DNA of 64,000 bases from Sanderia malayensis (taxonomy: Eukaryota; Cnidaria; Scyphozoa; Semaeostomeae; Pelagiidae): the NCBI GenBank assembly GCA_013076295.1, contig RQOL01000532.1, forward strand, positions 4,154,001-4,218,000, given 5' to 3'. This document shows positions 1 through 64,000 of this stretch, one piece after another (position 1 is the first letter of the stretch; each line of letters starts with the position of its first letter). The position numbers and the translations under genes are program-made. The notes beneath the pieces were generated by a model that was not told where the DNA came from, searched no databases, and saw nothing but the letters and a program-made list of their open reading frames with translations.

Positions 1-3000
1 GAGGGGATTAGAAAGTAATCTTAATTATCACCCAATTACAAAGGTTGATAGTAATCAGGGGTACTACCAAAGCTTTCAAAGAAATAAAAATTGGTCCGGG
101 TAATCCGAGGTTCGAGTTAAAGTATCAACTCTCACTAACTCTACATAAGCCGAATTCAGTTTCAGATGCATTTCCTAATAGGTAGTTATGGGTAGTTAAA
201 TTTATATGCGTGCGCATATGAATATTGAACTTTTAGCATTGAAGTGCGCATGCGTTATAACCTCAAGCTGATGGGCCAATCGGAAGCAAGATTCAAGCCA
301 CATCTTCCCAGCAACTCGAAAAGAGTCCAAGAATAGTTTTGAATTATTAGTTGATACACTGACTCTACATTTCCAAAGCATGCCATAATGTTGGCTTGAG
401 AACGAACTCGCTGATGATGCAGTTCGCAGGCATTACGTGCGGTGAGCATGTTCAAGACTGGAACATGCAAAGGCTTTGTGTGTGATGTGCGTGTTAGCTT
501 GTTCGTGCAGACACGCGTTCCGTGAAGATTGTTCAACGACCTGTCCTTTTCATGAATGCGCACCAGAAATTCTGTTATCTTTCACTTGAAAGCACCGCAC
601 CCTGGTGGATAAATTGTTTATCAAACACATGCTAGTAACAGTCCGGTGGCGGGATTTGTTGTCCTTCAATCCTTATATCAATAGATGATTAACTTTGTGG
701 CTGCAATTAGTGAAACAGTACAGTAATGCTTGATTTAGACCAGCTTGATATGACTAATTGGAATTTTCACCACCACCAATGCAGAGATCTCTTCAATTCA
801 TCGATTTACCGATATTTACTTCGACCTATTTGGCGTTTGTTTAGAAACTCAACTGAAGAGATCTGTCACGCATAGTCCAGAGTTTTGATGCAGTCGATTC
901 TGAACTTATTATTATGATGATTAACCGAGAATTTGGAAACATAGATCCAGATCGTTTGCTGACACTGTTAGCTTCTCAATTTCATAATTCCAGCAATGGC
1001 AAAGCACATTTAGCACGGCTATTTTCCAAGGTATCAAGCTTTCACTTCATTTATTCATATTCCCATTTCATCTGCCAGGGCATCTTTTTGACAGTGTAGG
1101 CACTGTTAAATGTTTTCCTTAATACCCAAATGCCCCAGTAAATGTCTAAGCTATTACTATACTAGGCCGTTTTAATTGCATTATGTATGGCAGCATGAGA
1201 TACTTGTTACCGCTTCCAATTTTCACCTGGTATTGTATGTAATTATTATTAAAAGCGCCTCATGGAAAAAAGCTTGCAATTGGTGAGCGAAAATTTTACC
1301 AGATTTCCAGGAAGCAAGGATCAATCCACCCAGAATATTTTTTAGATTCCCTCAGTAAATATCTGAAAACTTTTTGATCACAAAGCTCATTTTTCTAATC
1401 CAAGGGTTTTTAAAGGATTTCTTAAGGATGTCTGAAACTTGTTAACTGGCTGCGTGGTTGTGACATTTCACGCACCGAGGCAAAACATTTCACCCGTCTA
1501 TAAAATATCAAGTAGGCTGAATCCACTGCCAAATTGTTTTAACTTTTCATCGGTGCTAATTCATTGTGATTTCATGGGTTATGACCCACCATAAATCTTT
1601 AAAGGAGGTTGAAAATCAAATAAATTGAGATATATAATATACAAGTTTGCATTCACGTTCAGAGCGGCAGCCAAGTGCATTTATTCGCAAGAAGCATTGC
1701 AGTTGCAGGATTAGGCTCTCTACGTCATTTACATTGTTTAAGTATGATCAGAAGAAACCGAAAACAGAATTAAAATAATAATTTCAGTGATCGTAAGATG
1801 AAGGGGACCTGGAATGGGACGAATAAAATTTGCAGCAAGACATTTGAGCCTCGTTTCGAAAACAATACCGCCCTCGAGCTCGCATAAAGATTTCGCAGTT
1901 TTTTAAAACGTAAAAGATCCATCGTTGTTAAGTTTTTGCAATGTAGTGCGTGTCAGAGTTTTCCTCCAGCTACAAAGCGTAGCGCGGTTTTAAAAACTTT
2001 TTCACCATACTTCGCCATTGTAAATGCCTTTCTGTGTAAACGTCAAAGCAGTTACGACCTCGCAGTTACGACCCCATTCCAAGACAGAATCTAATATACT
2101 CTCCGTGACCACAAAATGAGCAGCAAAATGACCGATGAAAATTGAATTTTAAAACCTCTTTTTAAACGTGGACAGGGTTCGAGTTCTCAATGACCTAAAT
2201 TCAAGTGCACCATTCTAATGGGCCCATTTCACCAGAAATATACTTTGTATAATACTTCAGTACTTTCAGGGGCTAAATATTTAATTAACTAAAATAAGTA
2301 AGGATTATGAAAAATGAATATTTAAATCTTATACCTTCTTGTTGCCATTCTTAGCTTCTTTGGTCACGCCCTCTCCACTAAGACCTGGCCTATCTGCATC
2401 ATTTCTTCTCTATGGAGGAGATTTCCTTTAGTTATATCCAGGCGCAAGAACTTTTCCTATGCGAAACGATACCTTTAATTCAAGCATTCTTTCCATTAAT
2501 AGGCCCTATGCTAATATATTTCCTGCATGCTTCTCAATAAATTGATCTTCGCCAATAGGCCTAACTGAAAGTGATTTGTAGCCTCGGTTTCCAGTAAACA
2601 AACACAGATACGAGTTCATCGATAACTCACATGAGCTAATCACCATTCATGAGCTAATTGAATGACTTAGAACTCGGTGCACCATTTTCCATTGAAAGTA
2701 ATAGCCAGCCACACCAAGCTTTGTTCTCAATTATTCCCATGACGCACCATCAAAGGAACAACGAACAATTTGCCAAAATAGCAAGCAAGCGAGTTGAAAT
2801 TGCACAGAAAGAAATGGTCATTTATTCTCTTTACTTTTTTGAATATATTATAATATAAATTTTGAATTACATCATGTCCACCAATAACTACAGGTGATCG
2901 ACAAAATTGAGGCCGCACAGGATAAATATGCTTAAAAACATCAGTTATGCTAAATATTAATTTCTCTTTGCCTCCTTTTTTCGTTCTCCTAGGAAAAATA

Positions 3001-4497
3001 GTTGTAACGTATTAATTCAAAATGTACACAAATGTTGTCAAAGTATTCCCCAATAAAACACTTTGATATGGAAGTGTTGGTGTAGGAGTCAGGGCCACGC
3101 ATCTGCCTACTTTTCAGAAAGCATTAAAAATGCACCTTTTATAAGTATAAATCGCTTCTTCTAAGACTGAATGTGTGTGGTTCTCTTTATATTGTTGTGT
3201 CCTCATACTTTTAGTACGCTGCTACGCGTCTGGCATGAAGCGGGAAAAGGCTCCCGCTCGCGCAAAATTCTTTTCACCAGGGACAAAAATTGAGAAAATC
3301 TCAGTCGCCGGTGCCAAAATTCACCTGTTTAAGCTCGGCTCAACGGGTGTATTTTTGAAAATCACATTTCAAAGGCGCCCGAACTGCGTCAAGGGACGGC
3401 TTCACATATGCATTTTTAATGGATCGATTTGACGTGACTTTCTAATTAACAAGCCACTCTGCGCATTGACAGGTCAACCAATAAACTACTTCCATTTACA
3501 CTCAATTGATGTATAAATCGCGTGGTTTTGTGGCCAGTATTTGTAACATTCTCCTCGGAAAATTCATTTTACTATACCATCATTATTTTGAAGTCAATTA
3601 ACTGTCGTTTGTTGATAATACATGTGCGAATTATCATAAAAAATTGCTGAATTATTGCTCTGCTTTGAAATAAGGCTGGTGTCTTTACATGGGGAACGTA
3701 ATGCCTTATTCCAACGGCATATATCAGGGCCTTTTCGCATGAAGAGAAAACCTCACCTGCCAGATCAACAAAGCACGCAGAGCCTCGTTTGCACGAAATC
3801 CCAACTCAGTACCGAGAAGCAGCTGGCTAAAATTTGAGAAACTCACTAATAACTCGAAAAAATATTTCAAAAAAGAAAATTTTGTTCCAAAAGTGTTGGG
3901 AAGCTTCGATACATAAAAGAATTATGGAGTTGAATTCGTCAGCGCTTTGCAAAGGAAAGTTGCCCTGATATGCACGGTCTTTAGAAGTTCGAATCTAAGA
4001 ATTTGAAACTTTTACGATCTTCTGCAAGCCAACATCGAAGAAATAGAAGCTTTCAGTACTCGATTCTCACCAAAATTAAGAAACGTTAAAACACAATGTA
4101 TTTTAAAATCTCTAAACTCGAATGAAATGCCCTGTTCAAAGGAACTCCATTGCAAGAGAATTTCTTTGCCATCGCGAGAGGTGTTACTCTTGAGGGGAGG
4201 CATTTAAAGCAGAAACAGCTTTAAAAAATAGCAAGTAATCTACAAAAGTACTCTTAGCGTGCCAGTTAGATATGCAGTTTATCACAGTAGATCAGCGGTT
4301 GAACTTAAAGCAAATCGCATTGATCAAAGGCATCATGCTATATTGCGTGACAGGTACAACACTAGTCGGGGCTTGACCCTGAACTAATAATACGATCATG
4401 GAAATGAATCTATTTGCACGCTGAGATGCTCGACCACATCAGGCACACACATACTGGTCAAGGGGCTCCAAAACGGCGTTTGTGCGTGTCTACACCT
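1..4497. other. Gene-poor 5' stretch, mostly without recognisable features
   Basis: About 4.5 kb of AT-rich DNA with only short, unconvincing open frames on both strands. The one coding-like block is the orphan exon candidate near 853-1029, listed separately. The first 120 bases resemble 55360-55445 (shared words such as GGATTAGAAAGT, AAAGCTTT and GGTTCGAGTTA), so they are probably a fragment of a dispersed repeat. I see no RNA gene, promoter or other feature I can support here. Confidence 0.5.
853..1029 (+). other. Orphan coding-like exon candidate
   Basis: The frame containing the ATG at 914 reads as a protein-like segment with Asp/Glu/Leu-rich content (for example NREFGNIDPDRLLTLLASQF). 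It ends at a plausible donor, AAG|GTATCAAG, near 1029. The frame stays open upstream to a TGA near 855, and an AG acceptor (CATAG|TCCAG) lies near 880, so it could be an internal exon rather than a first exon. I found no neighbouring exon that joins to it and I do not recognise the family. It could be an exon of a gene lying to the left, a relic, or chance. Confidence 0.25.
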
Positions 4498-5337
4498 GGG
4501 GCCTATGGCAAGCGGATGTCACCATAATCAGATAAACCCACTTTTTCTCAGATAAAGTGGGTTTATCTGGAGAAAAACCCACTTTTTCTGCAATAAGTCA
4601 CGTTTTCTGCAGATAAACCCACTTTTTCTGAAAAACACACTTTATCTAACAGAAAAAGTGGGGTTTTTTGATAAACTGGGTTTTTCTGCAGAAAAAGTGG
4701 GTTTTTCAGATAAAGTGGGTTTTTCTGCAGAAACAGTGGGTTAAAGTCTCTCAGTTAAAGTCTCTCAGTTAAAGTGTCACGCCAAGGTTAGGTATCTGGG
4801 GTGCTTCCGGAAGATGGTACATTTTTATTGCCAGAACTTTTGGCTGAGGGCCACGTGGACTGGACCTTCCCTTTTCGCGGTATTCTTTCGTTGAAACTGC
4901 ATGTGTCTCCTCAGGGTTTCGACGTTAGAGATGGCATATCCAAGTAAATCAGTAAATCCTCAAAATTGTCTGTAAATCTTTCAGGGTTAGTATCCATTTT
5001 TGAAATTTAAACTTTCGAACAGTCGCACATGGACAATCTTGTATCACAGCCATGTAATTTATGACGCAGGCAGAAACAATACGGAACTTGAAAAACCCAC
5101 TTTATCTGAGAAAAACCCACTTTATCTGAAAAACCCACTTTTTCTGCAGAAAAACCCAGTTTATCAGAAAAACCCACTTTTTCTGTTAGATAAAGTGGGT
5201 TTTTCAGAAAAAGTGGGTTTATCTGCAGAAAACGTGACTTATTACAGAAAAAGTGGGTTTTTCTCCAGATAAACCCACTTTATCTGAGAAAAAGTGGGTT
5301 TATCTGATTATGGTGACATCCGCTTGCCATAGGGGCC
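4498..5337. mobile_element. Foldback (long-TIR) transposable element with 6-bp target duplication
   Basis: An 828-bp element (4504-5331) is flanked by a direct 6-bp GGGGCC at 4498-4503 and 5332-5337. Its termini are inverted copies starting TATGGCAAGCGGATGTCACC, followed by about 240 bp of nested short palindromes. These are built from variants of AACCCACTTTTTCTG and AACCCACTTTATCTG and their complements, and occupy about 4530-4740 and 5091-5310. The central part (about 4741-5090) is unique and has no transposase. This structure is typical of non-autonomous foldback elements or long-TIR MITEs mobilised in trans. Confidence 0.8.
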
Positions 5338-5438
5338 AACTGCCGGTGTCTTGTTGCTTCAAGAGTTATTTCTACTGCATAAAATGGATCAATTAACAGG
5401 AGTTATTGATGCAGCCACAATATTGCGCAATCTGGAAA

Positions 5439-5635
5439 CTACTAATTGATATCAACATAAGCATTCCCCTGGAAATCTCACTGGTCACTTTGATTAGAAC
5501 CATCGAGGTATATGCTTCCAGGGGGTAATTCTGTGAGCTACTAATTGATATCAACATAAGCATTCCCCTGGAAATCTCACTGGTCACTTTGATTAGTATT
5601 GCCGAGGTAATGCTTCCAGGGGGTAATTCTGTAAA
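5439..5635. repeat. Two-copy tandem repeat of about 99 bp
   Basis: Copy 1 (5439-5537) and copy 2 (5538-5635) are nearly identical. Each begins CTACTAATTGATATCAACAT and ends near GGGGGTAATTCTGT. Each copy also contains an internal inverted pair (ATTCCCCTGGAA and TTCCAGGGGGTAAT), so each could fold as a hairpin. No coding function is apparent. Confidence 0.85.
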
Positions 5636-7941
5636 TTCAGCATCTGTACAATAGAATGCAGGTTTGACGATAGCTATAACTTCGTTATTTTAGTAGCTCG
5701 TTAATCATAGATTGTGCAAATTAGGCTTGTTGAATCTAATTTGTACAATTCATGCAGTTCGTGAAACTGAAAACGTAGCTCGTTATAATAACGAGACGTT
5801 CTTCACATCACAAGCAGGTTCTTTATGACAGTATTCCACATTTTACACATAAAGCCAGAAAAACATGGCCAGGGTTAAAGTAAACACCCAAGCACAATAC
5901 AACAACAAGTTGACTACAATCCATTCAATTTGGGAATCGTCTTGCGTGGACATTTTGCCAAGGAATCAATAACCTTGAATAACACCACCCGTTGACAAGA
6001 ACATTTGTGTTAAATTTTATTAAAAAATCATTCAACCGTGAAAAGCAACGAAGCTCCACTGGTGAACTTTATTACAGCAGTTTTTTTAAGAATATAGTTC
6101 ATATAACTAAAAATTAATTGATGGATTGTTGTTTGTGAATGCCATGTTCTTTGTGAAGCAAAGAGGTTTTCCTGATTCTTGTTAATTTCTGTTAAATGAT
6201 TGTATATGTTGACTTGATCTGCATGGGTTTTACGTTTATATCCATTCAAAAATGCTCAACTAAAAGGCAATTTTAGGTTCCGAAAATAAGAAACCAATTA
6301 AGAAACAATTGGTACTAAAACGTCAAAATCTTCATACCAAGAAATTTTTAGTACCAAGTGCTACTCAAAGCTTTTTTATGAAAAGACTTGTGAAAATATA
6401 ATTCTCGAAGTAGCCGAAAATAAAGAAAACTAAGAATAATGCGATGTTAGCATTAGATGAAAACGTTTTGTGTTTTGTTCTACCACAAAGCAAACCAAGT
6501 ATTACATTTAGGTCTATTGTTTGAATTACGCTGATGCAATCATTGATGCTACACAATGCGAAATCCACTCTTTTGGGAGCCTATGATTTCTTTCGCTTCC
6601 TTGCTGTCGTTTGAGGATGCGATGAGTAGTATAGTTTCAGCCTAAAAATTGAAAATTACTGTGAAGAATTTAAGAGCATTTTTACATAAAGTTTGCAAGG
6701 AAGAACATATCTCGAGTGGTGGACTGTCGCTCAAGTGAAAACACAGGCTCACTACATTGCGTCCCTGTGTTTCACTTGAATCTTGCTCACTGCAGGGACT
6801 TGTCACATTGTTGCTATTTTAAAAACTGGTTTTACCTGATGTCATTATTTCTACCTGTGCAAGTCCTGCTATCAAAAATATAAATTGCTTTGCCAATGCC
6901 AAAGAAAAGGCTTCGTAAATCAAATCAAACAAAACAAATCCTCAATTAGCGTGAAAACTCTATCAAAATTTTGGAGTAATATTTTGAACTGCAAAATACC
7001 GGCCTATTCGCAACTCCCTCAAAAAATACAAAATTTCAAGCAAAACGCCAAACAAATTGTCTTTTTTGAATCAGATGGAATGCATCACTGCTTTGACAAA
7101 TGTTCTTATATACAAGTCGCTGAAAATGTTTTCAAACAACTCCGTCCTTATCCATCACTGCTTCAAAAATTCATACATTTGGCTTCGTTCTGGAGAAATT
7201 CATATGTAACTTCATCTGTACATTTTATAGTTTCGCGCCATGCTAAGCTAATTTTGAAAACCAGGGGGTAAGCATTTCTGACAAAAATGCTGTTATTGAC
7301 CTCGATATGGATGAAAACATTTGAATAAACCAATCAAAACGTTTGAAATCCTGCTCTGTGAATGGAGGAACAAAAATTTGTCGCGGGTTTCGAAGCTCAA
7401 ATGTGATAAACCCCTGTTGGTGGAGCGAAGGAACGAGCAAAACACAATGACGCGATATAGCGAGTCTAGTAAAAACACTTGGAACTTACGTAGGGGCTAA
7501 AAGAACACGACTAACTATTTAATATCTGTAGAAATGTTGAATATTCATTCTACGGCACATAATTAATTCACGGCCCAAATTCGGAAGTGAGGCGAGGCTG
7601 GTGAGAGGAATAACAATCGAGCAATCATTTTTCAGCATTATTGAACACAGGAATGTGCTTGCTGTGTACACGATTGAACAATTACAATGCAATAACAGTT
7701 AAAACATTGTTGCATTGCATTAGGGAACAACTGACGCGATAAGACATCTGAAGAGGATTTACGCGTCACTTCACGGTGTGGTAAAGTCTGAAAATTCATA
7801 TTGTCACGATGAATAAAGATTTGAACGACAATCAAAAACGGTGATCTGCAATACCCATAAGACTGCCGATTAAATTACAGATAACACTAACCGCAGGGAC
7901 ACGCAAATTTTTCCTAAATCCAGCACCGAGCTCTAGACTGA
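5636..7941. other. Intergenic, no gene supported; small hairpin near 6731-6778
   Basis: No convincing gene. A 128-codon open frame at 6885-7271 has no recognisable domain and an AT-driven composition. Around 6731-6778 lies an inverted repeat (CAAGTGAAAACACAGG / CCCTGTGTTTCACTTG) with the word CTCACTACATTGCGTCCCTG. The same word is found in the foldback element near 55895-56020, so this is probably a second member of that family. Confidence 0.45.
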
Positions 7942-8527
7942 GGCCCCGTTTACACGGTACCGGTCAAGTTTTTAGCCGTTCAAGTTTTTGTACGGCTAGG
8001 TGTACCGGTGAAATATTTGTACGGATAGGCTTCCCGTTTACACGATGGCTTTTTCTAGCCGGCTTTCTTTGATCGTCATGCGCAGTATGCTTTTTCATGA
8101 ATCGTTGGCGCCAAGTCGAATTAATTTTTGTGTGTGGTGAGTGAAATAATTTGTTGTCTGGATTTTTATGAAATTTACGATCGTCTTTTTTATTTCTGAA
8201 AGTTAACCTTCGTCGTAAATAACAAAAAATTGCTTTTAAATTTTGAGCGCCAAATCCAACATTTTCAAAGTGCCTCGCTTTCCTGACCTTTTCACCTCTT
8301 TATGAATCCGTACAAATATTTGCACGGTTAGAAGCGTTTACACGGTACCGTTCAAATATTTGACCGCTCAAGTTGTCAACTCGTCCTCTTCCTAACAGGA
8401 CAAGTTTTTGCACGGCTATCCGTACAAATACTTGTACGGATAGCCGATCTCGTGTAAACGCAACCCCTATCCGTACAAAAACTTGAACGGCTAAAAACTT
8501 GACCGGTACCGTGCAAACGGGGCCTGA
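7939..8527. mobile_element. MITE with GGCCCCGTTTACAC termini and 3-bp TGA duplication
   Basis: The element spans 7942-8524 (583 bp) and is flanked by TGA on both sides. The left end reads GGCCCCGTTTACACGGTACC and the right end is its inverted match with few differences. Subterminal words related to CCGTACAAATATTTG and CGGCTAAAAACTTG recur in both orientations. No transposase frame is present. The 3-bp duplication and G-rich terminus would suit a PIF/Harbinger-type MITE, but the superfamily is an inference. Confidence 0.75.
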
Positions 8528-8786
8528 GAGTAGCACTAGCCATTACCTGTTTGCATTGGGATCATATAGAGCATTGTACATCTTGAATTGGATCTACCGC
8601 TACCACTTCCAGGGATTTTTCGATCTCTGGTAATCTATCACATCTTGTCGTTGAACAAAGAATACACGAACCTAGCCTTTACTTTTTAGGCGTATTCTAC
8701 CTCTACCAGCTATCCATATACTTGTCATTAACGTATTTTAACCCCTCCACATACTAGGGCGTTCTGCGTTCATGCATACACAAGGT

Positions 8787-8830
8787 GATTCCTACCTATT
8801 GGGGATGTCTACCCCCAATAGACAGGAATC
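8787..8830. repeat. Short near-perfect hairpin
   Basis: The arms GATTCCTACCTATTGGGG and CCCCAATAGACAGGAATC pair with only two mismatches around a loop of about 8 nt. The sequence just downstream repeats the word CTCGGC several times. This may be the end of a degraded mobile element. No function is evident. Confidence 0.5.
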
Positions 8831-9776
8831 AGAAATTTACTCGGCAAAATTGGCACTTTGTACTGCTTACTCGGCGAACCTGGTAGTGGCATAGTGATTA
8901 TGTGTGTATTTATACTCGGCAACCAGGCACCCATACAACCATGAAGAAATTTTTCTGGCGGCCTCCCCCTAAACCAGTTCGATTCAGCAGTCTGTAGATA
9001 ACATGCATGAAATTACGAATTGTATTAGCTGAGTCAGCATTTTTAGAACATTGCGGTGTATATGCAATTTTATTATCTCGATGGTGCGGTTGGTAAGTTT
9101 GAAATCTTTCGCCTGTGTAAATGTTAACACTCTTATCTTTTTCTTTGCAAGGTATCCGAAAAGAACAATTCATGTCTATCTTTGTCATCAGGTATGCTAT
9201 ATCAATTCTTATTTGTTGTCCCAGAACATTTTATACCCACTAGGCTTGGGCTTCATTTATATTCAACCCCCGCCTGCTTATGCCTTGACGAATAACTGCT
9301 ATCGTTGCTTTACATTCAAGCGACTAATTTTGAAAAGTTTTTGTAAAGCCTAAGCAAAGCAAATTTTAATGCAACATACAAAGCAGCCAAACAGTCGCAA
9401 TTCAACTGACAGCTGTTCTGACAGACTTTGACGCCAGCAAGACGCATTTATCACAACAAACCTGTTTACTGTCTGAAGCTGATTGAGAGAATTACAGTTG
9501 TATTCTAATTATTAATTAATCATGTCCAAAATGAAGTCATTTATTTTTGACATTAAGCAGTGAAAAGTCCAAATTGTGAGCATCATTTTTCCATCTAACG
9601 TTCGTCACGCTGTGTTATCATTGCTTATACAGTTAAATCGCTTTAATTGTTCAGCAATACGCTAATACGCTATTCCATGGATATCCGAGTCTTGATAAGT
9701 TGTGCACATAAAAGAGGGTTGATTTTGGATGAGCTATTCTATTATTCTGCCATGACGCCAAGTATGGTTGGCTAAG

Positions 9777-12700
9777 ATGGCTTCAATTGGTTTGAATATC
9801 TGTTTTCTAGAAGAAAGTGAAGATGGTGATGCCGATCTGCACCAATGTGGACATTGCCGACAAATGTTCACGAATTTGTCCCTATACATCACACACAAGA
9901 TCGAGAAGCCATGTAGAGCTGGTCTCGTTGCCAACCGTGACGAATGGTCAAACGAGGCTGCTACAGCCTTCAGCGGTGACGTAATCAACTCCGAAGATCC
10001 TGCCAGTAACAGGTCAGCGAATTTGAGCAACGAACTTCCCGAAAAGGTACGTCTCTAAACATTGAGATTTTCGTTCGAAATCATCTGTTTCAGTGTGTCA
10101 AACAATGTGTCCTATTTATTCGTGGCTCGTTAGAAATTATTCGACAGTGTTCGGGTGAATATGGTCACTAGAAGGCTTTGAACCCGAATCACTTCATAAA
10201 TATTGATGACAATTATTCAATTTCCCAGGACGCCGACGGCAGGAATCTGAGCCAAGAATCACAAAAAAGGTACGTAAACTCGTTAAATTACAGTACCGCC
10301 ATCATTAAATGTTTATAAGAATCGCAGTCAAATAAATCATTTAATTGTGAAGAACATCTGCATTCTTCATGTTCAACAATGACAACAGACGCAAGCAGAA
10401 CACTTCCAATAATGATACCGACGTAACCATAAATCTATTAATAGGGAGGCTTCTAATTTTGCAAACAAGAATGTTCAAAGGTCTTTGACTAAAATTATAA
10501 TATATCTGGGCGACATTGTTGTGGGAGATATTTGAACGGCTTCAAATGTAGAACTTAAAATCTACTAATTAGATGCCTTGTTTCAGCTGCAACCCTGACC
10601 GACAGAAAGCGGATATTTAGGGACAATTGACGCCAGTAATAAGTCAGCCACTAATGGCGCAATATCGCCAAACACAACTAATAGACCTGTTGAAAATAGC
10701 ATTGAAATAGTAATGAGCTGCATTGTATGCCCAGAAGAGAGTGAATAGTGAATGGTACTTGTGAGAAGAACACCGATACAGATCTCAGTGAAAGAAACGT
10801 CTGAAATCAATTGGGTAATACTCAAGTGCAGCCCATGCAAATTACGTGACCCAGGGCATGTGAGGAGATCCATTACTCCTGAGTAAGGAGACTTGCATTA
10901 AAAGTAGATAGGCAAGAGCAGTACAATGCACCATAGCTACTGACCTGGACGGAACAATGCTTGTTTCAATGGAATTAAATGCATTGAAATACCATCTGAT
11001 ATCAGATGACAGCATTCCCTTCCTCCTGCCCAGAAAGACAATTAGAAAGGAAAAACAAGTGCCTTTCTCTTACCGACTTTGAGAATAACAATTTTCTGGA
11101 CGGTATGATTCCTTATGAGTGCATGTGGCTCATACTGATAATGTATGTCGCATAATTATAATGTCTCACGATACAGCATGGAGGAAATGTCCCGTTGCTT
11201 TTGCTACTATCAGTGAGAGGATGAATGCTTTCGAGACCATAGAAAACTATTTCTATTGACTAGATGAAGAAAACAACAACGAGGAACACCACCTTGGATG
11301 TTTTTCTTCTCTGATTAATATCTGAAATATATGTTTTTAAAGCGAGACTTGAACTCAAGCTTGACATTGAACTCTAAGGGAACTTAGAAAGGACCTTGTG
11401 TCATTCACAGTATTGTTCTTCTTTCAGAAAACACGACAGAAAAGGCCCGGCAAGACGGTTAAATGTGACTGGTTCTCCTGACAGCGTAGGCCAAGTGTTA
11501 TCGCCGGATAACGTTAGCAAACTGGACGACACGCAGATACCGACATTAGATAACAGTGGGGAGAACCCTGTTATTGTCGTTCTGAACGAATCAGGGGCTG
11601 AGAAAGAGGCCAACATCGAGCCAGAATCAAGACTTGGAACTAAAGGAAGTGAATCAGGCCGTAGAGAACTGAACAAATCAAGGCATCCGTCCGCAAACGT
11701 ACACCAACCAAGTTTCAAGTCGCCGTCAATAACCATACCAACAGACATGCCCTTCTTAGAGCGAATAAACGTGAAGAATTCGAGTGAAGGCAACGCAACG
11801 TTCTCTGGGAGTGGCTTCCCGAATTTCCCACCTAGAATAACAGACAAAATGCAGACCGTATACCCGACTCACACTGGCGATGTCGCACGAGACTACCCGA
11901 TCGATCGACTACCAGTTGAGAATCATATAGAACAAGATATGAGGAAGTCGTGGACTGAAGTCAGCAAAAAGAATCTTAAATTTTCGTCTCACTTAGAAGC
12001 TGATTTGCACGCATGTTATCCACCACCATTGCCACCGCATCACATGTACAATTCTCCACTGCCAGGAATACCATACCCTAACCCTTACATGCGTCATTCT
12101 AGCATGGCAAAGTTAAACAAACCATGCTGTTCCACGGAACACTCTGTGGGGCCACACTACCCCGTAGGACGCTATTCGATGTCTCCCGCATCGGCAGAAA
12201 GGGTGAGCAGAAAGATGTACGAAATAGATCCCAGCTTATACTCCATACCGTACAGCAAAGCCCACGAGAGGTTGGAGAGACGAGACCAAGATGGAGCAAA
12301 GAGCCCCTCGATCAAAGCAGTTAGTAAACAGCAACAACAACCGCAACATCAGTCTTCCAACAACCAGTCACCAAACATTTCAAAACCAGCTGTTGACAAT
12401 GAAGATGCCGACAGTAATACAGAGAAAACAGCGAAAGACGCTGCGCCAGACAAAACAGCTAACATCAATAATGAAAGTACGGAGGAGCATCAAGCATCCG
12501 CAGTTACGGATGCTCCTCCGCAGCTGGTGAAAATCGCGCATTTCACGTCGAAAGAGAACTTCGACTCGCCATCATCATCCGCGCGTCCGGAATCGTACGA
12601 GACGAACAGTCAGACGGGTAGCTACAGAAGCCGCGACTCCACACCCACATCGTTAATATCGGACAGTCCACGTAGCTCTAATCAAAGTATCGACCCAACA

Positions 12701-15700
12701 ATATCACCATCACAAGTCTACGAAGGAGGTGTACTGCGCATTGCGCCTGATGTTAACGAAGATGCTTCTAAACAAAGGTTTGTACATGGAATACGTTGAC
12801 TATCGTGACTTATGCTTACTCAGTGAACCCCGCCTTGCTTGCTTAATGCTCCGTCAGACGTGATGTAAGCCTTACAGGTAGCACAGGCTACAATGCCATA
12901 CCTATTCACTATTTTGGCCTTACTTTTACCTCTGGTGTTAGTTATATTGCACATAAGCCTGTCTGTCTAACTGTAAATAAACCAGAATGTAGCGCGGTTG
13001 CATCGTCTTGTCTTTCGAATGCGCTGCATTTTCAAATACAAATCATTGCTTACCTATTCCATTTCTGCCTTTGTAGTATGGACTCTGAGTCGCAATTGGT
13101 TATAATTCCGGATGGTAAACAACCGGCCGCGGAAATCAGCGGATCACCAAACTCGGAACGATATGCAAGCGAGGCAGGTCTAGAAGAAAGAGATGATTCT
13201 GTCAAGCAGGGTAAGTATTAATAACATGCACATAAATAAGCCTCTTCAAGGTTTCAAGCACAGAGATAAGGCATAAGATAATCCAGAGTCCCAATAGCCA
13301 ATACGCATCTCTACGTGAAAGGTGAAGCCAAACGTCTATAGCCATCCACCCAACAGGTTTTAGATTTTGAATACAAAATACATGGATATTTCCAGTTTCT
13401 AGCTCAAATATACATTTAAATCTTAAAATATCATGTTGAGTTTCTAGCTAATACTGAAATTTCGTTAATGCGCAAGTGTAAAACTTAAACGAATGTTTAT
13501 GCCGACCACAATTTATGTCTACGTTTATGCGATTGTTCATGCCCGCGAAAAATAATAGCACTGTCGAGGCTCCTCAGGCAAAACAAGAAAAAATACTTCA
13601 CTTTCAATGCAAATTCCGTCACAGTTTCTCATGGAAATTGAAATTAGTAACTGTTTATTCAACACTGTCGAATATTTCTGATGGAAATGTTTGACAGTGG
13701 AAATATTCGACACTGCCTTTCCCACGAGAGTATTTCCCTTGGTATTTCCCGAGAGTAAGTCTGCATTTGTTATTTTGACAAGCCGAGCTTTACAGTTTTG
13801 AAACAGCTATTCCCAACTTTGGGACTGAGCCCCCCCCCCTCCGCATACCATGATCTAGGCCTTCACAATGTCGAATATTGATTCCCCCACTCCACAAGTT
13901 GTCGAGTTCAAAGTTTCAAAGTTGCAAACATTCCGTCTCACCTCACGTCCGGTTTATTGCAAAGTATATACGAAGAAACAGTTGAGAAAATTTCTCAGTT
14001 TAATGGGTTAGTAGTTACTCTTCCGCACAATTGTATCAAAGACACTTGGACGTCTTAAACAACTACACATCCAATGTGTCAACTGTCGTATGGCGATGGC
14101 GTATTGGGAAGCAGTTAGGCCACCCGAATTTTGTAGATCGGCTTTCAAGCAGAATTCAAGCTTCATTTCATTAGGGAGCCACTTTAATAAGACTTTCAAT
14201 TAATCGCTGCTATTGCAACGGAAACCACATTGTAGTAAAGGCATTGTTATATCGGACCCATTGAAAATATACTCATCGCATTGCTGGCAATTTTTCAGGA
14301 AAAGATCTCCGTGAAATTTAGCCATCTCTTGTCTGAAATCACCCATGGTTGAACGTTTGGCACTCGCTTAATGTTCACTTTTATTTCCACTTGAAAACAC
14401 TTCTAACTTTACTGTGAGTCTTAAATTAGAAATTGGGCATTTAAATGTCAAAAAGAGCTAGTTCAAATTAAGTTGGGGAGGCTGTTAAGCTAGTGAGCTT
14501 CGAATAAGTTAAAAAGCTTACAAGAGAAACAACTTAGGGCAAAGCGAAACCTGGAGCTGTGGCCAAGCGAAGAAGGCAAATTTGTGATTAACCTATCGAT
14601 TGAGGAAGGCTAACTTCATAGCCACATCAAAAGCTGCCTCTCCCAATTTAATAGTGCGTTATAAAAGTGCAAACATTATGAAATTATTAATCTACGGTTA
14701 TTGTGACAACAAAGCAACAGTGAAACGTTTTGCCGTTTGATTCGATTCTGCCTAAATTTTCAACCGCCACGAAACTCACCTTTGGAACTGCGAAGTTTAG
14801 ACACTGTTTTTTCATCTTCTATCTCCATTTTTATCCCATGTAACAATCTGCACACAAATTATTTGTTCCAATCATTTTTATTGGATGGATTACTCAATTT
14901 GTTTAGGTACTCGTACTTCTTTTCAACACGGTATGAAAATCCAAATAACAGACCGCACCGCAAAAGTACAACCAAGGAATCAGATCAGTACACTACACTA
15001 GACAGTCCTAATTTATGCACAGTGGCGGGGCTGTTATGTCTGGCCCAGCCACTTTGATAGAAAATGACAGGGATATTAAAAGGGACTTTTTACGCGCAGA
15101 TTAAATTACACTATCAACGTGGTTTTACTACTGTTAAGTAAAGCTTTGCAGAATAACCAAAACAATATAAAGAGAAATGAAAATCCGATTTTTTGGTCCA
15201 ACGCTCGTGCCAGGAATTGTATTGCGGGGGCCAAGAGGTCAGCCGACATAATTTGATTTATAACCAAATAGGCCTAAGATTAAAGCCATTGCGCCCACAG
15301 CCTTTTCAATTTTCTTCAGACATTTGGGTGTATGCCCTATAAAATGTAATATGCTTGTAATATGCAGCAATGTAAAACGTAATAACTGGAATTTTGATTT
15401 GTACATTACAGAAAGAGGGGTCTCTGGTCACCATGTAAAGCGTCCTCGATCAGAAGAAAGTAATATAGAAAGAGGAATAGAAGAAATAACAAATGAGGCA
15501 TCATCCCCACCGAGCGATCCGTCATGGAGGCACTCCAAACAAGTATACAGGTGTCCTCTTTGTGCTAAGATTTTTCCATTCAAAAGCAAATTGCAGCGAC
15601 ATGTACTTGTCCACACAGGGATAAAGCCTTACAAGTAAGATAAATGTTTTCTATTCCTAAGTTTGAACATACACAAGTGCTTCTTACTTTCTCTTTTGAA

Positions 15701-17726
15701 CTATCGCTTTCACAAACGATAATAGCAGGTAATTCTAGAATGTGCAAGGCAGATTTTTGTCTCGTATTGGAAAGTTCAACCTCTCTTAGATAGAAGGAGC
15801 AGATCTCCCCGCGTCAATTGATCGATACATGGACCATGTACAGGAATAAAAAAGTCTTCTTAATTCTTTTGATCAACATTTACCAAGATTTACTGACGTC
15901 ATGAACCTTTTTTTCAGGTGTAATGTTTGTGGTCGAGGCTTCACGCAGCAGATTGATTTGCAGAGGCATCTTACCCGTCATACCGGAGAAAAGCCATTCA
16001 AGTGCCATTTATGCAAGGCGCAGTTTATAAGAGCAGATAATCTTCGAAAACACGCCAAGGATACACATTTCGTAAACATCGAGGAGCCCATCAGAAAACG
16101 TCGCAGAAAAACAACTGGCAGCGACACAGTCCTCCCACCTTTAGAGGTAAGATTTGAGAGAAGTGTAACGTATGAAAAGGCTAAAGTTCAGAGTGTCAAT
16201 GTCTCATTTTGAAAGTCACAGACCATATTCCCGGTATCTAGGGCTGAATGCGATAACACCAAGGGTGGTGTGAAGAGTGACGTTTAAGACTCCACTACAA
16301 AACTCTAGCTAAATAACAGCACAAGTTTGTCACTGGAAGATATTCTCGAATTAGCATTCTTCTTTACAACTTCCAGGTTGCTATTGCCATGGCAATAAAC
16401 GAGACGGAGAAAAATGGCGGTCGCGTGCTGGGCAGGTCAAGCAATCGTACTGGTCGAAGTAGCCGGCGTGACAGATTGCTATCAATGGAAGAAGACCAAC
16501 GCCGTATTGAACAATCCCCCGAAGCATTTTCACGACCGACTATGGGCTCAATACCTTCACATCAATTCCCAGGTGGTCCTCCAAGCATGGGTTTCCCTCA
16601 TGTTCCGGGTCCAAGTGTGGCACCTTTTTCGTCAAGGCATCCGCCAGAAATCTACGATCCCACTATGAATGAACGTTCATCTTCATCACCACCAAGTCAC
16701 CAAATACTACCACCTCGTTATCATCCTGGATCAATGGTTTTCCAACCGAGGTCCATGCCTGATCGATACATGGATCGTCCTTTTTTCAATCGTGATTTGC
16801 CAGCCATGTATTGGTCTTCACCACCGAGACATGCGCACATCTCGCCATCGGAAGAGAGGTCCAGAGGGGGACTGGCGAGAGAAAGATTCAACAGTGAAGC
16901 ATCTGAAGGCAGCTCAAGTGTTTTTGACAGCCGCGATGACGGAAAGATGGCGCCAGAAGGAGGCGAAGAGTCTATGGTTAGACGCGAAGAGTCCATGGTT
17001 AGACGTGAAGAGACTGCATCTGACGCGCGGTTTAGTACTGACCGCCCGCGGATGCATAGCGACAGGAATTCTCAAGCATCAGAGTCCCGCCTAAACGAGG
17101 AGCGGATTGCATTAACTCCGGATAGAATAACAATGGCAGGAACAACTGAAAGGGACATGCATCATCTATCCGACCCAAGATCATCATACACAGCAGAAGA
17201 AAGATCTCCACTTGCAGCTGAGGAGAAATTTCAACACCAAGCTGAAAAAAATCACCCGACAGAAGATCGAATCTGGTCTATGAAAGATAGAATGCGTGCT
17301 GCTGCAAATCCCGTTGCCCGGTCTTATGAAAACGCAGTGTTCAGGATGCCGGATGAACCGCGGAAACAGGACGACGTCATGAACCGCTCGCCTCAGATGA
17401 TCGTTGTCACGCAGAGTGATCACAAACAGTTGTCATCTGCCGCACGCTTCCAAGATGCTGCTGAAAATCCGGTGCCTCTAATCGAGGCCGAAACAGCTGG
17501 TCTTCAACAACAAGTAATGCATTCACCACCGCAACAACAAGATGTGCGTAACAGTCATCTGCGCATTACGACAGATCCATGGAGCAGGTATGAGAGAAGT
17601 AATTTAAATGTTAGTCCCAAGAATAGTAGCTACCATCAAGAAGGGGCCAGCAGTGGTGGTGGTGGTGTCAGTAAGGATGGGCAAAACGGTTTCAGGACTC
17701 CGCACGAAGAATTCGTTTCAAGCTAA
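9777..17726 (+). CDS. C2H2 zinc-finger transcription factor (SALL/BCL11-like N-terminal CCHC finger)
   Basis: Seven coding exons join in phase: 9777-10046, 10229-10269, 11428-12777, 13077-13210, 15412-15634, 15918-16146 and 16377-17726 (stop), giving 1198 aa. The ATG at 9777 opens the frame; an upstream ATG at 9764 runs straight into a stop. Residues 24-46 form an isolated CCHC finger (C24, C27, H40, C46), like those at the N-termini of SALL and BCL11 proteins. A long Ser/Pro/Gln-rich disordered region follows. Three consecutive C2H2 fingers lie at about 644-723, with linkers TGIKPYK and TGEKPFK, then a basic stretch KRRRKTTG and a disordered Met/Arg/Ser-rich tail. It is presumably a nuclear sequence-specific DNA-binding regulator. 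The orthology group is not settled: finger number and order do not match SALL, BCL11 or PRDM1 exactly. A 21-bp in-frame duplication (ESMVRRE twice) lies near 16971-17012. Confidence 0.85.
13211..15411 (+). other. Intron 4 of the zinc-finger gene, no internal gene
   Basis: This 2.2-kb intron has donor G|GTAAGTAT and acceptor TTACAG. It contains a small inverted repeat near 13664-13718 (ACTGTCGAATATTTC / GAAATATTCGACACTG) and a run of nine C around 13831. Short open frames within it show no domain. Confidence 0.6.
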
Positions 17727-17765
17727 AATTCGTTTCAACGTGTTATCATTGTTTCGCTTATTCGG

Positions 17766-17771
17766 AATAAA
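17766..17771 (+). promoter_or_regulatory. Candidate polyadenylation signal of the zinc-finger gene
   Basis: AATAAA lies 40 bases after the stop codon. Another AATAAA occurs near 17935. Which one is used cannot be told without transcript ends. Confidence 0.4.
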
Positions 17772-20700
17772 ATGAATAGGTAATTATCACCCGCGGGCAA
17801 ATTGCTTGTTTTTATGTAAATAGTATGAAAATTTTATGGAAATACTGGGTGGCGGAATTCACATTATAATATTTTGGGGGTTCGCTTGCAAATCGAATGA
17901 TGTTTCGAGTCCAGCGTTCTCAGTTCTACTGATCAATAAAGCTCCTTTGATGGATGCTACCAAAATACCAAACTTTGCCCCAGTATCCAGTTATTTCCAT
18001 TTCACCCTCAATATGTATAACAAACATTTTCATAACCGTTTTTGTATTTATTACCATTATCATTCTTGTTTTTATTATTATTATGAATAACCCCAGCTAT
18101 GTGTTTCGTTGTGTATCAAACTGTGGCACAGTAGCGAGTATCGATCAAGGAACCGAACTCGGAATATATGGTTGTAATCCCTAATAAGGCTACCGGGCTG
18201 TTTGGTAAGAAACCGGGATGTGGCCTTGTCTACTGGTCGGCAAAACAAAATATTAAAAAAAAATCAAAATGATAAATAGACGACTCACCGTGATCAGAAA
18301 GACTTGTTCCTTCATATTTTGATGGCATATTTGATTCAGTTGTTTGAAAAATCTTCAAAAAGTTTCATAGCATTGATTAAAGACTTGCTACCTCCAGATT
18401 ATTTCTCAAGGTCTGTTCCTTGCTACTGGGCTACTTTCAATCTGTAAGATGAAATATAAGCTATTATTAGTATGAAATGTTTTTATCAAGCCGAATACAA
18501 AAGTATCAAATAGGGTTTATGCTACGATCTATTTATTTGAAAGATATAAAAAGTTTTATAAAGAATGTTGATGTATGTACTTTAATGCGATGTAAAAGAT
18601 TTTTAAATTTTAATAATTTCTTTGGTTTTATTTATTCGTGGGTGCCAGCAAAGAAATTTGCTTCAACTGGTTGAAACTCCCATTAAATACCTGAATAGTT
18701 TTTATTCACCTGGTACAATATTTATCCCTATTGCTTTCCGCTTCTTTTAACCCATTCTCTTTGCCACTTTCTTCTTTGCCTTGTTCTTTTGTTTTTTCAA
18801 GAAGATCCTCTTCAAGAAGATCCTTTTTCAAGAAGAACCTCTTCACTTGTTCTTTTCTGTTTCTTTTTTATTTTTTGCCAATGCAGCAACTTCATATTCA
18901 CATCTGTGGCTACGTTGTTTTCTATTTTCACCTTATGTTGATGCTCTTCTCGGGGGTGCTAACCTTTTCATTGCATCTTCCAGCCCCTTTTCCACTTTCT
19001 TCCACTTTCTTGTAACATCACGCCAGGTTTATGTCACCCAGCTACCAACTGGTACATTTGGCTCACCATTCTCCTTGGTTATGACCAGTCGAAGCAAATT
19101 TTTATGTTGCAATATTTTCCAAATGTACCAATTTCATCTCGTATGCATTTTTGAATTTGGGTTTTCTGTTTCTAGGCCATTAAAAATGTTTTTAAACAGT
19201 AGAATTGAATACATATCGACGAGGCTATGTGATCAGTCGTATTTCGACTGTACAGCGACATTATAATTTAACATAAAAACTCAAAACCAATACTGAAATA
19301 CCATAACTCCACTATCAAGCATTTGAAACACAACTGCTTCACATAGCCTCACCTGCAGCACAAAGTCTGCATGGGTTTTAAAAATAGCGAAAATCGTTCG
19401 TAGCATTTTGTCCTTGTACGTAGTTAAGCTTAGTAGAAATAGACCAGCTTTCAAAGCTTCTGTTTTGATTTAGTTTCCCTATAACCTAGTTTTGTCAGCT
19501 GTCAATGCATCGATTCGTTGCGTCTTTAATACAGCAAACAACAGTTTGATGAGAGTCCAATTGACGTTCGTTCTCCTGGGCTCAAATTAAACCAGGTTCG
19601 AGCCCTCTCGAGTTCGAGGCTTCTCGATGAAACACTCAGTCACATTCACACGCAAGAATGTACGTGGAAATAATTAATATAGCATTCCAGTATTACACAA
19701 TATAACCTAGAGACACGAGTGGTCACAATGAATTTTAACGTGTTCGTGGCCTTCGTGTTGTTGCTGTTGAGAAGCGTGTGCCAGTAATATTCCTCTCCAT
19801 AACCATCATGAACTGATAAATTACCCTGTATTCTATCTAGATGGCTTATTAGTCGTAGCTTGTTTGATATATAGTATGTTAGTATGTTATATTCAAGTGG
19901 CAGAGTGTAACAAGCCACGGTAATCCTCCTGTCTATACCGATATATATAAATTTCAAATTTATCAACTGACAAAATCTTTATTTTTGTGTCAATCTGCTG
20001 GATATGTTGCTCGTGCTCCGGCTCCGGGTGTTATTGGCCGCTGGATAAATTGAAAAGAAGGCAACTGGTCATACATAGGACGTAGAAAACAAACATTTCT
20101 GGACGTAGAAAACAAACATTTCTGGACGTAGAAAACAAACATTTGGGTTGAGAAGAAGGTATCTGTACTCTGTGGGTTAGACTGCTATGTTGCTCATTCC
20201 CAAGTGACAGCAGTCAACAATCTCTTTCACACACCGAGTTACATTGAGACTGCGATTAACTTGAAGAGAAATATTCGTACGCATTTTCAAATTAATATTC
20301 ATATCAATAATTATTGACAAATCCTGGCCGGGTCTAGCCCATATGAAAACTTTACAAAAGCATAGCTCAAACTAACATTGTCACCCATTACACGGTGAGC
20401 TGCATTGGTTTTCGGATCATTCGAAGTCGTTTGCATTTCAGTCCCTAAAGTTCAGGTTGGTGCCAAAACTTGCAAGGTTACCATGATGGACGACAATGCT
20501 ACTATGACGTCATTAACGATATTTTTAAATTACAACGGTGTGTATATTTTGGTAGAAGAAGATGGAAAAAGCTTACAAACGGCGCATCAGAAAAAGATGC
20601 AGTATATCAAAAGTTGATAATACAATGTGAATAGATGGCTGATTTAAGAAAAAACCAAATTAAAATCTTAATAGATAAAGACTATTTACTACCAACAAAA

Positions 20701-20978
20701 CATAAAATACCCAAGCGATACATAGTAATTTGCAGGAAATAGATCGAATATAGAATCAAGAAAACAGCAACAATTTCTGGTGCAATATCTCCTGGTCTTC
20801 CGTATCCAGCTAGCCCCTCAAAATGAGTGAACCTTCCCTCCTTATATAATCCAATAGATTAATTTGTGAAAATCATCTAGACTTGATCGTAATTGACAAA
20901 TCGCGTAAATGTACGTAAGAAAATGCCTAACTTTTCTCTGCGTCTCTAACCATTGGGTAAATTAATATTGTCTCGGAA
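17772..20978. other. Convergent intergenic gap between the zinc-finger gene and hedgling
   Basis: No gene supported over about 3.2 kb. It should hold the 3' UTRs of the two converging genes. A direct repeat of a CTTCAAGAAGATCC-like unit occurs at about 18797-18842. Three tandem copies of a 23-bp unit (GGACGTAGAAAACAAACATT plus three bases) lie at 20078-20143. Open frames at 18781-19266 and 20405-20617 have no recognisable domain. Confidence 0.5.
20078..20143. repeat. 23-bp tandem repeat, about 2.9 copies
   Basis: Units start at 20078, 20101 and 20124. The first two are identical and the third is truncated after 20 bases. The array lies in the gap downstream of hedgling. No function is evident. 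Confidence 0.9.
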
Positions 20979-22955
20979 TCAGATCGAGATTCGCAGCCAC
21001 GGCTCTGTGAAGATAACATCAGGAACGTCATTACCAAATTTGATTGAAGACACTTGGTAATGCTCGATGATCTCTTGTAGGACATCGCGAGTGATTGCAT
21101 CGTTGTTTCCAAATCTTGCCACGAAGCCTCCGTTAGCTGTTGTATTTACATCAAGATGGTGGACACACGGGCCTCCTTCTGGCGATTTAACAGCAATCGT
21201 GAGCACACCAGTGGGAGACTTGTAAGCTATGTAAGAGCCAGGTGTTGTGCACTGTTCGAAAGAGTCTTCCACCTGCTTGCGCGTCAGTTGGCCTTTATAC
21301 CACGGCAATGCTTCAAGCTGCAAATGATTGTTAAAAACAATTTATCGCCGTATATCAACACTGTACAGCGTATGCGACCACCGGTTACTACCATGCTCTG
21401 TATGACGAGAGCTGTGTGTCATATGACTGAAGGAAGCGAAATCGCCCAGCATTTGTGGTGCAAAACAGAGCATGTCGTGTTCCATACCGGCAACACACAA
21501 CACAACAATACATCTAATAACCAAAGCCCATTACACGTGGAAAATGAGGGGTGCTAATGTGATAAGACAATGTACCGCATTTTACTTGATAAGAACAATG
21601 GTATACTTTGCAAACAGTGTAAGGGCATGCTATCGTGCTATCTATCAAAACAGAAACTTTCTCTCGCAACTTAACGAAGTTGAGTAAATTTCAACAAATC
21701 CAATTTGAAGTAAAAAAATTACAAGTCACATCAATTATGATCATCTCCACGCAAATTTATTTAAAATGGCGACGTCAGTGCCTGAAAGCTCTCTTCATTC
21801 AAAATAAACGCGTAATCTTAATATCATCATAATCATCATAATCATACATCTTGGGGTTTACTGCCAATGCCTGGCATTCTGAATGAACACAAAGTGATTT
21901 CAAGAGGGCTTGCGTGATTCAAATGCAGCGTAAACATACCTGTTCATTTCTCTTTGCCTCCGCGTCCTGCTTGAGTTTTCCTGGTGCGTCGATCATGAAC
22001 GTGTCTTCGACTTCAAAGCGACTCTCCCTGTTGGCGAGACCTCCTTCGAAACCATCATTGGTTCTAGAACCATCCTATAAAAGCAAGCAAGAAGAACAAA
22101 TTACAGGCGGAAAGAGAGGCGGGGAATGGGGGATGAAGAGCAAGAAAGAAGAAAGAAAGAAAGAAAGAAGAAAGAAAGAAAGAAAGAAAGAAGAAAGAAA
22201 GAAGTAGCAAGCAAGCAAGCAAGCAAGCAAGCAAGAAAGAAAGAAGAAAGAAAGAAGGAAAGAGACCAAGCTAAAAGCCACTTACAACATTGCTCATTAA
22301 AATATCTGCACGTAAGAGGTCCTCCTTGCTCTGTCTTCTTTGGGCAATTCTCTCTGACATTGTCAATGTCTCTTCACTGTTATTTTGGTTTTGTCTGAGG
22401 ATAAGATGAAACGATAAGCAAAGAACTTTTCAAATCAAACATTAAGCAATACCCCTCTTTCATGCCTTGCCTCATAACATGAATGAAATGAATGATAGAG
22501 TCTATAAGGGACGACCTTGACTCTCAAAGCGAGGCAAATTTGAGCAACCAAGTTTTCTCCTTTGCACAGCAAAAAAGTGGTCAGAATGTAATGGACATAC
22601 TGAGCAACGGCGAAAAGATTTCAACAGTAACGGTCCTTAGTTGAGCAGATTTCTGATGTTTGCAGTCTCAATAATTGCAATGGGCGAGCAGCGTCAGTTG
22701 TGCCTCTCATCATTCACCTCATTCATCGAGATATACAGTATCCTCTTGTTAGATACCCCCGTCCAATAACGCCACATATACATACAAATTGACAGGTGAA
22801 ACTTACATTCAAGGAGGGAGTAATTATTCACGACACACGAATGCAAGCATCTTACCTGCGCCGGTACACAAATACAGCCAACCCAACCAATGCAATGCAG
22901 CCAACTACTGCCAATGTTGCTGCTATGGCAGTATTCCTAGACTTGTTGTTATTGC
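20979..22955 (-). CDS. hedgling: hedgling exons 37-40: TM helix, cytoplasmic tail and SH2 domain
   Basis: Exons are 22856-22955, 22286-22394, 21940-22074 and 20979-21317 (TGA 20981-20979). Exon 37 encodes the single TM helix ([20 protein letters not shown]), followed by the stop-transfer YRRR. Two exons of charged tail lead to a C-terminal SH2 fold. It opens [17 protein letters not shown], continues with GSYIAYKS where FLVRES is expected, has LTIAVK as beta-C and VHHLDV as beta-D, and ends [13 protein letters not shown]. The FLVR arginine that binds phosphotyrosine is replaced (YIAYKS), so canonical phosphotyrosine binding is unlikely. The protein ends 30 residues after the SH2 core. Confidence 0.87.
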
Positions 22956-25900
22956 CTAAAATCCAAATTAAGTAACTTGAATATAAGAATGGGAATTATA
23001 TCTATAGATACGTAATATCTACACTGACATCACAGTGCTCGATGTACAGAAGTACAGAGCAATAATAGAGTAGAAGCAAGAAAGTAGACTTTCATGCGCA
23101 AGCATGAAACTCGGAGTAACAGAGAACTAAGTCTACTTTCTTGCTTCTACTCTAATAATGGGAATTAGATATATCATATTAGTAGTCATTTGATTCGATT
23201 GCTGCAAAGGTGATTCTATCTATAAATAATATCTATACCTGTTCGTGGCTCCGGGTTAACAGCTGCAACAACAAGAGAAAGAGAGATTAGGGAGCAGAAT
23301 TCAGTCGTCATTAAAAATCAATACAATACAGTGAAATGGTTAACAATTTAGTAAAAATACGAGGGATGACTTTGAAGTGCAATAAAGTTCTTTTGGGGCA
23401 TGTTAATTATCGTCTATAGTTTTAAAAACGTGAGAGTAGCATGAGCATGAAGTAGGATTACCTTTTGAAACTTTTTGGACTTTAATGTTTTCATTTTCAA
23501 GGCCAGACAAAACATTTTTATTCTGTATAACATCCAACGCTTCGTCAGCGCCGAGGGCCTTTCCTGTCTTTGCATCACGGACGACTATTTCAAGATTAAA
23601 GCTAGGAAGCAAAACAATAACAACTGAACTATGTAGTAAAAACAGTGGCAGAAGAAGTAATTTACATTGCAATCTGCTGTATACTGCACATTAAAAAGGA
23701 AACTACAGTGGACTCTCGCTATCTCGAACTCGCAGCGGAAATGAAAATTTGTTCGAAATAGCAGGATAGCGGGCCTAAATTCACCCAAATGGAGAAGGAG
23801 GGGAAATGGCAATCTGTTCGAGATAGCGAGTTGCTCGAGATAACCGAGTAGGAGATAGTGAGATTCGACTGTAATGCAAAATGCTTTACGCAGTGTGATC
23901 TATTTATAATGTACTGAAATGCAGGTGTAATAGGCAACTCAATATAGTGCAGTATACACTTTTTTTTTTAATAAGCAACTAGACTTTGGTCCAGCACTGA
24001 AAGTTGCTTAAAATTTTGGATATTTTAGCCCTCAAAGTTGCTTAAAAGTTGCTTACAATTTTTTGTACCTATAACAGCCTCTCCTGTCCCCAGGGTACCA
24101 CCCCTAAGTTTGTGGGTCAAAATCATCAACTGTAACGCCTACAACATAAGACTTAAGAGACAGTAAGTGTAAACATGTTAGTCAAGAACTTCAACAGCAC
24201 AGTGAACATTCGTGCCCAGTTTTAGCATTCTAAAATAAATGATGTTTGAATTCTTAGTTGCTAACAGTAATTCAATTGAGCCCTCGAGTTGCTTAATGTT
24301 AGGGTCAATCCAGCCCTAGTTGCTTATTGAGCGGTTGCTTATTAAAAAAAAAAAAGTTTCGGGGCATATAATGGCAAATGCTCATGATAACATAAAGGCA
24401 TGTGTACTTTTTTCATGGTATGTATACTTACTCAAGAGCGGGCAAACTGTCTGCAGGTGCCTTGGTGGCAACAAGTTGTCCATTAGATTTACAATCGGTG
24501 GAGCCGTCAAGTGACTTGAGCATGTTACTGCACAGGTAGTCTGGATTCACTGTGATGTTTGCCTGGAGATCTGCGGGGCAGACGAAAACGTACTCGACTT
24601 TGATTTTGTTGTCCGCCAGTTTCTCCGTGTTCGTAATTCTGATTACGCATGCGCGGACGTCAGAGCCGGACGCAACGCTGCGACGCCTCCTTTGGGCAAT
24701 CTGAAAAACGAAAATAGCAATAATTGTCATTGGCCATCGTCTCACAAAACACCACTGAATGACAGTGTATTGTCAAATTGCGCGAATTAAACTCCATGCA
24801 TTTGCGCAAAATAACAATGTAAAACGGAGTGCACGCGAAATAAAAAGCCAACTTACATCAAATTTCCAATTCTGTACTGCTTCATTCATATTCTCTTCCA
24901 CGGTATACTTCATATAATCTTGCCATGGGATCTGTCCATCTTCCAACTGCATCGCCAATTCAAATCTGTTTTTCTTAGCAATGCAAGTTCTATTGCCTGA
25001 AGGACTATTTGGCAATGGTAAGCAGAAGTTGTCCAAGCCACAAGGATTCGTATTGCAAACCGATTTGAATAGTTGGCAATTGCGTCCCATTCTCTCCGGT
25101 GGACAGGAACACCAATACGACCCTTTGATGTTATTGCACTTACCCTTCTGACAATCAACTGTAGAGGAAAAGACTTGCATATGACTATTTCAATCTCTAC
25201 GGATAATTTGTTAAAATCAAGTTAACCGCCCAGTTCGACTAAGGGACCACATTTTTATCCATTAAAGAAAGAACAACATGGTCTGATCAAGGAGGATAAT
25301 CCTATTCAAAGAGGGACAATATAACTTAATCACAAATCATTTGATGTAAACGAAACAATGTTTAATAAAAAAACGGAAGATTCAAGGAGGCAGAAAGAGG
25401 GAAATTAATGGTCAAAGGGGGGAGGGACATAAAACCTACCTGCGCTTCGCGTGCATTCATTGATGTCATTCTTACACGTTGTGCCATCCCAGCCTCCTTT
25501 GCAAGAGCAGATAAATCCATTCTTGGTGATGTCACATTTACCTTTGTTTGCACAAGGGTTGGGTTGGCAAGCAGTGACGTTGCAAACTTTGGATTTCTCA
25601 TACTTGGTCACTGAAATTTTCTTTGCTGTCAGACCGTTTAAGAGTTTCTGAAATGATAAAAACAACGCGTTGAATCGCTACACAATGAAACAGGCAAACT
25701 CGGCTTGTTTACATTCACCAGTTCTGCACTCCCTTTCTATAGCCCTAAACGGAATCTGGCTATCTGAAGTTTTGCAGGCATTGGCAGGCAGCATTATGTG
25801 TGGAGAAGCAGAGAAATACGTGCCCAACATGATACAGCAGGTTGTAAAACAGGCAAAATACAATATGAATACCTGAAACGATGCAGGGATGAAGAAGTGG

Positions 25901-28900
25901 CATGTTTTCCCCTTGTTTGGCTTGTTCAGGTTCACTCGCAATTTCAACACGGATTCCTTTTCTAAAAATCGAAATCAAACAAGTACAATATAAATAGCAA
26001 CAATCGCAAACATTTTCCAACTAATATTGGTGAATATTTTCTGATGTTACTGCTACAGTAAAAGAACCCAGATAAAAACAACTGAATTAGAAGTCTCCAG
26101 GCTGAATATATCAACTGTATTTAAACAATGGATCGCATGTGAAATATCACTGCCTGACTCTTATACGCGGGAAATTACTGCACAAAATTGCTGTATGCAA
26201 CATTGAATAACAAAAGGAGCGTGCTCACCAAACACTTTTAGGACAGCAACATTCGATCGTGTTTTACCAACAAGATTGTAGGCCTCGCAGAAATATTGTC
26301 CCTCGTCGTTCTGGATGAGTTCAGGCAACTTTAGCGTGTTGCTTCTGAAACCAACTCCTTGTTGATACACCTCTCCGTTCTTGTACCATCTGTAGTAAGG
26401 ACGTGGATCTGCAATCGCATCGCATTCGAACACTGCAGTTCCACCGATTTCAGCTGAGCTGGATTCTGGGTGCTTTGTAAACTTCGGCGTTTCTAAAAAA
26501 GAAAGATCATACAAAGTCCAGAATTGATTTGAAATTATCTTCCACTGTTGAACGAGAACTACATCCATCTTTCATTCCCTGAACTTGGAAGAAAACTCTT
26601 GTTAAACACCCATTAGGATAGCCTGTTTCACATGTGCTTGCAACCCCCACCCCAAAGGCCCTGTGACCCAATAATACCACCAACCATGTCGATCCAATTA
26701 AGGCTATGGGTACCATACACCTGTCTCTATTTTTGCAGCAAAAATGTTGGACGTACATTCAATTGCATTTAATAGTATGCTGCAGTTGTAAAAATCCCTT
26801 CACGATTTGTTAACTCCAGATGATTAACAAATCCTTCAACAGATGCATTATTACGTCACCAGGATACTATGACAGGCTTGAGTGACCATAATGTACAAAC
26901 ATAAAGAGCAATGATGAAAATAGAACTTGAACCAGCAAATTGTTCACCTTGAACGATCAATTCTGCATTGGTCGACTGCATTGTTCCTCCGCCATTTGTC
27001 GCCAAGCACGCATATCTACCCGCGTCGTTCTTCGTCACAGCTGCGAATTCAAGTAATCCCGAGGAAGACCACGCGGCAATGCTGTTACCATCTTTGAGCC
27101 AACGGTACAATACAGCCTCGTTTCCAACTGCTTCACACTCAAGCTGGGTGAAATTAAAGAGCGTATAAGCACAGTATAGAAGTCCATAGCATAATTTGGT
27201 TTAATACAGCATAGTGGATAATGTATCATGGCGTAGCATAGTGTAAGTTGGTATAGCGTAGCATGACCTAGCAAGGTGAAGTACATTATGGCACATTGCG
27301 TTGTAGTGTGGCATAGTTACGTGTAATGCGGCGTAAAATAACATGGTATAAGCAAAGTCTGCAAACAAAGTCTGCAAAACTAACCTTGAAAGGCTTTCCA
27401 ACGAGTCTCTTGAAGCTTCCCTCCGGCATTTTATTGAAAGAGCATAGAGTGGCAGCAGACAATTCCCCTGCCTCTGTAACTCGGAATGACATGGAATTAC
27501 AGCGCATTCTGTAGAAAAAACAACAAGAATCATTCACATTAAAGAATGCGTAGGTAAGTCCATATATAGATTGTGTAACAGGGTGTATAAATGTTACTTA
27601 CATGTTATGAACTTTAACTACGGCTCTCGAAGACATGGGCGGAGTGCCTCGATCGTATGCCTCTACTATGACGTCACGTCTTACCGTGCCATGGTTATCA
27701 ACCTGTAACAAAGCAAACGGTGATAGATAAATTCAAGAATGAAGACACGGTTGAATGAAATAAAAACACCGCTGAAGAGTCTAAGCAACATTAAGCAATG
27801 CCCGGGGGTTAATGCAATACAAAGAGTGGAAAACACAAGACAAACAGAGACAAGATTAAAGAGGTGAGCAGGAATCAAATCGAACTAAAAAAAACTTAGA
27901 CCAGCACAATACTAGAATGTCAAAGGTCAATTTGAATGGGTCGGGGGTCAAAAGATGATGCCTTCCGTATGATAAAGACAGTAACGAATGACGTACTCTT
28001 TTCGTGGTATTCATTCGGTATTTAACAATTCCACCAGGGCCTAAATCTGGGTCAGTTGCACTCAAGTTCAGTAATTTCTTTGCCCCAATAGATCTGAAAT
28101 TGTAATTGAGAACGTTTTGCTTGAATTTCGGCGCATTGTCATTGATGTCGATAACATGAATGAAAACGTCCGCCAGGGACTGGTTGTTTGCTTGTTCAGC
28201 GCCACCTTCACCTGAAAATTCAAATGATGATTGTTAGCATCAGCAACTAATGAAGTAAATGAATCGGGGTCAAATGTCATGAACCAGAGGCTGACTTAGA
28301 GCATAGGTCATAAGCTACATTACACGATTATTCAGAGGCTACTCCATGTTAAAGCTCGGGACTAAACTTCGTCACAGGCCAAGACTCCAATCATGGTACA
28401 GGACTGGTCGGATGCTAAATTTTTTCACAGGTCGAGGCTCAAATAGAATAACGACTTGGGACTGAAGCTGTATTACATCACAGTTCAGGGGCCAAATACC
28501 GTGCCTCGATTCAACGTCCCCTCAAATAAATGCCCCACATGATGTGCTGGAATTAACAAAACGCCTTGGCGCTTAATCGAAGAAATAACGCCATAAATCA
28601 GACTTTAGGGGGGTAAACTGTGCCAGAGAATCACTTACCAACATTAGAATCATTCAGCGGCTTCAGACCACAATCGATATTTCCACCTCTTACTTTCAGA
28701 TGAATAAAGTCCGAGAACTCTCTATCGACAATTCCAGCTACCATGACAGAACCTGGAAGGAAATTGAGAGGAATATTGCAAATCATGTGATGAACAGAGA
28801 AAACATTCCAACAATAACATAACACACCCCCAACTGCAAACCATACGGAGACCCGGTATTTTAAACAACCCTTACAAGTAAACTAAACTTGAGCTCGCTT

Positions 28901-31900
28901 CAACTTCTAAACAGGTCGGACTATTTTTATTTGAAATCTATTCTACATTGATTTCCAATTCCTTAATAAATTCTTCAAAGATAGGCCCTCTTCGCTACAA
29001 TAAGTAACGATACGTTGTCAAGCAAAAAACAGCCAGAGTTCTATTTACCTGTTCTTGGATCTACGGTGAACACTCCTTGGTCATCGCCGGCCTTGATAGC
29101 GTACACTAATTCAGCATTCCGACCAACATCATCATCAGTGGCGGTTACATTGACAACGATAGTACCACGTGGGTCGTTCTCTTTGATTCGTGCAGTGTAG
29201 ACCTTTGGCGAGAAGATGGGACAGTTGTCATCCTCGTCTCCTATGTTTATTGTCAGCTGGGTAGTTTTGGACAACGGTACAGATCCGTGATCTTTTGCTG
29301 TCACCTCCACGGCGTATTGGGCCTTCTCTTCTCGATCTAGAGGCTTCAATGTTGTCACCTGAAATAGGGAACAAATGCATATCGTAAATCCTCGAAGGCG
29401 TATTTGCAAAAACGAAATTTTAGTCTGATTATTGTTCAATATTAAGCAAAATAAAAGCTATACGATGCAGTCAGTTAATAAAGTTATTGGTTTAAACTTG
29501 CTGCTATTTGCAATACATTCACTAAACAACTTCAATGTCTCGATACTTGGGCTCAATATCCTTGCAAATGATTATCAAGATGGGGGCTTATTCGAGGGGA
29601 GAGCTTATTCGAGGATTTACGGTAGTAGATATGATACTGCAATGTCCGTGTTCTGTACTTTTTGCATCGATCACTGTGTGCAGGTAAGGACAGCATTTAT
29701 TGTGTGATAGCTTAAACATATATAGTAAAAGATCGTATGGCAAAGAGTCTGTATGAAGAGGGCTCCGGGACAAAACTCAGTATCACAAAGAATTCTTCTT
29801 TTCTTATCACATGCTTTGTACTATAACTACTTGGTACTATCGATTACTTATCAATACTTAGAACGCTCTGTTCTTTTACATCACTGATACAGCGATGCCA
29901 CGTGAACACATATCGACAACATTAGTTTCACTTAACACAAGTGCAGGTTATACCGAGGCTGTACTTGCTAGCATGTATAAGACTTGAGGACGTTCGATAA
30001 GGTTGCCTGTGTACGTACCTCCCCTGTGGCTGCATTAATGGTAAAGGCATCGTTCGTTTTCATGCTGTATGCAATACGTCCGTTCTCGCCTGTATCAGCA
30101 TCAGTTGCTTTCACAGTAACAACATGGGTACCTGCCATCTTGTTCTCCTTCACCATGCCAGTCAGCGTCTGGTTGTCAAAAACCGGAGCATTATCGTTGA
30201 TGTCAGCGATGTTTATTATGGCATTTACAATTGTTGCTTGCGATGGGACGCCGTGATCCTTTGCTTCAACCTGAAGCGTATACTTGGCCACAAGTTCTCG
30301 GTCCAACTTGTTTTCCAGTGACACAACGCCTGGTAAGTGGAACGATAAACGTTAATGAAATAAAAAATGTCAAATGTGCAAGTTGCTTAGTAGAAGAAGG
30401 CAACGGGCCATCTATAACTAAGGATGCTTTCGCAAAAACATTCTGTGAAGAGGATAATCAGTTTAATCCCAAAATTTCTCAAGCCACTCCAAAGAACCTC
30501 TATATAGCAGACTCTATAAGGTTCTATACGTTATCCGTTATACACACGTTTTACGTTTTACGAAAACTGCCTCCAAAAAAGGTCCGACCATTGATGCACC
30601 ACTACCAATTTACACTAATGCAGAAGGTAATATACTTTGTGTTAAAGGGCCTTGTAGCTACAGTTCAAAATAAGCATAGCAAACCTGTTGTATTGTCGAT
30701 TTTGAAGACATTTCCAACGTTTCCACCTGTGATTGCGTATCCGATGACTGCATTTGACCCTGTATCCAGATCACTCGCCAGCAAGCCGAGAACCACCGCG
30801 CCAACACTCGCGCCTTCAGACATGCTCTCGCTATCGTAGCTCTTCGCGAAAACTGGAGCATTGTCGTTAACATCAATCACAGTTATTGACAATGTAAGCG
30901 GCTGTGAAGTAAGTCGAGGCTGACCTCTGTCCCGAGCAACGATCGTTATGGTGTGAGAAGACACAGATTCTCGGTCAAGTTCCACTGCCGTTGAGATTTT
31001 GCCCGTCAATGATTCGATGGCGAATTACTACTGCTAGGCCCATTTTCGATCGAGTATTCAATCTGTGCGTTCACGCCGGCGTCTTGATCTGTCGCACTCG
31101 CCGTGTAGAACGACTGGACGAGCTTATTCTCGCTAACCGACACACTCGCCGAGGATAAAGCAAAGTACGGAGCGTTGTCGTTCACATCAGTGACGCTGAT
31201 CGTTACTGTCGTTTGTGCCGAAAGCTGTGGCGAGCCGCCGTCGCTAGCTCTGACACCGACAAAGTAGACACTTTTCGTTTCTCGGTCCAACCCAACAGTC
31301 GTTCTAATTTGGCCGGATTGCGAATCAATTGAGAAGAATGCTGTGCTGTTTAACAGCGAATACGTCAACGCTCCGAATGAATCCTTGTCTGTAGCCACAA
31401 CGGTAAGAACTGCTGAACTAACAGCCGATCCTTCCGATACATTCACATTGTATGCTTTGTCAAACACAGGACTATTGTCGTTCAAATTTCCGATCTCTAT
31501 TTCGACGTCGGTGGACGATTGGAATTTTCCGTCCGACACAATGGCTGTGAACTTGTAGCTTTTTGTTGCTTCGTAATCCAATGCTGATGCCGTGAAGATT
31601 TGGCCTGTTGTGGCATTGATGGAGAATGCGGTTGCAGGCGCCGTTGTGTCAAGCTGATATGTTATTTGGGAATTCGTACCTTCATCTGCGTCAGTGGCAC
31701 TAACGATAAGCACTGGGGTTCCTGTGGCTACATTTTCATCGACAGTTCCTGAATTAAAAGAAAAACAGAAATATAGAAAAGATACTGACAAATAGCAAAA
31801 AAAGTAAAAAAGAAGTAATTGCATCTGTGATAGGAGTAGCAATAAGATGTTACAAAATGGAAGCACACAAGGCACAAGAAGTAGATGAAGTTCCAAGAGA

Positions 31901-34900
31901 AAAACAACCAATATTAGTAGGTCAATGAAATAAGAAGTAGTAGCAACAGTAGTAACAGTTTTGGTGACAGTAGCAAAAGTTGTACAAGCAGAACACTTGC
32001 CTTTAAACACGGTCTTCACGAAAGCTGGACCATTATCATTAACGTCCTTCACAGTTACACCGAACGACTTGGCACTGCGCAGTACGGGATTACCCTTGTC
32101 CTGAACTCTGACCTTAAGTTGATAGCTGGCTGTCTGCTCTCTGTCAATTGCCTTTGCAAGCCTAAGTTCACCGCTGCTAGCATTCAATACGAATGCATCA
32201 TTCAAGTTGCCTGCTACGATTTCAAACGTCACCTCAGCATTCACACCAATATCGTCGTCTGTTGCTTGGAACTTCGCCACAAGTGTACCGACAGAAGCGT
32301 CCTCGCTAACTGGCGCTATGAGGAGGGGAGATACGAGCCTTGGCGAATTGTCATTTTCATCCAATACCGTCACGTTCAACACAGCTCTACTCGTCTTTTT
32401 CGCAGTGAATTCTGGGTTATCATTGGCTTCAATTACAAGTGTATAGAATGACGTGGCTTCCCTGTCCAGATTAATTCTGGTATAAACCGCACCGCTGCTC
32501 GTTCCGATTCCAAACGCACTCGACCCAGTTGCACCGTTCTCCGAGATCAGTTTGTAAGACACACTGCCGTACGTCCCCGCGTCTTTATCCGTTGCACGCA
32601 CAACAGTAACGGTAGCTGCGTCGCCGCAATTCTCTGTGATTTGTTTCGGCACTACCTGGTCGAACACGGGTGCGTTGTCGTTCTTGTCTTTGACCGTCAC
32701 TGTTACAACTACAGTGCTTTTCAGCGATGGAGTTCCACCGTCTTTGGCTGCAACAACAAGCGTGTGGATGGCGGTGGTCTCTCTATCGAGCACTTGTGTC
32801 GTCTCAATATCTCCATTCGGTTGGATTCTAAACTGGTCTTTCGTTGCTCCAGACTCAATCACGTATTCAATAGCTGCGTTTGTGCCTTCGTCGTTGTCGA
32901 GAGCGCGAACTCGGGTCACTGACATAACTAAACAAGATAAAATAGTAACAATAATAATGATTGTAACAATTTACGATCTAACCAACTTTTGATAACAAAC
33001 AATTCAGTATCCGGTCTCTTGAACATTCGGGTTAACTTTCTGGTTAACAAACTCTCAGTATAAAAATATACTTTTCTGCATTCTACCAGGATTCCTTTGT
33101 AATGTCACTATAATGCTATCTCCATCGCTATCCTACATTCATCTTATTGTGAGCAATACAGCTCATTATTACTGTTCCAGGGTTCTTTGTCCCAAATTAT
33201 AGAGAACCAAATACACTTTGCTATAGCATGAGGGCTAAATGAGAAATATCTGTTCCCATGGATAAGGAAATGAAAATTAACCAACCTGTGGCCCCATTTT
33301 CATTAACAGATTGGCTGTACGCAGCCTTCTGGAATTGCGGTGTATTATCATTAATGTCAAGCACCTTGATTGGCAAATGAGTTGTCGTTACTTTGCTCGA
33401 AGCATCGGTTACTGCCACAGTGAGGTTGTAGTTTGGCACTGTTTCTCTGTCCAGCGGGTTTTTAACACGAAGCTGACCTGAAATCAGCATTTCAATAGGC
33501 TTATCAATAGCCTTGCAATGGACTATAAATTGCCTATGCAGCTAAATACTATGCTCTTCCTATATAGTTACAAGTAGAGCATTTATGTTCAACTTCAGGC
33601 TATGCTTTTCACATACAGCTATAGGCTGCATACCGTAATGCTTCGATTAAACGCCCGGGGCGTTTATTAATATTTTGATATTTTAGGGGGCTTCTATTCG
33701 AGGGGCGTTTAAAAGAGGGGGCGCTTAAAAGAGGGGGCGTTTAAAAGAAGGGGTTGTTTAATCGAAGCATTACGGTTCCCTATCACACAAATACAACATC
33801 AACGAAACCATTGGGAACTGTAAAGAATATCATACCTGTACTGCCATCAATTTCAAATGCATTTCCAGTGTTGCCTTGCGTGATGCTATATGTCAGAACA
33901 CTGCCATCTTTATCTGTGGCATTAAACTTGACAACAGGCGTGCCTGTCTGCACACCTTCTGAAACTTTGGCTTCTGTTATCTTACCAAACTCCGGAGCAT
34001 TATCGTCAACATTAACGATTGTGATAGCAGCCTGTAATTCACGAATATATACTTTGTTGTAAGATATCGTTATAGATTGACAAGGGCTATAATCTCTCCT
34101 ATCAAGTTAGAGTAATATACATATTACATATACATACATATACATATTACAGTAACCACCATATTAGCAAACAACAAAGCGTCACATTACTAGAAGTAAA
34201 GTAGTTCTGAGATGCTACTACTACAATGGAATACCTCGACAAAAGCACATTACATACCTTACAGGTACTTGTCTTCTGTGGTACACCCGAGTCTTTGGCA
34301 GTAACGGTCAATTCGTAGCTGGCCAAAGTCTCGTAGTCCAATGCCATTTTCGTGACAATGAGGCCTGTATTAGCATCAATGGAAAAATTGCCACCATGAG
34401 CACCGCCAGTGATCTCGTAGGTAATAACAGCATTTGAACCGGCGTCAGCATCTGTCGCAGATACCTGCAAACACATAAATCGTGCAGTCAGGACTGTAAA
34501 GCAGCTATGTTAGTTCACTTATTAGAGGCAATACTATACACCTGGAATACAGTGTTATTCTGTAATGGACGCCAATACAACTATTGTTGCTCCATACCAA
34601 ACTTTGTTGTCTAAACATATTTCAATTAAACCCAGCTTCTCTGTAACTTTACAGAAAAACATAAAAGAAAAGCCATTTACCTGAATGACGTTCGATCCAA
34701 TTGCCGAGTCCTCTCGAACCCGACCGGAATAAACCGCCTTGCTAAATACCGGGCCGTTATCGTTGATGTCATCAACAATGATTGCGACCGGAACATTGAC
34801 AAACAATGACGGGATGCCATTGTCGGATACTTTGACGCTCATCGCGTAAGATGAACCAGTTTCTCTGTCGAGTTTGGCCAAAGCAGATATAACACCAGTT

Positions 34901-37900
34901 GCAGCATTAATACTAAAGTGTCTACAAAAAAAGAATTACATTTATATCAAACCTAATCTACTCAAATACTTATCGTTACTTTTATCACTTTGCACTCAGT
35001 TTACTAAAACACGAAACGGCTATATGCATGTCTCGAGCCTAACCGTGTCGCATACTATTAGAGAAAGTAGACATGTGCTAGACATAAAAATGTTTCCAGT
35101 TATCGAGGGTCGAGTATGCAGCAAACTTGGAGAAAGTCAAAATCAAAGAAAAGCAGACAAACGTCGTAGATAGCAACGATCCTGTAATAATGGTAAATCT
35201 GACTCAAACGCACTGGAGACAATCAACTCGATCTACAAGATCGTCTAATCGTAATTATTATTGCGCATGCGCTCCTTCCTACTAAATCCTCTACTCTAAT
35301 AAACGCCCAAGACATATAAAAAAGAGGTGGCAAGTGTCGGCGGCGATAGTTAGAGTTATCATGAAGATAATATCCATGTTCAACTTACTGTGAACCGACG
35401 ACACCCTCAAGACTGTATGTGAGTTTACTGTTATCGCCTTGGTCTGCATCTGTAGCCAGGACCCGACCCACTGTGAGGTTAGTGTTCTGTTCTTCTTGGA
35501 TATGGAATGTATACGATGCAGGGTTTGCAATGGGTGTGTTGTCGTTGTCATCTTTGACATTGATAGTCACATTGGAGGAGCTGGATCGGCTCGGTTTGCC
35601 GAAATCTGTGGCGGTTACCTGGCATTTGTAACTGGCTCTTGCTTCCCTATTCAAATACTGTTGGGTCTTTATTTGACCAGTGGACTAAAATACAAAATCA
35701 TCATTATTATATCATCATCAAAAACGACATCTTATGAAAATGCCATTCTCACGTTTACAATTCAATCCAGTTAGGCTCATTGACAACAATTGACAACTAT
35801 GTTCTAATATCAAACAATTGTGGAGTTGGTGCCACTGTCCATGAATAGAGTTTGCTATGCATTTTAATAAGACACACATTATGTTATCTAAGAATCGTTT
35901 GTAAAAGAAAGTATGAAGTAAAGCATAGTTTCTAAATAAACTGGCCCATTGTGCAAGACATTTTTACAGAGTATTACGTGAAGGGATGGATGTTGAAAGC
36001 ACAACATGCAATTGTCTCAGGCTTTTGATTTTAACTGCATTAACAATGGTATGCAGTAGACCAACTTACCGAGTCGACTGAAAACGGGCAACCATTAAAA
36101 GGGCCTTCACTAATCATATATTCAAGCTGCGCATTCACCCCAGCATCAGCATCCGTTGCAACGACGTAGCACACGGCACTTCCACTTGGTGAATTCTCCA
36201 ATATTTCACATGTATACGGTGCACCTGTGAACACCGGAGTATTGTCATTCACATCAATAATACTAACAACAACTTGTGACGTAGCAGAGAGCACAGGGCT
36301 ACCAGCATCGGAAACTTTGACATTGATCGTGTACTTCTTCGTCCTTTCAAAATCCAGCACAGAACTCACTTTGACGTCACCATTTGAATCCACAGTGAAT
36401 GGAATGCCGGTCGTTGTTGACTCGAAGGTTAGCCTCGAATTCGAGCCAGAATCGTAGTCGTTAGCAGTGACCTTGCCGATGACGTGACCATTGGTCGCAT
36501 TTTCAAAGGCCGACATGCTAAATGAGGTTGAGGTGAATGCAGGAGCGTTGTCGTTGATATCTGTGACTGCAATTCTTACTGTTGCAGACGCATGCTTTGC
36601 TGGTGAGCCACTGTCGCTTGCCTTAACACCCAGGTTATACAATTTGATTCCTTCGTAGTCAAGCTCTCTGTTGATCTTGATTTCACCTAAAGCAATAAAG
36701 ATAAAAAATAAATGCGAGTCGATCATTGAATGGAGATGAGAACTAATTGCTTTTCTACAACTAAGTTTAAGCATTGCAAGGTATTTTGTTGGGGGTAGAC
36801 GGCTGGTGCTGAAATATTACTAATGCATTACATCAAGAGGACTTGGATTTCTATTTGATCAACAAAAACATGCAATAATTTTAACTCGAGCAGTCTCGGA
36901 TCCAGACTAAGATTTTTCCGCCAATAAAATAGAGCACGACGATTCACTGTTTACAGCCTCGTTATCACTCCAGGGCTTGTCATAACCTCCATGGAATTGG
37001 TACAAATGTTTGTTTCACTGGAAACTTAGGACAGGCAAACATTTTTCAAGGAAAGCATATTCAAGAGTGAAAGCCGACTGTATGCAACAATCAAAATACA
37101 AACCCGTGTGACTGACGATCATAAAAGCGTTGTTCGTATTTCCACTTTCGATTGAATAAGCCAGAATTCCACTGGGACCAGTGTCTTGGTCAGTGGCATT
37201 GACATCCACAACGACCGTTCCGATTGCCGAGCCTTCTGCAATGTCTTTGCTGTACGTTGTAGGTCGAAATACCGGGCTGAAATCGTTGGTATCTTGAACG
37301 GTGATGACGACGTCAGCTGTTCCGAACCGTGGACTTGATGCGCTGTCTTCAGCCTTCACTTTCAATCGGTATGAATTTCGTACGCCAAACGATAGAGCAC
37401 CTATTAATGTTATATTTCCTGCAAAAACAAACAATTCAATTATAATAATGTCATCCTTTCAAGAAGGACCGTGTGTGAAGTAAAACACAACAGCATTGTT
37501 CGCAATATACAAAGCTATGGCGCGAAAGACCGTTGAAAACAAAGGGTATCATTCGTGCAAGAGAGAACAAGTGCAGCTCGCGACAACGTGATCACGGGTC
37601 TTAGAAGACCAGGCTGTGGTTCGCGCCATTTCACAACATAGTTAACAATCATGTGAACTATACAAAGATAAGCACCCAATTTGAAACATGGAACATTGCT
37701 GCTAGGATACTCACAAGTAGGAGACATAAAGACATTTGATGGAGACAATGATACTAATCATCCAACAGCAGTGATAGTGATTACATGATATGTAATGTAA
37801 TGATGCTTACCAGTATTACGATCAATTGCAAACTTCGGAACAGCATCGTCACCTGATTGGATTGTATATTTGATGTTGGAATTAGTGCCTTGGTCTTTAT

Positions 37901-40900
37901 CAGTGGCAGCAACCTAAATGAGACATTAGAGCCATCAATTGAGCCAACTAGTAACAGTAGTACTAACAGCTGTATACATTATGCTATTCAATCAAGGTGT
38001 CTGGTATCATATGTCTCACAAAGGGGACTTGAAAAACGTCCCTAATGGACAAAGAAACAATTGAATCAGCCAAACTAGTAATAGTGGCTTTATAACAAGG
38101 TGCCTTTTGGTGAGCCCGCTAAAAACGTCAAAGAAAAATAAAAAGCACCCTTGGTTGGTCACCAATTGGTCTGTTGGAGAAACATAAATGTTTCATCCAG
38201 CATGCAAAATAGGCGATCAATAATTACAACAGCATGCGATACCTTGGTAACATGTGTATTCGTATTGGCATTTTCCAATACAGTGGCCCAGTAGGTTCCC
38301 ATGGTGAAAACAGGTGAATTGTCATTGACATCCCGAACTGAGATGACGTATCGGGTTGTCGCTGACAGTGATGGTTGTCCCAAATCGGCGATTTTAATCC
38401 GTAAACTGTACGATGCTCTGAAATGAAAAACAATTCCGAAAATAGAATAGAGAATATTTAATCGAGAACAGAGAAAGAATCATTTGAGCCAAAACATGCA
38501 ACCATTTTGCTGTTATCCAGATAACCTAACCGTAAATAAACCACAAGCGAAAAACGGTGGCCTAACGAGCTGTGGTTATCCATAGGTGTGGAAACATGCA
38601 ACCCAGAAAGATCAATACTACTTTTCTAATTAATCTTCAAATTTAATGAATACGGGCCAAAATCAATATGGTTCAGGAATGGCCTCACACGACTCCGTCA
38701 TGTCCTTGTATGACTGTATTGCTTGGCTAGTTGTTATTTGTATGCGAATGAGGCAATAGTGTGAGAGTCAGAGAGCACAAAACGCGTCTTACATTGATTC
38801 CCTGTCGATTACACCCGCAGTCGTAATGGCACACGTCGATGCGTCCATTGAGAATGCATTGTTTGTATTGCCATCAGTAATGCTGCAGCGAATGTTGGCA
38901 TTTATACCTGAAACAATGAATGCATTTGATGAAACATTGCTGATCTAGACAAAATTGCAGAGATGAGTTAAGAAATAATGTGATCAGAAATTCACACGAA
39001 AAGCTGTCATGGTACTTTTTCATAAGACATGTCATGATACTATGACACAGCCAAAGCAGCCTAAAACTTCCACTAACCCTAAACTTCCAGTAACATTCCA
39101 AAAGTGCTCATGAAATAACTATCTGTTTACCGATAAACACGCAGAAATGCTTATTCGAGGATTTACGGTAATGTGATTGGCATACATTATAAAAACCGCG
39201 TGTCACACACTCACCAATATCGCGATCTGCTGTTTGTACTGTACCAACGTGTGTGCCACGGGCAACATTCTCAGTGACCATGAAGGTCTTTTGTCCCTGA
39301 AACGTAGGGGCATTGTCGTTGATATCATCGACAGAGACATCTAATGGGACACAGATCTTCTGGATTGGTTGGCCAGCATCACTGGCACACACTGTCAGCG
39401 TGAATTTAGCGACGCTTTCTCTGTCCAATGCCCGGGCAGTTGTTACCAAACCGGAAACCGAGTTGATGCTGAAATCTCCTCCGGTATTTCCAGACTCAAT
39501 CGTGTAAGCAATTTGACTGTTTGTACCAAAATCAACATCTGTTAAAATGTGAAAAAAATGAAAGCAATAAGAATGCACCGCAGCAATAGTGAATTATGGC
39601 ATTGAATTGCCATTGCATCTACTCCTGTACAATAAAACAGCGATAGCTATGACGACTGTTGAAAAATAATCAGTGGCATTCCTATTTAGAGGACTTAAAA
39701 TTTAGAGAAAATCAAAACAGATGTGAAAGAATGAAGTCAAAACATGCTTGTTGAACAGATAAAAACTTGTTCTATGAAGCAGTCTGAAAGACCACGTGTT
39801 TAGTTCGCTGCATCAGTAAATTCGTGACATAAAAGAAGGTGTCTACATCGAGATTGTACTGAAAATAAAAGAAACTAAAAAGGTGATACTATTTACATTG
39901 CTAATGAACAAACCTGTAGCAGAGACTGTTACAACAACAGTCCCCTGGGACTGGTTCTCTAGTACAGTTGCACTGTACCTACTGACTGGGAATGCGGGTG
40001 CGTTATCATTGATATCCAGTGCGGTTACAGTTACGGTGGTCCGGTCTTTCAGTGGTGGATCGGAACAATCTTTTACATCAACAATCAACAAGTAGACCTC
40101 CTTCAGTTCCCGGTCAATCGGCTTGCTGGTCGTTATCAAACCAGTAGTTGGGTTGATATTAAAGTAGTGTTTATCAGATGATACAATTTCGTATTGCAGA
40201 GTACACTGCAATGTCGTGTCCGGATCTGTAGCTGTCAGGGTTTTCACCACTCGGCCCACAGTATTGCCTTCATTGATGCTCACACTGCATCCACCAAACA
40301 GGGCACAGTCTCCGGTAAAGGTGGGCGGTTCATTAATGTTTATTATATTGATTACCAGTACTGCTACATCGGTCTTCACCGGGCTGCCAGTATCTTGAAC
40401 AAGGATTTGCAAATCGTACTTCTTCTGGCGCTGATCGTAATCTAAGTACCGGGCAACTCGGAGCACTCCTGTGTCCCGATCAAGTGTGAAGTCGTCTTTT
40501 CCTGTTCCGGAACTTAGCGAGTAGCGTAGTTTTCCGTTGCTACCTGCATCAGCGTCGGTGGCTCTTACGGTGCCAATATAGCTGTTTGGAGAAGAATCTT
40601 CTCTCACTCGGAAAGAGTAGGGATCACCGATGAAACTCGGAGCATTGTCGTTGAGATCACCAACTGTAACAGTGAGAAGTGTGCGACCTTTGTGGCATTT
40701 CAAATTGGCATCCTGTGCAACGATTACCAGAGAGTATTTGGCCACGCTTTCTCTGTTCAATTGTCTAGTCGTGGTTACTTTACCGGTGTTTTGATTGATT
40801 GTAAAATGGCCAGCACCATTGCCATACTTGATGGAATAGAGAAAGCTGGAAAATAAAGAGACTACGGATAGAATAATGCTCAATATCTATAAATAGAACG

Positions 40901-43900
40901 TGGTATAGGTGGAGTAAAAAAGTCTGACAACAATTTTCATCGCTACAGGCCGGCTGGAATCAATCACAAATGTATCTTCAAGTAAGTATGTATGCATGTA
41001 AATGTATGTATGCATCTACACGAAGGAGAAAGGAGTCAAGAGACTAAACTCTTTATCTCGACAAGCCTGTTTCGTGGTTTCCCATGTAGCTATGTATGTA
41101 TGTATGTATGTATGTATGTATGTATGTATGTATGTATGTATGTATGTATGTATGTGTGTGTCTGTGTGTATGTATGTATGTATGTATGTATGTATGTATA
41201 TATGTGTGTTTGTATATACAGTCGAATCTCGAACTCGGTTATCTCGAACAACTCGCTATCTCGAACAGATTCCCGTTTCCCTCGTTCTCTAGTTGGGTGA
41301 ATTTAGTCCGGATATCTCGAACTTCTGCCATGTCGAACAAACGTTCATTTCCCCTGCGAGTTCGAGATAGCAAGAGTCCACTATATGTATGAAACTCACG
41401 TGTATCCAGTAAGGTGTGAAGTGATCGTGGCAACATGTTGTCCAGCAGCCTGGTTTTCCAAAACTGTTTCTTTGTATTCATCACTGGTAAACAGAGAATC
41501 CCATATATTTAGCAAAAAACTGTTCTTATCTTCCTGTCCTTGCACTGAGATATACAGCAACTGCATAGTGGAAAAAAATAGTCAAAACATAGATTCATGG
41601 TATTAAAAAGGTGAACTGAAATATGGCAGATTATATTCTGGTTCCCTTCAAGATCGATAATATCGGGGGTATTCATTAGAGACACAACAAACGTTTTTTT
41701 ACCTTTGTTGAAGACAGTGTGACAGAAAGAGCGCGTGGTGATATGTCATTCTTGTTCTTCTGTGTGTCAGAATCAGGATCCAAGGGTCCGGGATTTTTAT
41801 TAACCAACGAAGTGTACAAATAGCTCCGACCTGGCCAAAAAAAGACAACTTGAGTATTACCAATCCAAATATACAGCTACCAATTAGCTACCCTATCCTA
41901 CGTAAAGCGAATGACTTATATCAAGTTTCGGTATATCAGGGGTGCAGTATGCTACGCTCCAGCAATAAACAATTGTATATCTTGTGACTTGTGCTAACGA
42001 ATGGGACAAAGTTATCTATTCCTGGTTGCCTATAACCATGCTAGGTGGTTATGTGATGCGAAAACAATAGAAAGGATCAAATGAAAGGGACAGGTCAATA
42101 TACTTCATACCTTCCTTGTCAACCACTTCAATGGTCACGTTTACAGTATTACCGGAAAAGCTTCCTCTGAAATATTTGAACGAGCCTCCATCCACGGCTG
42201 TCTCTGCACTTTCACATTTGCTCAATTGCGCCCCCTCTGTAATAATAACAGAAAATAGGCTCAAAAGTTGGAAATACAAACCGATAGAGAGAGCAAAGTG
42301 GGTGAATGTCGAATAAAAGTAACAAGTAAAACTACAGTGTAATGTAGTGAGATTTGGCAGGAGTAAAAAACATCGATTGGGCGTTAATGAATTAAGCATT
42401 GTATAACGCAACTTTAATAGCTCAAACAGACATTATACAAAATTTAAGCTATTTTATGTATGGAACAATTAAAAGCATATGAGATGGATGGCGGTGCCAG
42501 GCCTGAAAAATGGGAGGGGCCAATGGTGAAATTCAAAGCGCCACAACATTATCTACCCGCACTTTATATTTTCTCATGGAATCTAAATTAGGAAAAGCGA
42601 GGAACACGTCCCCCAGTCTCCCCCGGGGTGCCGCCACTGTATCAAATGTATATCTGTTGCTTACAGACGGGGGTTGGCTGTATCGAGGTTCCACTGTCAA
42701 ACAAAGTAGGAATGGTCGGGCCAAACCTACCGTCACACGATGTTGTACTCATTTGATCGACAAAGTCTGACAGATCACGGAATCCGCTCAGTTTGAAAAC
42801 ATGCTCACTGTCGGGATCACTTGCAACGTCATTTAGCTCAGATGTCCTGAGGTTCGAACCAACACCAATAACGAACATGTTGATGCCTGCCTGCTTGACT
42901 TGCTGGGCTGCAGAATACACTGATGTCCCATGATTTGAGCGACCGTCTGTCAGAAGAATTCCAATCTAAAAGAAGAAAGACACGACACAGCTTTAGTATT
43001 TGAATATTATATCGCAACCTTTAGTGCCGTAACACCTGGATGTTGACTAAAATCATATAAGTTACACATACAAGAGGCGTTTAAAAAACAATTTTGAGTC
43101 AATCTAATTTGGAACACAGAAATAGAATCAATAATAAACCAAAAATAGAATAAACCTAAATAGAAACCTAAAGCCTAGAATAAATAAAATATCTAAAATG
43201 TCTAGTTAAAATTATTTATTTAAAATCCCTCATACGTATAACTGCTGGGAATAAGGTTGAATTCAACAGTACTTAGAGTATGGTCTTTCATTTTCTTGCC
43301 TCTACTCCCTCTCACAGCAGTCAAAATACTTCTTAGCAGAGCAAAACGAATTCTTGTGCGTAAATGTTTTAACACTTCTGCGTATTTCTCATTTCTGTGT
43401 TCAGCAATCATACTGGCTAGACGTTTATGTACAGCTTCACATTGCGGCCCCATTCCACCTGATGTCGTATATACCAAAGGAACAAATGCACCCTTTTCAA
43501 CCTGTAAAACTCGATCATTGTAAGATTTCATTTTCTCCTTCTCATGACTAGAGTAAATTTCTACAAGTGTCTTTTCGCCGTTACTTACATTATTTGGGTT
43601 GGCTATTCGGACATCGAAGAAAGTCACTTTTTGAGCTGAGTGGATACCTTTGGCTGATACATCAAGACGCGCATTTTCTGCTCTGTTGGTCCCATTAGCT
43701 AGTGGTACTGCGTCACTTACGGGGAGAAGTAGCGGCTCTATTTTGACATCGCTGGCTACCTCTTTCATGATGTTTGCTTCTGTGTCGCGAACTGCGTTGT
43801 GTCTCATATGCACGTATCCACCCAGCTTACAATCTAGTGTATGGTCAACCGAGTTCCTCTTTCCACATGCGCAGAATCTTGGCATGTCTGGAATATTGTT

Positions 43901-46900
43901 CCCGTATCTGAGTCTGATAGCATCTCGGAACTCCCTTTTGTTCAATGCATAACCATACTTTTTGAGAGGAAGTGCTGACAGCCAGGCTGATGCACCTTTC
44001 TCCGTCGCTGCTTTGACATATCGAGCTTGTTGATCCGTCAAACTCTCAAGAATATCCTGCTGCTCATCTTTAAGGTATAGATTGCGGTTGGTAACCATGT
44101 TTTCCTTCGCTTGCTTAACTTTGTCCCAATCAATTGTTGTGATGTCTTGAGTTTGCTCGCATATTTTATTTTTCAGTTCTTTTGTAATAGCCACGGATGA
44201 CTGAAACTCTCTGTCAGCTGTTTCTTGAGGGTCTCTGATACCAAGACCACCCATACGAAGCGGGAGTGCAATCAGCCTTCGCTCAATGTCAGATATATCT
44301 CTGCCAAGTATTGCAGGTATGAGTTTTGTGCTGATGGCCTTTTCAAGCGGTTCAAATAGTTCAGACGTATCTGGAACAGTACGTTGAAGATATGTCCATC
44401 TATGACAAAGACCTTTTGTAAAGGCTGATAATGCGGCTTGGGGTTCTTCAACAGCAAATTCAGCTAGCTTCTCCACATCCTGCACCCACTTCTCTACCCT
44501 TGATTGAACAAAGCTGACCTTGAAATCATTACTTCCCAGCACTGCCCCTAGATGTCGTTGTCCATCCGTTGTTATTTTGATATCAATATTCTTGAAGATG
44601 TCTTTCGCTCTCTCTAGATCTTCCTCTCTTTTAAGGATAAGAACAGTCTTGGCTGCCTTGGGGAAGTATCCGTATTTAGGGCCATTGGTTGAAAGGCGTT
44701 AGAGCCGTTTAAAACAAAAAGACACTTATTTCTCAAATGCAAAGGAGAGCACATACGGCAGCAAAAGTACCTATTTCAAAGCACTAATTACTTTATCAAG
44801 CTTTTAAACACTTGATAAAAGGGCCATTAACAAAACTTCGACTGAAAACAATTAATTTACCAATTATGTATCATTTTACTTGAAAATTTAAAATAAATTG
44901 GAGCTTTATTCGCTCACTCTCTCTATTTCACTTATTGTATAAACATTATGGTCTAATCTTAGCAAGTGGTCTGTAACATATATTCAATGATTAAAAATAT
45001 CTTGGAGCAAACCTGCACTCAGAATGATAGGAAAGAGTAGATAAGCAATCTCAGCTCACATACCTTGGGGATTGACTTATCAGATCGCATTCCATAATTA
45101 GTGTTGAAAATGAAACTCTTCATGTGTAACAAGGCATCCCCTGTAGCTGTCATACTTCCTTCATACTTCATTCGGTCAATGGCTGACTTAATGGCTGATT
45201 TTGTTGAGTAACTGTTCAAGTAGAATTCCTTGTAGACCTGAAAGCAAACAAAATCATGTCACAGCAATACAAAAGCAACTGGTGGTGGGGCTATATCCTG
45301 ACAAGGGTAATTACACTAGATCAAATGAATCAATCCACCATAGACCAAACAAAATTACTTTTGGGTCAAAAAGTATCCTATCAATAGGACCACAGATATG
45401 GAATGCTTTGCCCAAAGAAATTAAATTACCTGAAAATATTCAAACATTTAAGGGACTGATAAAACAATATTCCTTTGCAGAATACAACAGTGAATGTTTA
45501 TGTAACAATGAAAATGTGTACATACTGAGTAAGAGTAGGAGATGAGGCCAATAGCTGTTTGGTCAGTACCAATGTTGTAAAAATCTACCAGATCTTTCAA
45601 AAACCTCTGCACTGTCTGAAAATTAGTGTAACCAACACTGCCAGAGGTATCAATGACAAATGCCATATCCAACTTTGTTTGGCAAACTTGAAAGTAGGTT
45701 CATGACATTAGATGTATTAAAACAAAATATTTCAACTGTAGCTCTATTTACCCCCACCTCTCTTCAATATGCCCCTCGAGTCATAAGCTTTGGGAATATG
45801 CCCCACCCCTCTCTCTCCCTCTACCCTTTAATTTTGCATACACGAAGCAACATAAAATCAAATGCAAGTATTCAGTGAGCAAAAATACAGTGAAGCCACA
45901 TTAATAAAATCCATACATTAATGCATTCCCCTGTAATCACATTATTTTTTAACATCTCCTATGTATTTATAATAAAATTTTCTTAAGAGTTGACAATTCT
46001 ATCATGTGCCCAAAGCAACCAATCCATCCTTAAGTATTTTTAATCGTAAACTACAAAATAGCTTATTCATCATAGTAGTTTTTCTAAATTAGCCCCCCTC
46101 AAAAATTTTTTAAATAAGATAAGCACGCTAGAATTCGGAACATAGCCATAAAGAAATTGAAACATACCATCTGGGATAACACTAACTCTGATGAAATCCC
46201 TATTTTGATAATAAATCCAGTCAAACCCAGATTTGGCCGCCAAACCACAAAGCTGTCCAAGCTTATTCCTGTCCCCATCTGAAACCTGGATTTTCAAAGT
46301 GCGCCCTGAAAAGAAAAAATGGCATTTGTTAGCTAAATATGTTGTCTCTTGTGGGCCAGTGAATACCCTCTGTCTCTATTCCAAAGATAACTCTTTTGGA
46401 CCAAAAATGTACCTTGTTGGCCAAATTATAATCATATGTCCCTATCGTGTGTCTTTGCTAAATCATGTCCATCTGATGAGAAAAACCTAACTGTTCTTCT
46501 TGTGGCATTGTTAATCATTTCCCTCTTAAGCAGATGCAGAAGGGTTATTAAAGGATAATGCACCACCCAAAGACAACCACAGCAGCCAGACCACAGGCAC
46601 AAACACAAACCTGCAACTGTGGTGGATTAATTTCAAAATGCAATAACAACGCCATAACATCACCCGGAAAGAACAAGAACCTCTCCAAATGACAACAAAA
46701 CAGCCATCCGATCTGGTGCTAAATATAAAATGTAAACAGATACAGAGCCACAATGAGTTGACCTTGCCATAGAATAGGGACTTATTCTGTGACCTTACCC
46801 TAGCCTACTACACGTTACGTGACAACGCTCTTCTCTTCATTCAAAATGCAAAAGGGTCTATGAAGCAATGGGCAAAGGCTTGCCCCAGTTGTTTCCAGAA

Positions 46901-48120
46901 ATCTGTGAACTTAATTAATGCTACTCATTTGATTTGACGAGGACAAAGAGAAAAGAAAACAGATCATAGCGTTGGAGAGAAGACAGATCAGGGTGTTAGA
47001 TTTGAAGCCATGATCTGTTTTCTTTTTGTTATAAGATCGCCACAAGTGTGAAAACAGAAACACCTTATTACTAATTTATAAAGCGTTTAATATTTTGCAA
47101 GCATGCATGAGGAGTAATCACCCTTTCAGATTTCTGGAAAAAGCTCGGGCAAGATTTTGCCTACTGTTTCGTAGACTCTTTCTTCATTTTGAACAAAGGG
47201 GACAGGACGGTTTTCACGTAGGCTGACGAAACCTTTGCCCTGACAAGTCTAAAAAATCCATTCCGTTGTTGAAAGCAAATTCGTTGCCATGCGTCTGGCT
47301 TTTCATTCTTCGATTACTTCCTTCCCCGTTTCTATTACTTCCTCTGCCCGTCCACGAAGCGTGTGAAAAATTTTCTGCAACATGCATATGATTCGTGCGT
47401 GATTCCATATTTCGCAACGTGTTGCGAAATTTGCTTTTGTTGAAGTTACGACGAGTGAACACAAGCGACAATATCGCAGAGAGACATGCCGTATTAACGA
47501 CAATAAGAACAATAAAATCATGACCATCATTGTTAGATCAGTTCAACCAACACCCACCACCTCCATCACCTCCGTTATCCCAACCATCGTAATTAACGTC
47601 ATTATCGCCGCATATCATATCGCCTAAAAGCAATTACATCGTAGTTGCTGCCTGTTACCAACGCGAGTGCGGAAGATGCAGGAAAATAAACAAAAATTAT
47701 TGTCCTACCTTCATAATGAAGTGAGAGCATATCATTTTTGTCGACGACATCTGTCCATGCTTTAATTACTCTCAATTTCACACCGCTACCCCAGTTGCTT
47801 TGCGCTCTGCTCGCCAAAACATCGAGCTTGCTTTTCGCTCGTGACGTCATGTATTTGTTGTCTTCGTTTGCGGCGAAATCGATTTGCGGGTTGTCGTTTC
47901 GTACGAGAACCTTGAGGAACCTTGCTGTTCCGCGTTTGATGACATCTCGAATGCTTCTACACTGCAGGACTTCGCTTTGACTTGCGTCTGTCGTACTCTT
48001 CGTTGGGTAGAACTGTCCGTAACTAAATGTCGATGGGGCTTGGCAGTGCACACGGATGTTTGTCAAACACAAATACGTGACAGCAATGAGAAAAATGTTC
48101 GCATAATGTTTGTGGGCCAT
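20979..48120 (-). CDS. hedgling: Hedgling: giant transmembrane Hedge-vWA-cadherin-Ig-EGF-SH2 protein
   Basis: Forty coding exons run from the ATG at 48120 to the TGA at 20981-20979. Every exon junction is phase-compatible, and the total is about 3529 aa once a 1-nt gap in exon 22 is allowed for. Order: signal peptide, Hedgehog-type N-terminal signal domain (about aa 60-182), vWA (188-372), a linker, about 21 cadherin repeats (490-2730), two Ig domains, EGF repeats, a membrane-proximal region with a tetra-arginine site, one TM helix (about 3311-3331) and a cytoplasmic tail ending in an SH2 domain. This is the architecture that defines Hedgling, a cell-surface protein described from the sponge Amphimedon and the anemone Nematostella and missing from Bilateria. 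No Hog/intein autoprocessing domain follows the Hedge domain, so it is not a true Hedgehog. A role in adhesion or juxtacrine signalling is inferred. Exon coordinates are given in the block entries. Confidence 0.93.
22141..22262. repeat. Purine microsatellite (GAAA/GAAG)n with (GCAA)n in a hedgling intron
   Basis: A run of GAAA/GAAG units is interrupted by a (GCAA)n block at about 22205-22232. It gives long artefactual open frames on both strands. It lies in the intron between hedgling exons 38 and 39. Confidence 0.9.
23067..23153. repeat. Perfect 24-bp inverted repeat (hairpin) in a hedgling intron
   Basis: The arm at 23067-23090 (starts AGAGTAGAAGCAAGAAAG) is an exact reverse complement of 23130-23153. 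The 39-nt loop contains a smaller hairpin (TCATGC / GCATGA). It lies between hedgling exons 36 and 37, so the intron RNA could form a strong stem, or it may be a degraded foldback element. Confidence 0.85.
23239..24700 (-). CDS. hedgling: hedgling exons 34-36: membrane-proximal region with tetra-arginine site
   Basis: Exons are 24432-24700, 23462-23601 and a 24-nt exon at 23239-23262. Exon 34 opens with [14 protein letters not shown]. The run of four arginines before Ser is a strong candidate proprotein-convertase (furin-type) site on the extracellular side. The surrounding alpha/beta-like sequence, with strands such as [11 protein letters not shown] and KVEYVFVCP, might be a SEA-like or other juxtamembrane fold, but this is not established. 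The tiny exon 36 codes for AVNPEPRTG across its borders, and both its splice sites agree in phase with its neighbours. Confidence 0.82.
23704..23873. mobile_element. pogo/Tigger-like MITE, copy 1
   Basis: The element spans 23706-23871 and is flanked by TA on both sides. The termini CAGTGGACTCTC and (inverted) CAGTCGAATCTC, plus internal TATCTCGAA words, match the copy at 41219-41383 in the opposite orientation. The TA duplication and CAGT start suggest a Tc1/mariner (pogo-type) MITE. It lies in the hedgling intron between exons 34 and 35. Confidence 0.7.
23960..24355. mobile_element. Inverted-repeat element with homopolymer caps
   Basis: The left arm is a T-run followed by AATAAGCAACT (23960-23980). 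The right arm is GGTTGCTTATT followed by an A-run (24333-24355). The word GTTGCTTA recurs several times inside. It is about 396 bp, has no coding frame, and lies in a hedgling intron next to the pogo-like MITE. Its class is unknown. Confidence 0.55.
24857..25647 (-). CDS. hedgling: hedgling exons 32-33: EGF-like repeats
   Basis: Exons are 25440-25647 and 24857-25158. The first EGF has the spacing C-x4-PC-x6-C followed by [12 protein letters not shown]. It leads into a calcium-binding type opening NDINEC, whose second half ([21 protein letters not shown]) lies in the next exon. A third, irregular Cys-rich segment follows ([19 protein letters not shown]). The rest of exon 33 (from about [17 protein letters not shown]) starts the membrane-proximal region. 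Confidence 0.88.
25873..27508 (-). CDS. hedgling: hedgling exons 28-31: two immunoglobulin domains and linker
   Basis: Exons are 27385-27508, 26948-27143, 26229-26492 and 25873-25961. Ig domain 1 spans exons 28-29, with paired Cys in KLECEAV and GRYACLATN, Trp in YRWLKDG and the DAGRYAC motif. Ig domain 2 fills exon 30, with [18 protein letters not shown] and [12 protein letters not shown]. Both are I-set-like. Exon 31 is a short linker ([17 protein letters not shown]) that I cannot place in a family. The position after the cadherins and before the EGFs fits Hedgling. Confidence 0.88.
27602..40845 (-). CDS. hedgling: hedgling exons 9-27: cadherin repeat array
   Basis: Exons: 39914-40845, 39215-39538, 38793-38907, 38243-38417, 37811-37913, 37104-37418, 36070-36686, 35389-35684, 34681-34921, 34258-34464, 33836-34031, 33286-33477, 32001-32927, 30685-31748, 30019-30329, 29049-29358, 28639-28752, 27997-28211, 27602-27702. 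I count 21 DxNDNxP-type calcium motifs at repeat ends, including DLNDNAP, DVNDNSP, DINDNAP, DKNDNAP and diverged INEPP and DEDDNCP, along with matching LDRE and ATDxDxG motifs. This means a long calcium-rigidified extracellular rod. The intron after 32001 is GC-AG and fully open. Exon 22 (30685-31748) contains a 1-nt frame break near 31024. The last exon of the block has no clear calcium motif. Confidence 0.92.
29382..29623. mobile_element. TA-flanked MITE (CCGTAAATCCTCG family), copy in hedgling intron
   Basis: Its ends read (AT)CGTAAATCCTCG and CGAGGATTTACGG(TA), a terminal inverted repeat. The interior is nearly the same as 62095-62369 (shared words such as GGTTTAAACTTGCTGCTA and CTCGATACTTGGGCTCAATA). 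It lies between hedgling exons 23 and 24. No transposase is present. Short open frames inside it are artefacts of the repeat. Confidence 0.8.
31749..32000 (-). other. hedgling: GC-AG intron of hedgling, 252 nt and open in frame
   Basis: The donor reads AAAG|GCAAGT, with GC instead of GT but the rest of the donor strong. The acceptor is TTTTAATTCAG. Length is 84 codons exactly, with no stop in the gene's reading frame. Retention would insert a very hydrophobic stretch (for example [20 protein letters not shown]) between two cadherin repeats. Removing it restores a normal repeat junction (FKG|TVDEN), so splicing is the default reading. Confidence 0.75.
33624..33776. mobile_element. Related MITE with CCGTAATGCTTCGATTAAAC ends
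   Basis: The element is bounded by ACCGTAATGCTTCG (from about 33631) and its inverted match CGAAGCATTACGGT (to about 33776), with several GGGGCGTTTAAAAGAG units inside. It resembles the CCGTAAATCCTCG family in its ends and in its GC-rich subterminal words. It is intronic in hedgling, between exons 19 and 20. Confidence 0.65.
41092..41214. repeat. (TGTA)n microsatellite in a hedgling intron
   Basis: About 30 copies of a TATG tetranucleotide with a short TGTGTGTCTGTG interruption. It yields meaningless Met-Tyr-Val-Cys open frames in three phases. It abuts the left end of the pogo-like MITE at 41219. Confidence 0.95.
41217..41385. mobile_element. pogo/Tigger-like MITE, copy 2 (inverted relative to copy 1)
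   Basis: The element spans 41219-41383 between TA dinucleotides. It starts CAGTCGAATCTC and ends GAGTCCACTA. The interior shares GTTATCTCGA, GGGTGAATTTAG and GCGAGTTCGAGATAGC with the copy at 23706-23871 when that copy is reverse-complemented. It lies in a hedgling intron, just before exon 8 in plus-strand order. Confidence 0.7.
41400..42236 (-). CDS. hedgling: hedgling exons 6-8: linker after vWA and start of cadherin repeat 1
   Basis: Exons are 42111-42236, 41703-41830 and 41400-41560. The first two encode a beta-rich segment with motifs such as [15 protein letters not shown] and [10 protein letters not shown] that I cannot assign to a named domain. It may be the beta-sandwich commonly attached to vWA domains. 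Exon 8 begins the first cadherin repeat with the typical strand [18 protein letters not shown]. The joins are phases 1, 0 and 2. Confidence 0.85.
42731..45686 (-). CDS. hedgling: hedgling exons 3-5: von Willebrand factor A domain
   Basis: Exons are 45526-45686, 45064-45237 and 42731-42965. Together they encode a complete vWA fold. Beta-1 with the MIDAS motif DTSGS lies in [16 protein letters not shown], the MIDAS Thr is in [10 protein letters not shown], and the later MIDAS Asp is in [10 protein letters not shown], followed by [11 protein letters not shown]. All three metal-coordinating segments are present, so divalent-cation-dependent ligand binding is plausible. The domain sits directly after the Hedge domain, as in known Hedglings. 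The intron between exons 4 and 5 holds a truncated reverse-transcriptase element, and the intron between exons 3 and 4 holds a second, opposite-strand retrotransposon fragment. Confidence 0.92.
43200..44703 (-). mobile_element. 5'-truncated non-LTR-type retroelement with RT C-terminus and endonuclease-like domain
   Basis: An open frame runs on the minus strand from just after a TAA at about 44703 to a stop at 43220, about 490 codons without interruption. It begins inside a reverse transcriptase ([29 protein letters not shown]) and continues through the thumb ([28 protein letters not shown]). It then shows a Cys/His cluster ([15 protein letters not shown]) followed by RHN, ARLDV and FFDVRI, which resemble the CCHC plus restriction-like endonuclease tail of R2-type elements. 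The clade is an inference. An A-rich, AATAAA-like tail lies at about 43100-43200. The element inserted in sense orientation in the hedgling intron between the two later vWA exons. The N-terminal RT part and its catalytic motif are missing, so it is a dead, truncated copy. Confidence 0.8.
45265..45480 (+). mobile_element. LINE ORF2 C-terminal fragment
   Basis: The plus-strand frame contains [13 protein letters not shown], then [20 protein letters not shown] and [10 protein letters not shown]. This is the typical C-terminal tail of CR1/Jockey-like LINE polymerase proteins (a GPxxWNxLPxxIK motif). It is only a short remnant, antisense to hedgling, in the intron between exons 3 and 4. Confidence 0.7.
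46168..48120 (-). CDS. hedgling: hedgling exons 1-2: signal peptide and Hedge domain
   Basis: Exons are 47709-48120 and 46168-46305. The start is the ATG at 48120; the open frame extends 14 codons upstream but without another ATG. Residues 1-26 form a signal peptide (hydrophobic [10 protein letters not shown] core). The Hedge domain follows, with recognisable Hedgehog landmarks: [14 protein letters not shown] (SHH RCKDKLNALA), [12 protein letters not shown] (GVKLRVTEGWDE), SLHYEGR and KSGFDWIYY (EAGFDWVYY). The exon 1/2 junction falls inside LHYEG|R. Compared with SHH zinc-site residues, the first His (LHYEG) is kept. The Asp seven residues on is Lys, the Glu of YYES is Gln (YYQN), and the last His is Arg (FIRVSV). 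The zinc centre is therefore probably lost. Confidence 0.92.
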
Positions 48121-51100
48121 AGTTTTCAAGATTGTTATTGTCGCAACTTGGACAAAAAACAAACACGGAAAGGATAATATTGGATATCCGTATCAAGTTC
48201 TTTATGCTCTTTCTGCTCTTTTTTTAATCTCGTCCTTTTGAATTTTGATAATTAAATTGTCTATTTTCAGTTGCTCTTCCTTTTTTAATTTTATTAATTT
48301 GTTCAAAGTGCATCAGATGATTGATGGCCCGACCCACAGGAGTAATAGAATTCAAAACATTACCTTTCGTTTCTCTGTTTTCTTGTATTGGCTTATCTGT
48401 GTCGAAAACAGGTTCAACCTCTTAATATCCAAATTCAAAAATCCACAACTGTATATCCTTGTTTATTCGGAAATCGCCCAAACAAGCTGAAAACTGTCGA
48501 CTTTCAGTCAGGCAACAGTTTTTCTTTGTTGATCTTCGTGGTAAGTTACCTTCCCTGGATATCTTTGCGTTCTTCCTTCGCGAGACTTTATGGCTGCCTG
48601 CAGCCTGACATGCAAATTGAATTGCTTGATAAATGGTATCCTCCTACGGTTCGTCCGAGTTTTATTTGCCACAACGGATGGTAATTCTATTGCGGAGGAA
48701 ACATTATTGCAACATTATCATCAATATCATCAATTCTGGCATATGTCAACGCTTACGTGTTGATAAGCATTGAACTTTGTGTTTTCATCATCATCATCAT
48801 TATTATCGCCGTCCTCGTTATATGACAAATTAAATATATGCTCAGTAAATGCTTTTATCATATGCATATTTGCAAACAAGGTCGATAAACCAGATTTCTC
48901 TCCACCCCACCTCTCTGCGATATCACTCCTTTCATTTTCTTTCTCAAACATAATACAATTATAAGTCGATTAATTCATAAATCGACGATACATACTCACG
49001 AATCTCGCCCTGTGTGTACTTTACAGTAAAGAGGACGGCGTTGTTGCAAAATGATACGGCTGTATAACACTCCTCCTTCAGGTGCTGTGCTGGTGAGATG
49101 ATCTTATGTATTGGTGACACTGCTCAAAACCGCAGCGAAATGAAAACTAAACACGAACAAGAAAGCCAATTAAATTTATAATTGAAAACATATGCGAGCT
49201 CTGCTCAGGACATTTTTACGTCTTTACACAAGGGCGGGGGGCAAAATACTTCTCCATTTTTGTTGAAGATCACTGTTCCACTCACATTCACATTGGAGGC
49301 AATAACAACAGAAAGCCAGCACCCTTTTCGTAAAAGATTGATGTTCAATTCAGAGCAAAGGCCAAAGCGCAAGAGAACCCACCCCAATTTTGTGTAAGAT
49401 CAATTTTCCACTCTGCCGAACAGAATTGGGGAGTGGCACACCAGCCTTGTTGAAGTCGATGTCCTTGAACTGTTTGTTGTGCCTCCCTTGACTTCAAGTG
49501 GGCTTGAAAATGAAGAAAGTGCTTCACTGTCGTTAAGTCAATCGTCAAGACATTAAAATCTTTTCATGTATAAGTACATAGTATTACAAGCGTCGCTGGC
49601 TTGTGAAACGTAGAAAAATACCTGGAAGGGGATGAATGAAGGTTACTTTCCGCATTGTTATTGTATTGCAAAAACAGTTATTGCCCATGATAATTTTAAA
49701 AACGCTAATTAATGTCCACCACCGGATACTATTAAATAAAACTTAGTGCGCATTTAGAGAAGCAGTTATGTATACGATTCGTGGGCGAGATTCTCATTAT
49801 CAAATCGTTAACTACATGTATAGCTACATAAAGCAGAGTGTGGGGTAGCAACAATTATCAACTATGTACATGTTTTTTTATATAAAAAACAAGGTTGTTA
49901 GAAACCTGGTAACTAGACACTCTAAAACATTTAGAACTACAGGAAAAGAAACTTTAAACCTTCTGTGCAAGTTTTTGCAGTTTCGGAAAAACATTTTTTT
50001 GTAATTTTTTTTATCGTCTTCACTACAATTTTCCTTCATTCAATTAAGAAACCTTTCAGACACATTTAGAGTTAATACTGTGGCTAAAAGTTAAGAAACT
50101 TTTACTGCGAGGATTTGCGCTAAGTTTCTTATAAAGAATGTGTAATTAAAGACTTGATGAGCAATAAAAGTTTATTTTGCCATTAGAAAACAATTTGGTG
50201 AGAGAATATATGTATTTTTGTTTGGATTTGGATGCAATGATGAACGTTTTGTATTTTCTGGATGATACATAATTATGTAATAACGATAATTATGTAATTA
50301 CGTTACGTTATTTTCGTTATAGCCGGAGAAATGTGTGAAATTTCGCACGATTATCTCACCCGTTGAACAAAGAGAGTTTCGTTTAAGTGACTCCATCTTG
50401 TCCATTGGTTTCGTAATTCTCAAAGATTCTAAGCGAGGTCAATACAGTTAAAGCACATGACCGATTAGAAGCCCATGTTTGAATAAACGCCCAGGATCTC
50501 GATATTCCATTAAAAGCCCAGGGCGCTTAACCGGCCATTTACGGTATGTCATTGGGAATGTCATATCGTGAAATCTGCCTGAACATGACTTGTCTGTCAC
50601 GTTGCTATCTTCACCGGACAGCCTTCAACAAACTTTCAAACCCAAATTTGGTCACACACCAAGATATGTTCTGCACACGTGAAAATGTGATGTGACCCCT
50701 CCGTCTCTGTTCAATCAAGCCATATTTGCATAACAAGCATTGCAAGTTAGATATGAGACATTTTCAGCGATGAGCAATTTGTCAATATCTTGATTTCACA
50801 CGCCTTTACAAATATTCAAATGTTTCAACAAGATACTTTGTTTCAGCAACTTCCATAAGCTGGCTGCGCCAGCCAAGAGAGAACGAAGCGATCAAAACAC
50901 GATAAATTCAAATATATAAACAACAATAATGCCAAATAAACTACTTGATAAAATGCAACAAGCGAATACAAAGAAACTAACGAATAAGTATGAATGGATG
51001 ACAATAACTAAAGTAGGAAATTTAAGGAGTCTGGTAACGAGTATATAAAGTACGTAAATGTCACTCAGACTTCTTGACAAGAAATGTTTCGCGGTCTCTT

Positions 51101-53088
51101 TACCACCCAGGAAAATATTAGGCCCTGGAGCATAGGATCTCATGAAATGAAAGACCTCTGAGCAGATATCAGTGCTTTGAACCCAACCAAAAGGGGAAAA
51201 GACATGTTATACTTTAAATGGTTTATTAAGATCTTAATAATCAGGAATGTTACACGCGCTGCGATGTCTATAATTAAAAAGTATTACTGATAATGAAAAG
51301 TTAATAATAATTAATAATAATCAATAATTGTTATTTATTAATGATTAATAGCAATGTGTGGTTGGAACAGTTAACAGTAAAGATCTTAACTTGCTGCTCA
51401 TTCGCCCTTTAAATTCAAGCCTCCACCCTGAGTGGCTGATGATAATTTGCAAAAGCATAGACATTGAGCCCAATTATCATGACATTGAAGTTGTGTATGT
51501 AGAGAAAGTATTGCAGCAAATGGCAGCAAGCTTAAGCAAACAACTCTATTGATTGCCTGCATGGTATAGCTTTTGCAAAGCTTGATATTGAAATGCAGTT
51601 TTGTTTTGTTACAGTTTTGCAAATAAGCTCCTGGAAACTTTCTCGAGAATTTAGGGCATAACTCGACAAGCTGTAATAACAATGTTGAAGCATGCGTTTG
51701 GAATTCGTCCTTAATCCACGTGGTGGTCATTCTAAGCAGTAAAGTAATCCCTTCCAAAAGAAGAGAGATTTGTTTGAATGGAATTGAAACAACATATTTT
51801 CAATAAGACGACCAACAAACTTTTCCTCGGACTTAAAACTATCTTTCAACAATTCAAGTGGGAATGTAAAAGCTTATATTATCTTAATTGTTCATGCAAA
51901 CTTTGCATTGTAAGCATAAATTCGGTGTCTTTGTAGTTGAAGATGTGCAACTACAAGCTCTGCTAATGCTTGCGACTTCCCCGTCTTTTCCCAAACATTT
52001 ACTGTTTGCTAAGCCAAAAGGAGAACAGGAATGGTCCTAAGCTTATCATTCGCACAAAACAATACTTAACAGAGCCTATCTTTCCGGCTGATAGTCAATA
52101 TACACCAGCCGCCAAGACCTCCCTCCTATGGGATTTGGAAGTAGTTTCATTCAAGCCACGGAGATCAGGCCTCCAAAGGCGAGTAAATAGACCCAACGGA
52201 ATATGCTCAGCTTTGAAATATCAAATTACCTATTCAATGTAAGACAAACTGTATTGATGATAATAATGTATTAAACAAGCATTATAAAATGACATACATT
52301 GTACTACTCAGCATGAATTTGCATTCTGAGACTGATCAAATCCTTCCGACAATAAAGGGACAATTGTGAAGGGAAAAGTGATTTATTTTGTCATTCAGTA
52401 GACTTCCAAGACAATAAGAGCCACATTAAAACAAAGTAAATCCACGGTAGCTATGGATACATGAGAAACTTCGACGATATCGTAAAACGTTCACGATTTT
52501 GAAAAAATATAGCAGTCATACTTGGCAACAAAGCATATAGTTTCCAAGAAACAAAAACGAGAACAGTAATTTTCTGCCTTTTCAAAGGTTTGTGGAAGAT
52601 TGAAAATTCCAAACAATTTTGATTGCAACTGCGGTATTTTTGTTTCCAAGGTAAGAATTCTTGAATGACTGCAATTTCCTTTCCTCTGTGTCGTGAAAAA
52701 GCAAGCTGCTATAGAATGAATCGTGCCATACTGAACGGCTATAGTTTTAGTTTAAATTGACAATGCTAATTACCCACGTATTCTATAAATGTATACGTGA
52801 AATAAAAGTAATAGCCCCCGCTTCAATATTATCACCAAAAACCCTTTGTGTTGTACAGACTGAGTATTTGAACATTTCAGCTGTACTTACATAGAGACAG
52901 TGTGATTTGTGGTGAGCGGTGTTATTTGGCTTTGAAGGTGGCGATTTTCTTGCAAGTCTTCAAGTACATCACTATACTGACTCTTCTCGTCCAGCTTCTC
53001 TTCTCTGATCTCTTTGCCTCTGTGACAACTCTGACGGGGAAGTAATTTTGTTTCAGTTATAAAGAGCGGAAACGTCAGTCGTTCAGCC
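48121..53088. other. Divergent intergenic gap between hedgling and the dynein light chain
   Basis: About 5 kb with no supported gene. It should contain the promoters of both divergent genes, but no clear TATA box or known motif stands out. A GAT/ATC-rich simple stretch lies near 48785-48815. A degenerate 50465-50540 segment carries words of the CCGTAAATCCTCG MITE family (AATAAACGCCCAGG ... TTTACGGTA). A diverged inverted copy of the same family is likely at about 51380-51660. Confidence 0.5.
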
Positions 53089-53738
53089 ATGTCTAAAATT
53101 GCTGCAGAATCTGAACAAGTGATCGAAAGGATTCAAAATCACAAAGGAGTCAGTGGGCTCATAGTTGTCAATGCTGAGGGTATTGTCACATAGAATTATT
53201 TCATGACTTTGCTGCCCAGATACTTCCCCATGTCTGTCCACTCTCTGCATGCTCTTTATTATCATCTCCATTTTCATCTTCATCTTTGGCTCCTTCCGTA
53301 TTCATCATTTAATTTCTTTTCCTCTCTTTCCATCTTCATCTTCGTCTTCAACCTGCCTTCTCATTTCATCCCTATTTTTCTTCCCGTCGGCTGACTCAGC
53401 AACTTTATTCTTCATCACACATAGCCTCCTTTATGCCTCATCCAATTTTTATGCTCTCGTTTTGCACCTGTTGGCCTAAATCAAGGATTTAGCGACTTGC
53501 TCCTCCATACTCAGGTGTCCCAATCCGCTCCAGCATGGACAACGGCACAACACAGCAGTACATAGCCATGTCTAAAAGCCTGACCAGACTTGCCAGGGGG
53601 CTCATTAGAGACATCGACCCAGTCAACGACTTACACGTTCTCCGAATCAAGACGAAACGATCGGAAATAATGATAGCACCAGAGCCTCAATCAAGAGAGA
53701 AAGAAAGCTACTTGATAGTCGTACAAAATAATGACTAA
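53089..53738 (+). CDS. DYNLRB: Roadblock/LC7-type cytoplasmic dynein light chain
   Basis: Two exons, 53089-53179 and 53515-53738 (TAA), join in phase 1 within the codon for Gly (VVNAE|G). The product is 104 aa against about 96 aa in vertebrate DYNLRB1. The match is clear throughout: ERIQNHKGVSGLIVVNAEG, VPIRSMDNGTTQQY, RDIDPVNDLHVLRIKTKR, EIMIAPE and SYLIVVQN. A few extra residues (PQSREKES) replace the short loop near PDKDY of the vertebrate proteins. Roadblock subunits dimerise and bind the dynein intermediate chain, helping cargo attachment for microtubule minus-end transport in the cytoplasm. The single intron is pyrimidine-rich. The gene is divergent from hedgling and convergent with DALRD3. 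Confidence 0.95.
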
Positions 53739-54169
53739 ATACTCTCAGTAAAATACACTGTAGTACGGCCATGGGTTAAACCACAGAGTGAATTTAAAGG
53801 GTGTTGTAAGATAGCTCGCAAAATATGGTGAAACATTCTTCTATGATGTCACAGTAGTTATAGAGTGTGATTGCCTGAAGTTCCTCCGTTGTGGGACAGT
53901 GTGCGTGTTGGTCAATTATATAATTATTCTGTACTCCAGTAGAAACATCTGTTCATTTAAGGTGTTGTATATGAATAATGGAGCCTTGAGTATTTATGGA
54001 AATAATATAATCCATAACGATTCCTCTGTAATCAAAGTTACAAATTTGTTCCGAGATTCTGTAGTAACGTTGCCTTCATATCTTTGATCATTGATCACCT
54101 TGGGCAACAATGAAAGAGAGGCTACATCATATTGCAGATGGAACGTAAGTGTAAACGAGGCTGTTGTTG
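53739..54169. other. Convergent gap between dynein light chain and DALRD3
   Basis: These 431 bases must hold both 3' UTRs. No additional gene is seen, and a 62-codon open frame at 53899-54087 has no features. Confidence 0.5.
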
Positions 54170-57100
54170 TTACATCTGAGTTGGAGGGTTGATACCGATC
54201 AGCTCGAACGCGTTCAGCATCACCTTAAGATAAATTGTGCAGAGATGCGTTAGGCGGCCTGCGCAGATAACAAACCTCACAGCCTTACAACCATACAGAT
54301 TCGTTGAAAGGTAGGCCCATAAGAGCTCGGCATTGAACTGCATTGGACTCAAAATAGCTAGCTAGCGCTTGATAGTCTCATCAGATTCATAGCGTGTAAA
54401 ATAATGAACATCATACCTACCTATTAAATAATGTAAAATAATGGAGATTTTTCCTGTTGAACACTGGAAATTAGTAAAGATCGTGCCTTAAATAATGTAA
54501 AAGAAGATCTTACCTGCTTTAAAGCAATTACAAGGTAGATTCTTGCGTTCATCAGTGGGAATAGATGCGGCCTGGGATCCTGAAAGAAGATTAAATATCA
54601 TCATTGAGAGCTGAATATGTACAGAGGTTAACCAATAAGTAGAAATATTATAAAAACAGCATTGGAGTAAGGAGAGAAGCAAAAGAACACATCTTCCACG
54701 TCTCCCATCAATGCCTCTGGTAGCAAAAAGCGATAAAATGCATTGACATGTATACATTTGCAGTTTGCGAATCAGCTTACCAAAAGTACTTTGGTTTGAT
54801 GATAGTATGAACTGAGATCACGCGCCATGCTTGTCAGAAATGAACATACCTATCGTAAAAAAGAAATTGATTAAATAAATTGTCAGCTTTCTAATCCTTA
54901 GTCAGTTTGCTTAGTCAAATGAAAAATAGTACAACATACAGATATTTCCAGGAGGTAAAGCTCAACTGCATATGTGTTGGCTCTTCAACACGACCCCCGT
55001 ACTCGTACACTGTGACACATGTATTAAAATTTGAAAATAGCAGCAAGCCCGGGGGTATGTTTCTGCTTATCAAATCTACCTTATTTACGGTCGGGTTGAC
55101 GTGGAACTTGTGAGTTTTTGATAGTGAATCTCCAAGACTGTTGATCAATAGTGGAAACTGTATGACGTATTTCACAAACAGCCTCCATTCAGCCTAGAGG
55201 AAACAATACAAAGTGCTAAGCATAGCGCAAACCAAGAAGGCACGAGGCCTATCGATCTTCTGTATTGTCATCAAACAATGAGCTATTGTTTTAACAATTG
55301 TTTTAAAGACGTGCCAGTATGGCAGCCAAGAGCTATAAAGACGCAATTTCACGCAGGACTCAAGGGATTAGAAAGTGATAGCAAAGCTTTTTGGGGAATA
55401 AAAATTGGTTCGAGCAAAGATATTGGTTCGAGTTATCGCGGGCTCGAATCATCAGGACATTACTGCGCATGCTCTACTGTGCACAAATTACCTCTTCTTT
55501 CAAGTTCGAAAAGTCGACATCGTTAACAGTAGGAAGAGCTTTGTAATTTCCTGCACGAAGAAGTAAATTTACTACTTGGAAGATAATCAACCTGCAAAGG
55601 CCTCGTTCGCACGAAGCATAACTCTTCAAGCGTAAATCAATTGACAGAAACTTACCTTTGGTGACCTCTTTCTCGTGGTTCCTCAGCAAAGTGCAAAGTC
55701 TTGAGTAGTTATACAGAACAAAGAGACTTTCTCTTGACGAATTCGAATCGGTATCGAACTTGAATTCGACCTGAAACAAACAAACAATAGTAATTGAAGC
55801 AGAGATTTAGCGCAAAATAAATACACAGCATAAGGCAACCTTGCGATAGCAACTGAATTAGATTTACTACATTAGTCAAAGTGGTTACCAAGTAAACTCA
55901 TTACATTACGTCCCAGTGCCTCGCTCGTAACTCGCTCAACATAAGTTAGCTCACTCGTTTTGCTCCCTCAACCGAGCGGGCAAAACGAGTGAGGCACAGG
56001 GACGCAATGTAGTGAGTCCAGTTACCAAGTAGCTTGCTGCTCTTTTATCAAGAATGCGGGATTAGCGAGATTAGCAAACAAGCTACCGATAGTTGGATGG
56101 GTACACTATTTCGTCGATTAAACGCTCAGGCTATTATTAACTTCAATTCATTCTCAGTGGTCGCTTATTCGATGGGAGCCGGCTATTACAATTCCTGAAA
56201 ACTTATCTGAGTAATGTTGTGAAACAGTTTTCAGTTTCAGTTCTGTTTTTTGTTTCTGTTTCAGTGAAACAGATACACTATTATGATAATCTCCCACCGA
56301 TCAAAATCATCAAAACAACTCATGTACTAGATTTGCAGCTACAGAAACAAACAATAACATGCCAGAGATGCACTGCTATGGTCGCCTCAGCATAAATCCG
56401 CCAGCATTGGCCGCCTTTCTCGCACATATATCGACCAGCTAGAATAAACGACCGAAGGTTTCCCGAATAAAATACCGTAAATCCTCGAATAAGCCCCCAC
56501 GTTCGAATAAGCGCCCCCCTCAATTAAGTCCCACCTAAAAAATCATTTTTGCAAATAAGCCCCCCCCGAAGCATAAGTGCAGAATAATATCTTAATTCGA
56601 GAAAGCCCCCACAGGACAATAGCTATACAGTATCACTTCCTTTGACTCGAGACAAAAAAGCAAAAAGGAACGCGATTTTCGTGATAATAAACAAATTATA
56701 ATTTTTGTTAGATCTTCACACAGCACTTTGTGAAAAAAGTTTAGCCGATTGAGAAAACTATGTCGTCTTTTTTCTGTCAACCTTTGAGAAAAAAGCAAAA
56801 CTTTGAAATAAGCCCCCCCCCTCGAATAAGCCCTCCCCTCGAATAAGCCCCCACCCAAAAATTCATTTTTGCAAATAAGCCCCCGGGGGCTTATTCGAGG
56901 ATTTACGGTAAGCGACCGAAATGATTGGAGAGAAAGAGTCCATCGTACTCGTGTTTAGCATGACCTGATGATGATAATGGTGATTGAAACAAACAAGACT
57001 ACAGCAGTGGCTTGATCCAGAAGAACGAAAAGGTCTGGTTCGGAAGAAATAAAAACCGCTATAGTCATGGGGGACTTGTTCGTGGGGAGTGCTTAATAGA

Positions 57101-59202
57101 ATAGAGGACAAACAATGTGCCACCAATTTACCTTATTTCGCAAAGGTACCGATAGAATATCGAATTTGATGCATGCAATTGATACAGATTGAATCGTCTG
57201 GTCCCAATTATCTCCTGAAGGGAAAGAGAAAAGTTGATTTCAAGCAATTTCATCAAAATTCTCCTCCTGTAGATGCAAACCGGTGGCATCAAACATCACC
57301 AAACACACAAGACACATCCTAGAACGAAGTGATAGCTTTACCTTGAACTTCAGATCCGTACCTTGAAACGTACGCTTCGCGAATTTCAGCACATTTCAAG
57401 CTGAAATAAACATGAATATGCAAGATTATAAGCAAATTGTTCAAGTACTCTTTTTGTCCTTCAGATAGTCTTAAATAGCTTTTTGAGTAGTGTTTTAATG
57501 TACCCACAGAGTTAAGACAGGGTTATGTAGAAACAAACCTTAAATACTTGGCAAAGCTCTGCTTTTCTGAAACGCTGTCAATGCTTGTTATACAAGGGCC
57601 AAAACAACACAGCATCTGTCAAAGCAATACTGGAGTATAGCTATATCATACAATATATTTAAAACATTATTGAGTTGGGGTATAAATGAAATGAAATATC
57701 ATCATGTATATACGCAAGACGCAAATGGATGACTGACATACCATTTTATAAAGAAGCTCATTACGATTACATGTTAGTCTCCAAAGTAATGATGATATCT
57801 GGGTTTCCCATTTACGTCTTGTAGGTGCAACATGAAGAACTGAGTACCTCTGAATGGAAAAAATTCACCTCAGTTTCTATTGGTGAAAACATATCTTAGT
57901 AGTAGATGACAAATGATAGAGAGAAAGTTAATTCAGGAATCAATACCTGCTCTCCCAACTGTTGAAATGCATTGGTTAGCTTGAGTTCAAATTTGCAAAC
58001 ATCAGAAAGGCAAGATAGAGGCTTTTCATCATCTTCTGCAACTGCAAAATAAAAAAATAGATTGATAAAAACAATGACTAAAACCACAGTAAAAGCAACA
58101 AGGCATAAGTTTTACATATATGGTTGTACCTTTGATGTACTGAATTCCTTTATCAAAATCTAACTTCTCTTTACACATGGCTTGAATTTCCATAATGTAT
58201 CTCCCAAGATCCATCTCCATCATACGATCTTTTGCCATTGCAACTTCTTTCATGTCCTCGCATCTCCTAAATTTACTTTCTTTACACCTAATTAAAAGAT
58301 TTCTTTCCAGTTGCTCTATTCTGTCTGAGCTACAGTAATTTTCAGAAATATTTTTCACCTGTTCATTGTGCATTTGTGATTCTAATGTCGTGGCATTGTG
58401 ATGTAACATAAGACAAGTGGAACTGAAAATGAAGAAGAACTTCCTAAGAATACAGCCACCAGTAAGTCGAGACTGCCAACATTTCCTGCTGCTTGGGTCC
58501 CCCAAAATTGAGAACACATTTAACTTGCCCCTCAAATGCAGCCATGCAAAAATAAATACCTCAGTACAGGACAATTACCCATTTGCTGCAAGAATATTTT
58601 TGAGGTGGGTAGCTGTAGCAAGTGCTCTCATGTCTTCAAGTGTGATTTTATGTAATGGTTCTATTTCTCTTTTATTGGAAACCATATTAAAGAGAACCAA
58701 GTTGCATTTCTTTTCTTGGACATGTCCATACTTCTCTTTTAACTTGCATATATTATCAATAAATTTGAGAAAGGATTTCTCTCTGTTGATTTTCACAGAT
58801 AGTTCCGTCTTCTGGTCATTTGTTCCAATTTCTTGCACCAAGGATTCCGATCCATCAAAGAACTCTTTTGCAGATTCAAATTTTTCAACAGAATGCGTTA
58901 AAGACTAAAAAATACATAAGTATAATGAAATTATGGACACGATCTTAGGAGCAATGAGACATGAAAATCTGATAGCAAAACGATAATTTTCAAACCTGAA
59001 AGCATGCAGTATTAATGCCAATGTCTGCATTCTGATTCTTAAACTTTTTGTCGTTTGCTATCTTGACATGGCAAAGGGAGGAAGCCTCAGGTAAATGTTT
59101 GAAGTTTTGATTATCCTGAAATAATTCACAATTTCCCCTTTCCTCATTTAATGAAGATAGAAATTTTGTTATATCTCTTTGAATGCCAACTAACAAATCC
59201 AT
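54170..59202 (-). CDS. DALRD3: DALR anticodon-binding domain-containing protein 3
   Basis: Fourteen exons: 58996-59202, 58579-58904, 58130-58422, 57947-58041, 57742-57849, 57539-57615, 57342-57400, 57132-57214, 55656-55770, 55492-55550, 55080-55193, 54781-54849, 54514-54579, 54170-54223. All junctions keep phase; 574 aa (human protein about 543). The C-terminal half matches DALRD3 well: SVSIACIKFDILSV, FVLYNYSRLCTLLRNHEKEV (the DALR motif), DVDFSNLKEE then EWRLFVKYVIQFPLL, RDLSSYYHQTKVLL, DPRPHLFPLM and a final VMLNAFELIGINPP. The N-terminal half is diverged. DALRD3 is an arginyl-tRNA-synthetase-derived tRNA-binding protein without catalytic core. In human cells it recruits METTL2 for 3-methylcytidine at position 32 of arginine tRNAs. 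It is head-to-head with AMDHD1. Confidence 0.88.
55884..56031. mobile_element. Small foldback element with 11-bp direct repeats in a DALRD3 intron
   Basis: A 126-bp palindromic block (55895-56020) has inverted arms ACTCATTACATTACGTCCC and GGGACGCAATGTAGTGAGT, then GTGCCTCGCTCG / CGAGTGAGGCAC. It is bracketed by the direct repeat GTTACCAAGTA at 55884-55894 and 56021-56031. The long direct repeats look like a target duplication. The 6731-6778 hairpin carries the same core words. Confidence 0.7.
56473..56910. mobile_element. TA-flanked MITE (CCGTAAATCCTCG family), full-length copy in DALRD3 intron
   Basis: A perfect terminal inverted repeat: TA-CCGTAAATCCTCGAATAAGC on the left, and GCTTATTCGAGGATTTACGG-TA on the right. 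Both sides add several extra AATAAGCCCCC units in the subterminal region. The interior differs from the copies at 29382 and 62095, so members of the family share only their ends. It lies between DALRD3 exons 8 and 9. No transposase is present. Confidence 0.8.
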
Positions 59203-59579
59203 GTTTCCGCTGTTTGACTATATGGATTCGTAAAAATTCAAAACAAATCTATTCAATTAATTTATATCAAGAGATATCTAAAAAGCCTCGGAAAACAGTT
59301 AAGATATATTTTACTTATTGGATTGGAGCATGCTTCTTAATTTTTATTTGGCTTCACGATTCACGTTCCACGAGGAGCAAAAGAAATTTCTAACAATTCA
59401 GTTCAATATTCAATGGCCAGCAGTCAATGGGGTACATGTGGATATCAACAGTCAAAATGAGAAGGCTGGACAACGCCTTCTTTTGTGCCTCGTGTCGTGC
59501 GTTGTGTTTACAATTTTTTTGAGAGGACATTTAGTCAGCCCAAAAGTTGACAGTAGTTCCTTCTTTTTGTGTTGTAAAA
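59203..59579. promoter_or_regulatory. Divergent promoter region of DALRD3 and AMDHD1
   Basis: Only 377 bases separate the two start codons, which face away from each other, so both 5' UTRs and both core promoters must fit here. I see no clear TATA box or CpG-rich block. Open frames within it on the plus strand are not coding. Confidence 0.5.
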
Positions 59580-62500
59580 ATGGCTACCACGCATAAAATA
59601 ATAGTCCGTCATGCTTATCAAATCGTTAATGTTTGCAAGAATTCCGAAATGTTGCTGCGAGGTAAAGAGATGGGCCACGTGGCATTGACTGAAGACAAAG
59701 ATGGTTTATCATTGATCGTTGGAAAGGATGGCTTGGTGCTAGACTATGGAACAGACAAAGAAATCGAATCAAAATATGTGAATTGCACTTTTGAAACAGA
59801 AATAAATGCAGACGGACAAACAATAATGCCTGGTATTTGTCTTCATTTTATTCTGTTGACAAGCAAGAGTGTGCTTTATCTACATCTGGTCATGTAATTA
59901 ATGTTGAGCAGAATCCAGTATCGCTTGGTTTATTTTGCTATTGATTTTTTATTGTGAAATGATTGTATTTCAGTCTATCTTTTCCCTTAGGTTTAATAGA
60001 TGGTCACACGCACCCAGTCTGGGTTGGAGACAGGGTCCATGAATTTGCAATGAAGGTGACTTGTTTTGAAGAAATCCATAATGCTAACTGATAGCTGTAA
60101 AATTAACTTGACAATTCAATCAGTCAAATGCACAATGAAGCATCTGTTATAGATGATGCGGTGACCAAGGCTGCTGTGACCAAGGATCTGTTAAAGCCAT
60201 GTGACAAGAAGTGTTCTGTCACATGGTATCTGTCAAGAGCAGAGGTGGCACCAGCCCCGAAAAAGTGGGGAGGACTTGAAAATTTTAAGGTCACGCCCAC
60301 TTTTTATGGAAGCCACGCCCACTTGAAGAAGAACCTTTGAAAGATTCTTGAACAACGAGTGCTCTGTTTGCTTCATCTATGATTTCCATCGATGGTTCCC
60401 ATAAGTCACTTTTCACTTTCTTGAACAACAATTTCTTCTCATGTGCCATGGTACCCCCCCCCCTAAATATTTCTCCTCGGACTTTGACGATTTGAAAAAT
60501 CGGTCCTGAAAGATATTGGGAGGGACATGTCCTTCCCAGTCCTACCTGTGGTGCCGCCTTTGGTCAAGAGGCTTTGGAGACACAGTGTAAACAATAAAGA
60601 TGGGACTGCAATGGTGACAGCCTCTACTAAAGAGGTTTTTGGGCTTTCTTAATATCTGGGCTTTGGTTCTCTTGGAATACCTGATGTTGACAATCCTAGA
60701 TTAACATTCACATTCTGATACTTCACTGTTTGTTTCTGATATTTTAGCTTGCAGGAGCAACTTATATGGATGTGCACAAGGCAGGCGGAGGCATTAACTT
60801 CACCGTTGAGCATGTTCGCAATGCAACTGAAGACAAACTGTATGCAAGTTTGCTGAAGAGACTGCAGAGGATGGTACGATGTGGTACCACACTTGTTGAA
60901 GCAAAGAGTGGTTATGGTCTTGAAGTTGAGTCAGAAATAAAGATGCTTAGAGTGATTGAAAAAGCAAAGAAAAACTTCAAAGATATTGAGATCTCAAGTA
61001 CATTTTGTGGTGCTCACTCAGTGCCAAGGTATTCTGATCTGTCTTTTTTACTTCCAATGCAAGTTTCTACTGATCAGAGACATAGGGGTATACCAAAAAG
61101 TGTTGGCATTACAAGAAAAAGGGTGTCACACATTTTAATTTCAGAGGGGCAATTTTTTATCCATAGATAGGGGGCACGCTTCAAGCTTTGCAAAAAAGGA
61201 GGGGACACATGCCTCCTGATCTCCCTGGATTTTACATCATTGCTACTCTTCATAAGCCCTTAGAATACTTGAATGTGCTTTTACCTTTCCTTGTATGTGG
61301 CTTGATTAAAAAATCCTATACAGTGGAATTTTCATATAATGAGTACCTGGGGTAAATGAGTTTATCCATTGTAGGGATGGGTCTGTTGTATAAACGTTGC
61401 ATTTGCAAAGAAATGACCAATTTTGAAATATTTTGGGGCAAAAACATTTGTTCGTTGTTCAGGGGTGTTCAGGTGTATATAAAGGTATTCTTAATGGAGG
61501 TTCCACTGTAGATTTGTCACTATTTGTTACTAAACTGTTTGGATTCATTTGACAATTGAACAGCTTTATGAGAAAACTTTACAGCTTTATGAAGAAGCTT
61601 TGCAGTTTCAGAAGAAAAAATTTCACAAGAAAACTCTACAGTTTCATAATAAAACTCTGCAGCTTCATAAGAGAACTCTACAGTTTCATGATAAAACTTT
61701 ACAGTTTCATGATAAAACTTTACAGTTTCATAATAAAACTTTACAGTTTCATGATAAAACTTTCTGACTTCATTAGCAATATGTAATTGTTTATGCTTTC
61801 TGTTAATTCTCAATAGAGGAAAAACAATGGAGGAGGCTACAAATGATGTCATTGATGTGCAGATTCCAAAAATCAAAGAGTTGATGGAGAAAAAGGAACT
61901 GCACGTGGAGAATATTGACGTCTTTTGCGAGAAAGGTGTTTTTGATACCGAGGCAACCCGAAAAATTCTCACTGCTGGAAAAGAGGCTGGCCTTGCTTTG
62001 AATTTCCATGGTGATGAGCTTCATCCAATGGCCTCTGGTGAGGTAAGATTTGACGAATTGAAATTAGATTGGACTAGACTCACAAGTAAATGTATACCGT
62101 AAATCGTCGAATAAGACCCCGGGGGGCTTATTTGCAAAAACGAAATTTTAGCCCGATTATTGTCCAATATTAAGCAAAATAAAAGCTATACTATGCAGCC
62201 AATCAATGAAGGTATTGGTTTAAACTTGCTGCTACTTGCAATACATTCACTAAACAACTTCAATGTCTCGATACTTGGGCTCAATATCCTTGCAAATGAT
62301 TATCAGGGGCTTATTCGAGGGGAGGGCTTATTTGAAGGTGGGGGCTTATTCGAGGATTTACTTACGGTAATGATCTTACAATCCCAATCCTTTGCTCATA
62401 TCAAAGTTCCAGGACGTTCCTCTATTGAAGTGAATTGCCAGATTGCCCCTCTGCGAGCAAGCTGAAAATGAGCCAATTCAATTCAACAACGAGGGGGTGA

Positions 62501-63840
62501 TTTTGGTCAGCGGCATTTTTCTTTGCAGTTGGGAGCTGAACTCGAGGCTAGAGCTATCAGTCATCTGGAAGAGGTTAGCGATGCGGGCATCAAATGCATG
62601 AGCGATAAATCTGTTGTTGCCGTTGTTCTACCAACCACTGCGTATATACTTCGACTCAGCCCACCACCCGTCAGGAAGATGATAGAAGCAGGTAAGTACG
62701 ATGTGTGATATACTTCGTGTATGTCGAACATTTCATCTCGCCCCGGATAATGCGCAATGCATGTTTATCAGTCTATCTGTTTAGGATTTTTTTCCGGGGG
62801 TTATGATGCCCTGTTTTTATTTTATTGCTTAACCTGCTTATGTCTCTGATGCTCCGCATCTCCATCAGCTTGTTTTATTTTGTTTCAAGGAGTTGCTGTA
62901 GCTCTTGGGTCAGATTTTAATCCAAATGCTTTCTGCTTATCAATGGTAAGGAGCTCAGGGAGTATTTTTACTCGCGTCTTCAGTTGAATCTCCAAAGCCG
63001 ACACACGTCATCTATCGAGTGTCCGATGTTAGCTATTGGACAATTTCATACATGAATCCATTTGGCAGGTGCATTCATGTATCACTGCCCATTTTAACGA
63101 TGTGTCTATTTTTCACACTTGCGCGCTCAGAGAGTTATTGTACAAGCATTATACAAACCATTTGACTCTATGTATAATGCACTCTAGTTGGCTGAATCTG
63201 AATTGAAGCTTATTTACGCTGTTGTATTTGCTCGTTGCAAGAGAATGCAAGCATTGATATCAACAGTACACCCTCATGCAACACTATGTAATATAAGGAA
63301 TTTGAATAGCTAGATGCTAGGGATATTTCCGAGTGTTCACATACTTATGTGTATGCGTCTATCTGTGCTATGCTACACTCGCGTTCATTGTGTTTAGTTT
63401 TTGCTCCTCCACACTTCTGGTATGATTTGCTATTTTGTTTTATTCTAATTTTTAGCCAATGACGATGCATCTGGCCTGCGTCATTTTGCGCATGTCTATG
63501 AATGAAGCCCTGGTCGCAGCTACAATCAATGCTGCCGCATCATTAGGTCGATCGAAAACGCACGGATCAATCGAGATTGGCAAGATTGCTGATCTGCTAA
63601 TCATCGATGCACCAAGGTAAACCGAGTTTTTCTTAATCGATCGGTTAAGATTTAGGATTTGTGTCTTTACGAGGGCTGTCTCTTAAAACTAGGTGATGGC
63701 GAATTTTTAACCACTATCACCATAATTACTGCTCTTTCGTTGTTTTTTCCAGATGGGAGCATTTGATTTATCAAATAGCTGGACACAATGAGCTTATCAA
63801 ATATGTGATAAAAAATGGACGCATTGTGCATTCAACTTAA
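59580..63840 (+). CDS. AMDHD1: Imidazolonepropionase (amidohydrolase domain-containing protein 1)
   Basis: Eight exons join in phase: 59580-59832, 59991-60055, 60748-61028, 61817-62042, 62529-62691, 62890-62945, 63456-63616 and 63753-63840 (TAA). The product is 430 aa, close to human AMDHD1 (426). It hydrolyses 4-imidazolone-5-propionate to N-formimino-L-glutamate, the third step of histidine degradation, in the cytosol. The amidohydrolase metal and substrate motifs are all present: GLIDGHTHPVWVGDR (HxH), EAKSGYGLE, CGAHSVPRGKT, LNFHGDELHP (metal His and Glu), ISHLEEVSDAGI and the late metal Asp in ALGSDFNPNAFC. The end, WEHLIYQIAGHNELIKYVI, matches the family. The ATG at 59580 (AAAATGGCT) is the first in frame after an upstream region without ATG. 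The introns contain MITEs and a 21-bp tandem array. Confidence 0.96.
61319..61510. mobile_element. TA-flanked MITE with CAGTGGAA ends in AMDHD1 intron 3
   Basis: The element spans 61321-61508. It starts CAGTGGAATTTTC, ends GGTTCCACTG and is flanked by TA on both sides. The terminal inverted repeat is short. It is probably another Tc1/mariner-type MITE, distinct from the CAGTCGAATCTC pair. Confidence 0.6.
61556..61768 (+). repeat. 21-bp tandem array in AMDHD1 intron 3, open in several frames
   Basis: About ten copies of a 21-bp unit close to ACAGTTTCATGATAAAACTTT; the last four or five are almost identical and the first ones have drifted. Since 21 is a multiple of three, long open frames appear on both strands (KTLQFHD repeats). 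It ends about 50 bases before AMDHD1 exon 4. I read it as a minisatellite rather than a coding region. Confidence 0.85.
62095..62369. mobile_element. TA-flanked MITE (CCGTAAATCCTCG family), copy in AMDHD1 intron 4
   Basis: It starts TACCGTAAATCGTCGAATAA and ends GAGGATTTACTTACGGTA, with a 4-bp duplication (TTAC) in the right end. Its interior is nearly identical to 29382-29623. It begins 52 bases after the exon 4 donor. Confidence 0.82.
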
Positions 63841-64000
63841 TGGATTGCCTTGGATTGCAATTGATTAAATTTTATTTTCTCCAATGTAAATTATATTTAA
63901 GTCTCTTGATAGAATAAGATTAATATTGTCAAAGTCCTGTAACATTGTGTTGTTTTGTTTTTCGCTTAATTACAATTTAATGCTGACAGCAGTGGCCTTA

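Follow-up and report, generated by a model that had tools for sequence, protein, structure and literature searches.

A hedgling gene in the scyphozoan Sanderia malayensis, with tyrosine at the FLVR arginine position of its SH2 domain

Introduction

In the window, by which is meant the whole 64,000 nucleotide stretch of Sanderia malayensis DNA that was analysed, an initial annotation proposed a complete hedgling gene. The question raised by this locus is whether such a gene is present there as a single, intact unit and what the domains at its two ends, a Hedge domain and an SH2 domain, may be doing. Hedgling is also reported from choanoflagellates (PMC4054682), a link to planar polarity has been suggested for the hedgling of Nematostella (PMC12549020), and the protein domains named in a figure legend of PMC7853314 include HH_Nterm, vWA, cadherin, and SH2.

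Gene structure and domain content

The exon model was made by dynamic programming, after which the exons were settled manually by reading their junctions, independently of the initial annotation. It arrives at the same ends and the same exon number, with 40 exons on the minus strand from 48120 to 20979 (Table 1), and gives a protein of 3526 aa. Of the 39 introns, 38 are GT-AG and one is GC-AG; they range from 93 to 2098 bp (median 355) and fall in phases 0, 1, and 2 in 14, 19, and 6 cases. False exons in the first gene models, among them 47623-47558 and 34559-34542, were replaced. A non-bilaterian and probably cnidarian genome had been deduced from the letters alone, which agrees with the scyphozoan source.

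Table 1. Features of the S. malayensis hedgling locus, listed 5' to 3' along the minus strand, with positions in the window.
Feature	Positions	Strand	Remarks
Exon 1	47709-48120	-	Start codon; beginning resembles a signal peptide by eye; Hedge domain as far as HYE; phase-1 donor
Exon 2	46168-46305	-	Rest of Hedge domain, ends SVIPD; phase-1 donor at the Hedge/vWA boundary
Exons 3-5	42731-45686	-	von Willebrand A domain (45686-45526, 45237-45064, 42965-42731)
Retroelement-like ORF	43220-44698	-	492 aa, inside intron 4, outside the gene; a piece is a false exon in the public model
Exons 6-8	41400-42236	-	Conserved post-vWA region up to cadherin repeat 1
Exons 8-26	27997-41560	-	21 cadherin repeats, aa 482-2681
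Frame break, 1 nt	31024-31025	-	Within exon 22 (cadherin repeat 18); end of the public gene model
Degenerate cadherin remnant			aa 2699-2759, exons 26-27, after repeat 21
Exons 28-30	26229-27508	-	Two immunoglobulin domains
Exons 32-33	24857-25647	-	EGF-like repeats (Pfam match below cut-off)
RRRR motif	24680-24691	-	Basic, furin-like, before the juxtamembrane region
Exon 37	22856-22955	-	Transmembrane segment, aa about 3306-3332 (hydropathy)
Exons 38-39	21940-22394	-	Cytoplasmic linker with conserved FM motif (TFMIDAP)
Exon 40	20979-21317	-	SH2 domain, C-terminal extension (VPDVIF), stop codon
Tyr3446 codon	21222-21224	-	FLVR arginine (beta-B5) position of SH2

The proposed order of domains, from Hedge and vWA through cadherins, Ig, EGF, and transmembrane segment to SH2, is present on the one strand by the exon model, by Pfam, by a profile made from the protein's own repeats, and, for the transmembrane segment, by hydropathy. 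Pfam was run on aa 1-1217, on aa 2411-3414, and on exon 40, with aa 1218-2410 left out. Where the annotation had placed the Hedge domain, at 46168-48120, HH_signal matches with 106.2 bits (cut-off 22.1, E-value 1.8e-30). Directly behind it follows the vWA match (aa 190-366, 159 bits, 1.6e-46), and the junction DVCQT between the two is identical in all 11 aligned rows that cover it. The matches to Cadherin (1.1e-141), Ig_3 (9.1e-26), and SH2 (5.6e-06, 26.8 bits, cut-off 21) complete the set; that to EGF_CA (2.1e-05) reaches 25.1 bits and is below the cut-off of 27. The domain matches are far beyond chance. With the profile from the protein's own repeats, run over the whole protein, 21 cadherin repeats score strongly and two remnant pieces weakly, and the DxNDN-type motif is likewise counted 21 times.

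The vWA domain carries DTSGS, T, and TDG, which are taken to be the residues of a MIDAS-type motif, and the basic RRRR stretch is presumably a furin-like site with a corresponding function. A strict R-X-K/R-R precedes the transmembrane segment in seven of the 12 rows covering the site, the exceptions being P0016, P0017, and three Hydra rows. The hydropathy scan of the protein flagged the transmembrane segment only, and no signal peptide. In the cytoplasmic tail the FM motif (21940-22074) is kept in all 12 aligned rows that reach it, including the Hydra models that have no SH2 domain.

The retroelement-like ORF of intron 4 has the same orientation as hedgling and belongs to a repeat family with 87 scored matches in the genome, itself included, from 273 candidates. 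Some copies carry stops; the best other near-full-length copy is 50% identical, and partial ones are up to 98% identical. No Pfam match was found at E 0.01 for this ORF or for three other long ORFs of the window. Intron 8 contains a simple four-base repeat (41019-41255) that reads as repeated YIHT. On the plus strand, the open frames 11378-12799 (473 aa) and 16317-17726 (469 aa) are of low complexity by eye and have no Pfam match at E 0.01; they are possibly exons of a neighbouring gene.

By description (PMC2362128), Nv200640 of Nematostella vectensis is like the Sanderia gene in having a two-exon Hedge domain, vWA, 21 cadherins, two Ig and two EGF domains, a transmembrane segment, and SH2, in a protein of 3592 aa as against 3526 aa. 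Since the relatives described below and this Nematostella gene share its architecture, the Sanderia gene is an ordinary and expected cnidarian hedgling, of a family and architecture already known. Judged from its domain make-up, the locus is almost certainly hedgling, and the reading of it as a complete hedgling gene, in the sense of that architecture, is supported. The explanation as a whole, in which this identity weighs most, is held to be very likely.

Relatives and their tree

Protein searches found 11 proteins that combine HH_signal, vWA, and cadherins. Those that can be named are P0001 (Sanderia), P0017 (Actinia tenebrosa), P0023 (Actinostola, partial), P0024 (Acropora muricata), P0026 (Montipora, ending before the Ig part), and P0014 (Hydra vulgaris); the remainder are P0005, P0010, P0016, P0018, and P0019. 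Where database names are given they are of the kind 'dachsous-like', 'Fat 4-like', or 'Hedgehog protein', and in no case hedgling. From Hydra there are two more models, P0020 and P0021, which begin within the vWA domain and have no Hedge, P0020 being on a contig that differs in length from that of P0014; they are possibly paralogues or partial models. All three Hydra models align over the ectodomain, P0014 with both Hedge and vWA, and unlike Sanderia they end after the FM motif without an SH2 domain.

The searches score only proteins that share exact words within length limits, and in one of them the best 7985 candidates were scored and matches with E up to 1e-50 listed. Among the matches listed, the combination of HH_signal, VWA, and cadherin occurs only in proteins labelled cnidarian or without a label, and no protein labelled as sponge or choanoflagellate has the hedgling architecture; neither the Nematostella nor the Amphimedon hedgling appears among them by name. 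The remaining matches comprise collagens, cadherins of the Fat type and of other kinds, bacterial proteins with cadherin domains, and further multidomain proteins. A search with the C-terminal part of P0010 as query brought up no additional hedgling.

Between 3443 and 3461 residues align to each of P0005, P0010, P0018, and P0019, with 37-42% identity. The full-length alignment and the tree were made with relatives of the same architecture, none of which is published under the name hedgling. The tree has 13 rows, with the SH2 columns excluded, SH-aLRT as its only support measure in place of bootstraps, and an assumed root. It has two sides, one (SH-aLRT 100) made up of Actinia, Actinostola, Acropora, Montipora, P0018, and P0019, and a second that takes in Sanderia and the three Hydra rows together with P0005, P0010, and P0016. 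By this tree the second side would be medusozoan, P0005, P0010, and P0016 being placed there by the quick tree. Long branches and an uneven letter make-up in nine rows were flagged, and the inner fork that joins P0005 with Hydra is weak (SH-aLRT 18).

An SH2 domain without the FLVR arginine

Exon 40 reads PGSYIAYKS where an SH2 domain normally has G-x-F-L-V-R, and residue 3446, at the arginine position, is tyrosine. Tyrosine is found there in all four SH2-bearing hedglings of the medusozoan side (Sanderia, P0005, P0010, and P0016) and arginine in all five of the anthozoan side (P0018 and P0019, together with the named P0017, P0023, and P0024, which differ in this from Sanderia). The three Hydra models (P0014, P0020, P0021) lack the domain altogether, and P0026 ends before it. 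As a control, the other SH2 matches in the Sanderia genome were inspected. The list holds at least 50, which are matches to exons and not genes; one is hedgling itself, three stop short of the site, and the 46 that cover it all have arginine (46/46), with two pairs among these identical or nearly so.

All but three of the more than 120 human SH2 domains keep the FLVR arginine, mutation of which lowers affinity about 1000-fold, and SH2 domains that bind without using it exist (PMC7530234). The human exceptions, in RIN2, TYK2, and SH2D5, resemble Sanderia in that the arginine is replaced, but the replacement is histidine or tryptophan and not the tyrosine of hedgling (PMC7530234). Unlike these three, the FLVR-less SH2 domain of Sanderia ends an adhesion-type membrane protein. 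The change at this residue makes it fairly likely that the SH2 domain on the medusozoan branch is not dependent on phosphotyrosine.

The structure was predicted with AlphaFold from exon 40. With eight relatives added (nine rows), the best model has a mean pLDDT of 88.8 and a pTM of 0.83, the five models ranging from 88.8 to 60.3; from the single sequence the confidence is low (pLDDT 49.2). When the predicted domain was compared with the PDB, the best 50 of 848 matches (E up to 10) all contained SH2, with query TM scores of 0.61-0.75. In prediction, then, Sanderia exon 40 would keep the SH2 fold.

It could be that the medusozoan hedgling SH2 is simply decaying, a process that in Hydra would have gone on to its complete loss. 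The Sanderia domain does have the lowest score (26.9 bits) of the 50 SH2 matches listed for its genome, that of P0016 falls under the Pfam cut-off (13.4 bits against 21), which also fits decay, and in all three Hydra models the protein ends ahead of the domain. Decay is nonetheless doubtful, given that the same residue, tyrosine, stands at the site in four of four cases, that the fold is predicted to be kept in Sanderia, and that Sanderia, P0005, and P0010, though not P0016, have retained the extension behind the domain (PD-V/I-V/I). On the medusozoan side the mean identity is low, at 31% in SH2 and 24% in the cytoplasmic linker, and in the anthozoan set 35% and 30%.

That the domain of the Sanderia branch still binds phosphotyrosine, by way of other basic residues, is unlikely. 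The alpha-A2 arginine, a position assigned from an alignment with SYK, is kept in Sanderia, and the existence of SH2 domains that bind without the FLVR arginine gives such a mode a precedent. The alpha-A2 arginine is missing as well, though, from P0005, P0010, and P0016, and the cost in affinity of losing the FLVR arginine also argues against it. The alpha-A2 arginine is also missing in three of the five anthozoan domains (P0017, P0023, and P0024), where the site is thus not fully canonical either.

The preferred reading, of an SH2 domain independent of phosphotyrosine, belongs to a wider proposal that is tentative. An arginine to tyrosine change at the FLVR position on the medusozoan stem may have cut hedgling off from phosphotyrosine signalling. 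In jellyfish the domain would then have been retained for a contact that does without phosphotyrosine, and in Hydra it would in the end have been lost, while the hedgling of anthozoans would still be a cadherin-type receptor that reads phosphotyrosine; the intron at D|VCQT treated below may, in the same proposal, be a relic of a shared exon cassette. The confidence in this was lowered slightly because of the three anthozoan domains without the alpha-A2 arginine. The ancestral state of the SH2 site is deduced from the anthozoans and the assumed root, because no sponge or choanoflagellate protein of this architecture was among the matches. Within the literature searched, the loss of the FLVR arginine in the hedgling SH2 domain is apparently undescribed; this applies to open-access papers that use the name 'hedgling', none of which also mentions SH2, and papers using other names would escape such a search, as does PMC2362128, where the Nematostella SH2 domain is described but the name is absent.

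The Hedge domain and Hedgehog

In the genome sequence searched (184,004,477 bases in 918 contigs, presumably a filtered set), only two HH_signal loci were found, hedgling and Hedgehog. The canonical Hedgehog gene (L008, C405:1490001-1500000, minus strand) has at least three exons and encodes HH_signal (160 bits) and Hint (196 bits). There is no Hint module in hedgling; two matches to Hint were found in the genome, neither of them on the hedgling contig. The second of these (L009, C817:489450-490097, plus strand) is similar by eye to the Hint module of Hedgehog, and no HH_signal match was found on its contig; Nematostella is described as having Hint genes with no Hedge domain (PMC2362128).

The Hedge domains of the two genes differ at the zinc-ligand positions, which are assumed here to be those of Shh. 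All three (His, Asp, His) are kept in Sanderia Hedgehog, whereas in hedgling the first histidine is kept, the aspartate is lysine, and the second histidine is arginine. Across the hedglings the first histidine is kept in 10 of the 10 that cover it and the second in 6 of 11, and the aspartate column is not aspartate in any of the 11 that cover it (Sanderia and ten relatives, P0001 not being recounted). These changes agree with the statement in PMC6027127 that hedgling is without a complete peptidase motif.

The Hedge domain is encoded in two exons, with a phase-1 intron of 1403 bp at HYE|G, and is followed by a second phase-1 intron, of 481 bp, at D|VCQT. In the Nematostella gene it is also in two exons, separated by a 600-bp intron (PMC2362128), and the statement in PMC8052667 of a single large exon does not hold for these two genes. 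The first intron of Sanderia Hedgehog is in phase 0 at YMTR|R, and the second, in phase 1, lies in the alignment one codon before that of hedgling. In place and phase the two Hedgehog introns presumably match the classical SHH pattern. Phase-1 introns at the borders of extracellular domains are common. That two such introns nearly coincide in Hedgehog and hedgling is suggestive and not evidence of common descent; as an argument it is weak, because they are one codon apart, introns of this kind are common, and the internal introns differ. The two genes share HH_signal; Hint and the full zinc-ligand triad are present in Hedgehog and not in hedgling, and the internal intron of Hedgehog has a different position and a different phase.

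The frame break in exon 22 and the public gene model

The exons had also been described as consistent in phase, which is the case across all 39 introns and not inside exon 22, where the frame changes between 31025 and 31024. The suggestion that the locus may be intact must be qualified, since exon 22 carries this 1-nt break. Behind it, 1230 codons are open in one frame to the final stop, while the two alternative frames contain 59 and 90 stops, and the domains 3' of it align with the relatives. Because of these open and aligning codons, the break is more likely to stem from an error in the assembly or from a very recent mutation than to mark an old pseudogene. A single base lost or gained in about 10.6 kb is a common kind of error in long-read assemblies. 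For the Sanderia assembly, corrected PacBio reads were used (PMC7305137).

It is quite improbable that the break is real and marks a pseudogene of recent origin or, in the animal sequenced, a null allele. It does sit in the middle of a coding exon, away from splice sites, and there is no second copy of the region in the Sanderia assembly; set against this, every intron has kept its GT-AG or GC-AG ends, no premature stop has arisen in the 1230 codons, and the downstream domains still align with relatives.

The protein P0001 (eukprot gene6323-7047_t) is identical to the present model at 2300 of 2302 aligned residues. Since parts of intron 1 and of the retroelement-like ORF recur in it, translated and without a single difference, it is taken to be the public model of the locus. 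P0001 stops at the exon 22 break, starts further upstream than 48120, and includes false exons. The start at 48120 was kept because the relatives start nearby and the protein then begins like a signal peptide by eye. The model given here is better than the public one.

The claim of one gene, and not of separate Hedge-vWA and cadherin genes, is borne out by P0005, P0010, P0018, and P0019, which lie on contigs of 10.8-14.6 kb, from their size probably transcripts, and each run in one open frame from Hedge through to the C-terminus. That two such neighbouring genes were wrongly joined, as the 2.1-kb intron with its retroelement-like ORF between exons 4 and 5 and a public model that is one truncated gene with false exons might suggest, is hardly credible and is rejected because that intron interrupts the vWA domain itself, the parts of which fit one Pfam match of 174 positions, and because the relatives encode all domains in a single frame, the same arrangement also being described for Nematostella.

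Conclusions

Sanderia hedgling is probably an adhesion receptor. It would be a very long one at the cell surface, presumably stiffened by calcium, with the 21 cadherin repeats as a rod and the Hedge-vWA pair as its far tip. Ligand binding would most likely be by the vWA domain, as the metal-site residues are present. The Hedge part would serve for binding, and would be neither a secreted morphogen nor a zinc peptidase, given that the gene has no Hint module and that the zinc-ligand positions are changed. Near the membrane the outer part may be clipped at the basic RRRR motif, and the gene as a whole would be expressed. At the other end, with tyrosine in place of the arginine that grips phosphotyrosine, the SH2 domain most likely either makes a phosphotyrosine-independent contact or is decaying. 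If the split between tyrosine in four of four and arginine in five of five hedglings holds in a wider sample, it would constitute a natural experiment on an adhesion receptor leaving tyrosine-kinase signalling.
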